Shown piece after piece: positions 1-64,000 of a stretch of DNA of 64,000 bases; the first letter of the stretch is position 1, and each line of letters begins with the position of its first letter. Below the pieces are notes generated by a model. It was not told where the DNA came from. It worked only from the letters and a program-made list of their open reading frames with translations, and did not search any database. A program made the translations under genes and the position numbers. The DNA lies in assembly GCF_020567425.1 (NCBI RefSeq), contig NZ_JAJCVJ010000001.1, positions 620,001 through 684,000 on the forward strand. Direction: 5' to 3'. The DNA is from Salinirubrum litoreum. GTDB lineage: Archaea; Halobacteriota; Halobacteria; Halobacteriales; Haloferacaceae.

Positions 1-133
1 GAGACGCGTCCCGAGGAGATAGTCGAGCGACCTGATTCTCGGGAGTCGAGAGCCGCACGCTCCGACGCGAGACGTGATGTCTGCTCCCGGCGAACGCTGG
101 ACCCGCCGAAAAATCGAAACGAAGTGCTCGCGA

Positions 134-1450
134 CTACGGGCGGAGTCGCTCGCCGCGAGCGGGTGAGATACTCTCCCCCATCGGCGGGTAGTCGAAGTAG
201 TCCTCGGGGTCCACATCGGCGATGCTCCCGTCGGCGATGGCCTCCAGCGTCACGTCGAAGCCGACGACCGTCGCTTGCAGGTAGCGGCCGAACGCCTTCT
301 GGCCGATCTGGTCGGTCTGGAAGGAGGTCTCGTACAGCATCCCGGCCGCGTTCGTCTGCGGCGTCAGGGCGTCCAGATACGACCCCCACAGCGGGAAGTA
401 GCCGTACCGGGTCGTGCTGTCGAAGACGCTGTTGCCCTTCTCGGCCAGCGCGTTGGCGACCAGCGCGTTCAACTGGAGCGACCGCGTGCTGGTCGCCTCG
501 TCGAGGAACGGGTTGACGGCCTGCTGAATCGGTTCGTAGTCCGGCGGGTAGAACAGCGACCGGTCGCGGTACGCCGGGCCGAACGCGGCCATGATCGCCA
601 GCAGGCTCTGTTTCTGTGGCCCCTTGCCACCGCTGTCGGGCACGAGGTTCCCGCCCCGGTGGTGGTGGGTGATCGCGTAGTCCGGATCGGCTTCGAGGTA
701 CGACCGGGTGACTGCCCGGACCTCCGGCGTCAGACGGAGGCCGCTGCTGAACAGCGTGTACCCCTCGTACTCCAGATCGAAGAACCGGTTCGCGAACCAC
801 GACCCCTGATCCTCGTCGTCGGGCGCGTCGAAGTCCGTGACGATGCTGAAGTCGCGGTTCATGTCGTAGCCGGACGGCGTGCCGGACGGCGAAGAGTAGT
901 GATAGTACGGTTCGTACGTCGAGTCGGACGGGGACCACGGCTGGGTGTTGGTCCGCCGGCCGACGATCTCCTCGCGACCGTCGTCGTCGTAGTCGTAGGC
1001 GAACACCGCGCCGTCGGGGTTGACACGCGGGATCACGGTCAGCGTGATCTCGTCGAGGATGCGGTCGACCTGTCGCCCGTTGCCGAGTGCGAGTTTCCGG
1101 AGGAGTTTCAGCGCCACCTCTGTCCCGGAGGCTTCGTCGCCGTGGATCTGTGTGATGATGTGGACGTTCGTGTCGCCCTCACCCACCTGCATCTCCCAGA
1201 CGGTGCCGGCACCGCCGGCCGATTCGGTGAGCGCCCGAAGCGAGGTCCGGTCGCTCTGGCGGTGGATCTGCTGGAGCGCCGCCGCGAGTTGTTCGTTGTC
1301 GTGGAAGGCGTTGAGGTTGATCGCCTGTGGCGACCCCCGCCGGGGACCGCCGGGTCGATACACGTCGTCGTTCTGTCCTGCGACCGTCGTCGTCGCGCCG
1401 CCAGCGAGCGTCGTCAGGCCGGTCAGTTTGAGGAAGGTTCGTCGGTCCAT
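134..1450 (-). CDS. M14 family zinc carboxypeptidase, Tat-exported
   Basis: A 438-aa protein likely to be a secreted metallocarboxypeptidase removing C-terminal residues from peptides. The N-terminus (MDRRTFLKLTGLTTLAGG) is a clear twin-arginine signal, so it should be exported folded. Around residue 100 it has HGDEASG, the M14 HxxE zinc-ligand pair, and further on HHHRGG, which can supply the third zinc His; YETSFQ near the C-terminus may hold the catalytic Glu. The frame is open upstream to a GTG at 1525, about 25 nt from a TATA-like TTTAAG, but the Tat signal argues for the ATG at 1450 with a leader of about 75 nt. Family assignment is good; the substrate is unknown. Confidence 0.85.
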   Translation of the reverse strand: MDRRTFLKLTGLTTLAGGATTTVAGQNDDVYRPGGPRRGSPQAINLNAFHDNEQLAAALQQIHRQSDRTSLRALTESAGGAGTVWEMQVGEGDTNVHIITQIHGDEASGTEVALKLLRKLALGNGRQVDRILDEITLTVIPRVNPDGAVFAYDYDDDGREEIVGRRTNTQPWSPSDSTYEPYYHYSSPSGTPSGYDMNRDFSIVTDFDAPDDEDQGSWFANRFFDLEYEGYTLFSSGLRLTPEVRAVTRSYLEADPDYAITHHHRGGNLVPDSGGKGPQKQSLLAIMAAFGPAYRDRSLFYPPDYEPIQQAVNPFLDEATSTRSLQLNALVANALAEKGNSVFDSTTRYGYFPLWGSYLDALTPQTNAAGMLYETSFQTDQIGQKAFGRYLQATVVGFDVTLEAIADGSIADVDPEDYFDYPPMGESISPARGERLRP

Positions 1451-1558
1451 GGTGTACTGCGGGGGGCCATCGCCACAGACAGCCGTCGCTCGGCGTCTCC
1501 TGGGGCGACGAGACCACCCCCGCACGCCCTGACTTCACCGCCCACGGGCTTAAATTCG

Positions 1559-1573
1559 TGTGAACAGTTCACA
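1559..1573. promoter_or_regulatory. perfect palindrome upstream of the carboxypeptidase promoter
   Basis: TGTGAACAGTTCACA is a 15-bp perfect inverted repeat around a central A. It lies just upstream of the TATA-like TTTAAG (1550-1555, minus strand) that would serve the carboxypeptidase gene. Its size and place fit an operator for a dimeric repressor or activator. No binding protein can be named. Confidence 0.45.
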
Positions 1574-1698
1574 GGAGTAAAATGTCCGCTACCGGACTGG
1601 TCCCGGCGTGGACCTGTTCTCCCCGAGACAGCGGTCGGGAGCGACAGCCACCGCCGGGTCGGTGAGTGCGACAACCACCGACCCGGTCGCCGAGTCCC

Positions 1699-2457
1699 TC
1701 ACCCACCGAGGTAGGCGTCGATGACGCGCTCGTCGTTCAGCACTTCTTCTGGGGTGCCGGTCGTCAGCACCGACCCCTGATCGAGGACGACGATGCGCTC
1801 CACCAGGTCGGCCAGCGTCTCGATCTCGTGTTCGATGATCAGGAACGCCCGCCCCTCCTCGGCGTGGAGTCGCCGGACGTGTTCGACGATCCGTTTCTGG
1901 AGGGTGGGGTTGACGCCGGCGAAGGGTTCGTCCAGCATGAGTAGATCGGGATCGAGCATCAGCGCGCGAGCGACCTCCAGCAGCTTTCGCTGGCCGCCGG
2001 AGAGCGTCGCGGCGTAGTCGTCCGCGACCTCGGTGAGTTCGAAGATGTCCAGCAGTCGCTCGACGCGGTCGGCGATCTGGGTCTCGTGCTCGGCGACTGC
2101 TCCCTCCCGGAACACCGCCATCGGCGCACGCTCGCCGGGGTTGTCCGGATCGCCCAGTGCGACGTTCTCCCGCACCGTCATCGTCGTCAACTCCCGCGAC
2201 TGCTGGAAGGTTCTGACGAGTCCCTGCCGGGCCAGGGCGTGCGGTTCGGCGTCGGTCACGTCATCGCCTGCGAGCCGAACCGTCCCGGAATCGGGCGACA
2301 GATGGCCCGACACGAGGTCGAACGTCGTCGTCTTGCCCGCGCCGTTCGGCCCGATGAGGCCGACGAGTTCGCCGGACTCGACCGAGAACGTCGCACCGTC
2401 TACGGCCTGCACGCCTCGGAAGGCCTTCGAGAGGCCGTCGACTTCGAGTAGACTCAT
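1699..2457 (-). CDS. livG: ABC transporter ATP-binding protein, LivG type
   Basis: A 252-aa ATPase of a branched-chain-amino-acid-type ABC importer. Walker A is GPNGAGKTT near residue 37, the signature is LSGGQRK near 150, and Walker B is LLMLDEPF near 173. The C-terminal tail (IVVLDQGSVLTTG, GTPEEV) is typical of LivG. The start at 2457 is chosen because its ATG overlaps the TGA of the preceding permease gene (ATGA) and the frame upstream is not LivG-like. It is the last gene of the four-gene operon; a LivF partner is not seen next to it. Confidence 0.9.
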   Translation of the reverse strand: MSLLEVDGLSKAFRGVQAVDGATFSVESGELVGLIGPNGAGKTTTFDLVSGHLSPDSGTVRLAGDDVTDAEPHALARQGLVRTFQQSRELTTMTVRENVALGDPDNPGERAPMAVFREGAVAEHETQIADRVERLLDIFELTEVADDYAATLSGGQRKLLEVARALMLDPDLLMLDEPFAGVNPTLQKRIVEHVRRLHAEEGRAFLIIEHEIETLADLVERIVVLDQGSVLTTGTPEEVLNDERVIDAYLGG

Positions 2458-3572
2458 CTGTCCACCCCCAGTTCCTCGGGGTCGCCGAACAGTCCCTGCG
2501 GCCGGTAGCGGATGATGACCATCAGCAGGAGGCCGACCATGATCAGCCGCACCGACGCGAACTGATCGGCCGACACCGCCGGGATCTCGCCGTTCAGGAA
2601 GCGGGTCAGGAGGCGGAAGCCGACGATGATACCGACACCGACGACGACCGCCCAGTCGGTGCCCGGCCCGCCGACGAGCATCCCGACCCAGACCGTCACG
2701 GTCACGCTGATCGTGAACAGCCCCGGCGAGATGGCACCGAGGGTGAAGGCGTACACCGCCCCGGCCGCACCCGCGATGGCCGCGCCGTAGACGAACGCCC
2801 AGAGTTTGTAGCCGAACACGTCCTTCCCGAGCGTCTCTGCGACACGCTCGTCGGCCCGGATCGCCCGCAGGACGCGGCCGTACGGCGAGTCGGTCAGTCG
2901 GCGCACCCCGGCGTAGGTCACGAGCAGAAGCCCTAAGAGCAGAACCGCCGTGATCAGACTCGCCTCGTTCGCCGAGTCGGTCAGGTCCGAGATCGGCGTC
3001 GGGATGGACAGCAGGCCGATGCCGCCGCCGGTCACCGACTGGAAACTCCCGAGCAGATCGTGGAGAATCTCCGCGACCGCCAGCGTCACGATGGCGAGGA
3101 AGTCCCCGCGCAGGCGGAGCGTCGTCACACCCAGCAGGCCGCCGAGGAGCGCCGCCGCGAGCACCGCGCCGACGACGCCGACCGGCCACGGGAGTCCGAG
3201 TCCGATGCCGACACTCGGCGCGTTGGCCGTCAGCAGGCCGGCGGTGTAGCCGCCGACCGCGAAGAAGACGACGTGGCCGAAGTTCACCAGTCCGGTGTGG
3301 CCGAACTGGAGGTTCAGGCCGACGACGAGCAGGCCGAAGAGGAGAAACAGCGAGAACTCCTCGACGAACACCAGCAGTCCGGGCGGGACCGCCACGAACA
3401 GCGGTGTGAACAGGAGGACGAGTGCGAAGACGACGAAGCCACCCCCGAGCGGTCCGGCGACACGAGGTCCGTCCGCCAGCAGACCGCCGAGTCTGTCGGC
3501 CACGCCATCGACTGCACCCTCGCCTGTCTCGTCCGCCTGTTGTGCGCTCGCGTCCGGGTCGTCGGTCGCCAT
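2454..3572 (-). CDS. livM: branched-chain amino acid ABC transporter permease, LivM type
   Basis: A 372-aa integral membrane protein with roughly ten hydrophobic segments and a short acidic N-terminal extension (about 50 residues). The LivM-family loop (GRVLRAIRADERVAETLG) couples to the ATPase. The ATG at 3572 is supported by a strong Shine-Dalgarno GGAGGTGATC about 7 nt upstream; an in-frame start 21 nt earlier is less likely. It lies between livH and livG, overlapping livG by 4 nt, and should form the membrane channel with LivH. Confidence 0.9.
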   Translation of the reverse strand: MATDDPDASAQQADETGEGAVDGVADRLGGLLADGPRVAGPLGGGFVVFALVLLFTPLFVAVPPGLLVFVEEFSLFLLFGLLVVGLNLQFGHTGLVNFGHVVFFAVGGYTAGLLTANAPSVGIGLGLPWPVGVVGAVLAAALLGGLLGVTTLRLRGDFLAIVTLAVAEILHDLLGSFQSVTGGGIGLLSIPTPISDLTDSANEASLITAVLLLGLLLVTYAGVRRLTDSPYGRVLRAIRADERVAETLGKDVFGYKLWAFVYGAAIAGAAGAVYAFTLGAISPGLFTISVTVTVWVGMLVGGPGTDWAVVVGVGIIVGFRLLTRFLNGEIPAVSADQFASVRLIMVGLLLMVIIRYRPQGLFGDPEELGVDR

Positions 3573-3648
3573 CAGCCGATCACCTCCGGGCACCGAGGCG
3601 CACGGAACCGATCCGCCGGGGACCGGTTCGCGGCGTACCGACCCGCCG

Positions 3649-4530
3649 TCATGCCCGCACCTCCTCGCCGGTGATGCCGCCCGGCCGGACCAACAGGACG
3701 ACGATGAGGACGACGAACGCCATCGTCGTCCCGAGTTCCGTCGCCCACGTCGGCAGGAAGGCGATGGAGAAGGAGATGGTGATGCCGAGGACGTACGCCC
3801 CGACGACCGCGCCGTAGACGCTCCCCGCGCCGCCGAGGATGGCGGCGGTGATCACGAGCAGGAGTTGGCTGAAGCCGGTGCCGGGCGTCGCCCCCTGCCC
3901 GACCGCGAGCATGTAGCCCGCGAGTCCCGCGAAGCCGGAGGCGATGAGCCAGACCAGCGCCCGGACCGTCTTCGTCTCGATGCCGGTCACGCGGGCCAGC
4001 GCCTCGTTGTCCGACATCGCCCGCATCGCCTTCCCGGTCTGCGTCCGGGTCAGGAACAGGTGGACCGCGACGACCGCGACCGCCGTCGTCCCGATGAGCA
4101 GGAGGTGCTGCCCGGTGACGAAGAAGCCCAGGTCGTCGAACCTGAAGGTCGGCGCGTCGAGGTTCACGAACCGCTTCTCGGGCGTGGCGACCAGCCGAAT
4201 CCCGTTTCTGAGCACCAGACCGAGCCCGATAGAGGTGAGCAGGAGCGGAATCGGGCCGGTGTCCGACAGTGGCTCGAAGACGACCCACGCCAGTCCCCAC
4301 CCGACGACTGCCGAGACGAGCATCACCGGGAGCAGGGCGCCGAGCACCGGCAGGCCGAGCATCTCGGCACCGATGAAGCCGATGTACGCGCCGACGGTCA
4401 TGAACTCGCCGTGGGCGAAGTTGATCATGTTCACCAGTCCGTAGATCATGGTGAACCCGATGGCGCCGACCGCGATGTACGACCCCGTGACCAGCCCGAA
4501 GATCAGTTCCTGGACGAATGGCAGTTCCAT
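3649..4530 (-). CDS. livH: branched-chain amino acid ABC transporter permease, LivH type
   Basis: A 293-aa permease that starts MELPFVQELIFG and has the LivH-type segment MIYGLVNMINFAHGEFMTVG near residue 30. The ATPase-contact loop (TGKAMRAMSDNEALARVTGI) is present. It follows the substrate-binding protein gene by 6 nt and is clearly in the same operon. It pairs with LivM to form the translocation path. Confidence 0.92.
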   Translation of the reverse strand: MELPFVQELIFGLVTGSYIAVGAIGFTMIYGLVNMINFAHGEFMTVGAYIGFIGAEMLGLPVLGALLPVMLVSAVVGWGLAWVVFEPLSDTGPIPLLLTSIGLGLVLRNGIRLVATPEKRFVNLDAPTFRFDDLGFFVTGQHLLLIGTTAVAVVAVHLFLTRTQTGKAMRAMSDNEALARVTGIETKTVRALVWLIASGFAGLAGYMLAVGQGATPGTGFSQLLLVITAAILGGAGSVYGAVVGAYVLGITISFSIAFLPTWATELGTTMAFVVLIVVLLVRPGGITGEEVRA

Positions 4531-4536
4531 GTGTCG

Positions 4537-5931
4537 TCAGTAGCTCTCGACGAGTCCCTTCAGGTCGTCTGCCTTCACGGTCCCCTCTATCTCGAAGCCG
4601 TCCGGCGTGACACTGGAGACCGTCACGTCGCCGAAGACGTTCCCGAAGTCGGTGAAGTCCACCGGCGTCGCGGCCCCGTCGTAGTTGATCTCCTCCCCGT
4701 TCGCCAGGGCCTCCTTCCCTTCGGCGAACGTGGAGACCGTCGTGCCGCCCTCGCGGGCGACCGGGCCGAGATTCTGCTGGATCGTCTCCGGGTCGGCACT
4801 GCCGCCGCGTTCGACGGCGAGTGCGACGACGTTCGTCGCGTCGTACGCCGCCACGCCCCAGGTGTGGATGTCCGCGTCGCCGGCCTCGCGGAACTTCTCG
4901 ACGAAACTGTCGTAGTTCGGTCCCTCGCTGGACCCGGCGGCGATCCACGCCCCCTCCGCCTGTTCGCCGACGTTCTCGATGAGGTCGGGGTCGCGGAGCC
5001 CGTCTTCGAGGAGGAGTTGCCTGCCGTAGCCGGCACTGTCCCACTCGCGGACGATCGTCGTCGCGTCCTGCAGGCCGACCGCGAGCGCCCACGCGTCGAA
5101 GTCTGCCTCGAACAGCGTGTTCAGTTCCGACTGGTACGAGGCCTTCCCCTCGGAGACCTCCACCTGCTTGGTGACGGTGCCGCCGTTGCCCTCGTAGGCG
5201 TTCCGGAAGGACTCGGCCCACGAGCGTTCACCCTGGCTCGTCCCGTTGAGGATGCCCATGGTGGAGACGTCCTGATCGAGGACGTACTGGGCCGCGCCGA
5301 GCGTCCCGACGGTGTCGCCGATGACGGTCCGCCAGACCCAGCCGTCGTCGTCCAGCGTCTCGGTGCCCTTGTCGCCACCGCGCGTGTCCAGCGAGGTCGC
5401 GCCGGGCCAGGGTGTGACGACCGGGACCGCCGTCTCCTGGAGGAAGTCGAACAGTGGCGTGATCTCACTCGAGAAGAGACCGAGGATGGCCGGGACCTCG
5501 TCGTTGTTCACGAGTTGGTTGACGACGGTCCGGGCCTCCTGAGGGTTGACGGCCGTGTCGCGCCGACTGACCGACACCTCCGCACCGAGGATACCGCCCG
5601 CCTCGTTGATCTCCCTGATCGCCAGGTCGGTCGACTGTGAGGCGGCCGGTTGCAGGAAGTCCCACTTCCCGGTCAACGAGGCCGGTTGGCCGAAGGTGAT
5701 CGACTCCGGACCGGTCTCCGTCTCCGTCTCGGTCGCGGTGTCGGTGTCGTCGCCCCCACCCGTCTCGTCGCCGCCACTGGTCGGCGTACTCGCACCGTCG
5801 CCGCCGTCGACGCCGACACAGCCAGCCAGACTCCCGATTCCGGCGAGTCCGGTCACGCCGGCGTACTTCAGCACCGTGCGCCTGTTCGTCGCGTCGTGGG
5901 TCTCGTCCGTGTCGTCGATGTTCCGTGCCAT
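4537..5931 (-). CDS. ABC transporter substrate-binding lipoprotein, LivK/amide type
   Basis: A 464-aa periplasmic-binding-fold protein (type I, Leu/Ile/Val-binding family). The N-terminus has a twin-arginine motif (NRRTVLKYAG) ending in a lipobox with Cys (GSLAGC), followed by a Thr/Glu/Gly-rich linker, so it is a Tat lipoprotein tethered outside the cell. The body starts SITFGQPASLTGKW and contains RDTAVNPQEA, typical of the family. First gene of the operon with LivH, LivM and LivG. The ligand cannot be read from sequence; amino acids, amides or urea-like compounds are possible. Confidence 0.88.
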   Translation of the reverse strand: MARNIDDTDETHDATNRRTVLKYAGVTGLAGIGSLAGCVGVDGGDGASTPTSGGDETGGGDDTDTATETETETGPESITFGQPASLTGKWDFLQPAASQSTDLAIREINEAGGILGAEVSVSRRDTAVNPQEARTVVNQLVNNDEVPAILGLFSSEITPLFDFLQETAVPVVTPWPGATSLDTRGGDKGTETLDDDGWVWRTVIGDTVGTLGAAQYVLDQDVSTMGILNGTSQGERSWAESFRNAYEGNGGTVTKQVEVSEGKASYQSELNTLFEADFDAWALAVGLQDATTIVREWDSAGYGRQLLLEDGLRDPDLIENVGEQAEGAWIAAGSSEGPNYDSFVEKFREAGDADIHTWGVAAYDATNVVALAVERGGSADPETIQQNLGPVAREGGTTVSTFAEGKEALANGEEINYDGAATPVDFTDFGNVFGDVTVSSVTPDGFEIEGTVKADDLKGLVESY

Positions 5932-5977
5932 AATTTCACTCGGTGTACGTCCACACGCCTCAATCCATCAGCCCCTC

Positions 5978-5988
5978 CTAAGTATTCC
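5978..5988 (-). promoter_or_regulatory. TATA-like box for the liv operon
   Basis: The minus-strand sequence GAATACTTAGG lies about 50 nt upstream of the substrate-binding protein start, giving a leader of about 25 nt. Confidence 0.4.
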
Positions 5989-6188
5989 GGCACTGGCGGG
6001 ACAGGTTCGGCCGAAATTAAGGCGAGAAGTGCATTGGTGTCACGTTTCGGCGGACGAGCCGCCGGTTACCAGGAGATATTCGAATAGTTTCACTCGATAC
6101 CGAGTTCACGTGTGCCGGGTGCCGTCGGGGACGAGCGAGGTCGTCGGACGGCGGTGATGGGTTCGCGGGGCTGTCCGCGTATAAGAAG

Positions 6189-6197
6189 GCTTATTCG
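6189..6197 (+). promoter_or_regulatory. TATA-like box for secF-secD
   Basis: GCTTATTCG is centred 27 nt before the secF ATG, so transcription should begin at or next to the start codon (leaderless). Confidence 0.5.
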
Positions 6198-6219
6198 GCG
6201 CGCATGACCACCGGCCACC

Positions 6220-7095
6220 ATGGTAGCGTTCGAAGTACCGGAGGTAGACTACACCCGGTACACGAATCGTCAACTCGCGGCCGTCCCGCTCGCGATCCTC
6301 GCACTCGCCCTCCTCGTGATCGTCGGCTGGACCGTCGTGACTGGCGCGCCGGTGAACCTCGGCATCGAGTTCACCGGTGGAACAGAACTGCGAATCGACG
6401 CGCAGGGCGTCTCGGAGGCAGAGATCGCAAACAGCTTCTCACAGTCGCCGGAGTCGATCCGACTCGTCCCGGAGGACGGCACCTACATCGTGACGTTCCA
6501 GACCGCCGAGGGCGCGGCCGGTGACGGCACCGACTTCGCAGAGGAGGCCAGAGACGCCGGCTTCTCGGTCAGATCGAGCAGTACCGTCTCTCCGACGTTC
6601 GGCGGTGACCTCCAGCAGGAGGCGCTGATCGGCCTCGTGGTCGCGTTCACCGGGATGGCGGTGCTCGTCTTCGCGATGTTCCGCGTGTTCGTGCCGAGTG
6701 TCGCGGTCGTCGTCTCCGCGTTCTCGGACATCGTGATCCCGCTCGCGCTGATGAACCTGTTCGGGATCAAACTCTCACTGGGGACCATCGCGGCGCTCCT
6801 GATGATCATCGGGTACAGCGTCGACTCCGACATCCTGCTGAACAACCACATCCTCCGGCGGTCGGGTGACTTCTACGAGTCCACCTACCGGGCGATGCGG
6901 ACAGGCGTGACGATGACGCTCACGTCGCTGTCGGCGATGATCGTCATGACCGTCACCGCGACGCTGTTCGGCATCCAACTGCTCGCGGCCATCGGGACCG
7001 TGCTCGCGTTCGGTCTCGCGGTCGACCTGATGAACACCTACATGCTCAATCTCAGTCTCCTGCGCTGGTACAAGTTCGAGGGGATCGCACGATGA
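6220..7095 (+). CDS. secF: protein translocase subunit SecF
   Basis: A 291-aa RND-type membrane protein that helps the Sec pathway complete protein export using the ion gradient. It has one N-terminal transmembrane segment, the FTGGTELRI motif in the first external domain, then a cluster of five membrane segments with the family loop SVDSDILLNNHILRR. The gene overlaps secD by 4 nt (ATGA), so translation is coupled. The secF-before-secD order is that described for haloarchaea and opposite to bacteria. Confidence 0.95.
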   Translation: MVAFEVPEVDYTRYTNRQLAAVPLAILALALLVIVGWTVVTGAPVNLGIEFTGGTELRIDAQGVSEAEIANSFSQSPESIRLVPEDGTYIVTFQTAEGAAGDGTDFAEEARDAGFSVRSSSTVSPTFGGDLQQEALIGLVVAFTGMAVLVFAMFRVFVPSVAVVVSAFSDIVIPLALMNLFGIKLSLGTIAALLMIIGYSVDSDILLNNHILRRSGDFYESTYRAMRTGVTMTLTSLSAMIVMTVTATLFGIQLLAAIGTVLAFGLAVDLMNTYMLNLSLLRWYKFEGIAR

Positions 7096-8720
7096 GCGTG
7101 GCCGGTATCTACACCACGGCCCGCGAGAACTGGCGGGTGACGTTCCTCGTCTTCGTGCTGATCCTCTCCAGTGTCGCGCTGTTCGCGCCGACCGGCGGCG
7201 GCACCGGCGCGGACGCCGCGCCGAACAGCACCGTGACGAACGGCACGACCCCGGCTCCGACGGTGAACGACACCGGTGACTCCGGGATGACCAACCTCCA
7301 GTACGGGATTCAACTCTCCGGCGGGACCCGTATCCGGGCACCGTTGCAGGGCTACGTCGCGAACGACGTAGACATCGGCGGACGGGACTCGACCGCCGTC
7401 GAGCAGGCGGTCGCCGCCGAACTGCCGAACACCGACGCGGGCGACGTGACCGTCCGCGGCCCGAGTTCGGAGTTCAACCGCAACACGCCCGCCATCGAAC
7501 TGACCTCGAACGCCACGCAGTCGGAGTTCACCGCCGCACTCGACGCGGCCGGTGTCGAGTACGGCGCGGTCTCGTCGGGCGTGACCGGCGAGACGCGCGA
7601 GGAGACGGTCCGCGTCCTCCGAAGCAAGATCAACCAGGCCGGACTCTCCGGCGGGTCGGTGACGACGATCACCGACGAGTCCGGACAGCGTTTCGTGGTC
7701 GTCACGGTGCCGAACGAGAACCCGGAGTCGGTGGTCGACCTCGTCCAGAGCCGCGGTGAAGTCGAAGTCCTCGCGTACTACCCGACCGAGGAGAACAACG
7801 AGACGGTCTACCGCAACCGGACCGTGCTGACGCAGGACGACTTCGCCAACATCGGCGTCGCCGAACAACAACAGAGCGGCGGCGGTGCGTTCGTTCCGGT
7901 GCAGGTCCGCGAGGAGGCCGCGCCGCGCTTCCAAGCGGACATGGTCGAGACCGGCATCGCCCGCCCCGGCGGGAGTGGCTGTGGCTGGCCGAGCGAGAGC
8001 GGGACCTGTCTGCTCGTGACGGTCGACGACCGTGTGGTCGCCTCCTACGGGATGCGCGCGAGTCTCGCCGAGTCGATGGTCGACGGCTCGTGGGTGCAAG
8101 ACTCCGGCTTCCAACTGCTTGCAGCCAACATCAGCGAGGCGCAGTCGGTCGCCATCTCCCTGCGCGCCGGTGCGCTCCCGGCAGCACTCTCGGTCGCGGA
8201 GGGTGACGTCCTCTACGTCGCGCCCAGCCTCGGTGCCGAGTTCCGGACGAACTCGCTGATCACCGCGCTGATCGCCGTCTTCGCGGTCAGTGGTGTCGTC
8301 TTCGTCAGATACGGCGAGGCGAAGGTCGCGGCACCGATGGTCGTCACCGCACTCTCGGAGGTGCTCATCCTCCTCGGGTTCGCGGCGGCGATCGGCTATC
8401 CCCTCGATCTGTCGGTCATCGCCGGCTTCATCGCCGTCATCGGGACGGGGGTGGACGACCTCATCATCATCGCCGACGAGGTGATGTCCGAAGGCGAGGT
8501 GAACTCCCGGCGGGTGTTCCAGAGTCGCTTCCGGAAGGCGTTCTGGGTCATCGGCGCGGCCGCCGCGACGACGATCGTCGCCATGTCGCCGCTCGCCGTG
8601 CTGTCGCTGGGCGACCTGCAGGGCTTCGCCATCTTCACCATCCTCGGTGTGCTGGTCGGCGTCCTGCTGACCCGACCCGCCTACGGTGACATCCTGCGTG
8701 CGCTGCTGACCGAGCGCTGA
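7092..8720 (+). CDS. secD: protein translocase subunit SecD
   Basis: A 542-aa partner of SecF. It has an N-terminal membrane segment, a large external domain that starts with the SecD motif QLSGGTRIR near residue 75, and five C-terminal membrane segments including VIGTGVDDLIIIADE, which matches the conserved SecD loop. The start overlaps the secF stop. A T-rich stretch (CTTTTTG near 8761) follows the gene and may terminate the transcript. Confidence 0.95.
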   Translation: MSVAGIYTTARENWRVTFLVFVLILSSVALFAPTGGGTGADAAPNSTVTNGTTPAPTVNDTGDSGMTNLQYGIQLSGGTRIRAPLQGYVANDVDIGGRDSTAVEQAVAAELPNTDAGDVTVRGPSSEFNRNTPAIELTSNATQSEFTAALDAAGVEYGAVSSGVTGETREETVRVLRSKINQAGLSGGSVTTITDESGQRFVVVTVPNENPESVVDLVQSRGEVEVLAYYPTEENNETVYRNRTVLTQDDFANIGVAEQQQSGGGAFVPVQVREEAAPRFQADMVETGIARPGGSGCGWPSESGTCLLVTVDDRVVASYGMRASLAESMVDGSWVQDSGFQLLAANISEAQSVAISLRAGALPAALSVAEGDVLYVAPSLGAEFRTNSLITALIAVFAVSGVVFVRYGEAKVAAPMVVTALSEVLILLGFAAAIGYPLDLSVIAGFIAVIGTGVDDLIIIADEVMSEGEVNSRRVFQSRFRKAFWVIGAAAATTIVAMSPLAVLSLGDLQGFAIFTILGVLVGVLLTRPAYGDILRALLTER

Positions 8721-8904
8721 CGACGCCGAGACCCTCGGCGTCCACCGATCGACTGCAGAACTTTTTGCCGCATGTTCGGTCTAGATCCGGACAGTCACGG
8801 GTCTTTTCGAGTGACCACGAGTCAGGGGATTCTTGAGGCTTCGTGAGCAAATTATCATCCGAGAACAGCGCGACCGACCACAGGCGGTCTCCCACCACAG
8901 ACCC

Positions 8905-9132
8905 ATGCACGACGCAGACCTCGACGCCGACGAGCACGAAACGGCCGACCACACCGTGCCGCGCGCACTCCTCGACGCGGACGCGGAGGGTGTCGTCGCC
9001 GTCGTCACAGAGACGGGAGACGGCGGCGAGGAGTGTACGCTGTTCCCGGCCGACGCGGCCGAGGCGGAGTTGCCGACGACGTGGCTCTCCGCCGACGAGG
9101 ACTCGTTCGTCGCACTGTCCGAGATGCGCTGA
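8905..9132 (+). CDS. small conserved haloarchaeal protein, DUF7511-like
   Basis: A 75-aa acidic protein (MHDADLDADEHETAD at the start) with a C-terminal segment ECTLFPADAAEAELPTTWL and SADEDSFVALSEMR that resembles a small haloarchaeal protein family (DUF7511, from memory). Function unknown. The ATG at 8905 is preferred over an upstream in-frame start because the extension is not acidic and looks non-coding. It stands alone between secD and a convergent gene. Confidence 0.6.
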   Translation: MHDADLDADEHETADHTVPRALLDADAEGVVAVVTETGDGGEECTLFPADAAEAELPTTWLSADEDSFVALSEMR

Positions 9133-9162
9133 CCACACCGAAGCAGTTCTTTCTCTCGCTTC

Positions 9163-10776
9163 TCAACCTGCCACGCGAGCAGCGAACAGTGCCGACTGTG
9201 CGGTCGGCGTCGCGGTCGCGTTCCCGTCGTTCGTGCGCTCGATGACGTACCGTCGCCCGAGCATCGGGTCCAGCAGGTCGTCCACCGGCGCGCGGTCGTC
9301 GGTCAACACGGGCACGTCGTCGGTCGGGACGTCGGTGCGGTAGTTGCTGATCTCGCTGGCGAGGTCGATGCCGACGTCACGGCGGTCGTTTCTGGCCTGC
9401 AGGGTCGCCTCGGAGATGCGCGTCTCGTTCTTCGTGGCGATCACCTCGACGTTCTGGACGAAGTTCGACGGCGAGGTCGGGAAGGTGTAGATCTGCGGGT
9501 AGACCGTCTGGAGGGTGTTCACCTCGGCTCGAAGGAACTGTGAGCCGGGGCCAGAGGGCGCGGAGATGACGTTGGCGAACAGGATGCCGTCCTCGCTCAG
9601 TTTCGACTCGGTGAGTTCGAAGAACTCCCGTGTCGTCAGGTGAAAGGGGACCTGATCCTTCTTGTAGGCGTCCATGACGATCAGATCGTACTCGTGGTCG
9701 GTCTCCTGTACGAACTGCCGGCCGTCGCCGACGTGGACGTTCAACTGGTCGGACGCCTCGACGTCGAAGTACTCTCTGGCCACGCGGACGACCTCGGGGT
9801 CGATCTCCACGACGTCGACGGTCGCGTCGTACTCCTGGACGAACCGCTTCGGTCCCGAGAAGCCCCCGCCGCCGACGAACAACACCCGATCTATCTGGTC
9901 GGGATCGTCGGCGAAGAGATACGGGAGGTGGAAGTACCGCGTGTAGTCGAAGACGTAGCGGTCGGGGTCGTCTCGGTACATCGCGCTGTGGGGTTGGCCG
10001 TCGAGGTAGAGGGTGCGCGTGTCGCCGGAGTCGCGGACCTCCAGTTGCTGGTAGGGCGTGTTCGTCTGGTAGACGACCTCGCCGCCGAGGGCGGCCGGGG
10101 TGAGCGAGACGCCGACGCTGGCGAGGACGGTGGCAGAGACGATGAGGAACGCCACGCCGCCGACGCGCAGGGCGTTCGCGGAGACGAACTCCCGCGAGAC
10201 GAACACCGCCGAGAGGAGCATCAGGCCGCCGAACATCAGTTCGATCGTCGGGACGGCGAAGTTCGGCACGAGGACGAACGTCGTGGCGAAGGTGCCGACG
10301 ATACTCCCGATGGTCCCGACTGCGTACACTCGCCCCGATGCCTCGCCGGTGGAACCCTCCACCGACAACTCTGCGGCGTAGGGGCTGATGAACCCGAGCA
10401 GGAACGTCGGCGGGCCGAACAGGAGCGTGACGGGGACGATGGCGGCGAAGCGCGCACCGAGTGGGAGCACGTCGCCGGCGGCCAGCAGCAGGTCGCCGGC
10501 GAGGACGATCACGCCGACGTAGAGTGCCGACTGCACGAGGATGGCGGCCAGTTTCGGGTAGGAGGCCGCCCGGCGCGCGCGTTTCCCGCCGAGGTAGTAG
10601 CCGGCCGACAGCGCGGTGAGGAAGACGCCGATGATCGACCCCCAGGTGTAGATACTGCTCCCGAACTCGGGGGCGACGATGAGACCGGCGAGAATCTCCA
10701 GTCCCATGCTGGCGACACCGGAGACGAAGACCGCGAGTTCCGCACGCGAGAAGTCGGTGGTGGAGACGGAGGCCAT
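9163..10776 (-). CDS. spermidine-synthase-like membrane protein
   Basis: A 537-aa two-part protein. The first 200-220 residues hold about seven membrane segments, including GSIIGVFLTALSAGYYLGG. The C-terminal half is a Rossmann methyltransferase-fold domain of the polyamine synthase family, with RVLFVGGGGFSGPKRF (nucleotide-type binding loop), VDVVEIDPEV and DLIVMDAYKKDQVPFHL. Such fusions are common in prokaryotes and are often called spermidine synthase, but substrates are rarely shown. The ATG at 10776 is chosen over an in-frame start 27 nt upstream. Confidence 0.8.
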   Translation of the reverse strand: MASVSTTDFSRAELAVFVSGVASMGLEILAGLIVAPEFGSSIYTWGSIIGVFLTALSAGYYLGGKRARRAASYPKLAAILVQSALYVGVIVLAGDLLLAAGDVLPLGARFAAIVPVTLLFGPPTFLLGFISPYAAELSVEGSTGEASGRVYAVGTIGSIVGTFATTFVLVPNFAVPTIELMFGGLMLLSAVFVSREFVSANALRVGGVAFLIVSATVLASVGVSLTPAALGGEVVYQTNTPYQQLEVRDSGDTRTLYLDGQPHSAMYRDDPDRYVFDYTRYFHLPYLFADDPDQIDRVLFVGGGGFSGPKRFVQEYDATVDVVEIDPEVVRVAREYFDVEASDQLNVHVGDGRQFVQETDHEYDLIVMDAYKKDQVPFHLTTREFFELTESKLSEDGILFANVISAPSGPGSQFLRAEVNTLQTVYPQIYTFPTSPSNFVQNVEVIATKNETRISEATLQARNDRRDVGIDLASEISNYRTDVPTDDVPVLTDDRAPVDDLLDPMLGRRYVIERTNDGNATATPTAQSALFAARVAG

Positions 10777-10892
10777 TACCGGTGCTGTGGGCGCGATAGG
10801 CATAACGGTGCTGACGACGGGACGGGGAGCACGACGACGTGAACTCGGTCGGAGACACGAACGCTATCGAGTCGGTCACGGACGACGAGCGG

Positions 10893-10978
10893 TGACCGTC
10901 GACGGGGCTGAGGCGGCCCCACGCCAGCGAAGTCACGCCATGGAAGCCACGCCAGCCCGTCGACTGGTGCGAGTGCTG
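10893..10978 (+). repeat. fragment of intergenic repeat family 1
   Basis: The stretch GACGGGGCTGAGGCGGCCCC followed by GCCAGCCCGTCGACTGGTGC matches the right-hand end of the longer copy near 23.3-23.5 kb (CTGAGGCGGCC, CGCCAGCCCGGTCGACTGGTG). It is a truncated member of the family in the upstream region of the next gene. Confidence 0.6.
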
Positions 10979-11014
10979 ACTGCTGACACGCGTCTCGCTC
11001 CCCGGTTTCGGGCG

Positions 11015-11025
11015 TAAACATATCC
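11015..11025 (+). promoter_or_regulatory. TATA-like box for the CARDB-type surface protein gene
   Basis: TAAACATATCC is centred about 29 nt before the ATG at 11049, fitting leaderless transcription. Confidence 0.45.
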
Positions 11026-11048
11026 TGTACGACAGCGTATCGACAGCT

Positions 11049-12665
11049 ATGCAGTCCTCGCACCGCCGCTCGGCCCGGCAACTCCTCGCAGTCTGTCTCG
11101 TCGTCTCGGTCCTCCTCGCCGGCGTCCCGGCACCCGCGAGTGCCGACCGCGTCGCCGGGAAGCCGAACCTCTCGGTCTTCCTGCCGAACAACGAACTCGC
11201 CCCCGGCGAGACCACCACCCTCGACGTGTTCGTCCGGAACGCCGGCGACCTCTCCGACGCGGGCGACCCCAACTACGAGGCGCTGGTGCAGACCGCCCGC
11301 GCGACCACGCTCCGGGTCCGCTCCGGCGACGCACCGATCACGGTCAGGACGGGCCGAACCCCGGTCGGTACCCTCCCCGACGGGGTCCACGGGCCGGTGC
11401 CGTTCCGGGTGACGGTCGACGAGGACGCCGAACCGGGGACCTACCGCATCCCGGTCGACGTCGCCTTCGAGTACACCGCCGAGGTGCGGAACACCGAGAC
11501 CGGCGATCCGGTGCTGATCCAGCGCCGACAGACCGACACGAAACGACTGACCGTCGAGATCACCGAACAGGCGCGCTTCCGGGTCGTCGAGAGCGAGACC
11601 GACGCGGCGGTCGGCGAGGCCGGCACGGTCAGCGTCACGCTCGAGAACATCGGGAGCGAGTCGGCGCGTGACGCGACCGTCACCCTCGCCGGAACCGACC
11701 CGGACCTCCGACTCGGCGACAGCGCCTCGGCGGACACCTTCGTCGGCGACTGGCCGGCGGGCGAGCGCCGGACCGTCACGACCCGCGTCGCGGTCGCCGA
11801 GGACGCGGTGGTCCGGAACTACTCGCTGGACGCGCTGGTCGCCTACCGCGACACCGCCGGCGACCGCCAGACGTCCGAGCCACTCCGGGTCGGCGTCCGC
11901 CCCGCCAGCGCACAGTCGTTCGCGGTCGAGTCGGTCGAGAGCACGCTCCGGGTGGACGCGGAGGGCGAGGTTCGCGGCGTCGTGCGCAACACCGGCGACC
12001 GACCGGCTGAGGCGGTCCGCGTCACCCTCCCGACGCCGGAACCGAGGCTCGTGTACCAGACGACGACCTACCCGGTCGGTGACCTCGCGCCGGGCGAGTC
12101 GGCGGCCTTCGCCTTCGGCGTCGCGGTCGCGAACACGACCACGGCCGGCCCGCGGAGCCTCGACCTCGGGATCTCGTACCGGGACGCGCTCGGCGACCGA
12201 CGCACGACCGACGACGACCACTCGGCCGCGGTCGAGATCGGACCGCGTCGCGACACGTTCACCGCCAGTCCCGTCGACGCGACGTTCACTGTGGACTCCG
12301 ACGGTGTCCTGACCGTCGACCTGACGAACACCGACGAGACGGCGGTCTCGCGGGTCAACGCCCGTATCACGCCGACCGGCCCGGTCGAGAGCGACGATCC
12401 GGCGGCCTTCGTCGGTGATCTCGCACCCGGCGAGACGGTGACGCTTCGGTTCCAGTTGACGGTCACCAACGACGCCATCCCGAAGACGACGCCGGTTCCC
12501 CTGTCGGTGACCTACCGGACCGCCAGCGGGACACCCCGAATCGAGGAGACGACCGTCCCCGTGGAGGTGGTTCCACAGGAGGGGACCGGGTTGCCGGTCC
12601 TGCCCATCGTGGTGATCGTGGTTGTGCTAGCCGGTGCCGGGGTGTGGTGGTGGCGACGACGATAG
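11049..12665 (+). CDS. secreted CARDB/NEW3-like cell-surface protein with C-terminal membrane anchor
   Basis: A 538-aa protein with a Sec signal peptide (LLAVCLVVSVLLAGVPAPASA), at least four immunoglobulin-like repeats with recurring motifs (LAPGETTTLDV, TVSLENIGS-type, DLAPGESAAF, DLAPGETVTL), and one C-terminal membrane segment (VLPIVVIVVVLAGAGVWWW) followed by Arg. It belongs to the archaeal COG1361 S-layer-like group. The repeats probably form a stalk outside the membrane. No partner gene is adjacent; the neighbouring genes face away or are unrelated. Confidence 0.75.
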   Translation: MQSSHRRSARQLLAVCLVVSVLLAGVPAPASADRVAGKPNLSVFLPNNELAPGETTTLDVFVRNAGDLSDAGDPNYEALVQTARATTLRVRSGDAPITVRTGRTPVGTLPDGVHGPVPFRVTVDEDAEPGTYRIPVDVAFEYTAEVRNTETGDPVLIQRRQTDTKRLTVEITEQARFRVVESETDAAVGEAGTVSVTLENIGSESARDATVTLAGTDPDLRLGDSASADTFVGDWPAGERRTVTTRVAVAEDAVVRNYSLDALVAYRDTAGDRQTSEPLRVGVRPASAQSFAVESVESTLRVDAEGEVRGVVRNTGDRPAEAVRVTLPTPEPRLVYQTTTYPVGDLAPGESAAFAFGVAVANTTTAGPRSLDLGISYRDALGDRRTTDDDHSAAVEIGPRRDTFTASPVDATFTVDSDGVLTVDLTNTDETAVSRVNARITPTGPVESDDPAAFVGDLAPGETVTLRFQLTVTNDAIPKTTPVPLSVTYRTASGTPRIEETTVPVEVVPQEGTGLPVLPIVVIVVVLAGAGVWWWRRR

Positions 12666-12773
12666 GATTCGGGTGGATCGGGCGGGGAAGATTCGGGTGG
12701 ATCGGTTGGCGACGACGTGAGGTAGAAGTCTTGCTACGATGTAACGACTGTCTAGTGAGACGTGAGCAGCGAG

Positions 12774-12890
12774 AGGTGAAAGCCTCCGCGAGGGTGGAGT
12801 CCGCGAAAGCGCAGGCAACACTCGGTGGACCAGTCGGCTCAGCGCGAGCGCCTCCCTGTGACCGTCGGCTGGCCTGAAGAGGGCCGAGGT
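12774..12890 (+). repeat. internally deleted copy of intergenic repeat family 1
   Basis: It starts with the family's left end (GAGGTGAAAGCCTCCGCG), then jumps to the right-hand block GGTGGACCAGTCGGCTCAGC and CCTCCCTGTGACCGTCGGC. The central part seen in the copies near 23 kb and 55.7 kb is missing. The rest of the 12,666-13,068 gap holds no gene that I can support. Confidence 0.6.
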
Positions 12891-13068
12891 GCGGTGCTGT
12901 GGTGTTGCGGGTGCGGTCGTGGTAGAGGTGCGCTAGATCGAGTAGCGGTGTCGGTGCGGTCGTGGTCTGCGGTGCTGTCGCTGTCGGGGTGGCACCCCCA
13001 TCACTCTCACCGTGGGCTGGTGAACGAGTGATGCTTCCAGAACCACTCTCTCGGTCCGACTCGCCACC

Positions 13069-14787
13069 TCACTCCTCCTCGAACCCGTACACCTCTCTCG
13101 CCCGCGCCGGCGTCAGTTTCCCGAGTCGGAGATCACGCAGGAGCGCCGACTCGTCCCGGTCACTCGGGTCGCCGTACCCCCCACCGCCGGGCGTCCGGAC
13201 CGACAGCACCTCGCCCGCGTCGAGTTCTCTGACGACCTTCGCCGGGAGTCGTTCTGCGTCCTCCTCGCCCGCCGAACTACCCGACAACAGGAAGGCGGCA
13301 CCGGACGCCCCCGCCCCCCCACCGACCAGTCCGTAGGGCTGTGACTCGTGACGTTCCGCGAGCAGACTCACAGTCGCACGGTCGCTCCGAATCTCGATGT
13401 CGCGGCGCAAGCCCAACCCTCCCCGGAACTCGCCCGCGCCACCCGAATCCGGCCGGAGTTCGTACCGCCGGACACGCAGGGGATACGCGGTCTCCAGCAC
13501 TTCGGCGGGCGTGTTCATCGTGTTCGACATGTGGACGTGGACCGCGTCCATCCCGTCCAGTCCGGCCCGCCCGCCGAACCCGCCGCCCTCGGTCTCGTAG
13601 AAGGCGTACGGCGAGTCGTCGCGCGGGTCGGTTCCCCCGACGGTGACGTTGTTCATCGTCCCCTGTCCGGCGGCGACCGCCGCTTCGGGGTCTGCCCCGG
13701 CGAGTGCGCCGAGCACCACGTCCGTCACGCGCTGGCTGGTCTCCAGGTTCCCACCGACTACGGCGGCCGGGAGTGTCGGGTTGACGATGGTTCCCTCGGG
13801 GGCGTCGATGTCGACCGGCCGGTAACAGCCGTCGTTCGGCGGGATGTCGGGATCGGTGACACACCGGACCGCGTAGTAGGTCGCCGAGGCCGTCACCGCG
13901 AAAACGGCGTTGATCGGCCCCTCGGTCTGTGGCGCGGTTCCCTCGAAGTCCACTCGGACCGACTCGCCCGCGACCTCTACGGCGACCTCGACCGGCAGGT
14001 CCCGGTTCCCGCGTCCGTCGTCGTCGAGCGCGTCCGCGAAGCGGTAGGTGCCGTCCGGCAGGTCTGCGATCTCGGCGCGCATCCGGCGCTCGGAGTAGTC
14101 TTTGATCGCGTCGAGTGCGGCCTGCAGCGTGTCGACGCCGTACCGGTCCACCAGGTCGAGGAACCGCTCGCGGCCGGTCTCGTTGGCTGCCTCCTGTGCG
14201 CGCAAATCCCCTCGGCGTTCGTCTGGCGTCCGGACGTTCGCCAGCAGGAGATCGACGACCGCCTGGTTCGGCTCGCCGCCCTCCCGGAGTTTGACGGGCG
14301 GGATCCGGAACCCCTCCTGGTAGATCTCGGTCGAGTCGGCCGCGACGGACCCGGCCCGCGCCCCGCCGATGTCGGCGTGGTGGGCCCGGTTCGCGGTGTA
14401 CGCGACCAGTTCCCCGTCGGCGAAGACCGGCGTCACGAGCGTCAGATCGGGGAGGTGCGCGCCGCCCCGGTAGGGGTCGTTCAGGAGGACCGAGTCGCCC
14501 GGCGCGAGGTCGAACGCGTCGACCGCCGCCGCGACCGAGAAGGGCATCGCGCCGAGGTGGACCGGCATCGTCTCGGCCTGGGCGATCATCTCGCCGTCGG
14601 CGTCGAACAGCGCGGTCGAGCAGTCCCGGCGCTCGGTGACGTTCGGCGAGTAGGCCGTCCTGACGAGCGTCGCGTTCATCTCCTCGGCGACCGCGACACA
14701 GGCGTTCCGCAGGACTTCGAGCGTCACGGGGTCGACCGCCGGGTCGGGGCCGGCCTCGTCGCCCCCGGTCGCGCCGTCTTCTGTCAT
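13069..14787 (-). CDS. hyuB: hydantoinase B/oxoprolinase family protein (HyuB)
   Basis: A 572-aa subunit of an ATP-dependent hydantoinase, oxoprolinase or acetone-carboxylase-type enzyme. Typical family segments are DPVTLEVLRNACVAVAEEMN at the N-terminus, SPNVTERRDCSTALFD, NDPYRGGAHLPDLTLVTPVF and, near the end, VRTPGGGGYGDP. Its ATG overlaps the stop of hyuA by 4 nt, so the two are co-translated. The actual substrate (5-oxoproline, hydantoin or another cyclic amide) cannot be told from sequence. Confidence 0.9.
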   Translation of the reverse strand: MTEDGATGGDEAGPDPAVDPVTLEVLRNACVAVAEEMNATLVRTAYSPNVTERRDCSTALFDADGEMIAQAETMPVHLGAMPFSVAAAVDAFDLAPGDSVLLNDPYRGGAHLPDLTLVTPVFADGELVAYTANRAHHADIGGARAGSVAADSTEIYQEGFRIPPVKLREGGEPNQAVVDLLLANVRTPDERRGDLRAQEAANETGRERFLDLVDRYGVDTLQAALDAIKDYSERRMRAEIADLPDGTYRFADALDDDGRGNRDLPVEVAVEVAGESVRVDFEGTAPQTEGPINAVFAVTASATYYAVRCVTDPDIPPNDGCYRPVDIDAPEGTIVNPTLPAAVVGGNLETSQRVTDVVLGALAGADPEAAVAAGQGTMNNVTVGGTDPRDDSPYAFYETEGGGFGGRAGLDGMDAVHVHMSNTMNTPAEVLETAYPLRVRRYELRPDSGGAGEFRGGLGLRRDIEIRSDRATVSLLAERHESQPYGLVGGGAGASGAAFLLSGSSAGEEDAERLPAKVVRELDAGEVLSVRTPGGGGYGDPSDRDESALLRDLRLGKLTPARAREVYGFEEE

Positions 14788-16919
14788 GGATCGACCTCCA
14801 CGACCATCGTCCCGTCGTCTGCGACCCGCACCTGCTGGCCGGGCCTGACGACCGTCGTGCTCTCCGACCCTTCCACGACCGCCGGACCCGCGAAGGTTCC
14901 GCCAGCAGGAAGCCGGTCACGGTCGTACACCGGCGTCTCGTGGTCTGTCCCGTCGAAGCCGACGGCGCGAGTCGTCCGAACCGCGTCGTCCGGCCGTCCC
15001 TCGGTGCGGGCCGGCGCGATGTCCGGTGGCTCGACCACCCCGCGCGTCCGGAGCCGGATCGTCACCAGCTCCAGCGGTTCGTCCGGGCTGGCGTGGCCAT
15101 ACCGCTCCCGGTGGCGCTCGTGGAACCGGTCGGCAATCGCATCGAGGTCGTCGGAGTCGAGCCCGATCGGCACCGGGTCCGTCCCTGCGTTCCCACCGTC
15201 GGTGACCGCCTCCGGCACTGGCACCGACAGTTCGTACGACTGCCCGACGTACCGCAGATCGAGACTCGGCTCCGTTCGAATCTCGGCGGGCGACTCGTCC
15301 GCGAGGCGGGCGCGACCCTGCTCGGCGAAGTCGGCGAACGTCTCGGTCAGCGACGCCGGGTCGACCTCGCTCCACCGTCGGACCCGGGAGGTGCTGTCGT
15401 CAGTCACCAGATCGCTCACGAGAAGCCCGAGTGCCGAGAGGACCCCGGCGGTCGGCGGGATCACGACCTCCGGGATGTCGAGCGACTCGGCGAGAGTCGC
15501 GGCGTGGAGCGGTCCGGCCCCGCCGAACGCGACCAGCGCGAAGTCGCGGGGGTCGTGGCCCCGTTCGACCGAGACGACGCGCAACGCGCGTTCCATGTTC
15601 GCGTTCGCCACGTCGAGTACGCCCTGTGCCGCCTCACGGACGCCCAGTCCGAGGTCGTCTGCGACCTCCTGGCGGACGGCGTCGGCGACCGTCCGGCGTT
15701 CGACCGCGAGGTCCGCGACGAAGGCGTCCGGGTCGATTCTGCCGAGCAGGTAGTGGGCGTCGGTCGTCGTCGGCTGCTCGCCGCCGCGACCGTAGCAGAT
15801 CGGTCCCGGGTCCGCGCCGGCCGACTTCGGGCCGACCCGGAGCGCGCCCCCGGCGTCGACCCACGCCAGCGACCCGCCGCCGGCACCGACGGTGTGCACG
15901 TCGACCGAGGGGACCCCGATCGGGTAGTCGCCGACCTCGGTCTCGGTCGTCACCAGCGGGTCGCCGTCCCGGACGAGCGACACGTCACAGGAGGTGCCGC
16001 CCATGTCCATCGTCAGCAGGTCGTCGTAACCCGCTCTCCCGGCGACGAACGCCGCTCCCTGCACGCCGCCCGCAGGTCCGGACAGCAGGGTGTTCACCGG
16101 TCGTTCGCGGGCGGCGTCGCCCGAGAGCGTCCCGCCGTTCGAGGCCATCAGCGTCAGTGGTGCGGTGATACCGGCGTCCCGCAGGCCAGTCACGAGACCG
16201 GCGAGGTAGTCGTCCATCACCGGGACGAGCGCGGCGTTCAGCGCGGTCGTCAGGGTGCGCTCGTACTCCCTGATCTCCGGGAGCACGACGGACGACAGCG
16301 AGATGGGCGTCTCGACGCCCGCCTCGCGCAGTATCTCGGCGACCCGCCGCTCGTGGGTACCGTTCTCGAAGGCGAACAGCAGACAGACGGCGACGCTCTC
16401 GGCTCCGGTGTCCCGCACGCGATCCGCGAGATCGGTGACCGCCGACTCGTCCAGGTCACGCAGAACGTTCCCGCGTTCGTCCAGTCGTTCCGGCACCTCG
16501 AACCGGCGGTCCCGCGGGACGACCGGGTCGGGTTTCTCGGCCCGGAAGTCGTAGATGTCCGGGCGGTTCTGACGCCCGATCTCCAGTGCGTCCCGGAACC
16601 CTTCGGTCGTGAGCAGTGCGGTCTCGGCCCACTCGCCCTCCAAGACCGCGTTCGTCGCCACCGTGGTTCCGTGCGAGCAGAAGGAGATCGCAGTCGGGTC
16701 GGCGATCGACTCGCGTTCGGCGGCGGCGACGGCGTCCAGCACGCCCTGTTCCGGGGCGTCGGGCGTCGAAGGGACTTTCAGCGAGTGGACCGCGCCGTCG
16801 GCGACGACGACGAGATCGGTGAAGGTGCCGCCCACGTCGACGCCGATCCGGGGTCCGTGGTCGACCGGGGACTGGGCCTCGTCCGCGTTCATGTCCCGGT
16901 CCACGGGAGCGCCCGCCAT
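14784..16919 (-). CDS. hyuA: hydantoinase A/oxoprolinase family protein (HyuA)
   Basis: The 711-aa ATPase subunit that partners HyuB. It has the actin-fold phosphate-1 motif RIGVDVGGTFTDLVVVADG near the N-terminus, CSHGTTVATNAVLEG, and DMGGTSCDVSLVRDGDP, all diagnostic. The start is uncertain: ATG 16919 (used here) and ATG 16892 both precede the first motif; the frame is open further up but that extension looks non-coding. It is transcribed away from an M20 amidohydrolase, and the two enzymes could serve successive steps in degrading an amide or hydantoin. Confidence 0.88.
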   Translation of the reverse strand: MAGAPVDRDMNADEAQSPVDHGPRIGVDVGGTFTDLVVVADGAVHSLKVPSTPDAPEQGVLDAVAAAERESIADPTAISFCSHGTTVATNAVLEGEWAETALLTTEGFRDALEIGRQNRPDIYDFRAEKPDPVVPRDRRFEVPERLDERGNVLRDLDESAVTDLADRVRDTGAESVAVCLLFAFENGTHERRVAEILREAGVETPISLSSVVLPEIREYERTLTTALNAALVPVMDDYLAGLVTGLRDAGITAPLTLMASNGGTLSGDAARERPVNTLLSGPAGGVQGAAFVAGRAGYDDLLTMDMGGTSCDVSLVRDGDPLVTTETEVGDYPIGVPSVDVHTVGAGGGSLAWVDAGGALRVGPKSAGADPGPICYGRGGEQPTTTDAHYLLGRIDPDAFVADLAVERRTVADAVRQEVADDLGLGVREAAQGVLDVANANMERALRVVSVERGHDPRDFALVAFGGAGPLHAATLAESLDIPEVVIPPTAGVLSALGLLVSDLVTDDSTSRVRRWSEVDPASLTETFADFAEQGRARLADESPAEIRTEPSLDLRYVGQSYELSVPVPEAVTDGGNAGTDPVPIGLDSDDLDAIADRFHERHRERYGHASPDEPLELVTIRLRTRGVVEPPDIAPARTEGRPDDAVRTTRAVGFDGTDHETPVYDRDRLPAGGTFAGPAVVEGSESTTVVRPGQQVRVADDGTMVVEVDP

Positions 16920-16995
16920 GTAGCTACGCCTGTCGGCGAGTCGGTCGCCGGGGTCGTCGTGAGTTCGACCGAGCCCTCCACGTACGCCGCCCCGA

Positions 16996-17002
16996 TTTAT
17001 TA
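16996..17002 (+). promoter_or_regulatory. TATA-like box for the M20 amidohydrolase gene
   Basis: TTTATTA is centred 27 nt before the ATG at 17026. This also tells that ATG from the in-frame TTG 12 nt upstream. The same AT-rich patch may serve the divergent hyuA gene (reverse strand ATAAATC). Confidence 0.55.
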
Positions 17003-17025
17003 CCACCCCACGCTTGGACCAGCGT

Positions 17026-18309
17026 ATGAGTCAGAGTCACACCGACGCGGACTACGTCGAGTTCCGCCGAGACCTGCACCGCCACCCAGAACCCGCGTGG
17101 CGCGAGTTCTACACGACGGCCCGCATCGTCGACGAACTGGAGACCCGCGACCTCGACGAACTGTACGTCGGTCCCGAGGTGCTGGCCGAGGGGAGTCGGA
17201 TGGCCGTCCCGGACGACGACGAACTCGACGAGTGGTTCGAGCAGGCCCGCGAGGCTGGCGCGCGCGAAGACATCCTCGACCGCCTCCGTGGCGGCTACAC
17301 CGGCGCACTCGCGGTCCTGAAGAAGGGTGACGGTCCCACCGTCGGTCTGCGCGTGGACATCGACGGCCTGCCGATCACCGAGTCCGAGGACGGGAGCCAC
17401 GCCCCGGCAGGCGGCGGCTTCCGGTCGGAACACGAGGGGTACATGCACGCCTGCGGCCACGACGCCCACGCGACCATCGGCCTCGGTGTCCTCGACGCCG
17501 TCGCCGACTCCGACTTCGAGGGGACGCTGAAGGTGTTCTTCCAACCCGGCGAGGAACTCGTCGCCGGCGGGAAGCCGATGGCCGAGTCCGGCCACCTCGA
17601 CGACGTGGACTACCTCCTCGCGGTCCACATCGGTCTCGACCACCCGACCGGCGAGGTGGTCGCCGGGGTCGGTGGCTTCCTCGCGGTCCACCACTTCCTC
17701 GCGGAGTTCTCCGGGCAGACCTCTCACGCGGGCGGGAAACCCGAGGAGGGCCGCAACACGGTGCAGGCGATGGCGACCGCGATCCAGAACCTCTACGCCA
17801 TCCCCCGTCACTCCGACGGCGCGACGCGGGTCAACGCCGGCCTCGTCGGCGGCGGGACCGCGACGAACATCATCCCCGAGCAGTCGTTCATCGAGGGGGA
17901 AGTGAGAGGCGAGACGACCGAACTGAAGGAGTACATGCGCGAACACGCCGAGCGCATTCTCCACTCGGCCGCCGAGATGCACGACTGCGAGGTCGAACTG
18001 ACGACCGAGGGCGTCGCCCCCAGCGCGGTCAGCGATCAGGGTATCGTGGACGTCGTTCACGCGGTCTCACAGCGGACACCGGGTGTCGATTCGCCGATCG
18101 AGCGCGACGAACTGGGCGGGAGCGAGGACGCGACGTATCTGATGCAGCGAGTGCAGGAGCGCGGCGGACAGGCTTGCTACGTCGGCGTCGGCACCGACCA
18201 CCCCGGCGGCCACCACACGCCGACCTTCGACGTGGACGAGGAGTCGCTTCGGATCGGCATCGACGTGCTGGCCGACTCCGTCGTCGAACTCGGGAAGCGC
18301 CGCCCGTAA
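17026..18309 (+). CDS. M20D family amidohydrolase, AbgA/IAA-amino-acid hydrolase type
   Basis: A 427-aa dinuclear metal hydrolase expected to cut N-acyl amino acids or similar amides. Visible motifs are FRRDLHRHPEPAWREF at the N-terminus, LRVDIDGLPI (metal-ligand Asp region), MHACGHDAHATIGLG (metal-binding HxCGHDxH) and, at the end, GTDHPGGHHTPTFDVDE (last metal His). An insertion of about 40 acidic residues after YVGPE resembles the aminobenzoyl-glutamate subgroup. Divergent from hyuAB. Confidence 0.88.
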   Translation: MSQSHTDADYVEFRRDLHRHPEPAWREFYTTARIVDELETRDLDELYVGPEVLAEGSRMAVPDDDELDEWFEQAREAGAREDILDRLRGGYTGALAVLKKGDGPTVGLRVDIDGLPITESEDGSHAPAGGGFRSEHEGYMHACGHDAHATIGLGVLDAVADSDFEGTLKVFFQPGEELVAGGKPMAESGHLDDVDYLLAVHIGLDHPTGEVVAGVGGFLAVHHFLAEFSGQTSHAGGKPEEGRNTVQAMATAIQNLYAIPRHSDGATRVNAGLVGGGTATNIIPEQSFIEGEVRGETTELKEYMREHAERILHSAAEMHDCEVELTTEGVAPSAVSDQGIVDVVHAVSQRTPGVDSPIERDELGGSEDATYLMQRVQERGGQACYVGVGTDHPGGHHTPTFDVDEESLRIGIDVLADSVVELGKRRP

Positions 18310-18419
18310 GTCGGCTCCGAGATCGGACGCGAGAGCGGGGCTGACCGTCGGGATCGCCGACACCGCCCGAACCCGCCGGAACCATCCGTTTTTTGTCCGT
18401 CGCTCGCAGAGTTCGGGGC

Positions 18420-19844
18420 ATGACCGACCCGTCGGTGGCCGACCTCGATCTGGACTTCGAGCACACGCCGACGTCGGACCAGTCGTTCGAGAACGCGCTG
18501 GGGAAGGCGCGGGCTGGCGACCGATTGACGGTCGCCGACGGTGTCGAACTGCTGACGACGGGCACCGACTCGCCGGGCATCGACCCGATCCGGAAAGAGC
18601 AGGTGCTGGAAGCCGCCGACCGCCGGCGTGCGGAGGTAGTCGGCGACGAGGTGACGTTCGTCGCCAACCTGAACAACAACGTCACGACCGCCTGCAACAC
18701 CGGCTGTCTGTTCTGCAACTTCAAGGACACCGCCCACCAGTTCGAGACCGACTACGACGGTGAGCACGCGGGCTTCACGAAGACACCGGCCGAGTCGCAG
18801 GCCGTCGTCGAGGACGCACTGGATCGCGGGGTCTACGAAGTCTGCTCGGTGTCGGGGCTCCATCCCGCGTTCGCGTTGAACGACGAACACCACGAGATTC
18901 TGCGAACCTACGACGACCCGGCGAGCGAGGTGAACTACAGACCGCCCGAGACCTACACGACCGATCCCGGCACCTACGTCGAGCAGATCGAAGCGATGTC
19001 GGTCGGCGGCGTCCACCTCCACTCGATGACCCCCGAAGAGGCGTACCACGCCCGCAGAGGGACCGACTGGAGTTACGAGCGCGTCTACCGGGAACTGCAG
19101 GCCGCTGGCCTCGACTCGGCCCCCGGCACCGCCGCCGAGATTCTCGTCCCCGAAGTCAGGGAGGTGATCTGCCCCGGCAAGATCGACTCCGACGAGTGGG
19201 AGGCGGCGATGGAGGCAGCGATGTCCGTGGGGCTGGACACCACGGCGACGATCATGTACGGTCACGTGGACAACGAGATGCACCGCGCGATGCACCTGAA
19301 GCGCGTGCGGGACCTGCAGGACCGGACCGGCGGCATCACCGAGTTCGTCCCGCTCTCCTTTATCCACCAGCAGACGCCGCTGTACGAACACGGCGTCGTC
19401 TCGGGGGGTGCGTCGGACGCCGAAGACGAACTGATGATCGCGGTCTCGCGGCTGTTCTTGGACAACGTCGACCACATCCAGTCGTCGTGGGTGAAGTTCG
19501 GGAACGCGAAGGGGCTCAAACTGCTGAACTGCGGCGCGGACGACTTCATGGGCACCATCCTCTCCGAGGAGATCACGAAGCGTGCCGGTGGACAGTACGG
19601 CGAGTTCCGGTCGGTCGCGGACTACGCCGAGATGGTGTCTGCCATCGGCCGGCCGCTGGTGGAACGCTCGACCGACTACACCGAGCGCCGGCGCGTCGAA
19701 CTGGATGTCGAGGCCGACCCGGAATCGCTCGGTCCACGACTCGGGCCGCGTGCCGACGGGACGCCACTGCTTCCTGCGACCGGCACTGGAGTCGGTGACG
19801 GGGCTGGCGAGTCGGACGAGGACCGGGCACACGCGGACGACTGA
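18420..19844 (+). CDS. cofH: 7,8-didemethyl-8-hydroxy-5-deazariboflavin synthase subunit CofH
   Basis: A 474-aa radical SAM enzyme for coenzyme F420 (Fo) synthesis; it joins the ribityl-uracil precursor to tyrosine. The cluster motif is CNTGCLFCNF near residue 95, and GVHLHSMTPEE and MYGHVDNEMH are CofH family segments. The ATG at 18420 is used rather than a start 27 nt upstream. CofG is not in this window. The C-terminal 40 residues are acidic and poorly conserved-looking. Confidence 0.92.
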   Translation: MTDPSVADLDLDFEHTPTSDQSFENALGKARAGDRLTVADGVELLTTGTDSPGIDPIRKEQVLEAADRRRAEVVGDEVTFVANLNNNVTTACNTGCLFCNFKDTAHQFETDYDGEHAGFTKTPAESQAVVEDALDRGVYEVCSVSGLHPAFALNDEHHEILRTYDDPASEVNYRPPETYTTDPGTYVEQIEAMSVGGVHLHSMTPEEAYHARRGTDWSYERVYRELQAAGLDSAPGTAAEILVPEVREVICPGKIDSDEWEAAMEAAMSVGLDTTATIMYGHVDNEMHRAMHLKRVRDLQDRTGGITEFVPLSFIHQQTPLYEHGVVSGGASDAEDELMIAVSRLFLDNVDHIQSSWVKFGNAKGLKLLNCGADDFMGTILSEEITKRAGGQYGEFRSVADYAEMVSAIGRPLVERSTDYTERRRVELDVEADPESLGPRLGPRADGTPLLPATGTGVGDGAGESDEDRAHADD

Positions 19845-19893
19845 CCGAGACGATGGACACCAGACCGACACCGGCATCTACGGGTGACGACCG

Positions 19894-20451
19894 ATGATGG
19901 CGACGACCCACGCGGCGGTCGGACTGTTGCTCGCGACGCCGGTCGCGCTGGTCGCGCCGGAACTGGCGATTCCGGCGGCAGTCGGCGGGTTGGCGGGCGG
20001 GCTGTTTCCCGATCTGGACCTGTTCGTCGGGACGCACCGCAAGACGCTCCACTACCCGGCGTACTACTGGCTGCTCGCCGTCCCGGCGGTCGCGGTGGCG
20101 GGTCTCGCACCCTCGGCGCTGACGGTCGCGGGCGCGCTGTTCCTGCTGGCGGCGGCGGTCCACTCGGTCTCGGACGTGTTCGGCGCGGGGCTGGAGACCC
20201 GGCCGTGGGAGGCGACCTCGGAGCGGGCGGTCTACCTCCACCCCCAGTCGCGGTGGCTCCGGCCTCGGCGAGTGATTCGGTACGACGGCGCACCGGAGGA
20301 CCTGGCCACGGCGGCGGTGCTCGCGGTGCCGGGCCTGCTGTTGTTCGACAGTCGGATTCGGCTCGTCGTGGCGGTCGGACTGGTCGTCTCGGCGGTGTAC
20401 GTCGCGGTTCGGAAGCGACTGCCCGAGTCGGTGCTGGAGTGGCTCCAGTGA
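19894..20451 (+). CDS. DUF457/YdjM-type membrane metal-dependent hydrolase
   Basis: A 185-aa membrane protein with four or five hydrophobic segments. It begins MATTHAAVGLLLATP and has the family motif GGLFPDLDLF plus HSVSD and TRPWEAT downstream, where His and Asp residues probably bind a metal. It resembles the YdjM/DUF457 group of inner-membrane hydrolases of unknown substrate. It follows cofH after about 50 nt on the same strand and may be co-transcribed. Confidence 0.75.
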   Translation: MMATTHAAVGLLLATPVALVAPELAIPAAVGGLAGGLFPDLDLFVGTHRKTLHYPAYYWLLAVPAVAVAGLAPSALTVAGALFLLAAAVHSVSDVFGAGLETRPWEATSERAVYLHPQSRWLRPRRVIRYDGAPEDLATAAVLAVPGLLLFDSRIRLVVAVGLVVSAVYVAVRKRLPESVLEWLQ

Positions 20452-20461
20452 GTGGAACCCG

Positions 20462-20632
20462 GGTTGCACACCGGCGAGACGACCGTATCCGCACCGGGAC
20501 CGCGACCGCACCTCGTCCTCCCCAACCTCGCGGGACTCTCGGCACCGCCCGTCCCGCTCCCTCGCGCGCGTCGGGGTCGCGCGCGCCGGGACTGAGTGAG
20601 AGGGGCACGTGAGGAGGGCACGTCTCCCTCCT
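20462..20632. repeat. intergenic repeat family 2, copy 1
   Basis: The block GCACCGGGACCGCGACCGCA, CTCCCCAACCTCGCGGGACT, GCACCGCCCGTCCCGCTCCC and TCGCGCGCG matches, in the same order, the sequence at 50.55-50.69 kb. No coding potential is visible. It lies between two convergent genes. Confidence 0.6.
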
Positions 20633-20660
20633 CGTCTACGACCGACTCGACCGAGTCCCG

Positions 20661-21479
20661 TCAGATAAACGCCAGTGGGACCATCACCGCGATACCGACG
20701 GCCAACCCGGCCACCAGTTCCTGATAGCCACGCCCCGGCAACCCCTCGCCCAGATCCAGCGCCTCCGGGATGAACTCGGTCAGGACGAGGTAGATCATCG
20801 CGCCGGCGGCGAACCCGAAGCCGTAGGGCAGGAACTCCCGTGCGTACCGGACGAACGCGAACGCGATCACCGCACCGATCGGCTGGGGAAGCGAGGAGAA
20901 CACCGCCCACCACGCCATCCGCCACTCGCTGACACCCATCGAGCGAAGCGGAATCGAGATGGCCACGCCCTCCGGGACGTTGTGGATCGAGATGGCGACC
21001 GTCATGAACACCGCGAGCAACGGGACCGTCGTCCCGAAGATAGCGAGTCCGGTGGCCGACTGCAACCCGAGGTCGGCGAACGAGACGCCGACTGCGACAC
21101 CCTCCGGGAAACTGTGGACCGTCAGAATCCCGAGGATCAACACGAGTTTCTTGAAGTCGGCCTGCGCGTACTTCTTCGGACTGACCTCGTAGTCCTCCAG
21201 CACCTCGTGGGCGACGACGACCAGCACGACACCCGCGAGCAAGCCGATACCCAACTCCACCGGCGTCCCGTTCGCCAGACCCTCGCCGATCAACCCGAAC
21301 AGCGACGCCGAGACCATGATCCCCGACGCGATACCCCACAGCGCGACGTTCCACCGATCGCTGATGTCGTCGAACAGAAAGAACGGAATCGCCCCCAGTC
21401 CGGTCGCCAGTGCGGTGACCAGTCCGGCGAGAAACACGAAGACGAACGCGCCGAAGGAGGCGTCGGTGGCCATCTGCAT
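20661..21479 (-). CDS. ZIP family divalent metal transporter
   Basis: A 272-aa transporter with eight hydrophobic segments. Metal-site helices carry HSFPEGVAVGVSFADLG and HNVPEGVAISIPL, the paired HxxPEG motifs of the ZupT-like ZIP branch. A His-containing loop (HEVLEDYEVSP) lies between. The ATG at 21479 is supported by a TATA-like box 29 nt upstream (leaderless). Zinc or iron uptake is the likely role; direction and ion are inferred from the family. Confidence 0.88.
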   Translation of the reverse strand: MQMATDASFGAFVFVFLAGLVTALATGLGAIPFFLFDDISDRWNVALWGIASGIMVSASLFGLIGEGLANGTPVELGIGLLAGVVLVVVAHEVLEDYEVSPKKYAQADFKKLVLILGILTVHSFPEGVAVGVSFADLGLQSATGLAIFGTTVPLLAVFMTVAISIHNVPEGVAISIPLRSMGVSEWRMAWWAVFSSLPQPIGAVIAFAFVRYAREFLPYGFGFAAGAMIYLVLTEFIPEALDLGEGLPGRGYQELVAGLAVGIAVMVPLAFI

Positions 21480-21503
21480 ACCCGGACGTAGCGCGCCTGC
21501 GCC

Positions 21504-21513
21504 GATAAGTATT
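21504..21513 (-). promoter_or_regulatory. TATA-like box for the ZIP transporter gene
   Basis: Minus-strand AATACTTATC is centred about 29 nt before the ATG at 21479. Confidence 0.45.
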
Positions 21514-21582
21514 ATCACCTGTTCGATAGGTTTAGGCCGACCGAAACTCCCTCGGTGACTGGCGCTTGGTCCTGGCGGACTG

Positions 21583-22875
21583 TCACTCCCCGACGGTGCG
21601 TCCTTCGGGCGTCGGGAACGACCGGAGGTGGCGCGGCGGGACGAGGAAGTTCCCGCGACTCCGGACGAAGATGTACTCCAAGATCCCGTTGTTGACGCGC
21701 TGGCGGATGGTCGGCACGTCGGTCAGGTCGGTCCCGTTCATCGCCTCGCGGACCTCCTCGAACGCCGAGATACCGCGCTGGAGCGTCGGGAAGTGGAGAC
21801 TCGCCACGTCGTCGTCGGTCGACTCGAAGTGTCGACGCAGGAGGCGGACGTTCCCGTCGTCGTCGCGGTTCCCGCGTGCGGCCTTCTGTGCGTGACCGAC
21901 GACGCCGAACTCCTCGGCGTGGTCGCGGACGTTCTCGACGATCTCCGGCGTCAGGCCGTTGTCGTCGCCGAGGTTCGCGCCGACACCCTCGACGAGGTTC
22001 TCCACCCTGTGGATCGGGCTGAACATCCGGTCGACGCGCTGATCGTAGGTGTCCTCGACGTACCAGTCGTCCAGTCGCTGGCGGATGTTCGCGACGTGTT
22101 TCGTCGTCCCGCCGGCGAAGGGACCGGACTCCAGCGTGACGTAGTCCTCGGTCGCCTGGTTCCCGACGAAGCCCGCGACGAAGCCCATGAACAGCGGCGA
22201 CTCCTCGGGAACGTGGTCGCCCTCGGGGACGCCGGCCACGTCCTGCCGGTCGGCGGGCATCCCCGCGCCGACGAACCCCGTGCGCCGATCCGCGACGTCG
22301 AGGACGTCGGTGATGGTCGCCGACACCTCGGTCGCGTTGGCGGTGTCACGCTCCCCGCGCATCGCCTCCTCGGCCTCCAGTAGGGCGTCCGGTCGGTCGC
22401 TGGCGAAGTGGACCAGTACGTCCTGCGTGTCGAACTCCGGCGTCTCGAAGTCCGAGAGCCGACGAGGCTGTGGGAGGTCGAGGTCCTCGGGCAGGGCGGT
22501 CTCGAACCGCTCGAAGTACGACGGCGAGTAGGCGACCGAGTAGAGCAGGCCATCGTGACTGCGCTCGTAGGCACGGTCCAGCGTCCGGAGTGCGGATTCG
22601 AGGGTCGCCTGCTCGTCGGCCGTCGGCGGGCCGTCGTGCGGGAGGTCGAGATACCAGAGGACCTGGTGACGCGGGAGCATGTGGTTCCCGTGTTCGTCGG
22701 TCCGGATGTAGTCGTTCCAGGCGTGCTGACGCTCGGGGAGGGTCGTCGGGTCGGAGACGCCGGTCGGTACCGGTTCGTCGGCCTGCTCGAGACACGCCGA
22801 GAGTGCCGCCGCGCCGCCGACCGCGACCGCTGCTTTGAGTACGTCTCTGCGGGACGTTTCGCCGCCGAAGGGCAT
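21583..22875 (-). CDS. Tat-exported lipoprotein with a DyP-peroxidase-like fold
   Basis: A 430-aa protein with a twin-arginine signal (SRRDVLKAAVAVGG) ending in a lipobox Cys (AALSAC). The rest follows the layout of dye-decolourising peroxidases: a mid-protein GAGMPADRQ where DyPs have GxxDG, RQRLDDWYVEDTYDQRVDR, VVGHAQKAARGN in the position of the HVR-A-HP segment, RLLRRHF and LHFPTLQRGI. Several catalytic landmarks are altered, so haem binding is doubtful. Haloarchaeal relatives are annotated as a Tat-signal family without function. The start at 22875 fits the signal peptide. Confidence 0.7.
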   Translation of the reverse strand: MPFGGETSRRDVLKAAVAVGGAAALSACLEQADEPVPTGVSDPTTLPERQHAWNDYIRTDEHGNHMLPRHQVLWYLDLPHDGPPTADEQATLESALRTLDRAYERSHDGLLYSVAYSPSYFERFETALPEDLDLPQPRRLSDFETPEFDTQDVLVHFASDRPDALLEAEEAMRGERDTANATEVSATITDVLDVADRRTGFVGAGMPADRQDVAGVPEGDHVPEESPLFMGFVAGFVGNQATEDYVTLESGPFAGGTTKHVANIRQRLDDWYVEDTYDQRVDRMFSPIHRVENLVEGVGANLGDDNGLTPEIVENVRDHAEEFGVVGHAQKAARGNRDDDGNVRLLRRHFESTDDDVASLHFPTLQRGISAFEEVREAMNGTDLTDVPTIRQRVNNGILEYIFVRSRGNFLVPPRHLRSFPTPEGRTVGE

Positions 22876-22995
22876 GTGGGGACGTAGGGGCGCTGGCGAT
22901 GAAATGGGTTCCGGACGTGGACTTCGATCTCGAGTTAGTCGCCGTATGTGTCGAAGCTGTCCCGGTGGAGTTCGCTTCGACTGTCGCCGGTGTGG

Positions 22996-23540
22996 TTGCC
23001 GAGTGAGTCGTGGACACCGGGCGGTGAAAGCCCCCGGCGTCTCGACGGTCCGCGACTCCCTGCGCTCCTCAGTCGAGAGAGCCGGCAAGCCGGCTCTCCT
23101 ACCCTGCGGTGCTGACGGGCGAGCCACGCCTCGCCCGTCTGCTATCGAGACCTCCGGTCTCGCTCTGTCACCGGCGCGGCGCGCCGGTTTCCAGCGGGAC
23201 CTCCAGTCCCGCTCTGCTCACGAGACCGCCGGCCCCGTTCAGTCCCACCCGAATCTGTAAAAGGGCACGCAACACCCGGTGGACCAGTCGGTTTCAGCGA
23301 GAGTGCCTCCCTGCGACCGTCGGCTCACCTGAGGCGGCCCTACGCCGCCGAAGTGCGCGACACGAGGCTCGTCCGAGGCGGCCCCACGCCGCCGAGGTGT
23401 GGTGCCCGAGGCGACCCTACGTCGCCGAGGTGTGGTGCCCGAGGCGACCCTACGTCGCCGAGGTGTGGCACCCGAACCGGGTGCATCCCGGTGAGGTGTC
23501 GCGCCAGCCCGGTCGACTGGTGCGTGTGTCGTCCGAACTG
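22996..23540 (+). repeat. long copy of intergenic repeat family 1
   Basis: The most complete copy in the window. It runs from the left end GGTGAAAGCCCCCGGCGTCT, through CTGCGCTCCTCAGTCGAGAG and several short palindromic segments (GAGAGCCGGC/GCCGGCTCTC type), to CACCCGGTGGACCAGTCGG, CTCCCTGCGACCGTCGGCTC and the end GCCAGCCCGGTCGACTGGTG. A 33-nt tandem block is inserted near the right end. It fills the gap between the DyP-like gene and the MBL gene. Confidence 0.7.
23331..23473 (+). repeat. 33-nt tandem repeat inside the family 1 copy
   Basis: The unit starting GAGGCGACCCTACGTCGCCG recurs at 23375, 23408 and 23441 with a 33-nt period, with a diverged first unit at 23331. Each unit contains a short inverted repeat (GGCGACC...GTCGCC). 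Confidence 0.7.
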
Positions 23541-23582
23541 GCCCGAACTCGGTCGGTCTCTACCCTCGGTCGGAACCACGCA

Positions 23583-23590
23583 GATTTACC
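23583..23590 (+). promoter_or_regulatory. TATA-like box for the MBL hydrolase gene
   Basis: GATTTACC is centred 27 nt before the ATG at 23614. Confidence 0.45.
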
Positions 23591-23613
23591 CATTCGCTGC
23601 CGAAGCGGGAGAT

Positions 23614-24327
23614 ATGACCATCAGACACGACGGCTTGCAGGTGACGTGGCTCGGCTACGCCACGGTCCGCATCGAGACGCCGACCGGCTTCGTCGCGTAC
23701 CTCGACCCCGGCCGGTACGGCGTACTCGACGACTACTACGCCCGTGACGCCGACCTCGTCTGCGTCACCCACGACCACCACTACGACTCCGACGCGATCG
23801 AGCAGGTGGCCGACGAGGACGCGACGCTCGTGGTCTACGAGAGTGTCGACGCCGACCGCATCGACCGCGACGTGGTGGCTCCCGAGGAACTCGGATTCGC
23901 AGTCGAGCGCGTCCCGGACGACGCGCACCTCACGGTCGGCGAGGCCGAAGTGTGGACCGTCCCGGCCCACAACGAAGCCGACGGGCCACACACCCACGAC
24001 GACGGCAGTCCGCACCACCCGCCGGGGTTCGGCTGTGGCTTCCTGTTGTCGCTCGCGGACCGAACCGTCTTCTGGCCCGGCGACTCGGACGCACTCGACG
24101 GCTTCCGGGAACTGGAGGTCTCGTTGTTCCTCGCCAACATCGGCGGCTCGGTCGTGATGGACCGTCACGAGGCCGCCGGCCTCGCGGAGGCGCTTGACCC
24201 CGACCTCGTTCTCCCGATCCACTACGACACCTTCGACATGCTCGCCAGCGATTCGGGCGCGTTCGCGGCGGACGTGGCCGGACGCGGCGTGCCGGTCGTA
24301 CTCGACGAGCGCTCGGCGAACCAGTAG
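23614..24327 (+). CDS. MBL-fold metallo-hydrolase, UPF0173/UlaG-like
   Basis: A 237-aa metallo-beta-lactamase-fold protein. The metal motif is CVTHDHHYDSDAIE (HxHxxD-like) near residue 50, followed by PAHNEA, a GDSD segment (WPGDSDAL) and LPIHYDTFDM at the end, matching the remaining ligands of this fold. The short length and the LGYATVRIETP start place it in the UlaG/UPF0173 group of hydrolases with unknown substrates. A TATA-like box 27 nt upstream supports the ATG used. Confidence 0.82.
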   Translation: MTIRHDGLQVTWLGYATVRIETPTGFVAYLDPGRYGVLDDYYARDADLVCVTHDHHYDSDAIEQVADEDATLVVYESVDADRIDRDVVAPEELGFAVERVPDDAHLTVGEAEVWTVPAHNEADGPHTHDDGSPHHPPGFGCGFLLSLADRTVFWPGDSDALDGFRELEVSLFLANIGGSVVMDRHEAAGLAEALDPDLVLPIHYDTFDMLASDSGAFAADVAGRGVPVVLDERSANQ

Positions 24328-24354
24328 CATCGAGTGGGACAGCGAGGACGACGA

Positions 24355-24363
24355 AGCTTATCC
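24355..24363 (+). promoter_or_regulatory. TATA-like box for the luciferase-domain gene
   Basis: AGCTTATCC is centred 26 nt before the GTG at 24385, supporting that start. Confidence 0.45.
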
Positions 24364-24384
24364 CCACGCCCGGCGTCTCTCAGG

Positions 24385-25062
24385 GTGACAGCGACACGCA
24401 CGGAGAGTGCGGAGCCGACCACGCTCGGCGTGTCGGGAGCGACGACAGTGAGCGACGAGGCAATCGACAGGATACTGCGACGGGTGGCGACGTGGCCCGG
24501 TGTCACGATAACGGAACCGGGAGCTACGCCGACGGGAGCGACCCTGCTACCGGAACAGGACGGCGGCGCGAGTACGGTCGAGCCACCGGTGGAAGGGAGT
24601 CTGATTCGGATCGACGAGAACGTGGTCGCCGGCGTCCGAGCCGACGGACTGCTCGACGTCCCGGTGGACCGGCGGCTCCGAGACCAACTCCTCACCGAGG
24701 GGAGAGCCGACAGACATCCGGTCGCACCGAGCGCGAATCGGGTGAGCTACCGGATCGGCGGCCCGGCAGACGTCTCCGGGGCGATGTGGCTCCTCCGGGT
24801 CGTCCACCTCGCACACTGTTGCCGGACTGCTCGTCTCTCGCCGTCGGTCGTGTCGAGACGCACGCGACTGCTCCGTCTCTCGCCGGAACTGGCGAGACTG
24901 GTCCACGAGGAGGAACGACTGGTCCACGAGGAGGAACGACTGGTTCGCGAGGAGGAACGCCCGGTCCGCGCCGACGGTGACGCCGAGAGCGGCGACGCGA
25001 CTACCTCGCCGGGAGCGGCCGACGGTCGGCAGTCGGTGCCGCCACGCCACTTCCGGGACTGA
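24385..25062 (+). CDS. luciferase-domain (DUF5519-like) protein with a HEEER-repeat tail
   Basis: A 225-aa cytoplasmic-looking protein. The segment from LRRVATWPGVT to RVSYRIGGPADVSGAMWLL resembles the small luciferase domain (DUF5519), with LDVPVDRRLRDQLLTEGRA in the middle. The tail has three copies of LVHEEER-type heptads encoded by a 21-nt tandem repeat, predicted to be helical and charged. Start at GTG 24385 is favoured by an upstream TATA-like box. Its last 62 nt overlap the end of the convergent gene at 25001. Function unknown; domain call moderate. Confidence 0.6.
   Translation: MTATRTESAEPTTLGVSGATTVSDEAIDRILRRVATWPGVTITEPGATPTGATLLPEQDGGASTVEPPVEGSLIRIDENVVAGVRADGLLDVPVDRRLRDQLLTEGRADRHPVAPSANRVSYRIGGPADVSGAMWLLRVVHLAHCCRTARLSPSVVSRRTRLLRLSPELARLVHEEERLVHEEERLVREEERPVRADGDAESGDATTSPGAADGRQSVPPRHFRD
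24898..24960 (+). repeat. 21-nt tandem repeat, three units, in coding sequence
   Basis: The unit CTGGTCCACGAGGAGGAACG plus A occurs at 24898, 24919 and 24940 (third unit diverged), encoding the heptad LVHEEER. Confidence 0.85.
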
Positions 25063-25348
25063 CGACCGACGCACTGCTCCCACACTCGGTGTTCCCGGTG
25101 TTGCCCACACAGCCGTCGTCGTTGCCAGCAGCACCTCCATCGTCGTTGCCAGCGGTGCCACCGTCGTCGTTCCCGGCAGTGCCGCCGTCGTCGTTGCCGA
25201 CCGAGAAGTTCGCGGCCGCGCCGATACCGCCACTGAACGCTTCCTGATCCGACAGCGACGCCTGGGTGTAGAAGCCGCCGGCGAAACTCAGCCCGAAGAC
25301 GAGCGCCGCGAAGGTCAATGCGGCGAGTCGCCGGTCGCTCTCGTTCAC
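25001..25348 (-). CDS. small secreted protein with GNDDGG repeats, downstream of the signal peptidase
   Basis: A 115-aa protein. It starts with a hydrophobic signal-like segment (LAALTFAALVFGLSFAGGFY) followed by SLSDQEAFSGGIGAAANF, which resembles the post-signal segment of SipW-dependent proteins (FSDxExFxxN). The middle has four GNDDGG(T/A)A units. The GTG start overlaps the stop of the signal peptidase gene (GTGA), so it is translationally coupled and is probably one of its substrates. The Cys pair near the C-terminus is followed by a low-complexity tail. Confidence 0.62.
   Translation of the reverse strand: MNESDRRLAALTFAALVFGLSFAGGFYTQASLSDQEAFSGGIGAAANFSVGNDDGGTAGNDDGGTAGNDDGGAAGNDDGCVGNTGNTECGSSASVVSPGSGVAAPTADRRPLPAR
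25112..25200 (-). repeat. 24-nt tandem repeat encoding GNDDGG units
   Basis: About three and a half units of 24 nt with plus-strand core CCGTCGTCGTTGCC(A/G), encoding the Asp-rich octapeptide repeat of the small secreted protein. Confidence 0.75.
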
Positions 25349-26658
25349 CGTTCCTCACCTCCGTCTCCCGACTCGTCCGAGAGGTCCGCGTCGTCACTCG
25401 ACGCCGGAACCGACTCGGCTGTCTCGTCTGCCACACCGGTCCCGTTCGTCGCTTCGGCCCCGTGGCCCGCCGTCTTCTCCCCGCCGGTCGCTGGCGGGGT
25501 CTCGGGCGTCTCGGGCAACCTGACGACCGGTGGTTCGACAGTCGGTAGGGACCCGTCGCCGGCACTGTCCGCTGCCGACGATCCGTCTTCGCCGCCCGGA
25601 TCCGCCGTCGACCGGGCGACTCGCGTACCTGCAGAGCCGCCGTCGTCCGGTCCCGTGTCGGTCACGGCTCCACCATCGTCATCGTCGGGGCCGTCGCGGT
25701 GGGCCACGGTCGACGACGAACTCCCGGCGTCTCCGCCGGCCGCGTAGTAGATCGCACCGCAGATCACGACCCCGGCACCCGACCCGACTGCGGCCGTCAC
25801 CGTCACGCCGGACGTCTCCTGCAGAGCGATCCACGTCGCGTACACCGCGAAGACTGACAGGATCGCCATCGAGAGTCGGAGGTCCGAGCGCGTGACGGTG
25901 TAGGTCGACGCCGTCGGTTCTGTCGACTCGTCGCCCGCGTCTGTCGCCGTCGACTCTGCGGTCGTCCGATCTGCAGTCCCCGACTCGCCGGTGACCGACT
26001 CCGCAGTCGTCACGGCCGGCGTGGTCGTCGCATCCGGCGCGGTCGGTGCGTCGGCCGCTTCAGGTGCGGCCGCGACACCTCCCTCGTCACTGGTCGTCTC
26101 GCCGCCACCGGTCCCGTCGTTGCCCGCCCGAAGGATCGACCAGGCCTCGTTGACGACCAGCAGTCCGAGCGGCAGTCCGATCAGGAGGAGGAACCCGGTC
26201 TGTGTGTTGGCGAACCGGACGACGTAGCCGATCAGCGGGATCACGTAGGTCACCTCGCCGATCACCTGTTCGGGGCGGACGGGCGCTGGATCGGGGTCCT
26301 CGTTCGCGTCGCCTTTCGTCGTGTACGCGACCCCCTCCTCGCGCGGGTTCACCTCGACGACGCGGTGGGTCGTCGGCACCTCCGCGTCGCGCTGCATGAA
26401 GGTGATCACGTCTCCGCGTTCGATCTGTCTCTGCGTCGCCTCGCTGACGACCACCACGTCACCCGGCGAGATCTCCGGTTCCATGCTCCCCGAGAGCACG
26501 ACGAAGCTGTGGTCCGCCCCCACGACCGCCGGCATCGAGTAGACGACGAACGGCGCGACGACCGCGATCAGCACGACGACCGCGAGGACGTTCACTACTC
26601 CCCCGAGCGTCGGCGACGGCAGTCGACTCGTCGTGCTGTTCGCCTCGGCTCGTGTCAC
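25345..26658 (-). CDS. signal peptidase I, SipW/ER type
   Basis: A 437-aa membrane signal peptidase. After a first membrane segment comes VVLSGSMEPEISPGDVVVV (nucleophile Ser in GSMEP), then THRVVEV with His where bacterial enzymes have Lys, and KGDANEDPDP with the Asp pair; this Ser/His/Asp set is the SipW and ER type. Two or three further hydrophobic segments lie in a long C-terminal part with acidic, Thr/Ser-rich linkers, making it much longer than a minimal enzyme of about 180-200 aa. Start at GTG 26658 with GGAGGGG upstream. It sits directly downstream of TasA-like genes and very likely processes them. Confidence 0.88.
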   Translation of the reverse strand: MTRAEANSTTSRLPSPTLGGVVNVLAVVVLIAVVAPFVVYSMPAVVGADHSFVVLSGSMEPEISPGDVVVVSEATQRQIERGDVITFMQRDAEVPTTHRVVEVNPREEGVAYTTKGDANEDPDPAPVRPEQVIGEVTYVIPLIGYVVRFANTQTGFLLLIGLPLGLLVVNEAWSILRAGNDGTGGGETTSDEGGVAAAPEAADAPTAPDATTTPAVTTAESVTGESGTADRTTAESTATDAGDESTEPTASTYTVTRSDLRLSMAILSVFAVYATWIALQETSGVTVTAAVGSGAGVVICGAIYYAAGGDAGSSSSTVAHRDGPDDDDGGAVTDTGPDDGGSAGTRVARSTADPGGEDGSSAADSAGDGSLPTVEPPVVRLPETPETPPATGGEKTAGHGAEATNGTGVADETAESVPASSDDADLSDESGDGGEER

Positions 26659-26790
26659 GATACTCCCCTCCGCTTTTCGCGTCTGTCGTGTCCCACTCCT
26701 GACTCCCCCGGATGGTGTGGCCGCGCCGACTGCCCGGTCGACGCGCCACCGTCGCCACGGCCTTCGGCCGAGACCCGATTAGCTATTCGT

Positions 26791-26842
26791 CGGTTAACCC
26801 TCGGAAAGAACGGTCCCGGCGGGAGTCCCACTCGGTTAACCG
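26791..26842. promoter_or_regulatory. pair of CGGTTAACC palindromes upstream of the signal peptidase gene
   Basis: CGGTTAACC at 26791-26799 and CGGTTAACCG at 26833-26842 lie 42 nt apart, about four helical turns, in the 295-nt gap before the signal peptidase. An AT-rich patch (GATTAGCTATTCG) flanks the pair. The spacing suggests a cooperative operator, but no regulator is proven. Confidence 0.4.
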
Positions 26843-26953
26843 ACCGAAACGACTGGTTCCACCCGATAAACCGCGGGTTATCCACCCGACAGCGCGGCGA
26901 TCTCGGCTCTGCTCTGCTCGGCGGCCGACCGACAGACTCGTCGCTCACTCGCG

Positions 26954-27721
26954 TCACGGGCCGCCTCCTGCACAGCGCTCGGCCGTGAACCCCACGCCGA
27001 AGTCGACCGAGTCGGTCTGGACCGCGTTCGCCGTCTCGGGCGCGAGCGACCACCCGACCGCGACCGACACCGACTCGCCGGGGCGGAGACACGCCGGGCC
27101 GGACGACGCCGGATCGAGGACGACGCCGCCGGAGAGTGCCGACGCGACCTCCCGAAGCGACCCCTCGGCGTCCGGCGCGACCAGTGGCTCGCCGGGTTCG
27201 CGGGTCCCGTTGCGGGTGCCGAGACCGTCGACGCCGGCGGCACCGCGGTCGTACCAGACCTCGACAGCCAGCGCGTCGGCGAGTTCCCCGCCGTCCTCGC
27301 CAGTCGTCGTGTCGCCGGCCGTCGACTCCGGTTCGTTGATCCCGTTCTCGGCGTTGCCGGTGAGCGCCAGCGAGGCGGTGACCTCGGCGGGTCCCGGTTC
27401 CCCGGTCGGCACGGTCAGTCGGATGACGAGTGCCCCGGTGTCGCCCGGCAAGAGGTTCGAGAGCGCGACTGCTGGCCCGGCGGGTGCGTCGCCGCCACCG
27501 TCCTCGAAGCCGGTGCCGGCGATACGCTCGCCGTTGTAGAGTGCGACCCACTCGACGCGGAGTGTCGGCCCGTTCTGCTGGGTGATCTCGCGCTGGTCGG
27601 TGAACGAGACGGCGTCTAATCCGAGTGCACCGCGAGCGACCGAGGCACCACCGTAGAGTCCACCGACACCGGCGACTGCGGCGAGAACTGCCCTGCGTGA
27701 CGGCGGATCGGGTGTGTCCAT
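26954..27721 (-). CDS. SipW-dependent TasA/camelysin-like secreted protein
   Basis: A 255-aa secreted protein. The N-terminus is SRRAVLAAVAGVGGLYGG, an RR-containing signal-like segment, and the C-terminal part has ANAVQTDSVDFGVGFTAERC, the motif shared by the paralogues at 28-34 kb. The middle (NLLPGDTGALVIRLTVP, NGINEPES, VEVWYDRGA) matches their KPGDFGEV, N..TEPE and WYD.G blocks. It is the most diverged member: the usual FFSDxE after the signal is replaced by FTDQRE. Its start lies 2 nt after the T-arm leader element. The signal peptidase gene follows. Confidence 0.78.
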   Translation of the reverse strand: MDTPDPPSRRAVLAAVAGVGGLYGGASVARGALGLDAVSFTDQREITQQNGPTLRVEWVALYNGERIAGTGFEDGGGDAPAGPAVALSNLLPGDTGALVIRLTVPTGEPGPAEVTASLALTGNAENGINEPESTAGDTTTGEDGGELADALAVEVWYDRGAAGVDGLGTRNGTREPGEPLVAPDAEGSLREVASALSGGVVLDPASSGPACLRPGESVSVAVGWSLAPETANAVQTDSVDFGVGFTAERCAGGGP

Positions 27722-27723
27722 AC

Positions 27724-27845
27724 GCCCACCGGCGGAGTCGAACCGCCGCCACGTGGCGCCGTCGACAGCAGGTCCGCGTGAGACCGGAGTCGTCGACGGG
27801 TCGCGTGCCCCGGGGGATGTGCCACCGGGAAGCGCCCGCGTGGGT
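27724..27845 (-). promoter_or_regulatory. tRNA-like T-arm leader element, copy A
   Basis: In the sense strand it opens with ACCCACG, has a 90-nt variable middle, then stem GGCGG, loop TTCGACT, stem CCGCC and closing GGTGGGC. The closing strand ends 2 nt before the ATG at 27721, so GGTGGG may also act as ribosome-binding site. A TATA-like ATTAAATAA (27878-27887) would start transcription near the element's 5' end. Confidence 0.75.
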
Positions 27846-27875
27846 GGTTGTTGGCTGGAAGGGAGGGCCAGCGGA

Positions 27876-27890
27876 CAGTTATTTAATCAC
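27876..27890 (-). promoter_or_regulatory. TATA-like promoter before leader copy A
   Basis: Minus-strand GTGATTAAATAACTG, about 30-40 nt upstream of the leader element, gives the gene at 26954 its own promoter in addition to any read-through. Confidence 0.4.
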
Positions 27891-28040
27891 TGGCTATCCC
27901 GCCCCCAAGATCGGAAATCGACGAGTGTCGGGCGGCCGGCGTTCCGAGACCCGCGTCGACAGCTTCCAGCTTTCGGGGACCACCTGACACGTCACGAGAA
28001 GACCACTGTCTGTGGTGCTCGCCACCCCTCTTGTGAGAAA

Positions 28041-28079
28041 CCACTGGGAGAGTCGAATTTTCGAGATGCTGACGTGGGT
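28041..28079 (-). promoter_or_regulatory. possible decayed T-arm leader element
   Basis: In the sense strand, ACCCACG and TTCGACT occur 15 nt apart, exactly as in copy E, but the T-stem is no longer complementary and the closing strand is only AGTGG. It begins 11 nt after the stop of the gene at 28091, where the operon pattern predicts an element, but no TasA-like gene follows. Could be chance. Confidence 0.35.
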
Positions 28080-28090
28080 TGTGAGTTCTC

Positions 28091-30001
28091 TCATGGCTCG
28101 AGATCGTAGATGACGCCGTCTCCGGATTCGAGTCGAATCTCAATGCCGTCGATGTCGCCGCTGTGGTCTTGGTACCAGTCACTGCCAACGGCGAACCGCA
28201 TCGTCTTCACCTGCATGTCGCGGTAGTTGATTTCGGTCGTCTCCGCGTCCGACACGTAGTCCGACCACTGGAACGAGCCCGTCGACTGGATGTCCGACAG
28301 TGTCGCGCCGGTGTCCTGGCCGTAGTAGGGCGGCGGGTTCCCGTCGCTCGTGCCGTAGTCACGTGCAGTGTCGTACCACGTCAGCTGGTTTGACCCACTC
28401 TCCGTCCGCCACGTCACCCACTCGTCTGCCGGCGCGTCTGTGTCGAACGAGTCTTCGGGGAGTGCCTGTAGGAGCTTTCCGTAGTACCCCGCGTCCGGGT
28501 TTGGGTCGCTGTCGACGGTGGTCCAGATCTCCGCGAAGAACTCCTTGCCGAGCGGCACGCCGCTGTCCCGGCGCGTCCGGTACCGGACCGACTCGATCTC
28601 ACCGACCGTGAACGGCGGGAGCGGAGCGAAGTCGAAGTAGAACGTCCCGATGTAGAACTGTTCGTAGTTCCCTGGGTCTGGTTCGTCGGAGTTCGTCTGG
28701 TCGTCGTCGTCGGTCCAGTAGCCAGATCCGACGGCACCGTCGCCGCTCGCCGACGCGAAGCCGAACTGCTCCGCCTCGTCGCTTCCGAGGGAGACTCGGC
28801 GAACGTCGCCCACGCCCGTGTTGTGCCGACACTGCTCGGTGTAGAATCCCATATCGAACGCGACCGAGTCGGTCTGGATCTCGTTCGCGTGGTCGGCCGG
28901 GAGCCACCACGCCATCGCGCAGTAGCGCGTGGTGGAGTTCGGGAAGCAGTCGTGACCTTCTGTGGTCGGGTCGGCGTCGAGCAAGAGTCCACCGGTCTCG
29001 AGAACGGAGAGTGTCTCCCTGAGTGTTCCGCGGTGGACGAGCGCCTCTTCTTGAGAGGCCATGATTCCACTGTCGGCAGTGTCATGAGTTGCAACGAGTT
29101 GTTCAGCGTCTCCTCCGTAGTTTTCTCCAGAAAGCACATTGTCGCCGTCGTCGTGCCAGATGGCGACCTGTATCTCGTCTAGTAGTTCGACCTGTGCGGT
29201 CTGGACGTTCGTGGTGAGTTCGTCCGCAGACCCGTGTTCGTCTGCGTCGTCGGCCTCTGGTTCGGTGTGGCCGTGTTCGCCGGCCTGTACTAACTGGCCC
29301 GTCATCCAGACGTGACCGGGATTGTTGAACGTGTGCATTCCAAACGTTACTTCACCCATATCCCCTGGCTTCACATCTTGCATCTGGACGAGTGGTTTGC
29401 CTCGATAGTCTCTAGTACGGTTCTTCAAATTCTCACCGTCTGAGAGATTAGCGAACTGTTTCCGAAAAGCGTCTTCCAATTGCTGGCCTGAGTAACCGTA
29501 GTGAGACGATAACGTGTTGCGGGAGTGGATAGTGTCCTGAATCCCATCATCGTCCGAGTCGGGGTATGCATCGATGGATGTGTTCGCCATGAAGTCGTCG
29601 ACACATTCCTCGGGTACCGCGATTAGTGGCTCCATAGGGACTGGGAAGCCGACGTAATCTTCCGGGACAAGAGAGGGCTCCCCCTCTGTCATCACCACCT
29701 CCCAATCGTCGACACCGTCGCCGTCGATATCGCTATCGCTGTCGTCTTCTGTTGTCTCAAGTGGACCATTCAGTGAACTGTCCGTCAGGTCGTCGTTCTC
29801 GTCGTCCGACCAGTCGGAGTAGTGTTCCTGGAAGGCCACCATCATGTCCAACTCGCCCGCGACGAGGCTGTTGTTCTGGAAGGACTCCTCGTCGCTGAAG
29901 AACGCCGTCGTGCCGAGGCCGGCACCGACCGACCCGATACCCACGGCTCCGAGGCTTCCGAGGACTTTGCGTCGCGTCAAGCGGAGACCATCGTCTGTCA
30001 T
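28091..30001 (-). CDS. SipW-dependent TasA-like secreted protein with extra C-terminal domain
   Basis: A 636-aa surface protein. The signal region reads LTRRKVLGSLGAVGIGSVG then TTAFFSDEESFQNN, which combines an RR motif with the SipW-type FSDxExFxNN site. The TasA-like body contains DVKPGDMGEVTFGMHTFNNP, EPEADD and DHANEIQTDSVAFDMGF plus TEQCRHN near residue 400. The last 230 residues are an added domain with no family I recognise (FYFDFAPLPPF, DIDGIEIRLESG). Start at ATG 30001, 23 nt downstream of element B. Probably a fibre or matrix subunit carrying a displayed domain. Confidence 0.8.
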   Translation of the reverse strand: MTDDGLRLTRRKVLGSLGAVGIGSVGAGLGTTAFFSDEESFQNNSLVAGELDMMVAFQEHYSDWSDDENDDLTDSSLNGPLETTEDDSDSDIDGDGVDDWEVVMTEGEPSLVPEDYVGFPVPMEPLIAVPEECVDDFMANTSIDAYPDSDDDGIQDTIHSRNTLSSHYGYSGQQLEDAFRKQFANLSDGENLKNRTRDYRGKPLVQMQDVKPGDMGEVTFGMHTFNNPGHVWMTGQLVQAGEHGHTEPEADDADEHGSADELTTNVQTAQVELLDEIQVAIWHDDGDNVLSGENYGGDAEQLVATHDTADSGIMASQEEALVHRGTLRETLSVLETGGLLLDADPTTEGHDCFPNSTTRYCAMAWWLPADHANEIQTDSVAFDMGFYTEQCRHNTGVGDVRRVSLGSDEAEQFGFASASGDGAVGSGYWTDDDDQTNSDEPDPGNYEQFYIGTFYFDFAPLPPFTVGEIESVRYRTRRDSGVPLGKEFFAEIWTTVDSDPNPDAGYYGKLLQALPEDSFDTDAPADEWVTWRTESGSNQLTWYDTARDYGTSDGNPPPYYGQDTGATLSDIQSTGSFQWSDYVSDAETTEINYRDMQVKTMRFAVGSDWYQDHSGDIDGIEIRLESGDGVIYDLEP

Positions 30002-30024
30002 GTTCGCCAACCCCTCGCGGGAGG

Positions 30025-30069
30025 ACCCACCGGCGGAGTCGAACCGCCGAACGTGTGGCCAGCGTGGGT
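30025..30069 (-). promoter_or_regulatory. tRNA-like T-arm leader element, copy B
   Basis: A short copy of 45 nt: ACCCACG, 14 nt, GGCGG-TTCGACT-CCGCC, GGTGGGT. It starts 37 nt after the stop of the gene at 30107. A mini-hairpin (CCTC-CCGC-GAGG) and GAGGGG follow before the ATG at 30001. Confidence 0.75.
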
Positions 30070-30106
30070 CGGGTGGTCGGAGGGTAGTGCCTGGTCGAGC
30101 GGTCGA

Positions 30107-31804
30107 TCAGCCGTTCTCGGGAGCCTGCGGCGTGCCGCCGTCGTTGTGGCGGCACTGCTCGGTGTAGAAGCCGAGGTCGAAGCTCACGGAGTCCGTCTGG
30201 ATCTCGTTGGCGTGATCGACCGGGAGCCACCACTCGAAGCCGATGTAGGCGGTCGTCGAGTTGGGGAAGCAATCACGGTCCGGGTCACCCACTGGACCGC
30301 CGCCACCGTTGCCGTCGTCACCGTCGACCGGGCAGCAGACGTCGATGTTACTGATTCCTTGACCAGTGGGCGTGGTGAACGTAACTCCGTTTAGGATAAC
30401 AGGCTGGTCAAAGACGTAGATGTTCTCGCCTTCGTTGCCGCCTTTCACGCTGACAACTCTAACAGGGTTATCCGTCGAGAGCGTGATCGTATCAAGATCA
30501 CTGTCACCTCTCTGATCGCTGAGTGAGTCGACGGTGAGACCGGCACACGAACTGTAGTCCATACCCGCCTCGAGCATCTCTGCCTCGATGGCCGTTCCGA
30601 CGAGACTCATCCCGTCGAAGAGCAGATTATCATAGTCTCCACAGTTGAGATTCTTAGGGGCAGGATTGCCAGAGGCGCCGCCGGTCACGAACGACTTGAA
30701 CGGCTCGTCCTCGGTACTCACGTACAGTCTGTAGCTGTCGCCGTCGCCGTCGGTATCGCCATCAGCGTCAGCGAGGTCGTCCAGTACAGGGGCTGTATCA
30801 TTACTGCTCCCGCTAGTAGCCGTAGAGGTGGTAGCCGTGACAGGGTTGGCGTCAAGCGGGAACGGGTTGTTCTGTAACTGGAGGAGGACACCACCGAGAG
30901 TACCCATCTGGATCGGCGACTCCCCAGGCTGGAGGTAGTTGTCCCCCTCGTCTTCATCCTTGTCACCGAAGTCGGCACCGTAGCCGTTTTCGCCGGTGTC
31001 GTACCAGAACGCGACTTGAATCTCGCTGAGCAGTTCGACGTCTGCCGGCGTGGTAGAGTCGGGGTCGCCGTCCTCGTCGGGGTCATTCTGTTCGGGTTCG
31101 GTCAAACCGTTCTCGCTTGCGGAGACGAGGTCACCGGTCAACCAGACGTACCCGGGGTTCCCGCACACGTGGAAAGAAAACGTGACTTCACCGAAATCAC
31201 CTGGTTTCACGTCCGCGATCTGGATCAGTGGGTCGCCAGCTGCAGTGGTCTGGGGGTTCGGGTCACCTCCGGCAGTGTAGCCATCGCCATCATCAGTTGC
31301 GACCGCTCCGGTACGGAACGGATGGCTGAGAACACCGTTTCCACCATCGGTATCAGCCGGCAAATTACAGATGTCGCTGTCGTTCGCCGGATCAGTTTTG
31401 ACTGCATCATAGTCGTCCGCTGTGACGTTTGCCGCGTCCAGAGACGGATCTGCGTCAGGGAACGCCTCAATGACGGTGTTCCGCAGGAACTGGTCCGGGT
31501 CGCTGACGAACACCGACTGATTCGTAGGGTCAGCCGCCGATGGAAAGCCGGTCAGTCCGTCACCAGGTTCCATCGCTACCGTGTCGATGCCCTCGGCTTC
31601 GTCGTCAGACCAGTCGGAGTAGTGCTCTTGCCAGTCGACCTTGAGGTCCAACTCCCCGGCTGTTAGGGTGTTGTCCTGGAAGTCTTCTCTGTCACTGAAG
31701 TACGCAGTCGTGCCGAGTCCCGCACCTGCCGACGCGATCCCGATGGTGCCCAGACCGGCGAGGACTTCGCGTCGTGAGATGTCGAACCCGCTGTTGTTTG
31801 CCAT
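30107..31804 (-). CDS. SipW-dependent TasA-like secreted protein with inserted domain
   Basis: A 565-aa paralogue. The signal is ISRREVLAGLGTIGIASAG followed by TTAYFSDREDFQDNTLTAGE. The body has DVKPGDFGEVTFSFHVCGNP, GLTEPEQNDPDEDG, VAFWYDTGENG and, near the C-terminus, AYIGFEWWLPVDHANEIQTD and TEQCRHNDGG. About 150 residues are inserted between the FPLDANP and CFPNSTTAY blocks, with VRVVSVKGGNEGENIYVFDQ and DVCCPVDG; a related insert is seen in the paralogue at 37224. Secreted, probably cleaved by the local SipW-type peptidase. Confidence 0.82.
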   Translation of the reverse strand: MANNSGFDISRREVLAGLGTIGIASAGAGLGTTAYFSDREDFQDNTLTAGELDLKVDWQEHYSDWSDDEAEGIDTVAMEPGDGLTGFPSAADPTNQSVFVSDPDQFLRNTVIEAFPDADPSLDAANVTADDYDAVKTDPANDSDICNLPADTDGGNGVLSHPFRTGAVATDDGDGYTAGGDPNPQTTAAGDPLIQIADVKPGDFGEVTFSFHVCGNPGYVWLTGDLVSASENGLTEPEQNDPDEDGDPDSTTPADVELLSEIQVAFWYDTGENGYGADFGDKDEDEGDNYLQPGESPIQMGTLGGVLLQLQNNPFPLDANPVTATTSTATSGSSNDTAPVLDDLADADGDTDGDGDSYRLYVSTEDEPFKSFVTGGASGNPAPKNLNCGDYDNLLFDGMSLVGTAIEAEMLEAGMDYSSCAGLTVDSLSDQRGDSDLDTITLSTDNPVRVVSVKGGNEGENIYVFDQPVILNGVTFTTPTGQGISNIDVCCPVDGDDGNGGGGPVGDPDRDCFPNSTTAYIGFEWWLPVDHANEIQTDSVSFDLGFYTEQCRHNDGGTPQAPENG

Positions 31805-31821
31805 AGGGTTGTCACCCGAGG

Positions 31822-31867
31822 ACCCACCGGCGGAATCGAACCGCCGAGGTGTGCAGCCGGCGTGGGT
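31822..31867 (-). promoter_or_regulatory. tRNA-like T-arm leader element, copy C
   Basis: 46 nt: ACCCACG, 15 nt, GGCGG-TTCGATT-CCGCC, GGTGGGT. It is the only copy with a T-loop change (C to T at the sixth position). It starts 45 nt after the stop of the gene at 31913. A GGGT-GACA-ACCC hairpin lies between it and the ATG at 31804. Confidence 0.75.
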
Positions 31868-31912
31868 CGGTTTACCGTCTCTTGAAACGGTGTGGTCGGT
31901 GTTCGATACTTC

Positions 31913-34186
31913 TTACTCTGCGGACACGTCGACTGCCCAGCCCTCGTCTCCACCGGGGAAGTCACCCTGCCTGGATACGGAGAGTTCCCCGCTCAGCTCG
32001 AAGCTCTCCGAGCCGTCGAGCGCCGTATCGAGAACAAGGTAGTTGAATGCCCGGCCGCCGCCGTCGTCGTCGTTCGTCGCTTGGACGCTCGTCGGGCCGT
32101 TGATCGTCTGACTGTTCCCGTCGACTGACAGCGACACGTTCTCGGCGTTGACGGTGGCTTCGTCGGCTTTCGTCTGTACGAGCAACCGCCCGTCGAAGGC
32201 GCTGGCAGCCGTGGTCCGCGAAACCGTGGTCGCGCCGACGTTGAACTCCGTGGTACCGTCGCTCGAGTCGTAGCTCAGGCTCCACGGAACGTTGGATAGC
32301 GGGAAGCTCCAAGACGCGTCGGTCGTGTCCTCGGACGGAGTGTCACCCGATCCGATGCCGACCTCCCACCCGCCATTGCCGTTCCGGGCACGTGAAGTGA
32401 TCGCGTTCGGAGTGTCGAAGTCTTCACCATCGTCCCCGTATCCATTGTTCTGGTTTTCCGACTCAGATAGTTTCCCGAACCCGGTCCCGGTCCGTGATGG
32501 GATCTCCGGATCTCCAACACCGCCACCCTGGCCGCTCCCGTTGTTGTGGCGGCACTGCTCGGTGTAGAAGCCGAGGTCGAACTGCACAGAGTCGGTCTGG
32601 ATCTCGTTGGCGTGGTCCAGCGGAAGCCACCAGTCGAACCCGATGTAGTGTGGGGTCGACGCAGAGTAGCAGTTCCGGGCGTCCGCGCTCCCGCCACCTT
32701 CTGGTGCCGGGACGTCCCCATCGAGTGGGAAGCCGAGGCTCCCATTCTCGGGGTCGAACTCGTACTGGTTACAGAAGTCTTCGAGCGTGCCACGGAAGAA
32801 CTCCTGTTCGCCACCTTCGATGACTTCGAAATTGTTCTCGATCTCATCGATGGCATCGGCGATGCTGGTGTCGACGGCGCCCTGATCCGTGCCGCTCTGG
32901 ACCTGGATCACCTCGTCGCTGATGTCCGTGTGGAACTGCTGCTGTGCGGGACTGAGGTTGCCGAAGGCGACGATCTTGATCTCGACGCCAGCGTTCTTCA
33001 GGTTGTCCGCCGCCGCCTGAACGTTGGCCCGTTCGGTCGCGTCCGAGGGTCGGCTGTCCCCGTTGGTGTAGACGACGATCACGTTGTCGTCGTTTTCGTC
33101 GTCGGTGTCGTCTGTCACGAGGTCCGCCAGAGCGTTCTCAAGGCCCTCAACGAAATCCTCCGCGCCGAGAGTGCCACCACCAGCGCCTGCCGTGTTGCCG
33201 AGCGCAGTGTCTACGTCGTCGGTGTCCGTACTATCTGCCAGTAGCTCCGACGCGCCGGCCTCGGCCATCACTGCGACTGTCTGCTCAACCGTGGTGCCGA
33301 GACCGTCGAGGTAGGCGTTCGTCGCTTCTCCGACTTGGATCGCCGCGTCGTCCTTCTCGAACTCCGTCCCCTCCTCAACCAAGTTCTCCTCCATTGTCCC
33401 GGAGGTATCGATCAAGTGATAGACGTCGATGGCCTGCGCCCCAGGCTCGTAGATGTTGTCGCCGTCGTCGTACCAGGCGCGTACCTCGATCTGCTCGGCG
33501 AGTTCGGGCTCCCCGCCGGGGCCGTCCTCGTCCGGATCGTCCAGTTCTGGCTCGGTGAAGCCGTTCTCGGCCTCCGAGAAGTTGTTGCAGTAGAACCAGA
33601 CGAACCCTGGATTGTTACACAGGTGGAAGCTCAGGGTGACTTCTCCGAAGTCACCTGGCTTGACGTCGTCGAGAGCGACGACCGGCTCTCCACGGTACTG
33701 CTCCGTGCGGAGGTCCGAGTCGAGGAGGTCTGGGGTGTCCGCGTCCTCCTCACAGATGTCGAAGCCCTCCGGAAAGTCCTGAATACCGTCGTCGTTCGTG
33801 TCCGGGTACGCGTCGATGGACGTGGCGTCCTTGAACTCCGCGACGGTGTTGTTCGGGAACCTGAGCGATATCGGTTCCGCCAGGTCGTCGGCGTTCGGGC
33901 CGGGTGGGAGGTAGATGTCCGCCTCGTCTTGCGGGACACCCATCTCAACCTCCAGGTCGGCCTCGGTGCTTCCGTCACCACCTCGGTTGTTGATCCAGTC
34001 GGCGTAGTGTTCCTCGAAGTCGACCTTGAGGTCGAGCGACCCGGCTGTCAAGCTGTTGCCCTCGAAGTCTTCTCGGTCGCTGAAGAATGCTGTCGTGCCC
34101 AGTCCAGCCCCCGCGGACGCGACACCTACTGTGCCGAGTGCCGCGAGCGCCTTCCGCCGCGTCAGTTCGATTGGTTGGTCTGACAT
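31913..34186 (-). CDS. SipW-dependent TasA-like secreted protein with inserted vWA domain
   Basis: A 757-aa protein, the largest of the set. The signal is LTRRKALAALGTVGVASAG followed by TTAFFSDREDFEGNSLTAGS. The TasA-like body is split: DVKPGDFGEVTLSFHLCNNP and VRAWYDDGDNIYEPGAQ, then about 190 residues of von Willebrand A fold with a MIDAS start DVYHLIDTSGTMEEN, VIVVYTNGDSRPSD and VEIKIVAFGNLSP, then FFRGTLEDFC and DHANEIQTDSVQFDLGF. A C-terminal region (ASWSFPLSNVPWSLSYD) may be a further small beta domain. The vWA domain suggests metal-dependent adhesion. Start at ATG 34186. Confidence 0.82.
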   Translation of the reverse strand: MSDQPIELTRRKALAALGTVGVASAGAGLGTTAFFSDREDFEGNSLTAGSLDLKVDFEEHYADWINNRGGDGSTEADLEVEMGVPQDEADIYLPPGPNADDLAEPISLRFPNNTVAEFKDATSIDAYPDTNDDGIQDFPEGFDICEEDADTPDLLDSDLRTEQYRGEPVVALDDVKPGDFGEVTLSFHLCNNPGFVWFYCNNFSEAENGFTEPELDDPDEDGPGGEPELAEQIEVRAWYDDGDNIYEPGAQAIDVYHLIDTSGTMEENLVEEGTEFEKDDAAIQVGEATNAYLDGLGTTVEQTVAVMAEAGASELLADSTDTDDVDTALGNTAGAGGGTLGAEDFVEGLENALADLVTDDTDDENDDNVIVVYTNGDSRPSDATERANVQAAADNLKNAGVEIKIVAFGNLSPAQQQFHTDISDEVIQVQSGTDQGAVDTSIADAIDEIENNFEVIEGGEQEFFRGTLEDFCNQYEFDPENGSLGFPLDGDVPAPEGGGSADARNCYSASTPHYIGFDWWLPLDHANEIQTDSVQFDLGFYTEQCRHNNGSGQGGGVGDPEIPSRTGTGFGKLSESENQNNGYGDDGEDFDTPNAITSRARNGNGGWEVGIGSGDTPSEDTTDASWSFPLSNVPWSLSYDSSDGTTEFNVGATTVSRTTAASAFDGRLLVQTKADEATVNAENVSLSVDGNSQTINGPTSVQATNDDDGGGRAFNYLVLDTALDGSESFELSGELSVSRQGDFPGGDEGWAVDVSAE

Positions 34187-34210
34187 GGTCAGGTATCCCC
34201 GGTAGGGGAC

Positions 34211-34314
34211 GCCCACCGACGGAGTCGAACCGTCCTCCACGGGGTCCGAATCCAACCGGCAGGCGGTCGACGTGACCGCCTGCCCGTCAGCGGAACCGGG
34301 AGTCCGAAGTGGGT
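34211..34314 (-). promoter_or_regulatory. tRNA-like T-arm leader element, copy D
   Basis: 104 nt: ACCCAC, a long middle with an 11-bp hairpin (GGCAGGCGGTC-ACGTC-GACCGCCTGCC), then GACGG-TTCGACT-CCGTC and GGTGGGC. The T-stem differs from copies A-C by a paired change (G-C to A-T), keeping the stem. A CCCC-TACC-GGGG hairpin precedes the ATG at 34186. Confidence 0.78.
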
Positions 34315-34370
34315 CCTGACGGCGGCGCACCCCACGCCACCGACACTCACCCCTGACAGGGGAGCCTCCA

Positions 34371-34380
34371 TAACTAATTA
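34371..34380 (-). promoter_or_regulatory. TATA-like promoter for the 34-28 kb TasA-like operon
   Basis: Minus-strand TAATTAGTTA, part of the ATTAGTTAT motif also found upstream of both winged-helix regulators at 34727 and 40435. It gives a leader of roughly 160 nt that contains element D. Confidence 0.45.
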
Positions 34381-34512
34381 CCGAGTACTGCCTGAAAACA
34401 ACTGAATGAGGCCCTGAAACACCGGAATCAGGTGTTCTGAACGCGGCGATGAGGTATCGTCGGGCCCGCCCCCCGCGACTCAACGTGCCGATCCGTCGAC
34501 GCCCGCCGAGCG

Positions 34513-34559
34513 TAATTCGCGATGCAGTCGTGGAAAGGCGGTGTTAATTCGCGAGGCAG
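34513..34559 (+). promoter_or_regulatory. direct repeats TAATTCGCGA-GCAG in the regulator upstream region
   Basis: TAATTCGCGATGCAG (34513-34527) and TAATTCGCGAGGCAG (34545-34559) are near-identical 15-mers 32 nt apart, about three helical turns. They lie between the divergent TasA-like operon and the winged-helix regulator gene and look like paired protein-binding sites. Confidence 0.45.
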
Positions 34560-34658
34560 CGTGCCGCACGACGGCGATTTCGGCCGGTTCGCGGGTACAC
34601 TGCCCCGTCTGTCCCTCGCGACTCCCGAAAGGCCGGGACTTCAGCGCCAGACGCACCG

Positions 34659-34689
34659 ATTAGTTATCCGGGGGCACGTACTTTATTCC
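34659..34689 (+). promoter_or_regulatory. promoter region of the winged-helix regulator at 34727
   Basis: GATTAGTTATCCG at 34659 carries the motif shared within the locus, and TACTTTATTCC at 34679-34689 is the likely TATA box, about 43 nt before the ATG. Confidence 0.4.
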
Positions 34690-34726
34690 GGCAAGCCGAC
34701 AGCGAATCGGCGACACGGGGGAACTC

Positions 34727-35257
34727 ATGGGGATACTCAGGAAACGGAATCTCATCGACACGGACATCCACGACATCCTGTGCAACCAGCGGCGTCGTCA
34801 CGCGCTGAACCACCTCAGACGGCGTCGTGAGACGGTATCGCTCGCCGAACTGGCCGACGCCGTCGCCGAACAGGAGACCGGGCAGGCATCACCGCCCGCC
34901 GACCTCCGCCAGAGCGTCTACAACTCGCTCCACCAGACGCACCTGCCGCGACTCGACGCCGAGGGTGTCATCGAGTACGACCCCGACGGGAAGGAGATCA
35001 GACTCACGGAGTCGGCCCGCGAGGTGGAGGTCTACATGGAGGTGTTCACGCGCTACGGGGTCACCTGGGCGGAGTACTACCGCCTGCTCGGGACGGTCGG
35101 CCTGTGTGTCGTCCTCCTCGCGACACTGGAGATGGGACCGTTCGCGCTCGTGCCGCCCGTCGTCGCGGTCACGTTCTTCCTCGTCCTGCTGGCCGTATCG
35201 ACCGTCTACCAGCTGGTGACCCGACGACACGTCACCCTCCGACAGCTCTTCGGGTGA
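34727..35257 (+). CDS. DUF7344-type winged-helix protein with two C-terminal membrane segments
   Basis: A 176-aa predicted membrane-bound regulator. Residues 1-110 form a winged helix with NQRRRHALNHLRRRR, the conserved AELADAVAEQE, RQSVYNSLHQTHLPRL and EGVIEYDPDGKEIRLTE. Residues 120-170 contain two hydrophobic segments and the tail VTRRHVTLRQLFG. It is nearly identical in layout to the protein at 40435. It is divergent from the TasA-like operon at 34186, and a tiny membrane protein gene starts 2 nt after its stop. Likely controls the surface-protein genes; the signal is unknown. Confidence 0.8.
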   Translation: MGILRKRNLIDTDIHDILCNQRRRHALNHLRRRRETVSLAELADAVAEQETGQASPPADLRQSVYNSLHQTHLPRLDAEGVIEYDPDGKEIRLTESAREVEVYMEVFTRYGVTWAEYYRLLGTVGLCVVLLATLEMGPFALVPPVVAVTFFLVLLAVSTVYQLVTRRHVTLRQLFG

Positions 35258-35258
35258 G

Positions 35259-35414
35259 ATGTGCACCCTGTTCGTGGTGCGTCTGTTACTGCTGCCCGGG
35301 ATGCGTACCGGGGCGCCAAAACGGAACGCACTGGTGTTGCTGCTGTACCTCCTCGGCTGTTTCGTGATCGGGAGTACACTCCTCGATTGGTTGGGGTTCA
35401 TGGAGGTATTCTGA
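35259..35414 (+). CDS. 51-aa membrane protein following the winged-helix regulator
   Basis: Starts at ATG 35259 (MCTLFVVRLLLLPGM), immediately after the regulator stop. The core PGMRTGAPKRNALVLLLYLL matches PGFRPGTPKRNALVLLLYSL of the small gene at 40980, which holds the same place behind the second regulator. One membrane segment follows a short basic stretch. The true start may be the internal Met at residue 15, where similarity begins. Conservation of sequence and position argues that it is real and works with the regulator. Confidence 0.65.
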   Translation: MCTLFVVRLLLLPGMRTGAPKRNALVLLLYLLGCFVIGSTLLDWLGFMEVF

Positions 35415-36352
35415 CGAGCCCCGTGGTGCAGACGATCGAGATGGGATGCGACCCCGAACGACGAATCTCCTCGCGAGGGAGTGCTGTAGTCTCGAGAACG
35501 GGTCATTTCCCCCGAGTCGGCGTGCCACTCGAAGCCGTCCAGACACGTCTCACCACGTCGTGATCCCGAACCGTGTCCGGAGTCGATCTACGGTCCTCGT
35601 CAGAGGCACGATCGGCGAGATTCTCACACACGCCGAGCTCCCGATCTACGACCGATGTGCTGTCGAGAGTACCTAAGGAGCAATCTCAGAGCGTTCACAC
35701 CCTCCTCGTCGCTCCGGCAGTAGTGAGCACAGAGCCGAGTGTGTGCCTACAGCGGCGCGGCAGATGAGTGAACGGTGTGATCGGAAGCGACAGCTGAGAC
35801 GACATAATCGCCCGACTTCGATGACCTCCGGACGACGTATCGAGTGCGATTTTGCCCTCGTCCCTGCAGGAGAGGGCCGACGCTGCACGGCTCGAATCTT
35901 CACACTCGGGTGCCGTCTAGCGGTTTCCGGATCTGGAATCTCCGTTGAACCCGAGTCGGGCCGAACAGCCACCCCCCTAGCCACCACCAAACCGCCAGAC
36001 GAGAGCGCCCCGACGGGCGTAGACTCCGCGCAGATTCCCTTCGTCGCAAGCGAGCACGTCTTTTCACACACACACCCTCACAGGACCCGCACAGGCCTCA
36101 CTACCGGGGATTTACCCGGATGTGAACCTCACGAGCGATGGCGAGCCACCTTCTCGACGAGTCTGCACGCTCGAACCGGTGATTCGTCGTGTGTGAACAC
36201 CGGGGTTGCCCGAGGCCATCTGTTGCTGCGCAGTGGATCAGGCTCTCGGGGGGAGATGTCGTCCGTGGCGGGTCGAAACGTGATCACGCCGTTCTCGAAT
36301 CACGTGTCGGTAGGTTTCTCGGTGTTCGTTGCAGAACTCACCTGGACGGCGG
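35415..36352. other. 938-nt region without a supported gene
   Basis: Open frames here are short, lack acidic haloarchaeal composition and show no motif. Several CACACACAC and GTGTGTGAA stretches and TTTTCACACACACACC near 36060 are visible, but no clear terminator or repeat copy. It separates the regulator pair from the end of the second TasA-like operon and may be decayed sequence. Confidence 0.5.
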
Positions 36353-37135
36353 TCACCGTCCACCAGACTCCGCGCCGATCGGACTCTCGACGCGCTCGCC
36401 GTCGGTGTGACGCGACTGGAGTGCCCCGACCTCGAAGCTGAAGTCGACGGAGTCCGTCTGGACTTCGTTGCCGACGTCGTTCGGCAACCGCCACTCGACT
36501 CTGATGGCCTGTTCGTCGTCCTCGGTGTACTCGTCGTCACCGTCAGGATCGCAGTCAGTCACGAGTCGTCCGCCGTCGGCGGTCGGCATCGCCGTCGTCA
36601 GCAGGTCGTACAGCGAGAGCGGCGTCTCGACCGAATCGACGAAGCCCTGGACGGCCGTGATCTCGACGTGCTGAGCGAGTTCGCCGCCGCCGTCGATGTC
36701 GTCGTCTGGCGCGTAGTCGTCGTCCTCCCCGTCGGCATCGGCTTCCGGTTCGGTCACAGAGTTCTCGTCGTTCGCCACAAGCGTCCCGCCGGCGAAGACG
36801 TACGCCGGGTTCCCCTCGACGGACGGGACGAACTCGAAGTGACCGCTGTCGCCCGGTTTGAGGTCCTCGACGACGTAGGCACCGGAGACACTCGCTCCGT
36901 CTACGGTCACGTTGGTCTTCACGGAGGAGTCGGTATCGGCACCGTCCTGGGATACCGCCCCGTCGAAGGTCACCGCCAGATTCAGATCGCCGGCCTGGAC
37001 GGCGTTGTCAGTAAACTCCTCGCTGTCGGTGAGGTACGCGACGGTCCCCAGTCCGGCCCCGGCCGCCGAGACGCCGACCGTGCCGAGTACCGTGAGCACT
37101 CGCCGACGGGTGAGTCTGATTCGTCGGTCTGTCAT
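36353..37135 (-). CDS. SipW-dependent TasA-like secreted protein, short form
   Basis: A 260-aa minimal member. The signal LTRRRVLTVLGTVGVSAAG is followed by TVAYLTDSEEFTDNAVQAGD. The body has DLKPGDSGHFEFVPSVEGNP, NSVTEPEADADGEDD and RLPNDVGNEVQTDSVDFSFE, with RH replacing the CRHN seen in the other group. It closes the operon that starts with the gene at 38986. No inserted domain, so it may be a basic fibre subunit. Confidence 0.8.
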   Translation of the reverse strand: MTDRRIRLTRRRVLTVLGTVGVSAAGAGLGTVAYLTDSEEFTDNAVQAGDLNLAVTFDGAVSQDGADTDSSVKTNVTVDGASVSGAYVVEDLKPGDSGHFEFVPSVEGNPAYVFAGGTLVANDENSVTEPEADADGEDDDYAPDDDIDGGGELAQHVEITAVQGFVDSVETPLSLYDLLTTAMPTADGGRLVTDCDPDGDDEYTEDDEQAIRVEWRLPNDVGNEVQTDSVDFSFEVGALQSRHTDGERVESPIGAESGGR

Positions 37136-37152
37136 CCTGTGTGTGACGCGAG

Positions 37153-37193
37153 ACCCACCGACGGAGTCGAACCGTCGTGACGCCGGCGTGGGT
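37153..37193 (-). promoter_or_regulatory. tRNA-like T-arm leader element, copy E
   Basis: The shortest copy, 41 nt: ACCCACG, 10 nt, GACGG-TTCGACT-CCGTC, GGTGGGT. It has the same covaried T-stem as copy D and starts 30 nt after the stop of the gene at 37224. Confidence 0.78.
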
Positions 37194-37223
37194 GAACGGG
37201 GGAGAGGGAACTGCGGCGGTGTC

Positions 37224-38885
37224 TCAGACGGTCGGGTTGTCGTTGTTGCGGGCCTGTTCGGCCTCGAAACCGAGGTTGAACTTCATCGAGTCCGTCTGAA
37301 TCTCGTTGCCGACGTCGGGATCGATGTACCAGGCGAATCCGATGTAAGCAGTCGTAGAGTTCACAAACGGTTCACGCTCGTCGGCGGCTGGATTCGCAGG
37401 CTGGGGCTCGTAGCAGATGAGGAGGTAGCTCAGAGCCTTATTTTTTGGTGCCGCGAACGTGACATTGGTAAGGGTGGCTCCGTCGGGTTCCTCGTAGACT
37501 TTGAATCCAGGACCACTGTTGCCTCCGCCTTGGGAGGATCCACCCTTGGGCGTCACTGCGGTGATCGGTTTGTTGGTGCTGATCTCTAATTCGAGCACTT
37601 CACCAGTCTGGCTGTCGCGTGTGACAGAATCAACCGTGATAGTGATGCCACCAGTGCTGGCGTCCGGACCGATAGTATCGCCGGCTTCTAAACTCTCGAG
37701 CTCTGAACCCTCTATCTTTGCTACTTCGGAGTATTCCGGATTGATGTCTTCGCAGTCCGGTTGTCCTTTGTAATCGATATCAGTCGGTTCCAGGACGTTA
37801 CTGAAATCACTAATATCATCAATCTCCTTATTGCTCGATTCGGGAACGACCTCGAAGAAGTCGGTGGAGAGGTCTCCGTTGAGTGGTATTCCACCCTCTA
37901 GCGTGTCGAGAACCATCCCAAGGTTCCCGCGAAGCACCTCGTTGGCGTTCGCGATTATGGTCTCATTCTCCTGTAGAATGTTGTCCCCCTCGGTCGGATC
38001 ACTGCTGGGTTCCGCTCCCGCATCCTCGAACTCATTGTCTTCTCCCGCATCGTACCAGATAACTGCAGATGCCTCGTCGAGCAACTCGCCGTTCATGTCG
38101 TCTGACGCGTTTCCGGTCCCATCAACTTCCTCTTCGGGTTCGGTGAGATCGTTCTCAGCGTTCTCCAGTAATTCGCCCGAGATGGAAATGTAAGCAGGGT
38201 TACCGCAGTTGTGAAGACTAAACGTCACCTCACCGAAATCACCAGGTTTTGCGTCAGAGATGTCTACCAGCGGGTCACCCTCGTCAGTCGTCTGAGGATT
38301 TGGTCCACTGCCGACTTGTCCCTGTGTCCGACTAGATGATGAAAGGATGTCTCCATTGTCGGGGACAAGTGGCTGGAGATACGCACACTCCGCACTGTCG
38401 TCGCCTTGAGCTCCATTGACGGGAATGTCGTCCTGAATTCCATCGTCCGCATCCGAGGAGCTAATATTGCTGTAATCGGTGCCATCGACGGTGATTTCTC
38501 TACCGTCTGTATCAGGGAATGAATCGATGGCCGACGCATCCATGTACGCCTTCACCGGATCCGGAAGTTCGGAGTAGGCGGCGTTGACTGCGACCAGAGG
38601 ATTGTCCTGCGATGGGATACCGACCTCGTCAGTCTCGAGATTAGCGTCGTCGGGGTCCACGTATCGGACGTATTCGAGATCATCCGCCGGTGCGGCTCCC
38701 GAATAGTGTTCTTCAAAGTCGATCACCAAGTCGAGTTCACCGGCTTGGACGATGTTGTTCCCGAAGCTCTCCGTATCGTTGAAGAACGCCGTCGTCCCGA
38801 GACCCGCCCCCACTGAGGCGACTCCGACGGTGCCGACGGCACCGAGTATTTTCCGTCTCGTGATGTCGAGTCCGTTGTCTGTCAT
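37224..38885 (-). CDS. SipW-dependent TasA-like secreted protein with inserted domain, second group
   Basis: A 553-aa paralogue. The signal ITRRKILGAVGTVGVASVG precedes TTAFFNDTESFGNNIVQAGE. The body has DAKPGDFGEVTFSLHNCGNP, NDLTEPEEEVDG, AVIWYDAGEDNE and IGFAWYIDPDVGNEIQTDS with EQARNN at the end. Between PLNGDLS and FVNSTTAY is an insert of about 150 residues with PITAVTPKGGSSQ and LTNVTFAAPKNKAL, related to that of the paralogue at 30107. Base composition is noticeably lower in GC than in flanking housekeeping genes. Start ATG at 38885. Confidence 0.82.
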   Translation of the reverse strand: MTDNGLDITRRKILGAVGTVGVASVGAGLGTTAFFNDTESFGNNIVQAGELDLVIDFEEHYSGAAPADDLEYVRYVDPDDANLETDEVGIPSQDNPLVAVNAAYSELPDPVKAYMDASAIDSFPDTDGREITVDGTDYSNISSSDADDGIQDDIPVNGAQGDDSAECAYLQPLVPDNGDILSSSSRTQGQVGSGPNPQTTDEGDPLVDISDAKPGDFGEVTFSLHNCGNPAYISISGELLENAENDLTEPEEEVDGTGNASDDMNGELLDEASAVIWYDAGEDNEFEDAGAEPSSDPTEGDNILQENETIIANANEVLRGNLGMVLDTLEGGIPLNGDLSTDFFEVVPESSNKEIDDISDFSNVLEPTDIDYKGQPDCEDINPEYSEVAKIEGSELESLEAGDTIGPDASTGGITITVDSVTRDSQTGEVLELEISTNKPITAVTPKGGSSQGGGNSGPGFKVYEEPDGATLTNVTFAAPKNKALSYLLICYEPQPANPAADEREPFVNSTTAYIGFAWYIDPDVGNEIQTDSMKFNLGFEAEQARNNDNPTV

Positions 38886-38909
38886 TGGTTCTCCCCCTCG
38901 TTCGGGGAA

Positions 38910-38960
38910 ACCCACCGGCGGAGTCGAACCGCCACCACGTTCGCGGGCACCAGCGTGGGT
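38910..38960 (-). promoter_or_regulatory. tRNA-like T-arm leader element, copy F
   Basis: 51 nt: ACCCACG, 20 nt, GGCGG-TTCGACT-CCGCC, GGTGGGT. It starts 25 nt after the stop of the gene at 38986, the tightest spacing of the set. A hairpin CCCC-GAACGA-GGGG, with GGGGGAGA next to it, precedes the ATG at 38885. Confidence 0.78.
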
Positions 38961-38985
38961 GAAATCCAGATGATTGGGGGTATGT

Positions 38986-39867
38986 TCAGCTATCGACCGC
39001 GTCAAACGGGTTGCTACTGTTGTTCCGAGCCTGTGCTGCCTCGAACTCAAGGTCAAAGCTCACAGAGTCTCCCTGTATGATGTTCCCAACTCCATCCGGA
39101 ATCTCGAATTTGGCGTAGTAGCAGGCGACCCCGGTGAACGAACTGCCGCCCCTGAAGTCGATTCCACCGTCGGTGAGGTCATTGAGAACTTTGTTCAGCG
39201 ACCCCGAGAGTCTTGAGATTGAGGGATCGATTTCCCCGGCTTGACTGTCGTACCCACCTCCGACGGTCACCTCAATGGCATTGTCGAGTTCACCGTCCCC
39301 AGAGATGCCGTCGTTGTCACCGGGCGAAGACTGTTCCAGATCTATTCCGTCATCCTTCGTACCGTAATCGTTGCCCGAACTGTCGTCATCGCCTTCGGGT
39401 TCCGTGATGTCGTTCTCGGGGTCTGCCACGTTCGATGCTGTGGTCCGTACGTACGCCGGATTCCCGAGGACATTGGCACAGACCTTGAGGACGAAGGAGT
39501 CACCCGGCTTCACGTCACCAAGCTGGAATCCGACTGCCGCATCGCCGTCCACGACGACCGCACCCTTGCTAGTCGTCTCCGGGTAGTTACTGACGTTGCC
39601 GAACGGGTTAGTATCTTCGTCGGTGTCGAACGGCACATTATTGCCGGACGCAACGACATTGGTGTTGTTCACGCCACCGAAATCGTAGTCAATGACGTCA
39701 ACAGACGCTTGAAGATTCAGCGTCCCTGCCTGCACGCTGTTGTTTTCGAAGCTTTCCGTGTCGTTGAAGTACGCGGTCGTACCGACGCCTGCGCCTGCGG
39801 ACGCGACACCGATTGTGCCGAGTGCCGCGAGCGCCTTGCGCCGCGAGATGTTGAACTCCTGTGGCAT
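38986..39867 (-). CDS. SipW-dependent TasA-like secreted protein, first gene of second operon
   Basis: A 293-aa member. The signal ISRRKALAALGTIGVASAG is followed by TTAYFNDTESFENNSVQAGT. The body includes DVKPGDSFVLKVCANVLGNP, NDITEPEGDDDSSGND and KFEIPDGVGNIIQGDSVSF with EAAQARNN. It has no large insert. It is the first gene of the operon 39867-36353, preceded by element G and a shared AT-rich promoter motif, and divergent from the second winged-helix regulator at 40435. Confidence 0.82.
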   Translation of the reverse strand: MPQEFNISRRKALAALGTIGVASAGAGVGTTAYFNDTESFENNSVQAGTLNLQASVDVIDYDFGGVNNTNVVASGNNVPFDTDEDTNPFGNVSNYPETTSKGAVVVDGDAAVGFQLGDVKPGDSFVLKVCANVLGNPAYVRTTASNVADPENDITEPEGDDDSSGNDYGTKDDGIDLEQSSPGDNDGISGDGELDNAIEVTVGGGYDSQAGEIDPSISRLSGSLNKVLNDLTDGGIDFRGGSSFTGVACYYAKFEIPDGVGNIIQGDSVSFDLEFEAAQARNNSSNPFDAVDS

Positions 39868-39892
39868 GGTTCGATCGCCCCCTTCCGGGGAG

Positions 39893-39991
39893 TCCCACCG
39901 GCGGAGTCGAACCGCCGTCGGACGTCCACTCCCCCCAGCGGGTGGACGTCCGCCCCCTCGCGGACCGCGAGGGGGTTGGACCGACGTGGGT
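39893..39991 (-). promoter_or_regulatory. tRNA-like T-arm leader element, copy G (cloverleaf-like)
   Basis: 99 nt and the most tRNA-like: ACCCAC pairs with GTGGG, then a 10-bp hairpin (CCCCCTCGCG-GTC-CGCGAGGGGG), an 11-bp hairpin (CGGACGTCCAC...GTGGACGTCCG, 12-nt loop) and the T-arm GGCGG-TTCGACT-CCGCC. There is no D-arm consensus or 7-nt anticodon loop, so it is not a tRNA gene. A CCCC-GGAA-GGGG hairpin follows before the ATG at 39867. Confidence 0.8.
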
Positions 39992-40067
39992 GATCCGGCG
40001 TCGTCGGCAGTCCGGGGGTGGGGATACCTGCGGCGTGCCGACGACACGCACACCCTGTACCTGTCAC

Positions 40068-40080
40068 CCCATAGTTAGTT
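40068..40080 (-). promoter_or_regulatory. AT-rich promoter motif of the second TasA-like operon
   Basis: Minus-strand CCAACTAACTATG about 200 nt upstream of the gene at 38986, resembling the TTAGTTAT motif upstream of the other operon and both regulators. It predicts a leader of about 180 nt including element G. Confidence 0.35.
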
Positions 40081-40364
40081 GGCAGATAGAACTCGAACAA
40101 TCGGCGTGTTGCGGCCGCAAACGACAGAATTTTCGGCCCCCAATCGTTCTTTTGTTCTGACCATTCGAGTCGTTTGTCGCCGACAAACCGGTGGATTGCC
40201 CGATGCAGACGGTGTGTGGGAATCCGGACCGCGACTGAAGTGCGTCGTTAACACACGCCTCACCGTCTCACAGACACGATTCACCAGATCGTTCGATCGA
40301 AGAAACAGTTCGTCCAGCGAGACGACAGAGTCCGGACAGTATCGGCCGTTAACCGGGTGAATCA

Positions 40365-40380
40365 GCTAATTAGTTATTAG
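40365..40380 (+). promoter_or_regulatory. AT-rich promoter motif of the regulator at 40435
   Basis: GCTAATTAGTTATTAG, about 60 nt before the ATG, contains ATTAGTTAT as at 34659 and 34371. A GTTAAC palindrome (40349-40354) lies just upstream, like those before the signal peptidase gene. Confidence 0.4.
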
Positions 40381-40434
40381 TGGATGGTCGCTACTGGTTG
40401 CCGTGCCGACACGACGTCGGCCGACTGGACGACA

Positions 40435-40962
40435 ATGGAGCTACGTAAAGAGCGCGACCTGGTCGACACGGACATCCACGCCATCCTCGGGAACCGACGC
40501 CGGCGCCACGCACTCGACCACCTCCGCGAGACGCCGGACACCGTCGCCATCTCGGATCTGGCCGACGCCGTCGCCGAACGGGAGGCCGGGGAGTCACCGC
40601 CACCGGAGGACCTCCGCCAGAGCGTGTACAACTCGCTCCACCAGAGCCACATCCCGCGTCTCGAAGGGGAGGGGGTCATCGAGTACGACCGGGAGACGAA
40701 CGAGATTCGACTCACCGAGTCGGCCCGCGAGGTGGAGGTCTACATGGAGGTGTTCACCCGATACGGGATCACCTGGGTCGAGTACTACCGCCTGCTGGGG
40801 ACCGTCTCGCTGCTGGTGTTGCTGCTCGCCACGATGGACGTCGCTCCGTTCGCGCTCGTGGACACGGTGCTGTGGGTGTCGCTGTTCCTCGCGCTCATCG
40901 CCGTCTCGACGGCCTATCAGCTCTGGACCCGGCGGTCTCTCTACCTCAGACAGTTCCTGTAA
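40435..40962 (+). CDS. DUF7344-type winged-helix protein with two C-terminal membrane segments, second copy
   Basis: A 175-aa paralogue of the protein at 34727, with NRRRRHALDHLRETP, DLADAVAEREAGES, RQSVYNSLHQSHIPRL, EVEVYMEVFTRYGITWVEYY and two hydrophobic segments before WTRRSLYLRQFL. The shared stretch EIRLTESAREVEVYMEVF is identical in both. It is divergent from the second TasA-like operon and is followed by a 44-aa membrane protein gene. The arrangement mirrors the first pair and suggests duplication of a regulatory module. Confidence 0.8.
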   Translation: MELRKERDLVDTDIHAILGNRRRRHALDHLRETPDTVAISDLADAVAEREAGESPPPEDLRQSVYNSLHQSHIPRLEGEGVIEYDRETNEIRLTESAREVEVYMEVFTRYGITWVEYYRLLGTVSLLVLLLATMDVAPFALVDTVLWVSLFLALIAVSTAYQLWTRRSLYLRQFL

Positions 40963-40979
40963 CGACACGAGTATCGAGG

Positions 40980-41114
40980 ATGCGAATCGACACACTTCCC
41001 GGCTTCCGACCGGGCACCCCGAAACGGAATGCACTCGTTCTCCTCCTCTACTCGTTGCTACTGTTCGTCGCTGCCGCGACCTCCGACCTCCTGCCGAAGC
41101 TACTCGTCCCCTGA
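40980..41114 (+). CDS. 44-aa membrane protein following the second winged-helix regulator
   Basis: Starts at ATG 40980, 17 nt after the regulator stop, and reads MRIDTLPGFRPGTPKRNALV, then a membrane segment and SDLLPKLLVP. The PGxRxGxPKRNALVLLLY core matches the 51-aa protein at 35259. The basic KR before the membrane segment predicts the N-terminus inside. Function unknown; probably an accessory of the winged-helix protein. Confidence 0.68.
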   Translation: MRIDTLPGFRPGTPKRNALVLLLYSLLLFVAAATSDLLPKLLVP

Positions 41115-41142
41115 GCGGCGCAGGCCCCCGACCACGCGGCTC

Positions 41143-41442
41143 TCAGAACCGATCCGTCCGCCCCGAGGCGGTCCACGCGTCGGTCGGCGCACCGTCCGGC
41201 ACGCGAACCGACCGGCGGCCCTGTAGCCCGTCGATCCGGCCCGCGAACGTCCACTTCTTCTCGGTCCACGTCTCGACCGCCTCGCCTTCGCTCGCCGCCG
41301 CGAGGGCCGCCTGATCCCGCAGGTGTGCGCCGACGACCGCCGCGATGGCGGCCGCCTCGTCGCTGTCGGCGTCGTCGGGGATCGACAGCGCGTCGGCGAG
41401 TGCGGCCTGCACCGGGTCGCGCTCGGGCGTCTCCTCGCTCAT
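41143..41442 (-). CDS. pccX: acyl-CoA carboxylase small subunit, PccX-like
   Basis: A 99-aa acidic protein. [19 protein letters not shown], a central [12 protein letters not shown] and the end [12 protein letters not shown] are typical of the small epsilon-like subunit that accompanies archaeal acyl/propionyl-CoA carboxylase (PccX of Haloferax mediterranei). Its start follows the PccB stop directly. It is probably needed for assembly or full activity. The biotin carboxylase subunit is not in this window. Confidence 0.75.
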
Positions 41443-41443
41443 C

Positions 41444-42988
41444 TCAGATCGGGATGTTGCCGTGTTTCTTGTCCGGCAGGGAGGTGCGCTTGCTCTTGAG
41501 CATCGAGAGGTCGTCGATCAGCCGCGACCGCGTCTCGGTCGGTTCGATCACGTCGTCGAGGAAGCCGTAGTCCGCCGCCGTGTAGGGGTTGGCGAACTCC
41601 TCGCGGTACTCCTCGATGAGTTCGTCCCGGCGGGCGTCGGGGTCGTCGGCCGCGTCGAGTTCGTCGCTGTAGAGGATGTTGACCGCGCCCTGCGGCCCCA
41701 TGACGGCGATCTCCGCCGTCGGCCAGGCGTAGTTCACGTCTGCGCCGAGGTGTTTCGACGCCATCACGTCGTAGGCCCCGCCGTAGGCCTTCCGGGTGAT
41801 GACCGTCAGGAGGGGCACCGTCGCCTCGCTGTAGGCGTACAGCAGTTTCGCGCCGTGGCGGATGATCCCCTCGTGTTCCTGGTCCGTCCCGGGGAGGAAG
41901 CCCGGCACGTCGACGAACGTCACGATGGGGACGTTGAACGCGTCACAGGTCCGGACGAAGCGCGCCGACTTCTCGGAGGCTTCGATGTCCAGCGTGCCGG
42001 CGTTCACCCGTGGCTGGTTGGCGACGACGCCGACCGCGTGGCCGTCGAGGCGGGCGAAGCCACAGAGGATGTTCTTCGCGAAGTTCTCGTGGACCTCGAA
42101 GAAGGAGCCCTCGTCGAGGACGCCGCCGATCACGTCGTGCATGTCGTACGGTTTCCGGGGCTGGTCCGGCACGACCGAGTTCAGCGATTCGTCGGTGCGT
42201 TCGGGGTCGTCCCACGGCTCGACTCGGGGTGGGTCCTCGACGTTGTTCTGCGGGAGGTACGACAGCAGGCGGGCGATGTCGTCGAGTGCCTCCTCCTCGG
42301 AGTCGGCCGCGAAGTGGGCGACACCCGACTCGCTGGCGTGGGTCATCGCACCGCCGAGTTCCTCGAAGGTGACCTCCTCGCCGGTGACCGTCTTGATCAC
42401 GTCCGGGCCGGTGATGAACATGTGGCTGGAGTCTTTCACCATGAAGGTGAAGTCCGTCAGCGCGGGCGAGTAGACCGCGCCGCCGGCACAGGGACCCATG
42501 ATCGAGGAGATCTGCGGGACGACGCCCGACGCCTCGGTGTTCCGGCGGAATATCTCGCCGAACCCGCCGAGCGAGGCGACACCCTCCTGGATGCGTGCCC
42601 CGGCGGAGTCGTTGAGGCCGACGACCGGCGCGCCGACCTCGACGGCCTTGTCCATCACCTTCGTGATCTTCTCGGCGAACACCTCGCCGAGCGACCCGCC
42701 GAAGACGGTGAAGTCGTGCGCGAAGACGAAGACGGTCCGGCCGTTCACCTCGCCGTAGCCCGTGACGACGCCGTCGCCGTACTGCTGGCGCTCCTCCATG
42801 CCGAACTTGTGGGTCCGGTGGGTCCGGAACTGGTCGAACTCCTCGAAGGTGTCCTCGTCGAGGAAGTAGTCGATACGCTCGCGGGCGGTCATCTTGCCCT
42901 TGTCGTGTTGTGACTGGATGCGGTCTTCCCCGCCGCCGAGCAACGCCTCCTCGCGTTTCTCGCGGAGTTCCTCGATCCGGTCGTCCAT
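41444..42988 (-). CDS. pccB: propionyl/acyl-CoA carboxylase carboxyltransferase subunit, PccB type
   Basis: A 514-aa carboxyltransferase that moves the carboxyl group from biotin to propionyl- or acetyl-CoA. Motifs include [39 protein letters not shown] and [16 protein letters not shown] (CoA and oxyanion region of the first half), and [20 protein letters not shown] and [14 protein letters not shown] (second half). The length is normal. ATG 42988 is used because the 25-residue upstream extension is not family-like. In haloarchaea the enzyme feeds the 3-hydroxypropionate-related or propionate pathways and PHBV precursor supply. Confidence 0.92.
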
Positions 42989-43188
42989 CGTCACGTCGGA
43001 CCACCTCTGTTCATTGGGTGGCAACTGTGTGACGGCGGGCAAAAGGATTCCGCAATCCGGCAACCCGTCGTTCGACGACTGTGGAACTTCCGCCCCTTCA
43101 AATCGCCACGAATCGCCGGACTGCGCGCCGACCTCCGTACTCTCAGTATCGCTATCGAGTGATCAGAACAGAATATATATTATATCCG

Positions 43189-43199
43189 ATATATTTACG
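43189..43199 (+). promoter_or_regulatory. AT-rich promoter island
   Basis: ATATATTTACG lies about 32 nt before the ATG at 43227, within a longer AT-only run (AATATATATTATAT at 43172-43185) that is unusual in this GC-rich sequence. Confidence 0.4.
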
Positions 43200-43226
43200 T
43201 GGCGCAGGCACCTCGTCACAGACGAG

Positions 43227-43460
43227 ATGTCGGTGGACGACCGCAGCGACGACGGTGCCGCCCGAGCAGACCGACCGGGAGACGACGAGACCGGCGCGGA
43301 CGCCGACGCCGCCCGCCGTGCACTCGCCGACCGCCCGCGTCCCACGGCCCTCCGACCAGGCGACGCCTCGCTGACGATCGAGTTCGCCCGCGAGAGCGGC
43401 GCGATTCGTATCCGGCGCGAGACGGCACTGGGGGCCTACACCGAATCTGTAGACAGGTAA
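43227..43460 (+). CDS. small acidic hypothetical protein
   Basis: A 77-aa protein starting MSVDDRSDDGAARADRPGDD, very acidic, then ALRPGDASLTIEFARESGAI and IRRETALGAYTES. The acidic composition and a TATA-like box upstream favour a real haloarchaeal gene. No family recognised. The frame is open upstream but that part lacks acidic bias. Confidence 0.5.
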   Translation: MSVDDRSDDGAARADRPGDDETGADADAARRALADRPRPTALRPGDASLTIEFARESGAIRIRRETALGAYTESVDR

Positions 43461-43498
43461 CCGGCGACGGAGTCGCCCACGTTCACACCCGCATCGTC

Positions 43499-43825
43499 TC
43501 AGAGTTGGTAGCGTCGCTCGTCGTCACGCTGAGGGTACTGATCCGCACCGGTCATCTCCTCGTAGGTCATCCCCGAGAGGTACTCGTCGTAGGTCACGTC
43601 GTAGCCCTGCCGGAGGTGGAAGTCGAGGGTCCCGCGATCGACCGTCGTCTGGAACAACTGGTGGATCGCCCGGCGGACCACCTCGTCGGTCTCCGCGGTG
43701 TCGAACGCCGCGGTCAACATCGCCAGTTCGTTCTTCGTCTCCCGGTCAAGCGCGACGGGGAGTTCGTCGTCCAACTCCGAGTATGCCGCCGTCACGTCGT
43801 CGTTCAGGTCGTCGAGGCTCATCAC
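43499..43825 (-). CDS. conserved haloarchaeal protein, possible ribbon-helix-helix type
   Basis: A 108-aa protein. The segment LPVALDRETKNELAMLTAAF followed by ETDEVVRRAIHQLFQTTVD has the strand-helix-helix pattern of small ribbon-helix-helix DNA-binding proteins. The C-terminal half (LRQGYDVTYDEYLSGMTYEE) is specific. Head-to-head with mutY; an unproven role as a regulator is possible. Confidence 0.6.
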   Translation of the reverse strand: MMSLDDLNDDVTAAYSELDDELPVALDRETKNELAMLTAAFDTAETDEVVRRAIHQLFQTTVDRGTLDFHLRQGYDVTYDEYLSGMTYEEMTGADQYPQRDDERRYQL

Positions 43826-43943
43826 CCCGCACTGTGACCGTCGGGCGGAAACGGCTTTCGTTCCGAGAGGCCACGGTGGCGGCGAGTCGCTTCACCCGCG
43901 TCGAACCGGGGAAGCTAACCGGCCGGGTGCCCACGTCCGGACG

Positions 43944-44888
43944 ATGACCGACGTGGCCGACCTCCCGGACGACCTGCCCGCCGTCCGGACGGCGCTGATC
44001 GAGTGGTACGAGGCCGACCACCGCGAGTTCCCGTGGCGCGAGACGACCGATCCGTATCCCATCCTCGTCTCGGAGATCATGAGCCAGCAGACCCAACTCG
44101 GCAGAGTCGAGGAGGCGTGGGCCGCGTTCCTCGACACCTGGCCGACCGTCGCGGCCCTCGCCGAGGCGGACCGCGCCGACGTGGTGGGGTTCTGGACCGA
44201 CCACTCGCTGGGCTACAACAACCGCGCGAAGTACCTCCACGAGTCGGCCCGTCAGATCGTCGAGGAGTTCGACGGCGAGTGGCCGACGTCACCCGAGGGC
44301 CTGCAGGAGTTGATGGGCGTCGGCCCGTACACTGCCAACGCGGTCGCCTCCTTCGCCTTCGACAACGGCGATGCGGTGGTCGATACGAACGTCAAGCGCG
44401 TGCTCTACCGCGCCTTCGACGTGCCGGACGACGACGGCGTCTTCGAGGCGACCGCGAGCGAACTGCTGCCCGCCGGCGAGTCCCGCGTCTGGAACAACGC
44501 GATCATGGAACTGGGGGGCGTCGCCTGCGGGAAGACGCCCCGGTGTGACGAGGCTGGCTGTCCGTGGCGTGCGTGGTGTCACGCCTACGAGGTCGGCGAC
44601 TTCACCGCGCCGGACGTGCCGACCCAGCCGAGTTTCGAGGGCTCTCGCCGGCAGTTCCGGGGGCGAGTCGTCCGCACGCTCGGCGAGTACGACGAACTGG
44701 CGCTGGACGATTTGGGACCCAGAATCCGCGTGGACTACGCCCCCGACGGCGAGTACGGTCGGGAGTGGCTTCGTGGCTTGGTCGACGACCTGGCGGACGA
44801 CGGCCTGCTGGCGGTTCGTGCGGACGGAGACAGCTCCGAGCGCGACGCCGACGGAGACGAGCGTGTCCTCGTCTCGCTCCGGCGGTAG
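43944..44888 (+). CDS. mutY: A/G-specific adenine DNA glycosylase MutY
   Basis: A 314-aa base-excision repair enzyme that removes A opposite G or 8-oxoG. Catalytic Glu lies in PYPILVSEIMSQQTQ, the helix-hairpin-helix is LMGVGPYTANAV, and the catalytic Asp lies in AVVDTNVKRVL. Four Cys in GVACGKTPRCDEAGCPWRAWC-type spacing (seen as C, C, C, C between residues 195 and 215) should bind an Fe-S cluster. The C-terminal recognition domain is short. Confidence 0.9.
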   Translation: MTDVADLPDDLPAVRTALIEWYEADHREFPWRETTDPYPILVSEIMSQQTQLGRVEEAWAAFLDTWPTVAALAEADRADVVGFWTDHSLGYNNRAKYLHESARQIVEEFDGEWPTSPEGLQELMGVGPYTANAVASFAFDNGDAVVDTNVKRVLYRAFDVPDDDGVFEATASELLPAGESRVWNNAIMELGGVACGKTPRCDEAGCPWRAWCHAYEVGDFTAPDVPTQPSFEGSRRQFRGRVVRTLGEYDELALDDLGPRIRVDYAPDGEYGREWLRGLVDDLADDGLLAVRADGDSSERDADGDERVLVSLRR

Positions 44889-44902
44889 GCAGAGTCGGAC
44901 TG

Positions 44903-44912
44903 GATACTTTTC
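44903..44912 (+). promoter_or_regulatory. TATA-like box for the flavin reductase gene
   Basis: GATACTTTTC is centred 29 nt before the ATG at 44937. Confidence 0.45.
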
Positions 44913-44936
44913 ACACCTCGCTACGTCTCGCCGGAC

Positions 44937-45578
44937 ATGACGACTGACGACGAGACGACGAAGTCGGCGACAGAGGCCGGAACCGAACCCGAGAGAGACG
45001 AGAGTGGGCCACTCGTCGTCGCGGTCGCCGGAAGTCTGCGCGACGAGAGCTACACCCGCCTCGGACTCGACCACGCCCTGCGCGGTGCGGAGGCGGCCGG
45101 CGGCCGAACGCGGATGCTCGATCTGCGAGACTACGACCTCCCGCCGCTGGACGCCGACGAGGACGAACAGGGCGACAGCGCCGCGTTCACGGCGGCGATC
45201 CGCGAGGCCGACTCGGTGCTGCTCGGCACGCCGGTCTACCACGGATCGTACTCCGGCGTCCTGAAGAACGCGCTCGACTTCTGCGGCTTCGACGAGTTCG
45301 AGCACACCACGGTCGGTCTCCTGTCGGTCTCGGGCGGGGCGTTTCCGGTCACGGCGCTCGAACACCTCCGGTCGGTCGGCCGGGCGCTGAACGCGTGGGT
45401 GTTGCCGCACCAGGCGGCGATCCCGCGACCTTACCGTGTCTTCGACGACGGCGAGTTCACCGACGAGGGGTTGGAAGAGCGGGTTCGTGTGCTGGGTCGC
45501 CGGGCGGTGGAGTACGCGACCATCGAACCCGACCCGAGCACCTTCGAGGGCAGCCAGAACGTCGGCGCACGCGACTGA
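44937..45578 (+). CDS. NAD(P)H-dependent FMN reductase
   Basis: A 213-aa flavodoxin-like protein. After an acidic tail come VAVAGSLRDESYTRLG (FMN phosphate loop), LDLRDYDLPPLDAD, LLGTPVYHGSYSGVLKNALD (family signature) and LLSVSGGAFP. These are typical of the NADPH-dependent FMN reductase/azoreductase group. The physiological electron acceptor is unknown. Same strand as mutY with its own promoter. Confidence 0.87.
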   Translation: MTTDDETTKSATEAGTEPERDESGPLVVAVAGSLRDESYTRLGLDHALRGAEAAGGRTRMLDLRDYDLPPLDADEDEQGDSAAFTAAIREADSVLLGTPVYHGSYSGVLKNALDFCGFDEFEHTTVGLLSVSGGAFPVTALEHLRSVGRALNAWVLPHQAAIPRPYRVFDDGEFTDEGLEERVRVLGRRAVEYATIEPDPSTFEGSQNVGARD

Positions 45579-45741
45579 ACACGACTCGCTGTGTCCGCCG
45601 ATCCGTGGTTCGTTGCCGGAGTACCGGACCCTGACACGCCCAGCACGTAGTGTCTCCCGCCGAACAGTCCGCTCTCGGCACCGCCGTTCCCGCCGGAACC
45701 ACTACCCTTTTTCAGGCGGTCCGCGCAATTTTTACCACAGC

Positions 45742-47274
45742 ATGAGCCAGCACACAGACGAGGTCTACCGCCACTACGTAGACGGCGAGTGGACGACTGG
45801 ACACGGCGAGGAGACGTTCGAGAGCGTGAACCCGGCGACGGGCGAGACGCTCGGGGAGTTCCACCGGGGAACCACCGAGGACATCGAGCACGCCCTCGGA
45901 GTGGCAGACGACGCTTACGACGAGTGGCGCGGACTGTCGTACATCGACCGCGCAGAGTACCTGTGGGACATCTACCACGAACTGCGCGACCGGACCGACG
46001 AGTTAGGTGAGATCGTCACGAAAGAGTGCGGGAAAGAGATTTCGGAAGGCAAGGCCGACGTGGTCGAAGCGGCGCACATGGTCGAGTGGGCCGCCGGCAA
46101 CGCTCGGCATCCACACGGTGACATCGTCCCCTCGGAAATCCCCAGCAAGGACGCGTACATGCGGCGGAAACCGCGCGGCGTCGTCGGCTGTATCACGCCC
46201 TGGAACTTCCCCGTCGCCATCCCCTTCTGGCACATGGCCGTCGCGCTCGTGGAAGGCAACACGGTCGTCTGGAAACCTGCAGAGCAGACGCCGTGGTGCG
46301 GCCAGATCATCGCCGAGATGTTCGAGGACGCGGGCATCCCGGACGGCGTGTTCAACATGGTCCACGGCTTCGGCGACGCCGGCGCACAGATCGTCGAAGA
46401 CGATAGAACTGATACTGTCCTGTTCACGGGATCGGCCGAGGTCGGCCACGAGGTCGCACAGAAAGTCGCGCAGGACCCCGGCAAACTCGCCGCCTGCGAG
46501 ATGGGCGGGAAGAACGGTATCGTCGTGACGGAAAAAGCGGATCTCGACACTGCGGTTCACGCCGCAGTGATGTCCTCGTTCAAGACCACGGGCCAGCGGT
46601 GCGTCTCCTCGGAGCGCCTGATCGTCCACGAGGACGTCTACGACGAGTTCAAAACACGCTACGTCGATCTGGCCGAGGACGTCGCCGTGGGCGACCCGCT
46701 GGACGACTCGACGTTCATGGGCCCGCTCATCGAACCCGGACACGTCGAGAAAGTGACCGGCTACAACGAGTTGGCGAAAGACGAAGACGTGAACGTGCTG
46801 GTCGACAGGACCGAGTTGGACGCTGAGGAGATTCCCGAGGGTCACGAAGAGGGCAACTGGGTCGGGCCATTCGTCTACGAAGCAGACGCACATGCCCCCC
46901 TGCGCTGTACCCACGAGGAAGTGTTCGGCCCGCACGTCGCGCTGTTGAAGTACAGTGGCGACATCGAGGAAGCGGTCGAGATTCACAACGACACTGACTA
47001 CGGTCTCGCGGGTGCGATCATCTCTGAAGACTACCGCCAGATCAACTACTACCGCGACCACGCCGAGGTCGGCCTCGCGTACGCCAATCTCCCCTGCATC
47101 GGTGCCGAGGTCCAGTTGCCCTTCGGCGGCGTGAAAAAGTCCGGCAACGGTTACCCCTCCGCGCGTGAAGTGATCGAAGCCGTGACCGAACGGACCGCGT
47201 GGACGCTCAACAACTCCTACGACATCGAGATGGCACAGGGGCTGTCCGCCGACATCAAGACCGACGACGAGTGA
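45742..47274 (+). CDS. aldehyde dehydrogenase (NAD(P)+)
   Basis: A 510-aa enzyme of the aldehyde dehydrogenase superfamily. Motifs are GCITPWNFPVAIPFW (cofactor binding), VVWKPAEQTPW, LFTGSAEVGHEVA, EMGGKNGIVV with the catalytic Glu, TTGQRCVSSERL with the catalytic Cys, and EEVFGPHVALL. It starts at ATG 45742; a CCTTTTTCAGG patch 29 nt upstream is a candidate TATA region. The substrate (for example succinate semialdehyde or other aldehydes) cannot be read from sequence. Codon use is slightly richer in A/T-ending codons than neighbours. Confidence 0.9.
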   Translation: MSQHTDEVYRHYVDGEWTTGHGEETFESVNPATGETLGEFHRGTTEDIEHALGVADDAYDEWRGLSYIDRAEYLWDIYHELRDRTDELGEIVTKECGKEISEGKADVVEAAHMVEWAAGNARHPHGDIVPSEIPSKDAYMRRKPRGVVGCITPWNFPVAIPFWHMAVALVEGNTVVWKPAEQTPWCGQIIAEMFEDAGIPDGVFNMVHGFGDAGAQIVEDDRTDTVLFTGSAEVGHEVAQKVAQDPGKLAACEMGGKNGIVVTEKADLDTAVHAAVMSSFKTTGQRCVSSERLIVHEDVYDEFKTRYVDLAEDVAVGDPLDDSTFMGPLIEPGHVEKVTGYNELAKDEDVNVLVDRTELDAEEIPEGHEEGNWVGPFVYEADAHAPLRCTHEEVFGPHVALLKYSGDIEEAVEIHNDTDYGLAGAIISEDYRQINYYRDHAEVGLAYANLPCIGAEVQLPFGGVKKSGNGYPSAREVIEAVTERTAWTLNNSYDIEMAQGLSADIKTDDE

Positions 47275-47306
47275 CTCCGTAGCGACCACCTGACAGGCGG
47301 CGACAG

Positions 47307-47480
47307 TCAGTCAGGCGTCCACCGTCGCCCACACTCGGCACAGCGATACTCGCCGCGCCACCCGCCGCCGGTGGCGTACCGCTTCCGGAAGGAGTCGCGT
47401 GCACCACACTCCGGACACCGGGCCGGTGGCTCCTCGCGGTCGCTCCCTCCGGACCGACTGCCGCCTCGTCTGTCGCTCAC
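47307..47480 (-). CDS. 57-aa zinc-ribbon protein
   Basis: Start GTG 47480, stop 47307. It has two Cys pairs, ARCPECGARDS and YRCAECGRRW, 24 residues apart, forming a typical four-Cys zinc ribbon, with a polar Gly/Ser/Arg N-terminal tail. A TATA-like GAGTTATTTGC centred 28 nt before the GTG supports leaderless expression. Transcribed convergently with the aldehyde dehydrogenase. Could bind nucleic acid or serve as an adaptor; no family named. Confidence 0.7.
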   Translation of the reverse strand: MSDRRGGSRSGGSDREEPPARCPECGARDSFRKRYATGGGWRGEYRCAECGRRWTPD

Positions 47481-47502
47481 ACCTGTCAGTCGTCACCGGC
47501 GG

Positions 47503-47513
47503 GCAAATAACTC
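47503..47513 (-). promoter_or_regulatory. TATA-like box for the 57-aa zinc-ribbon gene
   Basis: Minus-strand GAGTTATTTGC, centred 28 nt before the GTG at 47480. About 60 nt away, CAAATATTAAG (47573-47583) serves the divergent methionine synthase gene. Confidence 0.5.
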
Positions 47514-47572
47514 GGGGCGTCACCGTGGCCGCCGGTGTTCCAGAAATTACTACGGGGCATTTTCGCGGTTCG

Positions 47573-47583
47573 CAAATATTAAG
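47573..47583 (+). promoter_or_regulatory. TATA-like box for the methionine synthase operon
   Basis: CAAATATTAAG is centred about 31 nt before the ATG at 47609. Confidence 0.5.
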
Positions 47584-47608
47584 CGGCGTCATTTCCAACT
47601 CACGGTCG

Positions 47609-48610
47609 ATGACCGAACTCGTTGCGACGACGACGGGGTTGTACCCGTTGCCGGACTGGGCGAAAGACGACCTCTCCGACCTGAAGGGACACCAGAAGCA
47701 CGACCTGATCAGCGGCGACGAGTCGCCGGAGATCGTCGACGCCTACGACCGGGCGCGGAGTGAAGTGATCTCGCTCCAGCAGGACGCCGGACTCGACCGC
47801 GTGGTCGAAGGGCAACTGCGCTGGGACGACATGCTCGCGCACCCGCTGACGGTCCACGAGAACGTCGAGACCGGCGGCATCGTGCGATACTACAACAACA
47901 ACAACTTCTACCGCGACCCGACGGTCGTCGGCGAACTGACGCCCTCGGGCGACGTGGCGAGCGAACTCGACGCGGCGGCCGAGCAGACCGACGACCTGCA
48001 GGCCGTCCTGCCGGGGCCGTACTCGCTGTTCGACCTCTCGAACGACGACTACTACGGCGACGACGCCGACTTCCTGTCGGCACTCGCCGACTTCCTCGCG
48101 GGCGAGGTGGCCGAGTTCCCGAGCCACGAGACGCTGTTCCTGTTGGAGCCATCACTCGTCGTGAACCCCCCAGCCTCCGACGACCTGCACGCTCGCGCGA
48201 GCGAGGCAATCGACCGCGTGGCCGACGCGACCGACGCCGAGGTCGTCGTCCACACCTACTGGGGCGCGCTCTCGGAGAAGACCTACGCGCACCTGATGGA
48301 CGCCGACGTGGCCGGCTTCGGCTTCGACTTCGTGGCCGGCGACCGCGAGCAGACGCTGTACAACTTAGACGAGTACGGCGCGAAGGACGCGGCCGCGTTC
48401 GGTCTCGTCGACGGCCAGAACACCCTCGTCGAGGACGCGAGTACGATCCGTGAGCGCGTCGACTGGGTCCAGGACCAGTTGGCCGTCGCCGAGTTCGACA
48501 CCGTGTTCGTGACGCCGAACACCGAGACGTTCTACCTGCCGACGAACAAGTTTGAGGCCAAACTCGCGGCGCTCGCCGACGCCGTCGCGCCGACGGAGGT
48601 GGAAGCATGA
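47609..48610 (+). CDS. MetE-like protein, N-terminal half homologue
   Basis: A 333-aa member of the cobalamin-independent methionine synthase fold (UROD/MetE barrel). It begins VATTTGLYPLPDWAKDDL and contains VEGQLRWDDMLAHPL and VLPGPYSLFDLSND, which resemble the MetE barrel but lack the zinc HxC motif. It is the first gene of a pair, overlapping the catalytic partner by 4 nt. Such two-gene arrangements are usual in haloarchaea. It may bind folate or be a regulatory subunit. Confidence 0.82.
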   Translation: MTELVATTTGLYPLPDWAKDDLSDLKGHQKHDLISGDESPEIVDAYDRARSEVISLQQDAGLDRVVEGQLRWDDMLAHPLTVHENVETGGIVRYYNNNNFYRDPTVVGELTPSGDVASELDAAAEQTDDLQAVLPGPYSLFDLSNDDYYGDDADFLSALADFLAGEVAEFPSHETLFLLEPSLVVNPPASDDLHARASEAIDRVADATDAEVVVHTYWGALSEKTYAHLMDADVAGFGFDFVAGDREQTLYNLDEYGAKDAAAFGLVDGQNTLVEDASTIRERVDWVQDQLAVAEFDTVFVTPNTETFYLPTNKFEAKLAALADAVAPTEVEA

Positions 48611-49683
48611 CACGATCCGACACCGACACCAGAGAGCAGTTCCGCCCGGACGACCACCCGACCGACCACTTCCTGCTGACGACCGTCGTCGGCAGTTATC
48701 CGAAGCCGAAGTGGCTGAACCGTGCCGACGAACTCGCCGAGGACGACGACTCGAAGTTCGACGCCGACGACCTACAGGAGGCCCACGACGACGCCGCCCG
48801 GTGTATCACCCACGAGCACGAACGCGCCGGGCTGGATACGGTCGTGGACGGCGAGATGCGCAGAAACGAGATGGTGGAGTTCTTCGCCCACCGCATCGAC
48901 GGCTACGACTTCAACGGCCGCGTGAAGGTCTGGGGCCACAACTACTTCGACAAGCCCTCGGTCGTGGACGAGGTCGAGTACGACGAACCGTGGCTCGTGG
49001 ACGAGTTCGAGTTCACCAGCGAGGCCGCCGAGAAGCCCGTGAAAGTACCGATCACCGGTCCCTACACGCTGGCTTCGTGGTCGTTCAACGAAGTCTACGA
49101 CACCGAAGCCGACCTCGCGTACGATCTGGCCGACCTCGTGAACGAGGAGATCGAGAAACTGGTCGAGGCGGGCGCACAGTACATCCAGATCGACGAACCG
49201 GCACTGGCCACGACGCCGGACGACCACGCCATCGTCGGGGAGTGTCTGGAGCGCATCGTCGCCGGCATCCCGGAAGACGTCCGTATCGGCCTGCACGTCT
49301 GTTACGGCGACTACTCGCGCATCTACCCCGAACTGAACGACTACCCCATCGACGAGTTCGACGTGGAACTGTGCAACGGCGGCTACGAACAGATCGACGT
49401 GTTCACCGAACCGGAGTTCGAGCCGGATCTGGCACTCGGTGTCGTCGACGCCCACACCGCCGAGGTGGAGTCGGTCGCGGAGATCAAGGAGAACGTGAAG
49501 GAGGGGCTGAAGGTCGTGCCGCCGGAGAAACTGACGATCAGCCCGGACTGCGGGCTGAAACTGCTCCCGCGTGAGATCGCCTACGGCAAGATGGAGAACA
49601 TGGTGAAAGCGGTTCGAGAGGTCGAGCAGGAACTGGACGACGGCGAGATCGACATCGCGCCGACGCCCGCGAAGGCGGACTGA
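48607..49683 (+). CDS. metE: methionine synthase II, cobalamin-independent (MetE catalytic domain)
   Basis: A 358-aa catalytic barrel that methylates homocysteine to methionine. Zinc ligands appear as GLHVCYGDYS (HxC) and the C-terminal SPDCGLKLLPREIA (Cys). QIDEPALATTPDD and TTVVGSYPKPKWL (N-terminus) are further family marks. The length corresponds to the C-terminal half of bacterial MetE; archaeal enzymes often use a corrinoid-protein or other methyl donor. Co-translated with the gene upstream. Confidence 0.9.
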   Translation: MTRSDTDTREQFRPDDHPTDHFLLTTVVGSYPKPKWLNRADELAEDDDSKFDADDLQEAHDDAARCITHEHERAGLDTVVDGEMRRNEMVEFFAHRIDGYDFNGRVKVWGHNYFDKPSVVDEVEYDEPWLVDEFEFTSEAAEKPVKVPITGPYTLASWSFNEVYDTEADLAYDLADLVNEEIEKLVEAGAQYIQIDEPALATTPDDHAIVGECLERIVAGIPEDVRIGLHVCYGDYSRIYPELNDYPIDEFDVELCNGGYEQIDVFTEPEFEPDLALGVVDAHTAEVESVAEIKENVKEGLKVVPPEKLTISPDCGLKLLPREIAYGKMENMVKAVREVEQELDDGEIDIAPTPAKAD

Positions 49684-49732
49684 GATCGGGCACCTCCGCG
49701 ACTCTCGGCGACTCCCTGCGACTCGACGACAT

Positions 49733-49742
49733 CACTTATTCG
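49733..49742 (+). promoter_or_regulatory. TATA-like box for the gene at 49766
   Basis: CACTTATTCG, centred 28 nt before the GTG start. Confidence 0.45.
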
Positions 49743-49765
49743 GCTCCGACACGTCCCAGCGCGTA

Positions 49766-50497
49766 GTGACGGTCCTCGCCCTGACGACGCTCCGCCGACC
49801 TGACCAGTTCGCCGACTGGTACCGGATCGGCGCGGACTACGTGCTCGAAGTCGCGGAGGGACTGGACCTCGCGCTCGGCGACTTCCCGACGCTGGCCGAC
49901 GAGGCGACCGAGGCGATGCGCGCCGGGCGAACCGACGTACGCGCCGAACTCGCCCGTTCTATCGCGGCGGACCTGTACGCCGACGCCGCGTTCTGTGAGC
50001 CGTATCTGGAGTGGACGCCGCTGTGGTACGAACTCGCCCTGCTCGCCCCGGTGCGGTACGCCGACGCGCGACTGCGCCGAGTGGCGGGCCGGTACGCGAG
50101 CGACCTGGGCCACGTCTCGGTCCCGCAGTTCAGTCGACCGAAAGACGTGCTGGTCGGCGGTCGTCCGGCGTTCACGTCGGTGTCGGGCTTCAGGAATCGG
50201 TTTCTGTTCGCCGACGCTCTGCTCCACGTGGAGTGGTTCGTCCACGTCGCCCGCGAGTCGGGGATCGAGGTACCCGAGTCGCTGGTCGCCCGGACTCGCA
50301 GGGAGACGGTGGAGTGGTACGCCTCGGGTGCCGAGGACCCGGCAGCGTTGTCACCCGAGGTGCGCGAGTTCCAGCGACTGCTGTTCGCGGACGACCGGTG
50401 GGTGCGTCGAATCGACGAGGCGTACGAGTTGGACAGTGTGCTGTTCTCGATCTGGGAGCGGATTCTGCGAGAGGAACGGGAGCGATTGACTGGTTGA
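49766..50497 (+). CDS. conserved haloarchaeal hypothetical protein
   Basis: A 243-aa soluble, helix-rich protein. Segments such as ADWYRIGADYVLEVAEGLDL, EWTPLWYELALLAPVRYADA and LFADALLHVEWFVHVARESG have no motif I recognise. GTG start at 49766 is backed by a TATA-like box. Follows metE but with its own promoter. Function unknown. Confidence 0.65.
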   Translation: MTVLALTTLRRPDQFADWYRIGADYVLEVAEGLDLALGDFPTLADEATEAMRAGRTDVRAELARSIAADLYADAAFCEPYLEWTPLWYELALLAPVRYADARLRRVAGRYASDLGHVSVPQFSRPKDVLVGGRPAFTSVSGFRNRFLFADALLHVEWFVHVARESGIEVPESLVARTRRETVEWYASGAEDPAALSPEVREFQRLLFADDRWVRRIDEAYELDSVLFSIWERILREERERLTG

Positions 50498-50547
50498 ACG
50501 TCGGATGGTGGGAGATTCGTTCTCGGTCGTGTGAGTTCGTCTCGTCT

Positions 50548-50690
50548 CGTGAATTCGGCAGGACCGCAGACCGGGACTGCGACAGCACCGCACCTCGAAC
50601 CTCCCCAGCCTCGGCAGACGCTCTCCGCACCGCCCGCGTCTGCCTCCCTCGCGCGTTCCTCGCGCGCCGATCGCAAAGACTGCACGGCGA
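50548..50690. repeat. intergenic repeat family 2, copy 2
   Basis: GACCGGGACTGCGACAGCAC, CCTCCCCAGCCTCGGC, CTCTCCGCACCGCCCGCGTC and CCTCCCTCGCGCGTTCCTCG correspond block by block to the copy at 20,462-20,632. It abuts a family 1 copy on its right. Confidence 0.6.
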
Positions 50691-50705
50691 CAACTGAACT
50701 GAACG

Positions 50706-51086
50706 TCCGACTCACGACACACGCACCAGTCGGATGGGCTGGCGCGACCTCGTGTCGCGCCGACGGTCGCAGGGAGGCGCTCACGCTGAAAGCGACTGGT
50801 CCACCGGGTGTTGCGTGCGCCTTCACAGATTCCACCGGGTGGGACTGAAAGGGGCCGCGCTCTCGATTCCCTCCCGGACGACGTAAGCAGGGCGAGACCT
50901 CCGGTCTCGCCAGCAGACGGGCGAGGCTCGCCCGTCAGCACCGCAAGGAGGGAGAGCGAGATTGCTCGCTCGACCGACTGAGGAGCACAGCGAGTCCCGG
51001 AGGTCTTCGTGAGCCTGCGAACGAAGGCTCGGGAGAGCTTGCCTCTCCCGGTGGTCGAGAGCGCGGGGGATTTCACCTCGCGTCGT
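50706..51086 (-). repeat. intergenic repeat family 1, long copy on minus strand
   Basis: Plus-strand text runs GACACACGCACCAGTCGGAT, GACGGTCGCAGGGAGGCGCT, GAAAGCGACTGGTCCACCGG, GGTGGGACTGAAAGGGGCC, ACTGAGGAGCACAGCGAGTC and ends GGGGGATTTCACCTCGCGTC. It is the reverse complement of the order seen near 23 kb. The centre contains several 8-12 bp inverted repeats. Confidence 0.68.
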
Positions 51087-51182
51087 CACCGACCGATTCG
51101 ACTGCGGTCGTGTCTCACGGAAACGTTCACCTACCGTCGTCCGCGACTATTCACGAATATAAAACAAGATACTCTAATATTC

Positions 51183-52655
51183 TTACATATAGCCGAGATC
51201 AGCCAACCGATCCGCAGTCGCCTCGTCCACGTCCACACCCTCGCCCTCCGCACCCTCGGCGCGACGCTTGTAGGCCGTGATCTCCTCGTCGAAGAACTCG
51301 GATTCCAGTTCCTCGACCACCCCACCGACATCCGACTCCACACGCTCCTGCCAGCAGGGACGACCCGGATCGAGGCGCACCCGAGACGACTCACCCAGCG
51401 AGTCCCACTCGATCTTCTCGGTTCCGTCGTACACACACCGGAGCATCCGGTTCCAGAACTCCGGATTCTCCGGGGGTTGGGCGATACTGCTCCCGATCAA
51501 CTCTGCGGGGATGCGCTCGCGGGTCACGTCCGGTACCTCGTCGTGGGCCAGACCGACCAGCAGGTCGCCGAGTTGCAGGTGGGAGACGTACTCCGAGACG
51601 AGTGTGGTGTCGCCGCCGGGACCGCCCTCGGTCGTCCCGCCGTCCGGCATCTCCTCGTCGGACACGGCATCTTCCGGCGCGTTCACGACGTACAGTGGGA
51701 CGTGGAGCAGGCCCTCCGAGAGACTGCTGTCGTGGCCGACGAGGTAGTCGTCCGCCGGGAAGCCGAGGTTCTCGCCGTGGTCGGCCGTGATCACGAACGT
51801 CGTCTCGTGGTCCGTGGCCGCCTGCACGTCGTCGATGAACTCGACGACCGTCCGGTCGAGGTAGTCGATGGCGGCGCGATAGAGACCGCGATGGTTCTCG
51901 ACGTGCTCGCGGTTGCGCTCTAACCCCTCCGCTTTGTCGCGGTTCAACTCCCACTTGTCGTAGTCGGCGGTCGACCACGTGTTCGGCGCGTCGTGGAGCG
52001 ACCGGTCGTACCCCCGGACGTGCCGCAGTGGAGCGTGGGCGTCCATGAAGTTCGTGAACATGAAGAACGGCTGTGGACACGACTCGGCGGTCTTGACGCC
52101 CTCGCGGGCGATGATGCTCGCGCCCTCGTCCAGCAGTTTCGGGACGGGGAGCGAGGCGAGTGCCTTGTCCAGTTCCACGGCCGCGCCGTTCAGGAAGCTC
52201 TCGATCGGGTGGTCGTGGGTCGCACAGGCCTTGGCGAAGGAGAGGAACTTCTTCGGTCCCTCACCCTTGTGCTCGTAGCCGAACCGCCCGACGTGGATCC
52301 CCTCCGGGAACCGGGAGTCCGGCGACACGTCACGGAAGTCGTCGAACATCCGGTCGAAGCCGAAGCCGGAGGAGGCGTAGACGTTCGCGGAGACGCCGGT
52401 GGTGTGGTGGTCCGGCAGGTCGGCGAGGAAGGTAGCTGACTCTGTGATGCCGGAGAAGTCGCGGTTGTGGTCGTGGACGCCGTGCTGGTGTGGCAACGCG
52501 CCGGTCATCATGCTCGCGTGGCTCGGAATCGACCACGAGGAGGCCGCGCGACACTGCTCGTAGGAGCGGTCCGCACGCGCCCGAATCCGGGGCGCGTGTT
52601 CGTCGAAGAAGTCCTTCCGGACCGTGTCCAGACAGATCAGGACGACGTTTCTCAT
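51183..52655 (-). CDS. sulfatase/alkaline-phosphatase superfamily hydrolase
   Basis: A 490-aa member of the arylsulfatase family. It starts MRNVVLICLDTVRKDFFDEH (metal Asp pair) and has ASSWSIPSHASMMTGALPHQ where the CxPxR sulfatase signature would be, with Ser in the nucleophile place. FVITADHGENLG supplies the second metal site. In haloarchaea such proteins are often encoded near glycan genes; no such context is seen here. A TATA-like GAGACTTATC about 30 nt upstream favours ATG 52655 over the GTG at 52661. No signal peptide, so cytoplasmic. Confidence 0.83.
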   Translation of the reverse strand: MRNVVLICLDTVRKDFFDEHAPRIRARADRSYEQCRAASSWSIPSHASMMTGALPHQHGVHDHNRDFSGITESATFLADLPDHHTTGVSANVYASSGFGFDRMFDDFRDVSPDSRFPEGIHVGRFGYEHKGEGPKKFLSFAKACATHDHPIESFLNGAAVELDKALASLPVPKLLDEGASIIAREGVKTAESCPQPFFMFTNFMDAHAPLRHVRGYDRSLHDAPNTWSTADYDKWELNRDKAEGLERNREHVENHRGLYRAAIDYLDRTVVEFIDDVQAATDHETTFVITADHGENLGFPADDYLVGHDSSLSEGLLHVPLYVVNAPEDAVSDEEMPDGGTTEGGPGGDTTLVSEYVSHLQLGDLLVGLAHDEVPDVTRERIPAELIGSSIAQPPENPEFWNRMLRCVYDGTEKIEWDSLGESSRVRLDPGRPCWQERVESDVGGVVEELESEFFDEEITAYKRRAEGAEGEGVDVDEATADRLADLGYM

Positions 52656-52680
52656 CGCCACGACTGTCGGCTACGACCGG

Positions 52681-52690
52681 GATAAGTCTC
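52681..52690 (-). promoter_or_regulatory. TATA-like box for the sulfatase gene
   Basis: Minus-strand GAGACTTATC, centred 30 nt before the ATG at 52655. On the other strand, GACCTTTACC (52785-52794) serves the divergent SDR gene. Confidence 0.45.
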
Positions 52691-52817
52691 GTGGGACGCG
52701 CTCGCCGGACGGGCCTCTCTGTCGTCGCTCGCCCGGCAGCGACCCCGACACTGACCCCGACATCGAGATCGACATCGACACGCGACCTTTACCACCCGCC
52801 GCCGCGAACCACCAGCG

Positions 52818-53702
52818 ATGACCGGCGTCGTCTGTGTCACGGGCTGTGACTCCGGAATCGGCTACCTCACTGCGGTCGCCTTCCACCGGCGCGACTGGAC
52901 CGTCTACGCGACCGGACTCGCGCCCGAGGAGACCGACCTGTCGGAGCGCGGGATCGAGACGCGTCGCCTCGACGTGACCGACGCGGCGGACACGGAGCGC
53001 GTGTTCGCGGAGATCGAGTCCGAGCACGGCCGACTCGACTGTCTCGTCAACGTCGCCGGTGTCGGCCACACCGGCGCGCTGGAGGCGACGACGCCCGACG
53101 ATCTGCGCGAGATTCTCGACGTGAACCTCGTCGGCACCCACCGCGTCACGCGCGCCGCGCTCCCACTGCTCCGGGCGGGTGAGACTGCTGGCGGGAACGC
53201 GGGCAGAGTCGTCACGATCAGCAGCGTCGTCGGCCGGTACGCCTTGCCGGGACTCGGTGGCTACTCCGCCTCGAAACACGGGGTAGAGGGGTTGTCGGAC
53301 GCCCTGCGCTGGGAGGTCGCCGACTCCGGTGTCCGGGTGGTTCTCGTCGAACCGCCGACCACGCGAACCGGCTTCGTCGACAGGGTGGAGAGCGACCTCG
53401 CCGAGTTGCTGGCGGGAGAGGGAGACGATACTGCCACCGCCGACGACCGAGACGGAACCGGGCGCTACGACCGACTGTATCGGATGCTCGACTGGTGGAT
53501 CCCGCGACTGGCCGACGCGGGCGCGAGTCCGGCGGACGTCGCCCGCACGGTCGTCCGAGCGACCGAGACCCCGGACCCCCGGACACGCTACCCGGTCGGC
53601 GCGCAGGGATGGCTCCTCGCGCTTGGCAGCCACCTGCCCGGCCGGTTACAGGACCTCGGCTGGCGCGGGGCGACGTGGATCGCGGAGCGCAGGTGGCCGT
53701 AG
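52818..53702 (+). CDS. short-chain dehydrogenase/reductase
   Basis: A 294-aa Rossmann oxidoreductase. The cofactor motif is CVTGCDSGIGYLTAVAF, NVAG appears in CLVNVAGVGHTG, and the catalytic Ser and Tyr/Lys are in VVTISSVVGRYALPG and GYSASKHGVEGL. The C-terminal part (RTRYPVGAQGWLLALG) resembles SDRs of the retinol/17-beta-hydroxysteroid type. Substrate unknown. Confidence 0.87.
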   Translation: MTGVVCVTGCDSGIGYLTAVAFHRRDWTVYATGLAPEETDLSERGIETRRLDVTDAADTERVFAEIESEHGRLDCLVNVAGVGHTGALEATTPDDLREILDVNLVGTHRVTRAALPLLRAGETAGGNAGRVVTISSVVGRYALPGLGGYSASKHGVEGLSDALRWEVADSGVRVVLVEPPTTRTGFVDRVESDLAELLAGEGDDTATADDRDGTGRYDRLYRMLDWWIPRLADAGASPADVARTVVRATETPDPRTRYPVGAQGWLLALGSHLPGRLQDLGWRGATWIAERRWP

Positions 53703-53751
53703 CTCTCTGGACGTAGGCCCCTGCGAGACTGCGAGAGGGCCAGTCGGGAAC

Positions 53752-54618
53752 TCAGTCCCGGACGGCCTGGAAGAACGCGACCGCGTAGCTCTGCTGGAAG
53801 GCCAGTAGGACGGTCGTGAGGACGAGCGTCATCGCGGAGATGATCACGACTTCGACGGGGCTGAACAGCGAGAGGCTACCGGCACCTGCACCACCGAAGC
53901 CGCCACCGGTCGGGGTCGTGCCGCCTGCGCCGGCACTCTGAATCTGGGAGAGGGTACGGCTCAACGTGAACGCTGTCACGGGTGCCGCCGCGATCAGCGC
54001 GACCCCGAAGGAGACGATAGAGTAGCCGACCGTCGGGAGGACGTTCGACCGGACGACGCCGTAGCTCCGCTTGAACGCCTCGATCACGTCGCGGTCCTCG
54101 GCGACGATGGCAACCGGGAAGAACTGGATCAGCACCATCACGACGAGGTACGGGAGGACCGCGAACAGCAGGAACGCAACGAAGACGAGTCCCAGCGACC
54201 CGAGGAGCGCCCCGGGATCGAGTCCACCCTCGGAGATGGCCCCCGCGCCGCCGATGCCGACGACGAACGCGACGATGCCGAACAGGAAGACGACGATCCC
54301 GAAGGCGAACTGGATCGCCGTTCTGAGGAGAGTTCCGAGCAGGAGGGGAACGTAGTTCTCCTTGCCCTCACGCGTCAGCGTGCCGAAGGCGGTGCCGTCG
54401 GCCTGCGCCTCGATCGCCATCCCGATCAGACCGGCGAGGAGGAACGGCGTGATGAAGTACGTGACGAGTTGGAGGAGCGTCGGGGCCAACGGGATGCCGA
54501 GCAGACTCAGTGCGCTCTGGGGGAGCGTCACGAGTCCGATCAGGAACGATGCGACGAACAGGACGGGGTTGCTCACGAGACTGCCGAGGGCAGTTCGGAG
54601 GGAACTGAGCACTGCCAT
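53752..54618 (-). CDS. multi-pass membrane protein, DUF7847-like
   Basis: A 288-aa protein with about six hydrophobic segments. It starts MAVLSSLRTALGSLVSNPVL; the loop FFPVAIVAEDRDVIEAFKRS followed by YGVVRSNVLPT resembles glycerophosphoryl-diester/DUF7544-7847 type membrane proteins found in haloarchaea. A Gly-rich linker precedes the last helix. Function unknown. No operon partner. Confidence 0.65.
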   Translation of the reverse strand: MAVLSSLRTALGSLVSNPVLFVASFLIGLVTLPQSALSLLGIPLAPTLLQLVTYFITPFLLAGLIGMAIEAQADGTAFGTLTREGKENYVPLLLGTLLRTAIQFAFGIVVFLFGIVAFVVGIGGAGAISEGGLDPGALLGSLGLVFVAFLLFAVLPYLVVMVLIQFFPVAIVAEDRDVIEAFKRSYGVVRSNVLPTVGYSIVSFGVALIAAAPVTAFTLSRTLSQIQSAGAGGTTPTGGGFGGAGAGSLSLFSPVEVVIISAMTLVLTTVLLAFQQSYAVAFFQAVRD

Positions 54619-54714
54619 ATCGCTACTGACAGAAAACGGACGGATAAAGCTGTCTGTCGGTGGTCGACAGTCCGCCGTGTCGCGGTTCCTCGCGTCTCGG
54701 AGTCGGGTGACTCG

Positions 54715-54894
54715 TCAGACCGGCCGCCCGCCCTCGGAGGTGCCCAGCAGGAGCGCCCCGGCGGACATCCCGATTGCGGCGAGAACGACCAGCGCGGCCG
54801 GAATACTGTTGCTCACGCCCGTTCCGAGCAGGATCACACTGCTGACGAGCAACAGTCCGGCCCCGCCAGCGACTTTCTTCGTATCGACTGCCAT
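54715..54894 (-). CDS. 59-aa membrane protein
   Basis: Starts MAVDTKKVAGGAGLLLVSSV and has two hydrophobic helices separated by GTGVSNSIP, ending LLLGTSEGGRPV. A TATA-like CTATAAAC centred 27 nt before ATG 54894 supports this start over an in-frame upstream Met. Resembles small two-helix haloarchaeal membrane proteins of unknown function. Confidence 0.65.
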   Translation of the reverse strand: MAVDTKKVAGGAGLLLVSSVILLGTGVSNSIPAALVVLAAIGMSAGALLLGTSEGGRPV

Positions 54895-54917
54895 ACCCGA
54901 GACTCGGCAGGAGAGGC

Positions 54918-54925
54918 GTTTATAG
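54918..54925 (-). promoter_or_regulatory. TATA box for the 59-aa membrane protein gene
   Basis: Minus-strand CTATAAAC, one of the clearest TATA boxes in the window, centred 27 nt before the ATG. Confidence 0.55.
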
Positions 54926-55019
54926 CTTTCTTTCTTTCGTGTCGTGTGTTGTCTATTGACACTCGACACGATCGATCACGATCCGAAGCCCTAACCACGG
55001 GCGCGGGGAATCGCGGAGT

Positions 55020-55544
55020 ATGAGCGAGGAGCGAGCGGATCGGAATGAGCGCGAGGACCCTGCGGATCGGGCGGAGAGCGACCTCGGGCCACTCCGGACC
55101 GTCGCGGACTACCAGTTCGGGCGGGGCGCGGGAGCGGCGCTGTTCCCCACCGGCGAGGCGTTCGACATCGAGCGATCCACGAGTGGCCGACCGCGACAGG
55201 TGAAAGCCGACGAGGGACGACTCGTGACCTACACGACCGACGGGCGATTCACCCTCGGACTCGCCGGTGGTGCCCGACTCTGTTCGGCGCTCGAGGCCCC
55301 GGCGAACCGGGTGGTCGTCGGCGACGAGAGCGAACCGTTCGTCCGCGACGGGAAGAATACCTTCGCCAAGTTCGTCGACGAGGTCGATCCGGCGATCCGA
55401 CCGGGCGACGAGGTGGCTGTCGTCCACCACAATGGCGATCTGCTGGCCGTCGGTCGTGCCGAACTGTCCGCCGACGCGATGCTCGACTTCGACACCGGGA
55501 TGGCCGTGAAAGTCCGGGACGGCGCAGGAGAGCGAGACGACTGA
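55020..55544 (+). CDS. PUA-domain RNA-binding protein
   Basis: A 174-aa protein. An acidic N-terminus leads to LRTVADYQFGRGAGAALFPT, and the C-terminal 80 residues (RVVVGDESEPFVRDGKNTFA, VDPAIRPGDEVAVVHHNGDL, LAVGRAELSADAMLDFDTGM) form a PUA domain of the archaeosine transglycosylase/tRNA-modification kind. It lacks a catalytic domain. Probably binds tRNA or rRNA. Confidence 0.78.
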   Translation: MSEERADRNEREDPADRAESDLGPLRTVADYQFGRGAGAALFPTGEAFDIERSTSGRPRQVKADEGRLVTYTTDGRFTLGLAGGARLCSALEAPANRVVVGDESEPFVRDGKNTFAKFVDEVDPAIRPGDEVAVVHHNGDLLAVGRAELSADAMLDFDTGMAVKVRDGAGERDD

Positions 55545-55597
55545 GACGACCGAGACGACCGAGACGATGACCGGAAAGTAGTTCTGCTCACGTCACA

Positions 55598-55890
55598 GGT
55601 GCCAGTCGGGTGGGCTGGCGCGAGTTCATCTCGCGCACTTCGGCGGCGTGAGGCCGCCTCAGGCAAGCCGACGGTCGCAGGTAGGCACTCGCGCTGAAAG
55701 CGACTGGTCCACCGGGTGTTGCGGGCGCCCCCGCAAAATCGCCGGGTGGGACTGAACGGGGCCGGCCGGTCGATCCTCCCCCGACGACGCAAGCACCGGA
55801 AGGAAGGCGAGCCGGCTTGCCGTCTCGCCTGACTGAGGAGCACAGCGAGTCGCGGGAGGTCGAGCGGCCGGGGGCTTTCACCCCTCGTCG
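55598..55890 (-). repeat. intergenic repeat family 1, copy on minus strand
   Basis: Plus-strand text: GTGCCAGTCGGGTGGGCTGG, GACGGTCGCAGGTAGGCACT, GAAAGCGACTGGTCCACCGG, GTGGGACTGAACGGGGCCGG, ACTGAGGAGCACAGCGAGTC, GGGGGCTTTCACCCCTCGTC. It aligns end to end with the copies near 50.9 kb and 23 kb, without the tandem insert. It ends about 65 nt before the end of the aspartate-semialdehyde dehydrogenase gene. Confidence 0.7.
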
Positions 55891-55956
55891 TCAACAACAC
55901 ATTCGGCAGAATCTACGTCTGAGACTGACTCGCCGACAACAGCCCGACAGGACGCT

Positions 55957-56991
55957 CTATATCCAGCCGTCTTCGACCAGCAGTTCCCCGTTCAGCACCG
56001 ACGCACCGGCCGCCCCCCGGATCGTGTTGTGCGCGAGGCAGTTGTACTTCACACCCTCGTCCGTCGCCTGGATCCCGCCGGCACAGATCGCCATCCCGTC
56101 GCCGCGCTCCCGGTCCAGTCGCGGCTGGGGCCGCATCGGATCCTCGAAGACGTGGATCAGTTGCTCGGGGGCGCTCGGCAGGTCGACGCCGGGGTAGTCG
56201 CGCATCGCCGCCGCGATGTCCTCGGCGTCCGGATCCTCGGTCAGATCGGCGAAGACGTTCTCCAGGTGGCCGTCGAGCGTCGGAATCCGGTTGCAGGAGG
56301 CCGTCACGTCCGCGCCGTGGAGCGTGACCTCGGCCCCGTCGAAGTCGCCGAGCAGTTTGCGGGACTCGGACTCCATCTTCTCCTCCTCGCCGCCGATGTG
56401 CGGGATGGCGTTGTCGATGATCTCCATCGAGGTGACACCCGAGTAGCCCGCACCCGACACCGCCTGCAGGGTCGAGACGCTGACGCGTTCCAGTCCGAAC
56501 TGGTCGAGCGCCGCGAGCGTCGGGACCATCGTGATCGTCGAGCAGTTCGGGTTCTTGATGAGCGCGCCGTCCCAGCCGCGATTCTCGCGCTGGACCTCGA
56601 TCAGTTCGAGGTGGTCGGCGTTGATCTCCGGAATCGTGAGCGGGACGTCCGGGGCCATCCGATCGTTCGAGGAGTTCGAGGAGACGACGTAGCCCGCCTC
56701 CAGGAAGTCGGGTTCGACCGCTGCGGCGACCGAGGAGGGCAGCGAGGAGAAGAGCAGATCGACGTCGTCCGGGACCGCCTCGGGCGTCGTCGCACCGACG
56801 GTCATCTCCGCGACTGCGTCCGGGATCGGCGTGTTGACGCGCCACTTCGCGGCGTCGCGGTACGTCTCGCCCGCACTCGACTCGCTGGCGGTGAGGGCCG
56901 CGATCTCGAACGTCTCGTGGTCGTCCAACAACTGGATGAATCGCTGCCCGACCGCGCCCGTCGCACCGAGGATACCGACTCGTACTGACAT
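55957..56991 (-). CDS. asd: aspartate-semialdehyde dehydrogenase
   Basis: A 344-aa NADPH enzyme making aspartate semialdehyde for lysine, threonine and methionine synthesis. RVGILGATGAVGQRFIQLLD binds the cofactor, SSNSSNDRMAPDVPLTIPEI and LIKNPNCSTITMVP carry the conserved Asn and the catalytic Cys, and SGAGYSGVTSMEI is diagnostic of the archaeal/fungal type. The C-terminus (YNCLAHNTIRGAAGASVLN) closes the active site. Normal length. Head-to-head with the gene at 57136. Confidence 0.94.
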   Translation of the reverse strand: MSVRVGILGATGAVGQRFIQLLDDHETFEIAALTASESSAGETYRDAAKWRVNTPIPDAVAEMTVGATTPEAVPDDVDLLFSSLPSSVAAAVEPDFLEAGYVVSSNSSNDRMAPDVPLTIPEINADHLELIEVQRENRGWDGALIKNPNCSTITMVPTLAALDQFGLERVSVSTLQAVSGAGYSGVTSMEIIDNAIPHIGGEEEKMESESRKLLGDFDGAEVTLHGADVTASCNRIPTLDGHLENVFADLTEDPDAEDIAAAMRDYPGVDLPSAPEQLIHVFEDPMRPQPRLDRERGDGMAICAGGIQATDEGVKYNCLAHNTIRGAAGASVLNGELLVEDGWI

Positions 56992-57135
56992 TGGCTCTCA
57001 TCTCCGTCGCACGCGCTTAAGCCGGTTTGGATTGGCGCAGGGTTGCCCGCAGAGTCGCCGACTGCTGGACGGAACACCCGTAGAACTGCCGCCTCACCAC
57101 GAAGGGCTAAGTGGGTCGGGGTCAGTCGTCGTAGT

Positions 57136-57486
57136 ATGCCAGCCGACGAGGTAGACTTCGACGTGTCGCTGCGGGACGGTCGGACAGAGATCACGCTGGA
57201 GGGCCAACAGGACGCCATCGTCGTCGTCCGCTCCGAGTCGGGCGAACGCATCTACCTCCCGCCGGACGGCTTCGAGGAGACGCCGACGACGCAGGGTGAG
57301 AGTCCCTACGAGGGTGTCCGCTCGGAATCGTCGTACCAGCGTGCAGAACAGAGCCCCTACGAGTCGAGCCAGCAGAGCAGTTACGGGGCGGGCAGGAACT
57401 CGCCGGGCATCCACCCGACCCGCACCGGGTACCGTATCGTCCACCCCGAACCAGTCACCGACCTGCGCCTGCTCCGGGCCGACTGA
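57136..57486 (+). CDS. conserved haloarchaeal protein with Ser/Gln/Tyr-rich tail
   Basis: A 116-aa protein. The N-terminal half (DFDVSLRDGRTEITLEGQQD, VVVRSESGERIYLPPDGF) looks like a small beta domain; a low-complexity segment SPYESSQQSSYGAGRNSPG follows and the end is GYRIVHPEPVTDLRLLRAD. Start ATG 57136 chosen over an upstream Met because the extension is basic. Function unknown. Convergent with the glycosyltransferase gene, with 4 nt between stops. Confidence 0.62.
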   Translation: MPADEVDFDVSLRDGRTEITLEGQQDAIVVVRSESGERIYLPPDGFEETPTTQGESPYEGVRSESSYQRAEQSPYESSQQSSYGAGRNSPGIHPTRTGYRIVHPEPVTDLRLLRAD

Positions 57487-57490
57487 GTCG

Positions 57491-58609
57491 CTACTCCTCG
57501 ACTGCGCCCTCTGCGTCGGTCGCCTGTCTCGCGTCTTCGCCGGTCTCGTCTCCACCAGACTCCCGCTCTGCCATCACGCGTTCGTACACCGCGAGGTTCC
57601 CGTCCACGCAGTCGTCCCAGGTGAACGGGTCGTACTCAGGCGCGCCGTCCATCGCCAGCGCCTGCCGGATCCCCCACGCGATCGAGTCCGAGTCCGGTTC
57701 GACCTCGACCAGGGCGTTCTCCGGGAGGACCTCCGCGACGCCACACTCGGTGGCGACGACCGGCGTCCCGACCGAGAGCGCCTCCGTGATCGTGATCCCG
57801 AACGGTTCCGCGAGCGACGGCGAGACGAACACGTCGGCGGCGGCGTAGTAGTCGCCCAGTTCCGCCTCGGGGATGAAGCCGGGGAACCGAACGCGGTCTT
57901 CGATTCCGAGGAGTTCGGCGAACAGTTTCAGTTGCGGCGAGAGGTGGCCCTTCCCGCCGAGGACGAGCGTCACGTCCCGGTCGAGGATCTTCGTCATCGC
58001 GTACATCAGGTGTTCGATCCCCTTCTGGTGGGTGTGGCGACCGACGAAGAAGATCATCTCGCCGTCGATGCCCAACTCGGCGCGAACGTCGCGGTCGGTG
58101 GTCTCACACGAGGAGAAGCCGTTGTAGATGACCTCGGACTCGCCGCCGTACTGCTCGTGGAGGTTGCCGGCGAGCAGTTCGCTGACGGAGATGAGGTAGT
58201 CGGCGTTCTCGACGATCCGGCGTTCGGTCTCGACCTCGCGCTGAGGCGGGTCGACGTTCCGGTCAGAGGAGAGCGAGTGGAACGACGCGACCCACGTCAC
58301 GTCGTTGTTCCGTTTCGCGCGCAGGCCCGGCCCGTAGCCGAACCAGTCGTGGGTGTGGATGATCTCGTGGTCCGCCGCGCGTTCGGCGAAGGTCTCCGAG
58401 AGTCGCCCGATCCGGGTGATGATGTCGCCTTCGCCGGTCGGGACGCCGACGACGTTCTCACGGTCCGGCGCGTACTCCTCCGGGAGGACGAGTTCGACGT
58501 CCACTCCGCGACGCTCCAGTCCCTCGAACAGTTCGCCGACGTGTACGTCGAGGCCGCCCGTGACGTTCGGTGGGAACCCCCACCCCAACAGCAGGACACT
58601 CGGAGTCAT
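57491..58609 (-). CDS. glycosyltransferase family 4 (GT-B)
   Basis: A 372-aa sugar transferase. It starts SVLLLGWGFPPNVTGGLDVH (GG acceptor loop) and contains EIIHTHDWFG, ISVSELLAGNL, EVIYNGFS, FFVGRHTHQKGIEHLMYAM, and SPSLAEPFGITITEALSVGT with the EPFGITxxE nucleotide-sugar motif. It resembles glycogen/starch-synthase-like or glycan GT4 enzymes. The gene ends with an acidic tail. TATA-like GTTAAGTG lies about 30 nt upstream of ATG 58609, supporting that start rather than the longer frame through tandem repeats. Confidence 0.88.
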   Translation of the reverse strand: MTPSVLLLGWGFPPNVTGGLDVHVGELFEGLERRGVDVELVLPEEYAPDRENVVGVPTGEGDIITRIGRLSETFAERAADHEIIHTHDWFGYGPGLRAKRNNDVTWVASFHSLSSDRNVDPPQREVETERRIVENADYLISVSELLAGNLHEQYGGESEVIYNGFSSCETTDRDVRAELGIDGEMIFFVGRHTHQKGIEHLMYAMTKILDRDVTLVLGGKGHLSPQLKLFAELLGIEDRVRFPGFIPEAELGDYYAAADVFVSPSLAEPFGITITEALSVGTPVVATECGVAEVLPENALVEVEPDSDSIAWGIRQALAMDGAPEYDPFTWDDCVDGNLAVYERVMAERESGGDETGEDARQATDAEGAVEE

Positions 58610-58635
58610 ATACTGTGAGGATATCCCACACCGAC

Positions 58636-58643
58636 CACTTAAC
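58636..58643 (-). promoter_or_regulatory. TATA-like box for the glycosyltransferase gene
   Basis: Minus-strand GTTAAGTG centred about 30 nt before the ATG at 58609. Confidence 0.45.
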
Positions 58644-58672
58644 GCTGTCCGTGACGGCGACTGACCACGACC

Positions 58673-58760
58673 GGACGCCGACCGCGACCACACGCCGACC
58701 CCCACCGGACGCCGACTGCGACCACACGCCGACCCCCACCGGACGCCGACCGCGACCGCA
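58673..58760. repeat. 34-nt tandem repeat, about 2.6 units
   Basis: Units begin GGACGCCGACCGCGACCACA at 58673, 58707 and 58741 (partial); units 1 and 2 differ by one base. They lie in the 304-nt gap between the glycosyltransferase and the winged-helix gene. Confidence 0.8.
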
Positions 58761-58882
58761 CTGCCACCGATAGTCAGCACTCCGACAGTCACCGGCGGTC
58801 CGCGCCGACCGCCAGAACACGACGGAGACCTGTCGCGTCGGCGAGAATATTCCGGGACACCGGTGACTGGAACCGGCCGTCG

Positions 58883-58892
58883 GACTTAAGAG
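58883..58892 (+). promoter_or_regulatory. TATA-like box for the third winged-helix gene
   Basis: GACTTAAGAG, centred 27 nt before the ATG at 58914. Confidence 0.45.
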
Positions 58893-58913
58893 AAATGCCG
58901 CAGAGACGTAGCT

Positions 58914-59486
58914 ATGGTCTCTGTGCCGTCCTCCGAGAGAGGACGGGATACAGAGCCAGCGACCGATAGTTCTCGACAGACCCCCGAGGAATCGGCCTCG
59001 ACCCTCACGCCTGCCGTCCGCCACGAAGTCCTCGTCAACGACCGGCGGCGCGCTATCGTCGAACTGCTCGACGACGAGACGACGCTGCGCACCCTCGCGG
59101 ACGAAGTGGCCCGCGTCGAAGCCGGCGGTGGCGACCCCGACCGGAAGACGCGTCAGAGCGTCTACATCACGCTCCACCAGTGCCACCTCCCGAAACTCGA
59201 CGAGTTCGGCGTCGTCACCTACGACGCCGACCGCAAGCAGGTCCGGCCCGCCGCCGGGTTGTGGGCGATTCGGGCGTACCGCGACCGGATCGCCGAGTAC
59301 ACGACACGGCGGCAGGAGGCGGTCTCTCCGCTCCCCTACGCCGGTCTGGGGCTCCTCGGCATCGGCGGTCTGCTCGCGGGTGCGGCCGGCGTCGCACCGA
59401 CTGCGTCGTGGGTCGTCGCGGCCGGTGCCTTCCTCGGAGTCGCCGGACTCGCCGGGCGGGCAGTCTGGTCGGAGCGACGAGGGTGA
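58914..59486 (+). CDS. DUF7344-type winged-helix membrane protein, third paralogue
   Basis: A 190-aa relative of the proteins at 34727 and 40435: VNDRRRAIVELLDDETTLRT, LADEVARVEAGGGD, RQSVYITLHQCHLPKLDEFG and VVTYDADRKQV, then two hydrophobic segments (PYAGLGLLGIGGLLAGAAGV). The first 35 residues are a Ser/Thr/Glu-rich extension. It is not next to TasA-like genes and lacks the PKRNALV small partner. Predicted transcriptional regulator anchored to the membrane; target unknown. Confidence 0.76.
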   Translation: MVSVPSSERGRDTEPATDSSRQTPEESASTLTPAVRHEVLVNDRRRAIVELLDDETTLRTLADEVARVEAGGGDPDRKTRQSVYITLHQCHLPKLDEFGVVTYDADRKQVRPAAGLWAIRAYRDRIAEYTTRRQEAVSPLPYAGLGLLGIGGLLAGAAGVAPTASWVVAAGAFLGVAGLAGRAVWSERRG

Positions 59487-59607
59487 CCGCCGAGCGGTGG
59501 CGGCGACCCACCGCCGGACGAGTTCCCGACCGAGGGCCGAGGCTCGCACCCGACGGAACTTCCGAAGAACGACAGAGGACCCGAACGACGACAGAGAACC
59601 CGAACGA

Positions 59608-59768
59608 CCACACGACCCCCGATACGACCACACGACCCCCGATACGACCACACGACCCCCGATACGACCACACGACCCCCGATACGACCACACGACCCCC
59701 GATACGACCACACGACCCCCGATACGACCACACGACCCCCGATACGACCACACGACCCCCGATACGAC
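59608..59768. repeat. 20-nt perfect tandem repeat, eight units
   Basis: CACGACCCCCGATACGACCA repeats with a strict 20-nt period from 59611; the eight units are identical. The period is not a multiple of three and no real gene spans it. It lies between the winged-helix gene and a small membrane protein gene. Confidence 0.92.
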
Positions 59769-59876
59769 GGGACGGCGGACGCTCACCCCGCCTGTGGATT
59801 TATTGTCGCGCCGCCCTACTACACCACCACTCGTGGGGACTTCACACTCGACTTCGACGCTGGGGAGGGATCGCAG

Positions 59877-60077
59877 ATGGCACTGATCGAGTCACACCAC
59901 TGGCCACCGCTGCTCGCGGCCGTCGTGACGCTGATCGCCTGCAACGCAGTCGCCTACTGGCAGGGACTCATCGTCTTCTCGACGATCGCCGCAGTGCCGG
60001 TCGCGATCGGCGCGTTCTGTGCGGTCAACTACGTCCTGAACGGCGAGTACCTGCCGAAGACCGCACCGCCGGAGTGA
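59877..60077 (+). CDS. 66-aa membrane protein
   Basis: Starts MALIESHHWPPLLAAVVTLI and has two hydrophobic segments (AVVTLIACNAVAYW; FSTIAAVPVAIGAFCAVNYV) ending NGEYLPKTAPPE. It ends 6 nt before the CDC48-like gene and is probably co-transcribed with it. Function unknown. Confidence 0.62.
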   Translation: MALIESHHWPPLLAAVVTLIACNAVAYWQGLIVFSTIAAVPVAIGAFCAVNYVLNGEYLPKTAPPE

Positions 60078-60083
60078 TCGCCC

Positions 60084-62222
60084 GTGGGTGAGCGACTCAC
60101 CGTCGTCGCCAGCGACGGCGGTGACCACGGACTGGTCGCGGTCGCCCCGGCGACACTCGACGCACTGGGACTCGGACCCGGCGACCCCGTCTCGCTCGCC
60201 GGCGGCCGCGAGACCGTCGGGCGGGTGACGCCGGACGACGCGGTGCCGGTCGACGCGGTGGGACTCTCGGCGACGATGCGGCGCAACGCGGGCGTCTCGA
60301 CCGACGAGCAGGTCGAAGTCTCGCCGACGAGCGTCGAACCGGCCCGGAGCGTCACGCTCGCGCCGATCCAGACGCTGACGATCAAAGGCGGCGAGTCTGC
60401 GCTCTCCCGGACGCTCTCCGGGTCGCCGATCCGGGTCGGAGACCGCGTGCAGGCCCGCCTGCTCGACGGTGCACTCACCCTCCCGTTCCGGGTCGTGGCG
60501 ACCGACCCGTCCGGTCCGGTGCGCGTCGGCGACGAGACGACCGTGACGGTCCGGGACAGGCCGGCCGAGGAGTTGGACGACCTCGTCGAGATTCCCCCGG
60601 TGCGATACGACGACGTGGGCGGACTCGACGCCGAACTCCGGCAGGTCCGCGAACTGGTCGAACTCCCGCTGGTGCGGCCGGAACTGGTCGGCGACCTCGG
60701 GCGACGACCGGCGGACGGTGTCCTGCTGTACGGCCCCTCGGGTGCCGGCAAGAGCCTGCTGTGGCAGGCGCTGGCGACCGAGAGCGAGGTGGACGTGCTC
60801 CCGGTGCCGCCCTCGGCACTGCTCGGCCGGAGTACCGAGTCGGCCATCGAGCGCCTGCGGGAGGTCGGGCGGGAGGCGGCAGACAGCGCGCCCGCAGTGG
60901 TCGTGCTCGACGACATCGACAGCGTGGTGCCGGACGACGAGGACACCACGACCCGCCGACTGCTGTCGGGCGTGCGGGATCTGCTGGACCGGATCGCACG
61001 CACCGACGGCGTGGTCGCGCTCGGGACCGCCCGGAGTGCCGACGACGTCCACAGTTCGCTGCGGCGCGGTGGCCGCTTCGACCGGGAGATCGAACTCGGT
61101 GCGCCCGACCGGGCGGGTCGACGCGAGATTCTGTCGATCCAGACGCGCGGAGTTCGACTCGCCGACAGCGTGGACCTCGACGACGTGGCTGAGCGAACCG
61201 GCGGCTATCTCGGGGCCGACCTTGACGCGGTGGTCCGGGCGGCGACCGGCGCGGCGCTCTCGCGACTCGGCGGCGTCGACCTGCTGGCGGGCGACGCCGG
61301 AGCCACGCCGGGCGAGACGCCCGCGTTGACCTCGGCGGACTTCGACGCGGCACTGACGGCGGTCGGGCCGAGTGCGATGCGGTCGGTCCGTGTCGAGGTC
61401 CCGAACGTCTCCTACGACGACATCGGGGGACTCGCGGAGGCGAAGCGGGAACTGATCCGGGCGGCCGAGTGGCCGATCCGGCACCCGGACCTGTTCGAGC
61501 AACTCGGCGTGACCGCGCCGAAGGGCGTGTTGCTGTACGGACCGCCCGGCACCGGGAAGACGATGCTCGCGCGGGCGGTGGCGACCGCGACCGAGGCGAA
61601 CTTCATCCCGGTGAAGGGACCGGAACTGCTGGACAAGTTCGTCGGCGAGTCCGAGAAGGCGGTTCGGGAGGTGTTCGAGCGCGCCAGAGCGAACGCGCCG
61701 GCCATCGTCTTCTTCGACGAGATCGACGCCCTGACGCCGGAGCGTGGCGACTCCGACGCCGACGCGCCGGAGCGTGTCGTCTCACAGCTGTTGACCGAGT
61801 TAGACGGACTGGAGCGACTGTCGGACGTGACGGTCGTCGCGGCGACGAACCGGCCGGACCGCATCGACCCGGCACTCCTGCGGCCCGGTCGACTGGAGCG
61901 ACTGGTGGAGGTGCCGGTCCCGGACGAGGAGGCGCGGGCGGCCATCTTCCGGGTCCACACGCGGAACGTGCCGACGACGAACCTGAACTTCGAGGCGCTG
62001 GCCCGCGAGACCGAAGGGTTCACCGGGAGCGACATCGAGGCGGTGATCCGGGAGGCGTCGCTGCTGGCGATGGAGGCGTACCTGTCGGCGGAAGGCGGCG
62101 AGACGCCGCCACTGCGAGTCGAGGCCAAGCACCTGCGCGAGGCGCTGGACGCGGCCCGCCCCTCGATCACCGAGTCGATGCGGCAGTACTACGACGGGTT
62201 GTCGGAGGAACTCGCGCGCTGA
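60084..62222 (+). CDS. CDC48/VAT-type AAA+ ATPase with divergent D1 ring
   Basis: A 712-aa protein with an N-domain (double-psi-barrel-like, VAPATLDALGLGPGDPVSLA) and two AAA modules. D2 is canonical: GPPGTGKTM, FVGESEKAVREVF (pore), FFDEIDALTPERG, NRPDRIDPALLRPGRL. D1 has GPSGAGKSL but a Walker B of VVVLDDIDS (Asp for the catalytic Glu) and SALLGRSTESAIERL in place of the usual pore motif, so D1 may bind but hydrolyse ATP poorly. GTG start at 60084. Likely an unfoldase or remodelling ATPase feeding the proteasome or membranes. Confidence 0.9.
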   Translation: MGERLTVVASDGGDHGLVAVAPATLDALGLGPGDPVSLAGGRETVGRVTPDDAVPVDAVGLSATMRRNAGVSTDEQVEVSPTSVEPARSVTLAPIQTLTIKGGESALSRTLSGSPIRVGDRVQARLLDGALTLPFRVVATDPSGPVRVGDETTVTVRDRPAEELDDLVEIPPVRYDDVGGLDAELRQVRELVELPLVRPELVGDLGRRPADGVLLYGPSGAGKSLLWQALATESEVDVLPVPPSALLGRSTESAIERLREVGREAADSAPAVVVLDDIDSVVPDDEDTTTRRLLSGVRDLLDRIARTDGVVALGTARSADDVHSSLRRGGRFDREIELGAPDRAGRREILSIQTRGVRLADSVDLDDVAERTGGYLGADLDAVVRAATGAALSRLGGVDLLAGDAGATPGETPALTSADFDAALTAVGPSAMRSVRVEVPNVSYDDIGGLAEAKRELIRAAEWPIRHPDLFEQLGVTAPKGVLLYGPPGTGKTMLARAVATATEANFIPVKGPELLDKFVGESEKAVREVFERARANAPAIVFFDEIDALTPERGDSDADAPERVVSQLLTELDGLERLSDVTVVAATNRPDRIDPALLRPGRLERLVEVPVPDEEARAAIFRVHTRNVPTTNLNFEALARETEGFTGSDIEAVIREASLLAMEAYLSAEGGETPPLRVEAKHLREALDAARPSITESMRQYYDGLSEELAR

Positions 62223-62581
62223 ATCGGCGACGAGGACGATCCGGGACTCGACTACATCGACGCCGCCAGCGCACCGCACCAGCACTGCTGGCCCACCGCA
62301 TCAGCACCCTCAGCCCACTGCACTTCGACACCCCGGAATCCGAGAGGACGCGATCTGCTGGCGACCCGACCCGAATCGTGTCCGAGCGACGGCGAGGACC
62401 GATTCGCCGTCCGCGTCGCCAGCAGTCGGGGAGGCGTGGGGGTACTGCGACTGCCGGGTTCCCCCGCGCGATCACCGACCTGTCGACCCCACTCGACGCG
62501 CTCGGCAGACGATCACCCACGGGACACGACGGGCCACCGGGTCGGGGCACACTTACGGTCACGACGCACGTCCAGCCAGCC
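62223..62581. other. 359-nt intergenic region
   Basis: No supported gene. A TATA-like CACTTACGGTC near 62548-62558 sits about 30 nt before the enoyl-CoA hydratase start. No repeat or strong hairpin was noticed in the rest. Confidence 0.5.
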
Positions 62582-63358
62582 ATGCAGTGGGACACGATCA
62601 CCCTCGACATCGACGACGACGCGATAGCGACCCTCACCGTGGATCGGCCGGAGCGCCTGAACGCGCTGAACGTCGAGACGCTGGAAGCGATCGAAGATGC
62701 CCTCACAGAGGCCGAGGCGCAGGACGCTCGCGTGCTGATCCTCACCGGCGCGGGGGAGAAGGCGTTCGTCGCCGGCGCGGACATCGGCTACATGCAGGAC
62801 CTCACGACACCGGAGGCGCAGGCCTACGCCGAACTCGGCCACCGGGTCGCCGACGCCATCGAGTCCTTCCCCGGCGTCACGATCGCCGCGATCAACGGCT
62901 ACGCCTTCGGCGGCGGGTGTGAACTCGCGCTGGCCTGCGACCTGCGGGTCGCCTCCGAGCGCGCCGTCCTCGGACAGACCGAGATCGACCTCGGTATCGT
63001 GCCGGGGTGGGGCGGCACCCAGCGACTGACGCGACTCGTCGGCGACGAGACCGCCCGCAGACTGATCTTCTTCGGGGAGCGCGTGGACGCCTCCGACGCG
63101 AACGAACTCGATCTCGTCGGCGAGGTCGTCGCACACGACCAACTCCACGACCACGTCCGCGACATGGCCACGGAACTGGCCGCGAAACCGGCCGTGGCGC
63201 TCCGGACCGCGAAGGAGGCGCTGAATCAGGTTCACGAGACGCACCAGCACGCCGGACTAGCCTACGAGCGCCGGGCGTGGGCCGGCCTGTTCGGTACGCA
63301 CGACCAGCGCGAGGGGATGGCGGCGTTCGTGGAGAAGCGCGATCCCGAGTTCGAGTAG
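62582..63358 (+). CDS. enoyl-CoA hydratase/isomerase family protein
   Basis: A 258-aa crotonase-fold enzyme. TVDRPERLNALNVETLEAIE, AFVAGADIGYMQDL (oxyanion hole), NGYAFGGGCELALACDLRVA and GQTEIDLGIVPGWGGTQRL (both catalytic Glu positions, GCEL and QTEI/PGWGG) are seen, consistent with true hydratase activity in beta-oxidation or 3-hydroxyacyl-CoA formation. Start ATG 62582. Confidence 0.9.
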   Translation: MQWDTITLDIDDDAIATLTVDRPERLNALNVETLEAIEDALTEAEAQDARVLILTGAGEKAFVAGADIGYMQDLTTPEAQAYAELGHRVADAIESFPGVTIAAINGYAFGGGCELALACDLRVASERAVLGQTEIDLGIVPGWGGTQRLTRLVGDETARRLIFFGERVDASDANELDLVGEVVAHDQLHDHVRDMATELAAKPAVALRTAKEALNQVHETHQHAGLAYERRAWAGLFGTHDQREGMAAFVEKRDPEFE

Positions 63359-63391
63359 AGGCCAGCGCAGGGTCTTTTCAATCTTCGTAGC

Positions 63392-63595
63392 GTGAGTCGA
63401 GTCGTGATCGAGCACCTCCGTCAGTCGCTCCGTGCCCGCGTGGCGGCGAACTTCGTGGTCGCCGTGGTGGTCGGGTTCGGCGTCGCGCGACTCGTCGGTG
63501 AACCGACCGCGAGCGCACTCGTGACGAGTGTCGGCGTCGGCATCGGGGTCGTCGTCGCCGTGCTGTTCGTCGGCCGTGACGAGGGCGAGAACTGA
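63392..63595 (+). CDS. 67-aa membrane protein
   Basis: GTG start at 63392, reading SRVVIEHLRQSLRARVAANF, then two hydrophobic segments separated by RLVGEPTASAL and a charged tail DEGEN. Upstream TCTTTTCAATC is AT-rich but too close for a standard TATA. Function unknown. Confidence 0.55.
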   Translation: MSRVVIEHLRQSLRARVAANFVVAVVVGFGVARLVGEPTASALVTSVGVGIGVVVAVLFVGRDEGEN

Positions 63596-63653
63596 GAGCA
63601 CTCCTGCCTCGCGTGTCACGCCACACCGTACCGCGGTCGGTCGGTTCGGAAAG

Positions 63654-63663
63654 GGATTTACGC
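63654..63663 (+). promoter_or_regulatory. TATA-like box for the GTPase gene
   Basis: GGATTTACGC, centred 28 nt before the ATG at 63686. Confidence 0.45.
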
Positions 63664-63685
63664 GCCAGCACGCCACCGAGAGGTA

Positions 63686-64000
63686 ATGGCCTACAAGATC
63701 GGACTCGTCGGCAAACCCTCTGTCGGCAAGTCCACCTTCTTCAACTCTGCGACGATGAACGACGTGCCGGAGGGTGCCTACCCCTTCACGACGATCGACC
63801 CCACGGTCGGGGAAGCCTACGTCCGCGTCGAGTGTGCCGCCCCGGAGTTCGACGAGACCTGCACGCCCGACACCGGCTACTGCGCCGACGGGACGCGGTA
63901 CGTCCCGGTCAAACTCGTGGACGTGGCGGGGCTGATCCCCGGCGCACACGAGGGGAACGGCCTCGGCAACCAGTTCCTCACCGACCTCAACGAGGCCGAC
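63686..64000 (+). CDS. OBG/YchF-type GTPase, 5' part only
   Basis: The first 105 codons of a gene cut by the window end. It starts MAYKIGLVGKPSVGKSTFFN with the G1 loop, has YPFTTIDPTVGEAY (switch I region) and VKLVDVAGLIPGAHEGNGLG (G3, DVAG). This matches the archaeal redox-regulated ATPase YchF/OBG group, which associates with ribosomes. Confidence 0.88.
   Translation, partial: MAYKIGLVGKPSVGKSTFFNSATMNDVPEGAYPFTTIDPTVGEAYVRVECAAPEFDETCTPDTGYCADGTRYVPVKLVDVAGLIPGAHEGNGLGNQFLTDLNEAD

Follow-up and report, generated by a model that had tools for sequence, protein, structure and literature searches.

In the bacterium Bacillus subtilis, the tapA-sipW-tasA operon places a cognate SipW-type signal peptidase beside substrates with the TasA fold. 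A TasA-related fibre is also described for archaea, namely the bundling pilus AbpA of Pyrobaculum calidifontis (passages of PMC9674648). The locus analysed here is like the Bacillus operon in pairing such a peptidase with TasA-fold substrates, and like the pilus, by description only, as a putative TasA-related archaeal fibre system.

Structures shaped like tRNAs can be found between the cistrons of polycistronic transcripts in mitochondria, where the tRNAs themselves are the cutting signals (tRNA punctuation). In haloarchaea, the majority of mRNAs are leaderless, and to our knowledge few cis-acting RNAs are known. Hoelzle et al. in 2012 reportedly found more tRNA-like elements in Haloferax volcanii, the tested examples of which are said to be uncleaved in vitro.

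The closest RNA relative is the t-element that precedes 5S rRNA in H. volcanii. As described in PMC4326828, it is cut by tRNase Z, and t-elements have been used in vivo with RNase P and tRNase Z. At title and abstract level, the papers searched include none on t-elements before protein genes and none on a haloarchaeal SipW/TasA locus; the closest are Hoelzle 2008 and 2012. A search for papers on the Taf fimbrial families also returned none.

A SipW-type peptidase encoded with TasA-like proteins

The window, that is, the whole stretch of 64,000 nucleotides of Salinirubrum litoreum that was analysed, contains seven TasA/camelysin-like genes arranged in two operons, all on the minus strand. Operon 1 starts with gene J (38986..39867), which encodes a 293-residue TasA-like subunit with a twin-arginine and SipW-type signal, continues with gene I (37224..38885; 553 residues, TasA/camelysin-like) and ends with gene H (36353..37135; 260 residues, TasA-like). 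Operon 2 starts with gene F (31913..34186), a TasA-like protein of 757 residues with an inserted vWA domain (PF00092, 24.9 bits) and a C-terminal choice-of-anchor W domain (NF041928, 50 bits). It is followed by two TasA/camelysin-like genes, E (30107..31804; 565 residues) and D (28091..30001; 636 residues, with a C-terminal extension), and by gene C (26954..27721), whose translation gives a divergent TasA-like protein of 255 residues with a twin-arginine signal. For D, F, I, and J, the true starts are internal to the listed open reading frames.

The peptidase gene B (25345..26658, minus strand) belongs to operon 2 and encodes a SipW/ER-type enzyme with an acidic C-terminal extension. A sequence-only reading of this DNA had proposed such a peptidase with visible Ser, His, and Asp residues, and both parts of that proposal stand. 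The protein scores 118.7 bits against TIGR02228 (cut-off 51.85), which places it in the S26 family, and its catalytic set (SGSMEP, THR, TKGD) aligns to human SEC11A. Since it reaches 116.9 bits of the 190 required by NF046067, the model of the Bacillus SipW equivalog, it is an archaeal peptidase of the SipW kind and not that equivalog. The small protein described by the same reading as coupled to the peptidase can be found in gene A (25001..25348, minus strand), which overlaps B by 4 bases and has a SipW-like N-terminus. Neither A nor C matches a family in Pfam or NCBIfam-type profile searches.

The seven TasA/camelysin-like genes that had been claimed were all located, and six of them pass the cut-off of TIGR04088, a model of the SipW-cognate signal: J (34.9 bits), E (31.4), H (27.5), F (25.1), I (22.2), and D (21). 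Gene C fails. In Pfam M73 (cut-off 22.5), E (22.9 bits) and I (25.6) lie above the threshold, D (15.5) and J (21.9) lie below it, and C, F, and H are not listed among the matches. Weak matches to the fimbrial models TafA, TafC, TafE, and TafF occur in D and in some relatives. For D, the TafA score is 17.6 bits, far below the curated cut-off of 190; TafE is found below cut-off in the same genome, and the NCBIfam Taf families are found in 0 of 14 control genomes.

Structure prediction had been named as a way to compare these proteins with TasA. The fold evidence comes from J, one of the seven subunits, with a model of mean pLDDT only 66, which most closely resembles the fibre and crystal structures of Bacillus TasA: entries 8aur, 5of2, and 5of1 rank first to third with Z scores of 8.6, 8.4, and 8.3 over 136 to 147 aligned residues, and the next-ranked structure has a Z score of 6.5. 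Searched by sequence against solved structures, J gave no match. AbpA is not among the structure matches listed for J, an absence that carries no weight as evidence.

The signal model, the catalytic residues, and the fold support the proposal that this is a SipW-type locus for the secretion of TasA-like subunits; assembly of these subunits into fibres by donor-strand exchange would be by analogy with TasA.

The sequence blocks said to be common to all large members are less uniform than described. Genes E, F, and I keep KPGDxGEV unchanged and D nearly so, where KPGDMGEV fits as well, but J has KPGDSFVL; an unbroken NEIQTDS is shared by D, E, F, and I, and J has NIIQGDS in its place. Likewise, the C-terminal contrast drawn between the two operons is clean only when D, E, and F, which carry HANEIQTDS...EQCRHN, are set against I, which carries VGNEIQTDS...EQARNN; J (VGNIIQGDS...AQARNN) and H (VGNEVQTDS...LQSRHT) differ again. 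The suggestion of two kinds of subunit or two fibres, drawn from this contrast, is a conjecture whose motif basis is partly right.

Several features of the locus were absent from the earlier description. Each subunit has a twin-arginine motif, gene F contains the vWA domain, and two DUF7344 winged-helix proteins with a hydrophobic C-terminal part are encoded on the plus strand as candidate regulators, one divergent from operon 1 (40384..40962; PF24035, 94.4 bits) and one divergent from operon 2 (34727..35257; PF24035, 96.4 bits).

The locus departs from tapA-sipW-tasA in its number of substrates (seven, where Bacillus has two), its twin-arginine motifs, vWA insert, and archaeal peptidase, and the RNA elements before its substrate genes. 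The suggestion that no described system has this full layout fails for the proteins. The same protein layout occurs again in the same genome (locus L012) and among named haloarchaea, where the NCBI annotation of the genes reads 'SipW-dependent-type signal peptide-containing protein' and 'signal peptidase I'. The protein locus as such is ordinary for haloarchaea; its unusual part is the RNA element upstream of the genes.

A tRNA-like element before each subunit gene

All seven TasA-like genes in the window have a tRNA-like element upstream; genes A and B have none. In operon 1 (all elements here are on the minus strand), J is preceded by a long form with two extra arms (39892..39991), I by an element between J and I (38909..38961; R1 score 47.9 bits), and H by a compact form (37152..37194; R1 63.2 bits). 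In operon 2, the element of F is a long form with one extra arm (34210..34314; R1 25 bits, fold z -3.68), those of E (31821..31868; R1 58.5 bits) and D (30024..30070; R1 60.8 bits) lie between F and E and between E and D, and that of C is a long form (27725..27845) that ends 3 nt before the start codon and gives a partial R1 match (27726-27756, 32.4 bits). The sequence-only reading does not mention the element.

The element consists of an acceptor stem stacked on a T-arm (6+6 bp, 12 bp in all) with the T-loop TTCGAYT, and this structure is kept by covariation. The acceptor strand is separate and lies 8-100 nt upstream, a near-invariant GG stands between it and the T-loop, and some copies carry optional arms inside the element, reaching about 80 nt at most. 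The sequences CCCAC/GTGGG and GGCGG/CCGCC are conserved more than base pairing demands, a possible sign of a specific binding factor. The minimum-energy fold departs from the consensus for the element of H and for the pre-5S element of the same genome.

Evidence for the structure is provided by several counts. Across the aligned elements, 97.3% of cells are paired and two-sided changes occur in 8 of 12 pairs (0 of 500 shuffles). Of 77 elements, 56 satisfied a motif condition and had their 5' strand no more than 30 nt away; alignment A1 took 40 of these and A4 took 37 (leaving out L048, L063, and L075), and the counts from both lean towards structure because the T-stem of the set was pre-filtered for pairing and the 5' strand of included elements was picked by pairing. 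Two further tests were designed to be free of the bias that each addresses. In column pair 26/40, counted over 202 contexts with no pairing filter, there are 135 GC, 50 AU, and 16 GU pairs and 1 other combination. In an alignment-free test of the acceptor, 8 of 12 variant 3' strands have their own complement upstream, against a permutation mean of 3.0, and 3 of 10,000 permutations reach 8.

A second conserved hairpin (CCCC/GGGG) lies between the element and the start codon and often contains a Shine-Dalgarno-like GGGG. It is present in 49 of 59 leaders (shuffled mean 28.3, maximum 39).

Distribution and kinship with the pre-5S t-element

The element occurs across the class Halobacteria. Its exact pattern was found in 59 stretches among 84,980 genomes searched, all haloarchaeal judging by their titles, and in no viral contig, which speaks against viral spread. 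In 13 fully scanned genomes there are 57 matches: 28 before 5S rRNA, 21 at exported SipW-like genes, and 8 others, the last two classes being assigned from N-termini read by eye rather than by family search. In the S. litoreum genome, all 10 collected elements outside 5S positions precede SipW-like genes. Downstream of 70 elements, 67 genes were chosen by coding signature only, and 43 of these carry a SipW signal.

Elements stand upstream of the gene and in a single orientation, most of them 2-120 nt after a stop codon and ahead of the next start. The position is intercistronic for 59 of 76; the other 17 lack an upstream co-directional gene by a criterion that overlooks at least one genuine example, gene H. 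It is not a rule that every SipW-type gene has an element, as 8 of 14 do in this genome and 12 of 31 in 13 others. A rule restricting elements to internal genes fits clusters in G264, G183, G059, L012, and L013 but is broken by J and F, each of which carries an element though it is first in its operon. Thus, punctuation between cistrons is not the whole story.

The elements of the fibre genes and the pre-5S t-element form one covariance family. Model R2, trained solely on elements from outside rRNA operons, finds the pre-5S element at 30 of 30 rRNA loci (E below 0.01), and the 5S rRNA starts one base past it. Like the t-element of H. volcanii, the elements described here consist of an acceptor stem and T-arm with a T-loop and sit immediately 5' of the RNA that would be released. 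They differ in that they precede a single class of protein-coding genes and are followed by a second hairpin, and their cleavage would be by analogy. The acceptor also differs, being CCCAC/GTGGG here and CCGAC or CCGAT with its partner before 5S rRNA.

Known RNAs do not account for the elements. ARAGORN calls no tRNA gene in the window, L012, or L013, and in 20 loci no Rfam family, whether tRNA (RF00005), riboswitch, or other cis-regulatory RNA, reaches its gathering score. The likeness of the J element to tRNA-Sec is weak (25.4 bits against a family cut-off of 47). The resemblance to mitochondrial punctuation therefore lies in tRNA-shaped structures between cistrons, which here are not tRNAs.

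Proposed cleavage, possible binding, and alternative roles

A tRNA-like element of the pre-5S kind at the head of these genes suggests a role for tRNA-processing enzymes in cutting or controlling their messages. The explanation that we slightly favour as a whole is that these are TasA-type fibre genes with t-element leaders cut by such enzymes. The products would be surface-fibre subunits that leave the cell by a twin-arginine, SipW-type signal and are trimmed by the operon 2 peptidase. tRNase Z, alone or together with RNase P, would recognise the leader as it does the pre-5S t-element and cut just 3' of it, so that each cistron becomes a separate mRNA whose new 5' end adjoins the short CCCC/GGGG hairpin. 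One operon could then yield different amounts of its subunits, and fibre expression could be tied to tRNA and rRNA maturation. Points that count against this model are the lack of in vitro cleavage reported for the tested H. volcanii examples, the elements at the operon-first genes J and F, the SipW-type genes that have no element, the sequence conservation in excess of pairing, the deviating minimum-energy folds of the H and pre-5S elements, and the modest pLDDT of the J structure.

The main rival, which we consider clearly less probable, is a riboregulator that is bound and not cut. Binding of a small ligand, or of a protein that recognises the T-loop (a tRNA-modifying enzyme, a non-cleaving tRNase Z, or a dedicated factor), would open or close the hairpin holding the GGGG and thereby switch translation of the fibre genes. 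The frequency of that hairpin (49 of 59 leaders against 28.3 in shuffles), conservation beyond pairing, restriction to one functional gene class, and the elements before the operon-first genes J and F are in its favour. Against it, elements of this structural family stand before 5S rRNA at 30 of 30 rRNA loci, where PMC4326828 reports a processing signal; no Rfam riboswitch matches; and the optional arms inside the element, which can reach about 80 nt, are at odds with a compact pocket. It is also rather improbable that the proteins are separate cell-surface adhesins or proteases with a common fold. Large inserts such as the vWA domain of F, extra C-terminal domains, many paralogues, and the Pfam label 'camelysin metallo-endopeptidase' would suit this, but the top fold matches are TasA fibre and crystal structures, and several subunits recur with a cognate peptidase in one locus.

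It is very unlikely that the elements are ordinary stabilising hairpins between cistrons, or transcription signals, with no link to tRNA. The GC-rich stems and the usual place between stop and start codons agree with this view, but it leaves unexplained the invariant T-loop, the separate acceptor strand, the near-invariant GG, and the family shared with pre-5S elements; inspection of the sequence also shows no T-run 3' of the elements. Least probable of all are repeats acting at the DNA level, at which recombination or gene conversion would shuffle fibre-gene cassettes in the manner of integron attC sites. Near-identical short elements with inverted-repeat character do lie between consecutive paralogous genes, yet their single orientation upstream of the gene, the RNA-like covariation of T-loop and stems, and their presence before 5S rRNA make such cassettes unlikely; no integrase was noticed among the genes of the locus.

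For the class as a whole, the cleavage model leads to a more tentative proposal, to which we give somewhat less than an even chance: the TasA-type fibre genes of Halobacteria would form a dedicated RNA regulon, in which armless or multi-armed tRNA-like elements are cut and a signal shared with 5S rRNA sets the 5' end and output of each cistron. If true, Halobacteria would offer a natural example of tRNA-like processing signals at work on mRNA, spread over the whole class yet limited to one functional gene set. The element can serve as a genomic marker of haloarchaeal TasA-like fibre genes, and the question of why genes for surface fibres need a tRNA-shaped leader becomes open to tests in laboratory archaea.

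A tRNA-like element before the TasA-like genes

The seven TasA-like genes of the window (C1:620001-684000 of the 4.06 Mb genome, haloarchaeal DNA) fall into two gene sets, both on the minus strand. Operon 1 comprises J (38986-39867), I (37224-38885) and H (36353-37135). Operon 2 comprises F (31913-34186), E (30107-31804), D (28091-30001) and C (26954-27721), together with the signal peptidase gene B (25345-26658) and the small coupled gene A (25001-25348). The true start codons of D, F, I and J are internal to the listed ORFs.

Immediately 5' of all seven TasA-like genes stands GRCGG-TTCGAYT-CCGYC-GGTGGG, which is missing before A and B in the window. This sequence comprises a T-arm, closed by a canonical T-loop, and behind it the 3' strand of an acceptor stem. 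The 5' strand of that stem reads ACCCAC or similar; compact copies have it 8-16 nt upstream, and in the elements of J, F and C the distance is about 70-90 nt, with an insert able to fold into one or two arms. The acceptor and the T-stem each have 6 bp in alignments, counting for the latter the C-G next to the acceptor, so that they total 12 bp as in tRNA. A GG behind the acceptor 5' strand is near-invariant; our guess is that it may dock on the T-loop in the way seen at the elbow of tRNA.

The pairing was assessed in several ways. In an alignment of 40 elements, which leans towards structure because the elements were gathered by pairing, 97.0% of cells are paired and both sides vary in 8 of 11 pairs; none of 500 shuffles does as well, and in slid controls pairing is 31-57%. 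With the same bias, the alignment of the 37 elements from outside known rRNA operons is 97.3% paired, and both sides vary in 8 of 12 pairs. Two tests are free of this bias. Where the acceptor 3' strand departs from GTGGG, 8 of 12 elements have their own exact complement upstream (permutation mean 3.0; 3 of 10,000 permutations as high). T-stem columns 26 and 40, read in 202 distinct contexts without a pairing filter, hold G-C in 135, A-U in 50, G-U in 16 and another combination in 1, with no A-C. The reversed pattern had no match in the same 60 genomes where the forward pattern matched 22, the organism's own genome among them.

Between the element and the start codon there is a short hairpin, typically TTCCCC-N-GGGGA, whose 3' strand is Shine-Dalgarno-like. 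Hairpin stems of 4 bp or more occur in 49 of the 59 leaders; 200 rounds of shuffling gave 28.3 on average and 39 at most.

Position in operons and distribution

Most elements lie inside operons: 59 of 76 follow a coding ORF of the same direction at no more than 420 nt, and 50 at no more than 120 nt. J and F are exceptions: each is the first gene of its set, has a divergent regulator upstream and still carries an element. These candidate regulators are DUF7344 winged-helix proteins (40384-40962 and 34727-35257), one divergent from each gene set. A third protein of this type lies at 58890-59483, and 22 of the 36 sources searched contain such proteins, in many cases close to fibre operons. First genes of clusters often have no element, as in genomes G264, G183 and G059 and in the S. 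litoreum loci L012 and L013. Nor is the element universal among SipW-signal genes: it precedes 8 of 14 such genes in S. litoreum and 12 of 31 in 13 other genomes.

A pattern search places the element at 11 sites in the S. litoreum genome: seven in the window, two in L012 (a paralogous fibre locus), one in L013 on C4, and one in L014, directly before a 5S rRNA confirmed by Rfam. SipW-like genes follow all 10 elements outside the rRNA operon. Among 292 genomes of the class, 184 have a match with E up to 0.01 to R1, a covariance model of the element; pre-5S elements are counted in. For 13 genomes, picked to span several families, every R1 match was examined (n=57). Of these, 28 abut 5S rRNA, each locus Rfam-confirmed; 21 stand before genes for exported proteins of SipW-like or 'GTGAFTSV' type, a class assigned by reading N-termini; and the remaining 8 are of another or unclear kind.

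Across 84,980 prokaryote genomes the exact pattern gave 59 stretches, with haloarchaeal titles throughout, and none in the viral contigs searched. Seven haloarchaeal records were matched among named records. In the three named plasmids examined from these, the genes behind the element are annotated as SipW-dependent or vWA proteins, and no listed feature lies beneath the element itself, the feature table being one without RNA genes. The sole bacterial match in named records, in Agrobacterium, covers 64% of the query within an oxidoreductase gene.

In the loci from the exact-pattern search, picking the genes downstream of 70 elements by coding signature alone yielded 67 genes (three elements gave none). 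In overlapping counts, 43 match TIGR04088 (the SipW-cognate signal model), 39 camelysin M73, 9 DUF1102 and 1 signal peptidase. In L231 of Halorussus ruber the signal peptidase gene itself (3236-3799) is headed by an element. DUF1102-like 'MKRR...GTGAFTSVSADR' genes are also headed by one at L045, L056, L064, L068 and L070, so the element-bearing set is wider than TIGR04088.

The encoded proteins

In profile searches D, E, F, H, I and J pass the TIGR04088 cut-off and C falls below it. Haloarchaea use the Tat route, and this is the likely route of export for the TasA-like subunits, because all 28 aligned sequences, J among them, keep R9 and R10 of the twin-arginine motif. Peptidase B scores above the TIGR02228 cut-off and fails that of the Bacillus SipW equivalog model; it aligns with human SEC11A across the Ser, His and Asp motifs.

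An AlphaFold2 model of J (mean pLDDT 66, pTM 0.62) has the TasA fibre as its top Foldseek match (E 5.6e-4); no other match falls below 0.001, and the TM-scores for the TasA fibre are low (0.29 and 0.36). A second structure comparison puts TasA entries at ranks 1-3 (Z 8.6, 8.4 and 8.3; next row 6.5). Since unmatched models typically reach Z 7 to 8, according to the tool's note, the ranking outweighs the Z value alone.

The product of F carries a vWA domain and a choice-of-anchor W domain. A vWA domain is inserted in TasA-like proteins at 31913-34186 in the window and at 6463-8331 in L013, and VWA models match 13-14 of the 67 genes behind an element. Such proteins are candidate tip adhesins. The sequence-only reading knew of no described system with this layout; the protein locus is a further case of a known, already annotated type.

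Kinship with the pre-5S element and possible processing

The element shares its family with the t-element before 5S rRNA. R2, a covariance model built without elements of known rRNA operons, detects the pre-5S element in every one of 30 rRNA loci at E below 0.01 and picks none of the ARAGORN or Rfam tRNAs there. The first base of 5S rRNA is one base past the model's end. Tandem 5S rRNA genes in rRNA loci of family f7 genomes (L139, L142, L158, L163, L167, L170) each have their own t-element directly before them. An extra element-like copy 3' of 5S rRNA in L162/L171 (506-548), with no Rfam 5S behind it, may be what is left of a second 5S gene.

Passages of PMC4326828 and PMC4946936 (also PMC3296008) describe, for H. 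volcanii, tRNase Z cutting the pre-5S t-element and crRNAs released from t-elements via RNase P and tRNase Z. T-elements themselves are already known; a literature search did not find t-elements associated with TasA-like genes.

On the simplest reading, the elements would do for fibre mRNAs what the pre-5S element does for pre-rRNA. The analysis establishes the structure, the common family and the position of the elements; we infer the cutting, the enzymes and the purpose. The main rival is that the element is bound as a riboregulator and acts on the second hairpin. The chief objection to cutting is that J and F, because they are first genes, do not need punctuation; in addition, other tRNA-like elements of H. 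volcanii are reportedly not cut in vitro.

If the elements are processed like the pre-5S element, tRNase Z would cut 3' of the acceptor stem and RNase P possibly 5' of it. Before D, by analogy, the cut would lie near position 30022, some 21 nt ahead of the start codon, and the new 5' end of C would be about 3 nt from its start codon. Compact elements also form a cluster before small genes at G222:C3:60368-61201 (L148, L172, L153) and G214:C3:14397 (L132); a family search that covered the genes of L148, L172 and L153 gave no assignment. In three of these four the start codon is about 2-5 nt behind the element, so a tRNase Z cut, if made, would yield a leaderless mRNA. In the fibre operons, each cistron would gain its own 5' end, beginning beside the second hairpin.

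Follow-up and report, generated by a model that had tools for sequence, protein, structure and literature searches.

tRNA-like elements in the leaders of haloarchaeal surface-protein genes and between phage genes: candidate tRNase Z and RNase P processing sites

What is the function of the tRNA-like elements that precede a set of secreted-protein genes in the haloarchaeon Salinirubrum litoreum? We analysed a stretch of 64,000 nt of its genome (the window), in which seven such elements had originally been noted, and all seven were recovered at exactly the positions given for them, on the minus strand, upstream of and in sense orientation to the genes that they precede (Table 1). In each, an acceptor-like stem of 6 bp (ACCCAC/GTGGGN) encloses a YGG that resembles a D-loop, a middle that varies from about 10 to 90 nt and has no conserved sequence, and a canonical tRNA T-arm; the gene comes next. 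The consensus present in 7/7 copies reads ACCCAC, a tract whose positions 10-11 are GG, the variable middle, GRCGG-TTCGAYT-CCGYC, and GGTGGG followed by T, C or A. The T-loop is canonical throughout, with the form TTCGATT in copy C alone, while the T-stem is GGCGG/CCGCC in copies A, B, C, F, and G and GACGG/CCGTC in copies D and E, precisely the compensating change that had been pointed out. A search for the T-arm together with GGTGGG gave 10 matches in the 4.06-Mb genome (seven in the window and three elsewhere) and none with the reversed control in the same genome, which argues against chance; this core is present in 28 of 60 relatives. None of the window copies is followed by an encoded CCA, as would be anticipated for a substrate of RNase Z.

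Table 1. Genes, tRNA-like elements and 3' hairpins of the window (window positions; R2, covariance-model score).
Feature	Coordinates	Strand	Description
SipW-like signal peptidase I	25345..26658	(-)	TIGR02228; downstream of gene A
Gene A	26954..27721	(-)	255-aa secreted twin-Arg/TasA-like protein; no family match
Element A	27724..27845	(-)	122 nt, long middle; gene A ATG 2 nt downstream
Gene B	28091..30001	(-)	SipW-type signal peptide protein, start ATG 30001; TIGR04088
Hairpin CCTC-CCGC-GAGG	30013..30024	(-)	Directly 3' of element B
Element B	30025..30069	(-)	Compact, 45 nt; 37 nt past gene C stop; R2 46.3 bits
Gene C	30107..31804	(-)	SipW-type; N-terminus Peptidase_M73/camelysin-like
Hairpin GGGT-GACA-ACCC	31806..31817	(-)	3' of element C, before ATG 31804
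Element C	31822..31867	(-)	Compact, 46 nt; 45 nt past gene D stop; R2 43 bits
Gene D	31913..34186	(-)	SipW-type; VWA and choice-of-anchor W domains
Hairpin TCCCC-TACC-GGGGA	34196..34209	(-)	3' of element D
Element D	34211..34314	(-)	104 nt, extra 11-bp hairpin in middle; z -4.2; leads first gene, D-C-B-A operon
Gene E	36353..37135	(-)	SipW-type
Element E	37153..37193	(-)	Compact, 41 nt; T-stem GACGG/CCGTC; 30 nt past gene F stop; R2 51.7 bits
Gene F	37224..38885	(-)	SipW-type, camelysin-like
Hairpin CCCC-GAACGA-GGGG	38894..38907	(-)	3' of element F
Element F	38910..38960	(-)	Compact, 51 nt; 25 nt past gene G stop; R2 34.3 bits
Gene G	38986..39867	(-)	SipW-type, camelysin-like
Hairpin CCCC-GGAA-GGGG	39879..39890	(-)	3' of element G
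Element G	39893..39991	(-)	99 nt, two extra hairpins; leads first gene, G-F-E operon

The genes behind the elements form a SipW/TasA cluster: six of the seven match TIGR04088 and the accompanying peptidase matches TIGR02228. This corrects the description of seven large TasA-like genes, since gene A encodes a twin-Arg protein of 255 aa without a TIGR04088 match. The peptidase gene itself is not preceded by a tRNA-like element, and six of the 14 SipW-type genes in the genome have no close-match element. The compact copies B, C, E, and F follow the preceding stop codon at the short distances of 25-45 nt that had been noted, and a TATA-like GATTAAATAA is positioned 41 nt upstream of copy A, so that this copy probably has its own promoter. 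Folding of copy G (z = -4.0) yielded the two additional hairpins proposed for it, one of about 10 bp and the other of about 11 bp. The compact copies gave unremarkable results when folded as single sequences (z of -0.4 to -1.0), and the evidence for RNA structure in these copies is provided by covariation.

The element is a real RNA, because 10 of its 12 base pairs change on both sides among 138 distinct haloarchaeal copies, in which 96.5% of the alignment cells are paired. Cells with changes on both sides numbered 104, in comparison with 26.6 in shuffled alignments (none of 500 shuffles was as high), and slid controls were far lower. The covariation of alignment A5, which contains phage rows picked for pairing, was left out of this proof. 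Absence of covariation across homologous loci had been named in advance as grounds for giving up the tRNA-mimic reading; the covariation that we found supports it instead. The alignment also corrects the helix boundaries, originally drawn as a 5-bp T-stem closed by GGTGGG. A sixth T-stem pair, formed by the C before GRCGG and the G after CCGYC, is present in 125 of the 138 copies, so that the presumed seventh acceptor G belongs to the T-stem; when stacked, the two helices of six pairs each reach 12 bp, as in a tRNA.

Among Halobacteriales, 166 of 392 genomes carry the element, and 207 of 247 copies are followed on their own strand by a SipW-type N-terminus no more than 450 nt away, in comparison with one for the divergent upstream control. 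The start codon mostly lies 19-29 nt past the element. A hairpin of at least 4 bp is found near the end of the element in 139 of 160 leaders (26.6 expected); in most copies a TCCCC-GGGGA hairpin begins 1-3 nt past the element, and about 6 nt separate the end of the 3' hairpin from the start codon. Directly past the acceptor, C or T predominates in place of the usual purine discriminator. A 2-bp D-stem around YGG can be seen by eye in many haloarchaeal copies and not in those from phages, and we do not claim it as conserved.

We had at first assumed that the element is restricted to haloarchaea and to TasA genes, a view that was dropped when the exact core was found in an AT-rich region of Pediococcus. 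Contamination was rejected as an explanation for this match, given the G+C content of 30-37% around the copies and their compensatory changes. Phage contigs yielded 152 structural matches (none with reversed controls), about 15 of which have the length of an ordinary tRNA, and in viral contigs 55 matches were found in comparison with none for the reversed pattern. When the letters of the stems were left free, 31 of 72 unique matches had all seven free pairs (chance, about 0.1%); some of the remaining matches are fragments of real tRNAs or due to chance. The phage elements usually lie 7-10 nt past a stop codon and adjoin the next start codon directly, in some cases without an evident Shine-Dalgarno sequence; the genes behind them encode a helicase, a primase, an Erf-like annealing protein and unknown proteins. 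A single phage contig carries up to seven elements with unrelated stem sequences, and the letters of acceptor and T-stem vary freely, as expected for recognition by a shape-reading tRNA enzyme. At gathering score, Rfam recognises only true tRNAs at the phage loci. The phage elements form a class absent from Rfam and undescribed in the searched papers; in this literature, which included few subscription journals, neither mRNA leaders nor phages had been described as carrying such elements. Their arrangement suggests that phage mRNAs use "tRNA punctuation". The mimic, about 42 nt in length, comprises a 6-bp acceptor, YGG, a 6-bp T-arm and often a 3' hairpin.

An element of the same architecture precedes the 5S rRNA. 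Covariance model R2, which was built without rRNA sequences, scores four window copies at 34-52 bits (copies A, D, and G were matched weakly or in part), and it also picks up this genome's own pre-5S leader (45 bits; E-value 1.3e-6); model R1 likewise matches pre-5S copies in other genomes. A pattern search detected the element before 5S in 30 of 99 genomes, with identical spacing in 45 of 45 matches. The pre-5S anatomy, ACCGAC-NN(N)-YGG-...-T-arm-GTCGG, is that of the mRNA-leader element, an acceptor-like helix stacked on a T-arm with a canonical T-loop, as befits a t-element. Such a t-element has been reported before haloarchaeal 5S rRNA (Hoelzle et al., 2008, RNA; 2012, Biochimie; both as cited in PMC4326828), and in H. 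volcanii it is a known tRNase Z/RNase P processing signal that is cut by tRNase Z (PMC4326828; PMC3296008). Furthermore, RNase P and tRNase Z have been used in the same organism to release a crRNA flanked by t-elements in vivo (PMC4326828; PMC3296008; PMC4946936). The genome studied here encodes RNase Z (349 bits) and has an archaeal RNase P RNA. The 2012 Biochimie search is said to have listed further H. volcanii tRNA-like structures, selected ones of which were reportedly not cleaved in vitro, so that resemblance alone does not guarantee cutting.

Since a model made without rRNA also finds a pre-5S element whose H. volcanii counterpart is a known processing signal, we propose, with a probability of roughly 70%, that the leaders are sites for tRNase Z, together with RNase P, that set mRNA 5' ends ahead of a protective hairpin. 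In the transcript, the element would form a compact t-element, a minihelix of 6 bp of acceptor and 6 bp of T-arm; its T-loop probably contacts the D-loop-like YGG to build a tRNA elbow, and the anticodon arm is either absent or has unrelated hairpins in its place. The processing enzymes most likely treat it as a pre-tRNA: tRNase Z would cut one nucleotide past the acceptor stem, as at the 5' end of haloarchaeal 5S rRNA, and RNase P probably cuts on the 5' side of the element. In that case the mRNA downstream would begin 1-3 nt before the small G+C hairpin, which may protect it, and each surface-protein mRNA would gain its own defined, hairpin-capped 5' end, separated from the upstream cistron. 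The original suggestion that RNase P/tRNase Z cut the operon into single mRNAs survives as the idea of a processing site, whose cleavage is predicted here from architecture and covariation. It was too narrow as a general role, since the genes behind copies D, G, and A stand first in an operon or are promoted separately, while setting an mRNA 5' end fits all seven copies. Points that speak against the processing model are the six SipW-type genes without a close-match element, the C or T that mostly follows the acceptor, and the unexceptional folding of the compact copies.

The tight spacing of hairpin and start codon, in which the hairpin's 3' arm, rich in G, lies about 6 nt ahead of the ATG, also suits an element that is retained uncut in the mRNA and regulates its translation or stability. 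As in two of the original suggestions, it would bind a protein that recognises the T-loop or elbow, or act on the ribosome, and the hairpin would hide or expose the ribosome-binding site; the position of the phage elements at start codons points in the same direction. However, the pre-5S element has no start codon to serve and in H. volcanii its counterpart undergoes cleavage (PMC4326828), and the free stem letters in phages are those anticipated for a tRNA enzyme, so that we regard such control as rather unlikely. A sensing leader, whether a switch of the riboswitch or T-box kind or a target for autoregulation by a protein that binds tRNA, would agree with the concentration of haloarchaeal copies on one kind of gene and with a possible alternative fold of copy E that pairs the T-stem with a portion of the 5' strand. 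It is improbable in view of a middle without conserved sequence and of occurrences before 5S rRNA and unrelated phage genes, often several per phage.

tRNA 3' ends are common integrase sites, and tandem gene families carry the element, as might be anticipated for an attachment site or a T-arm-derived recombination repeat left by gene duplication. Such a DNA-level origin is very improbable and is contradicted by the compensatory changes in both stems, the sense-only placement, the fixed distance to start codons and the unrelated stem sequences within single phages. Degenerate or pseudo-tRNA genes, which the canonical T-arm and the weak tRNA-Sec likeness of copy G (Rfam 25.4 bits; cut-off 47) might recall, can practically be dismissed, since pairing and genic position are conserved, an anticodon arm is missing, neither ARAGORN nor Rfam calls a tRNA or a cloverleaf with an anticodon arm at the elements, and no Rfam family reaches its gathering score anywhere in the 64,000 nt.

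The proposed processing site shares with the haloarchaeal pre-5S t-element the acceptor-like stem, the D-loop-like YGG, the 6-bp T-stem, the TTCGANT loop and the lack of an anticodon arm; its position directly 5' of the RNA that it would serve agrees with such a role, and the spacing is tight. It differs in preceding protein genes rather than rRNA, in an acceptor that is usually CCCAC/GTGGG instead of CCGAC/GTCGG, in the leader of 19-29 nt with a hairpin that follows it, in its several copies per operon, and in that its cleavage is a prediction. The synthetic Haloferax cassettes for crRNA release (PMC4326828; PMC4946936) likewise place tRNA-like elements in a transcript as RNase P/tRNase Z sites; they are engineered, whereas the leader elements are natural and reside on mRNAs, where this role is predicted. 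The tRNA elbow is also imitated by two other kinds of non-tRNA RNA, the bacterial Y RNA (YrlA) and the tRNA-like structures of plant viruses, from which the leader elements differ in architecture and location. In animal mitochondria, full functional tRNAs between genes mark the RNase P/RNase Z cuts in polycistronic RNA, whereas the present mimic of about 42 nt, found in archaea and phages, has neither an anticodon arm nor an encoded CCA.

Taken more widely, and with somewhat less confidence, we think it probable that this mimic is a widespread prokaryotic punctuation of polycistronic RNA, on haloarchaeal surface-protein mRNAs and between phage genes, from which host tRNA-processing enzymes would produce separate, hairpin-capped mRNAs. 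If true, this would be a prokaryotic counterpart of mitochondrial tRNA punctuation and a signal of structure alone, both searchable and engineerable. It would explain how tandem surface-protein genes within one operon obtain independent mRNAs with defined 5' ends, and the long-open question of which RNases shape archaeal and phage mRNAs would become directly testable. Haloarchaea and many phages would then use tRNA-processing enzymes as a general mRNA-processing system.

All seven copies of the tRNA-like element predicted upstream of TasA-like genes (copies and genes A to G) were recovered at their predicted positions, reading on the minus strand of the window. They follow the consensus ACCCAC, then a short stretch containing GG (positions 10-11), a middle part that varies, the T-arm GRCGG-TTCGAYT-CCGYC and GGTGGG[T/C/A]. 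ARAGORN calls no tRNA in the window, and no Rfam family matches there at cut-off. The original prediction of seven TasA-like genes holds for genes B to G, which carry the SipW-dependent signal peptide TIGR04088 (three also match camelysin/Peptidase_M73 at E < 0.001), while gene A, followed by a SipW-like signal peptidase gene, encodes a secreted protein that looks related but matches no family. Gene D (window 31913-34186, minus strand) combines a SipW-type signal with von Willebrand A and choice-of-anchor W domains. Three further copies of the core (T-arm plus GGTGGG) occur elsewhere in the whole genome, each preceding a gene of the same SipW type.

The long copies D and G possess extra hairpins at the places of the anticodon and variable arms (z about -4), and a hairpin lies just 3' of copies B, C, D, F and G, with none at copy E. 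Copy A ends 2 nt before the ATG, so that cleavage at this point would leave the mRNA essentially leaderless. Cutting the operons into single mRNAs, one of the roles originally envisaged, may be one function of the leaders but cannot be the sole one, since copy A has a TATA-like box of its own 41 nt upstream and copies D and G head their operons. The small proteins beginning RKRNLIDTDIHDIL and RKERDLVDTDIHAIL resemble each other and may be operon-specific regulators.

Features located in this analysis
Feature	Location	Strand	Remarks
Small protein RKRNLIDTDIHDIL	window 34727-35257	+	divergent from first gene of D-C-B-A operon; matches DUF7344
Small protein RKERDLVDTDIHAIL	window 40384-40962	+	divergent from first gene of G-F-E operon
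SipW-type genes without close-match element, Salinirubrum litoreum (G000)	C1:147702 (L182), C1:230148 (L181), C1:1695229 (L187), C2:784779 (L186), C2:1397418 (L179), C4:156516 (L185)		
Elements, Pediococcus acidilactici DSM 20284	L196:3806-3848 and 5154-5196		among repressor, ImmA/IrrE-like and integrase genes

In a covariance-model search of the kind proposed originally (first model: 14 copies, mostly compact), 166 of the 392 Halobacteriales genomes proved to carry the element. The element is an RNA: among 138 distinct haloarchaeal copies, 96.5% of cells are paired, and the covariation on which the prediction depended is present, with both-side changes in 10 of 12 pairs. Cells changed on both sides number 104 versus 26.6 in shuffles (0/500 as high), and the pairing signal collapses when the alignment is slid by 1-3 columns. 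Pair counts from these copies show that the C preceding the T-stem pairs with the G following it, which gives a helix of 6+6 bp, or twelve stacked pairs; tRNA reaches twelve as 7+5. The GG of the YGG tract is invariant and placed where the D-loop G18-G19 would meet the T-loop; we infer a GG-T-loop contact, i.e., an elbow.

In 207 of 247 distinct haloarchaeal copies a same-strand SipW-type N-terminus follows within 450 nt, versus 1 in the divergent upstream control; since a strict subset of these very genes went into the SipW-type profile, the control is the figure to compare with. 5S rRNA lies downstream of six copies. The element mostly ends 19-29 nt before the start codon, and a hairpin, usually TCCCC-GGGGA, starts no more than a few nt from its end in 139 of 160 leaders tested (26.6 expected). 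In Salinirubrum litoreum, no close-match element precedes six of 14 SipW-type genes, and the leader is thus not obligatory for SipW-type proteins. In one haloarchaeon (L121:1021, minus strand), the element precedes an apparent SipW-type signal peptidase gene itself.

A second covariance model, R2, was trained on phage and haloarchaeal copies and no rRNA. Outside SipW genes it matched ACCGAC-GACGGCGTA-CTACGG-TTCGATT-CCGTAG-GTCGGC-G in Salinirubrum litoreum, a locus that directly precedes TTAAGGCGGCCACAGCGG, the 5S rRNA. By pattern search, the same arrangement is present in 30 of 99 genomes with identical spacing in 45/45 matches, most of them with the YGG anatomy. The H. volcanii counterpart of this locus is the published t-element: the 5S 5' end arises by tRNase Z cleavage just behind it, and crRNA flanked by t-elements has been released in vivo via RNase P and tRNase Z with 5'-phosphate and 3'-OH ends (PMC4326828, PMC3296008, PMC4946936). 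Salinirubrum litoreum encodes both an RNase Z gene and an archaeal RNase P RNA; a further RNase Z homologue, which is partial (109 bits; G000:C4:163094-163528), lies about 4.5 kb from element copy J on the same small contig. Most economically, the TasA leaders are read as t-elements on mRNAs.

Scanning the exact 21-base core in 84,980 species genomes yielded 103 stretches; among the 80 listed, all are haloarchaeal but one, and this exception is a prophage-like region in Pediococcus acidilactici that is AT-rich, linked to an integrase and holds two copies. This chromosome holds four altogether, two outside that region, and 12 of 100 relatives searched, Pediococcus included, had matches. In IMG/VR, the CCCAC...GTGGG form occurs in 55 stretches (reversed control: 0) and the CCCGC...GCGGG form in 27. 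A relaxed pattern in which three acceptor and four T-stem pairs were unconstrained returned 72 unique, bimodally distributed matches, 31 with all seven pairs (chance about 0.1%). When the fetched phage contigs were scanned for the structure, 152 distinct elements emerged, about 15 being ordinary tRNAs by length, against zero in reversed sequence; because the contigs were themselves fetched by patterns, these counts are not unbiased frequencies. As many as seven copies, their stems unrelated, occur on a single contig. Where the ORF end could be placed, the upstream stop codon mostly lies 5-14 nt before the element (mode 7-10), and 51 of 151 elements are immediately followed by a hairpin of 5 bp or more (expectation 6.5; upstream control 9). 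Genes after phage elements include those for helicase, primase and an Erf-like protein. A 6-kb stretch of Gordonia phage VanLee contains nine intercistronic gaps with the order stop, element, hairpin, Shine-Dalgarno, ATG. Nearly all ~100-nt intercistronic gaps of this phage (NC_073474.1; L512) hold element and hairpin, with a common GCACCCAAC preceding the Shine-Dalgarno; gaps of a related kind occur in phages ObLaDi, Cafasso, Aleemily and Morgana. In another phage contig (L383:8689-9904; IMG/VR 3300036770_006414), four successive genes are each preceded by a stop codon, a spacer of 8-10 nt, the element and another 15-16 nt up to the ATG; these leaders share GCTAAA...GAT, and a Shine-Dalgarno is not evident. 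No Rfam family covers the phage elements, and no description of them was found in the open-access literature searched.

The data above show the structure of the element, its placement and its link to the 5S leader. We propose that it mimics a pre-tRNA: tRNase Z would cleave one nucleotide beyond the acceptor on the 3' side, RNase P would probably cut at the 5' side, and the product would be a hairpin-capped mRNA, presumably protected from 5' decay. The main rival is an uncleaved element with a translational role. In a 2012 study, other H. volcanii tRNA-like structures reportedly stayed uncut in vitro, and we therefore hold pre-tRNA mimicry with cleavage at a probability near 0.7. The t-element is a known kind of structure; what is new is its proposed role on mRNAs and a range far wider than that given in the literature consulted.
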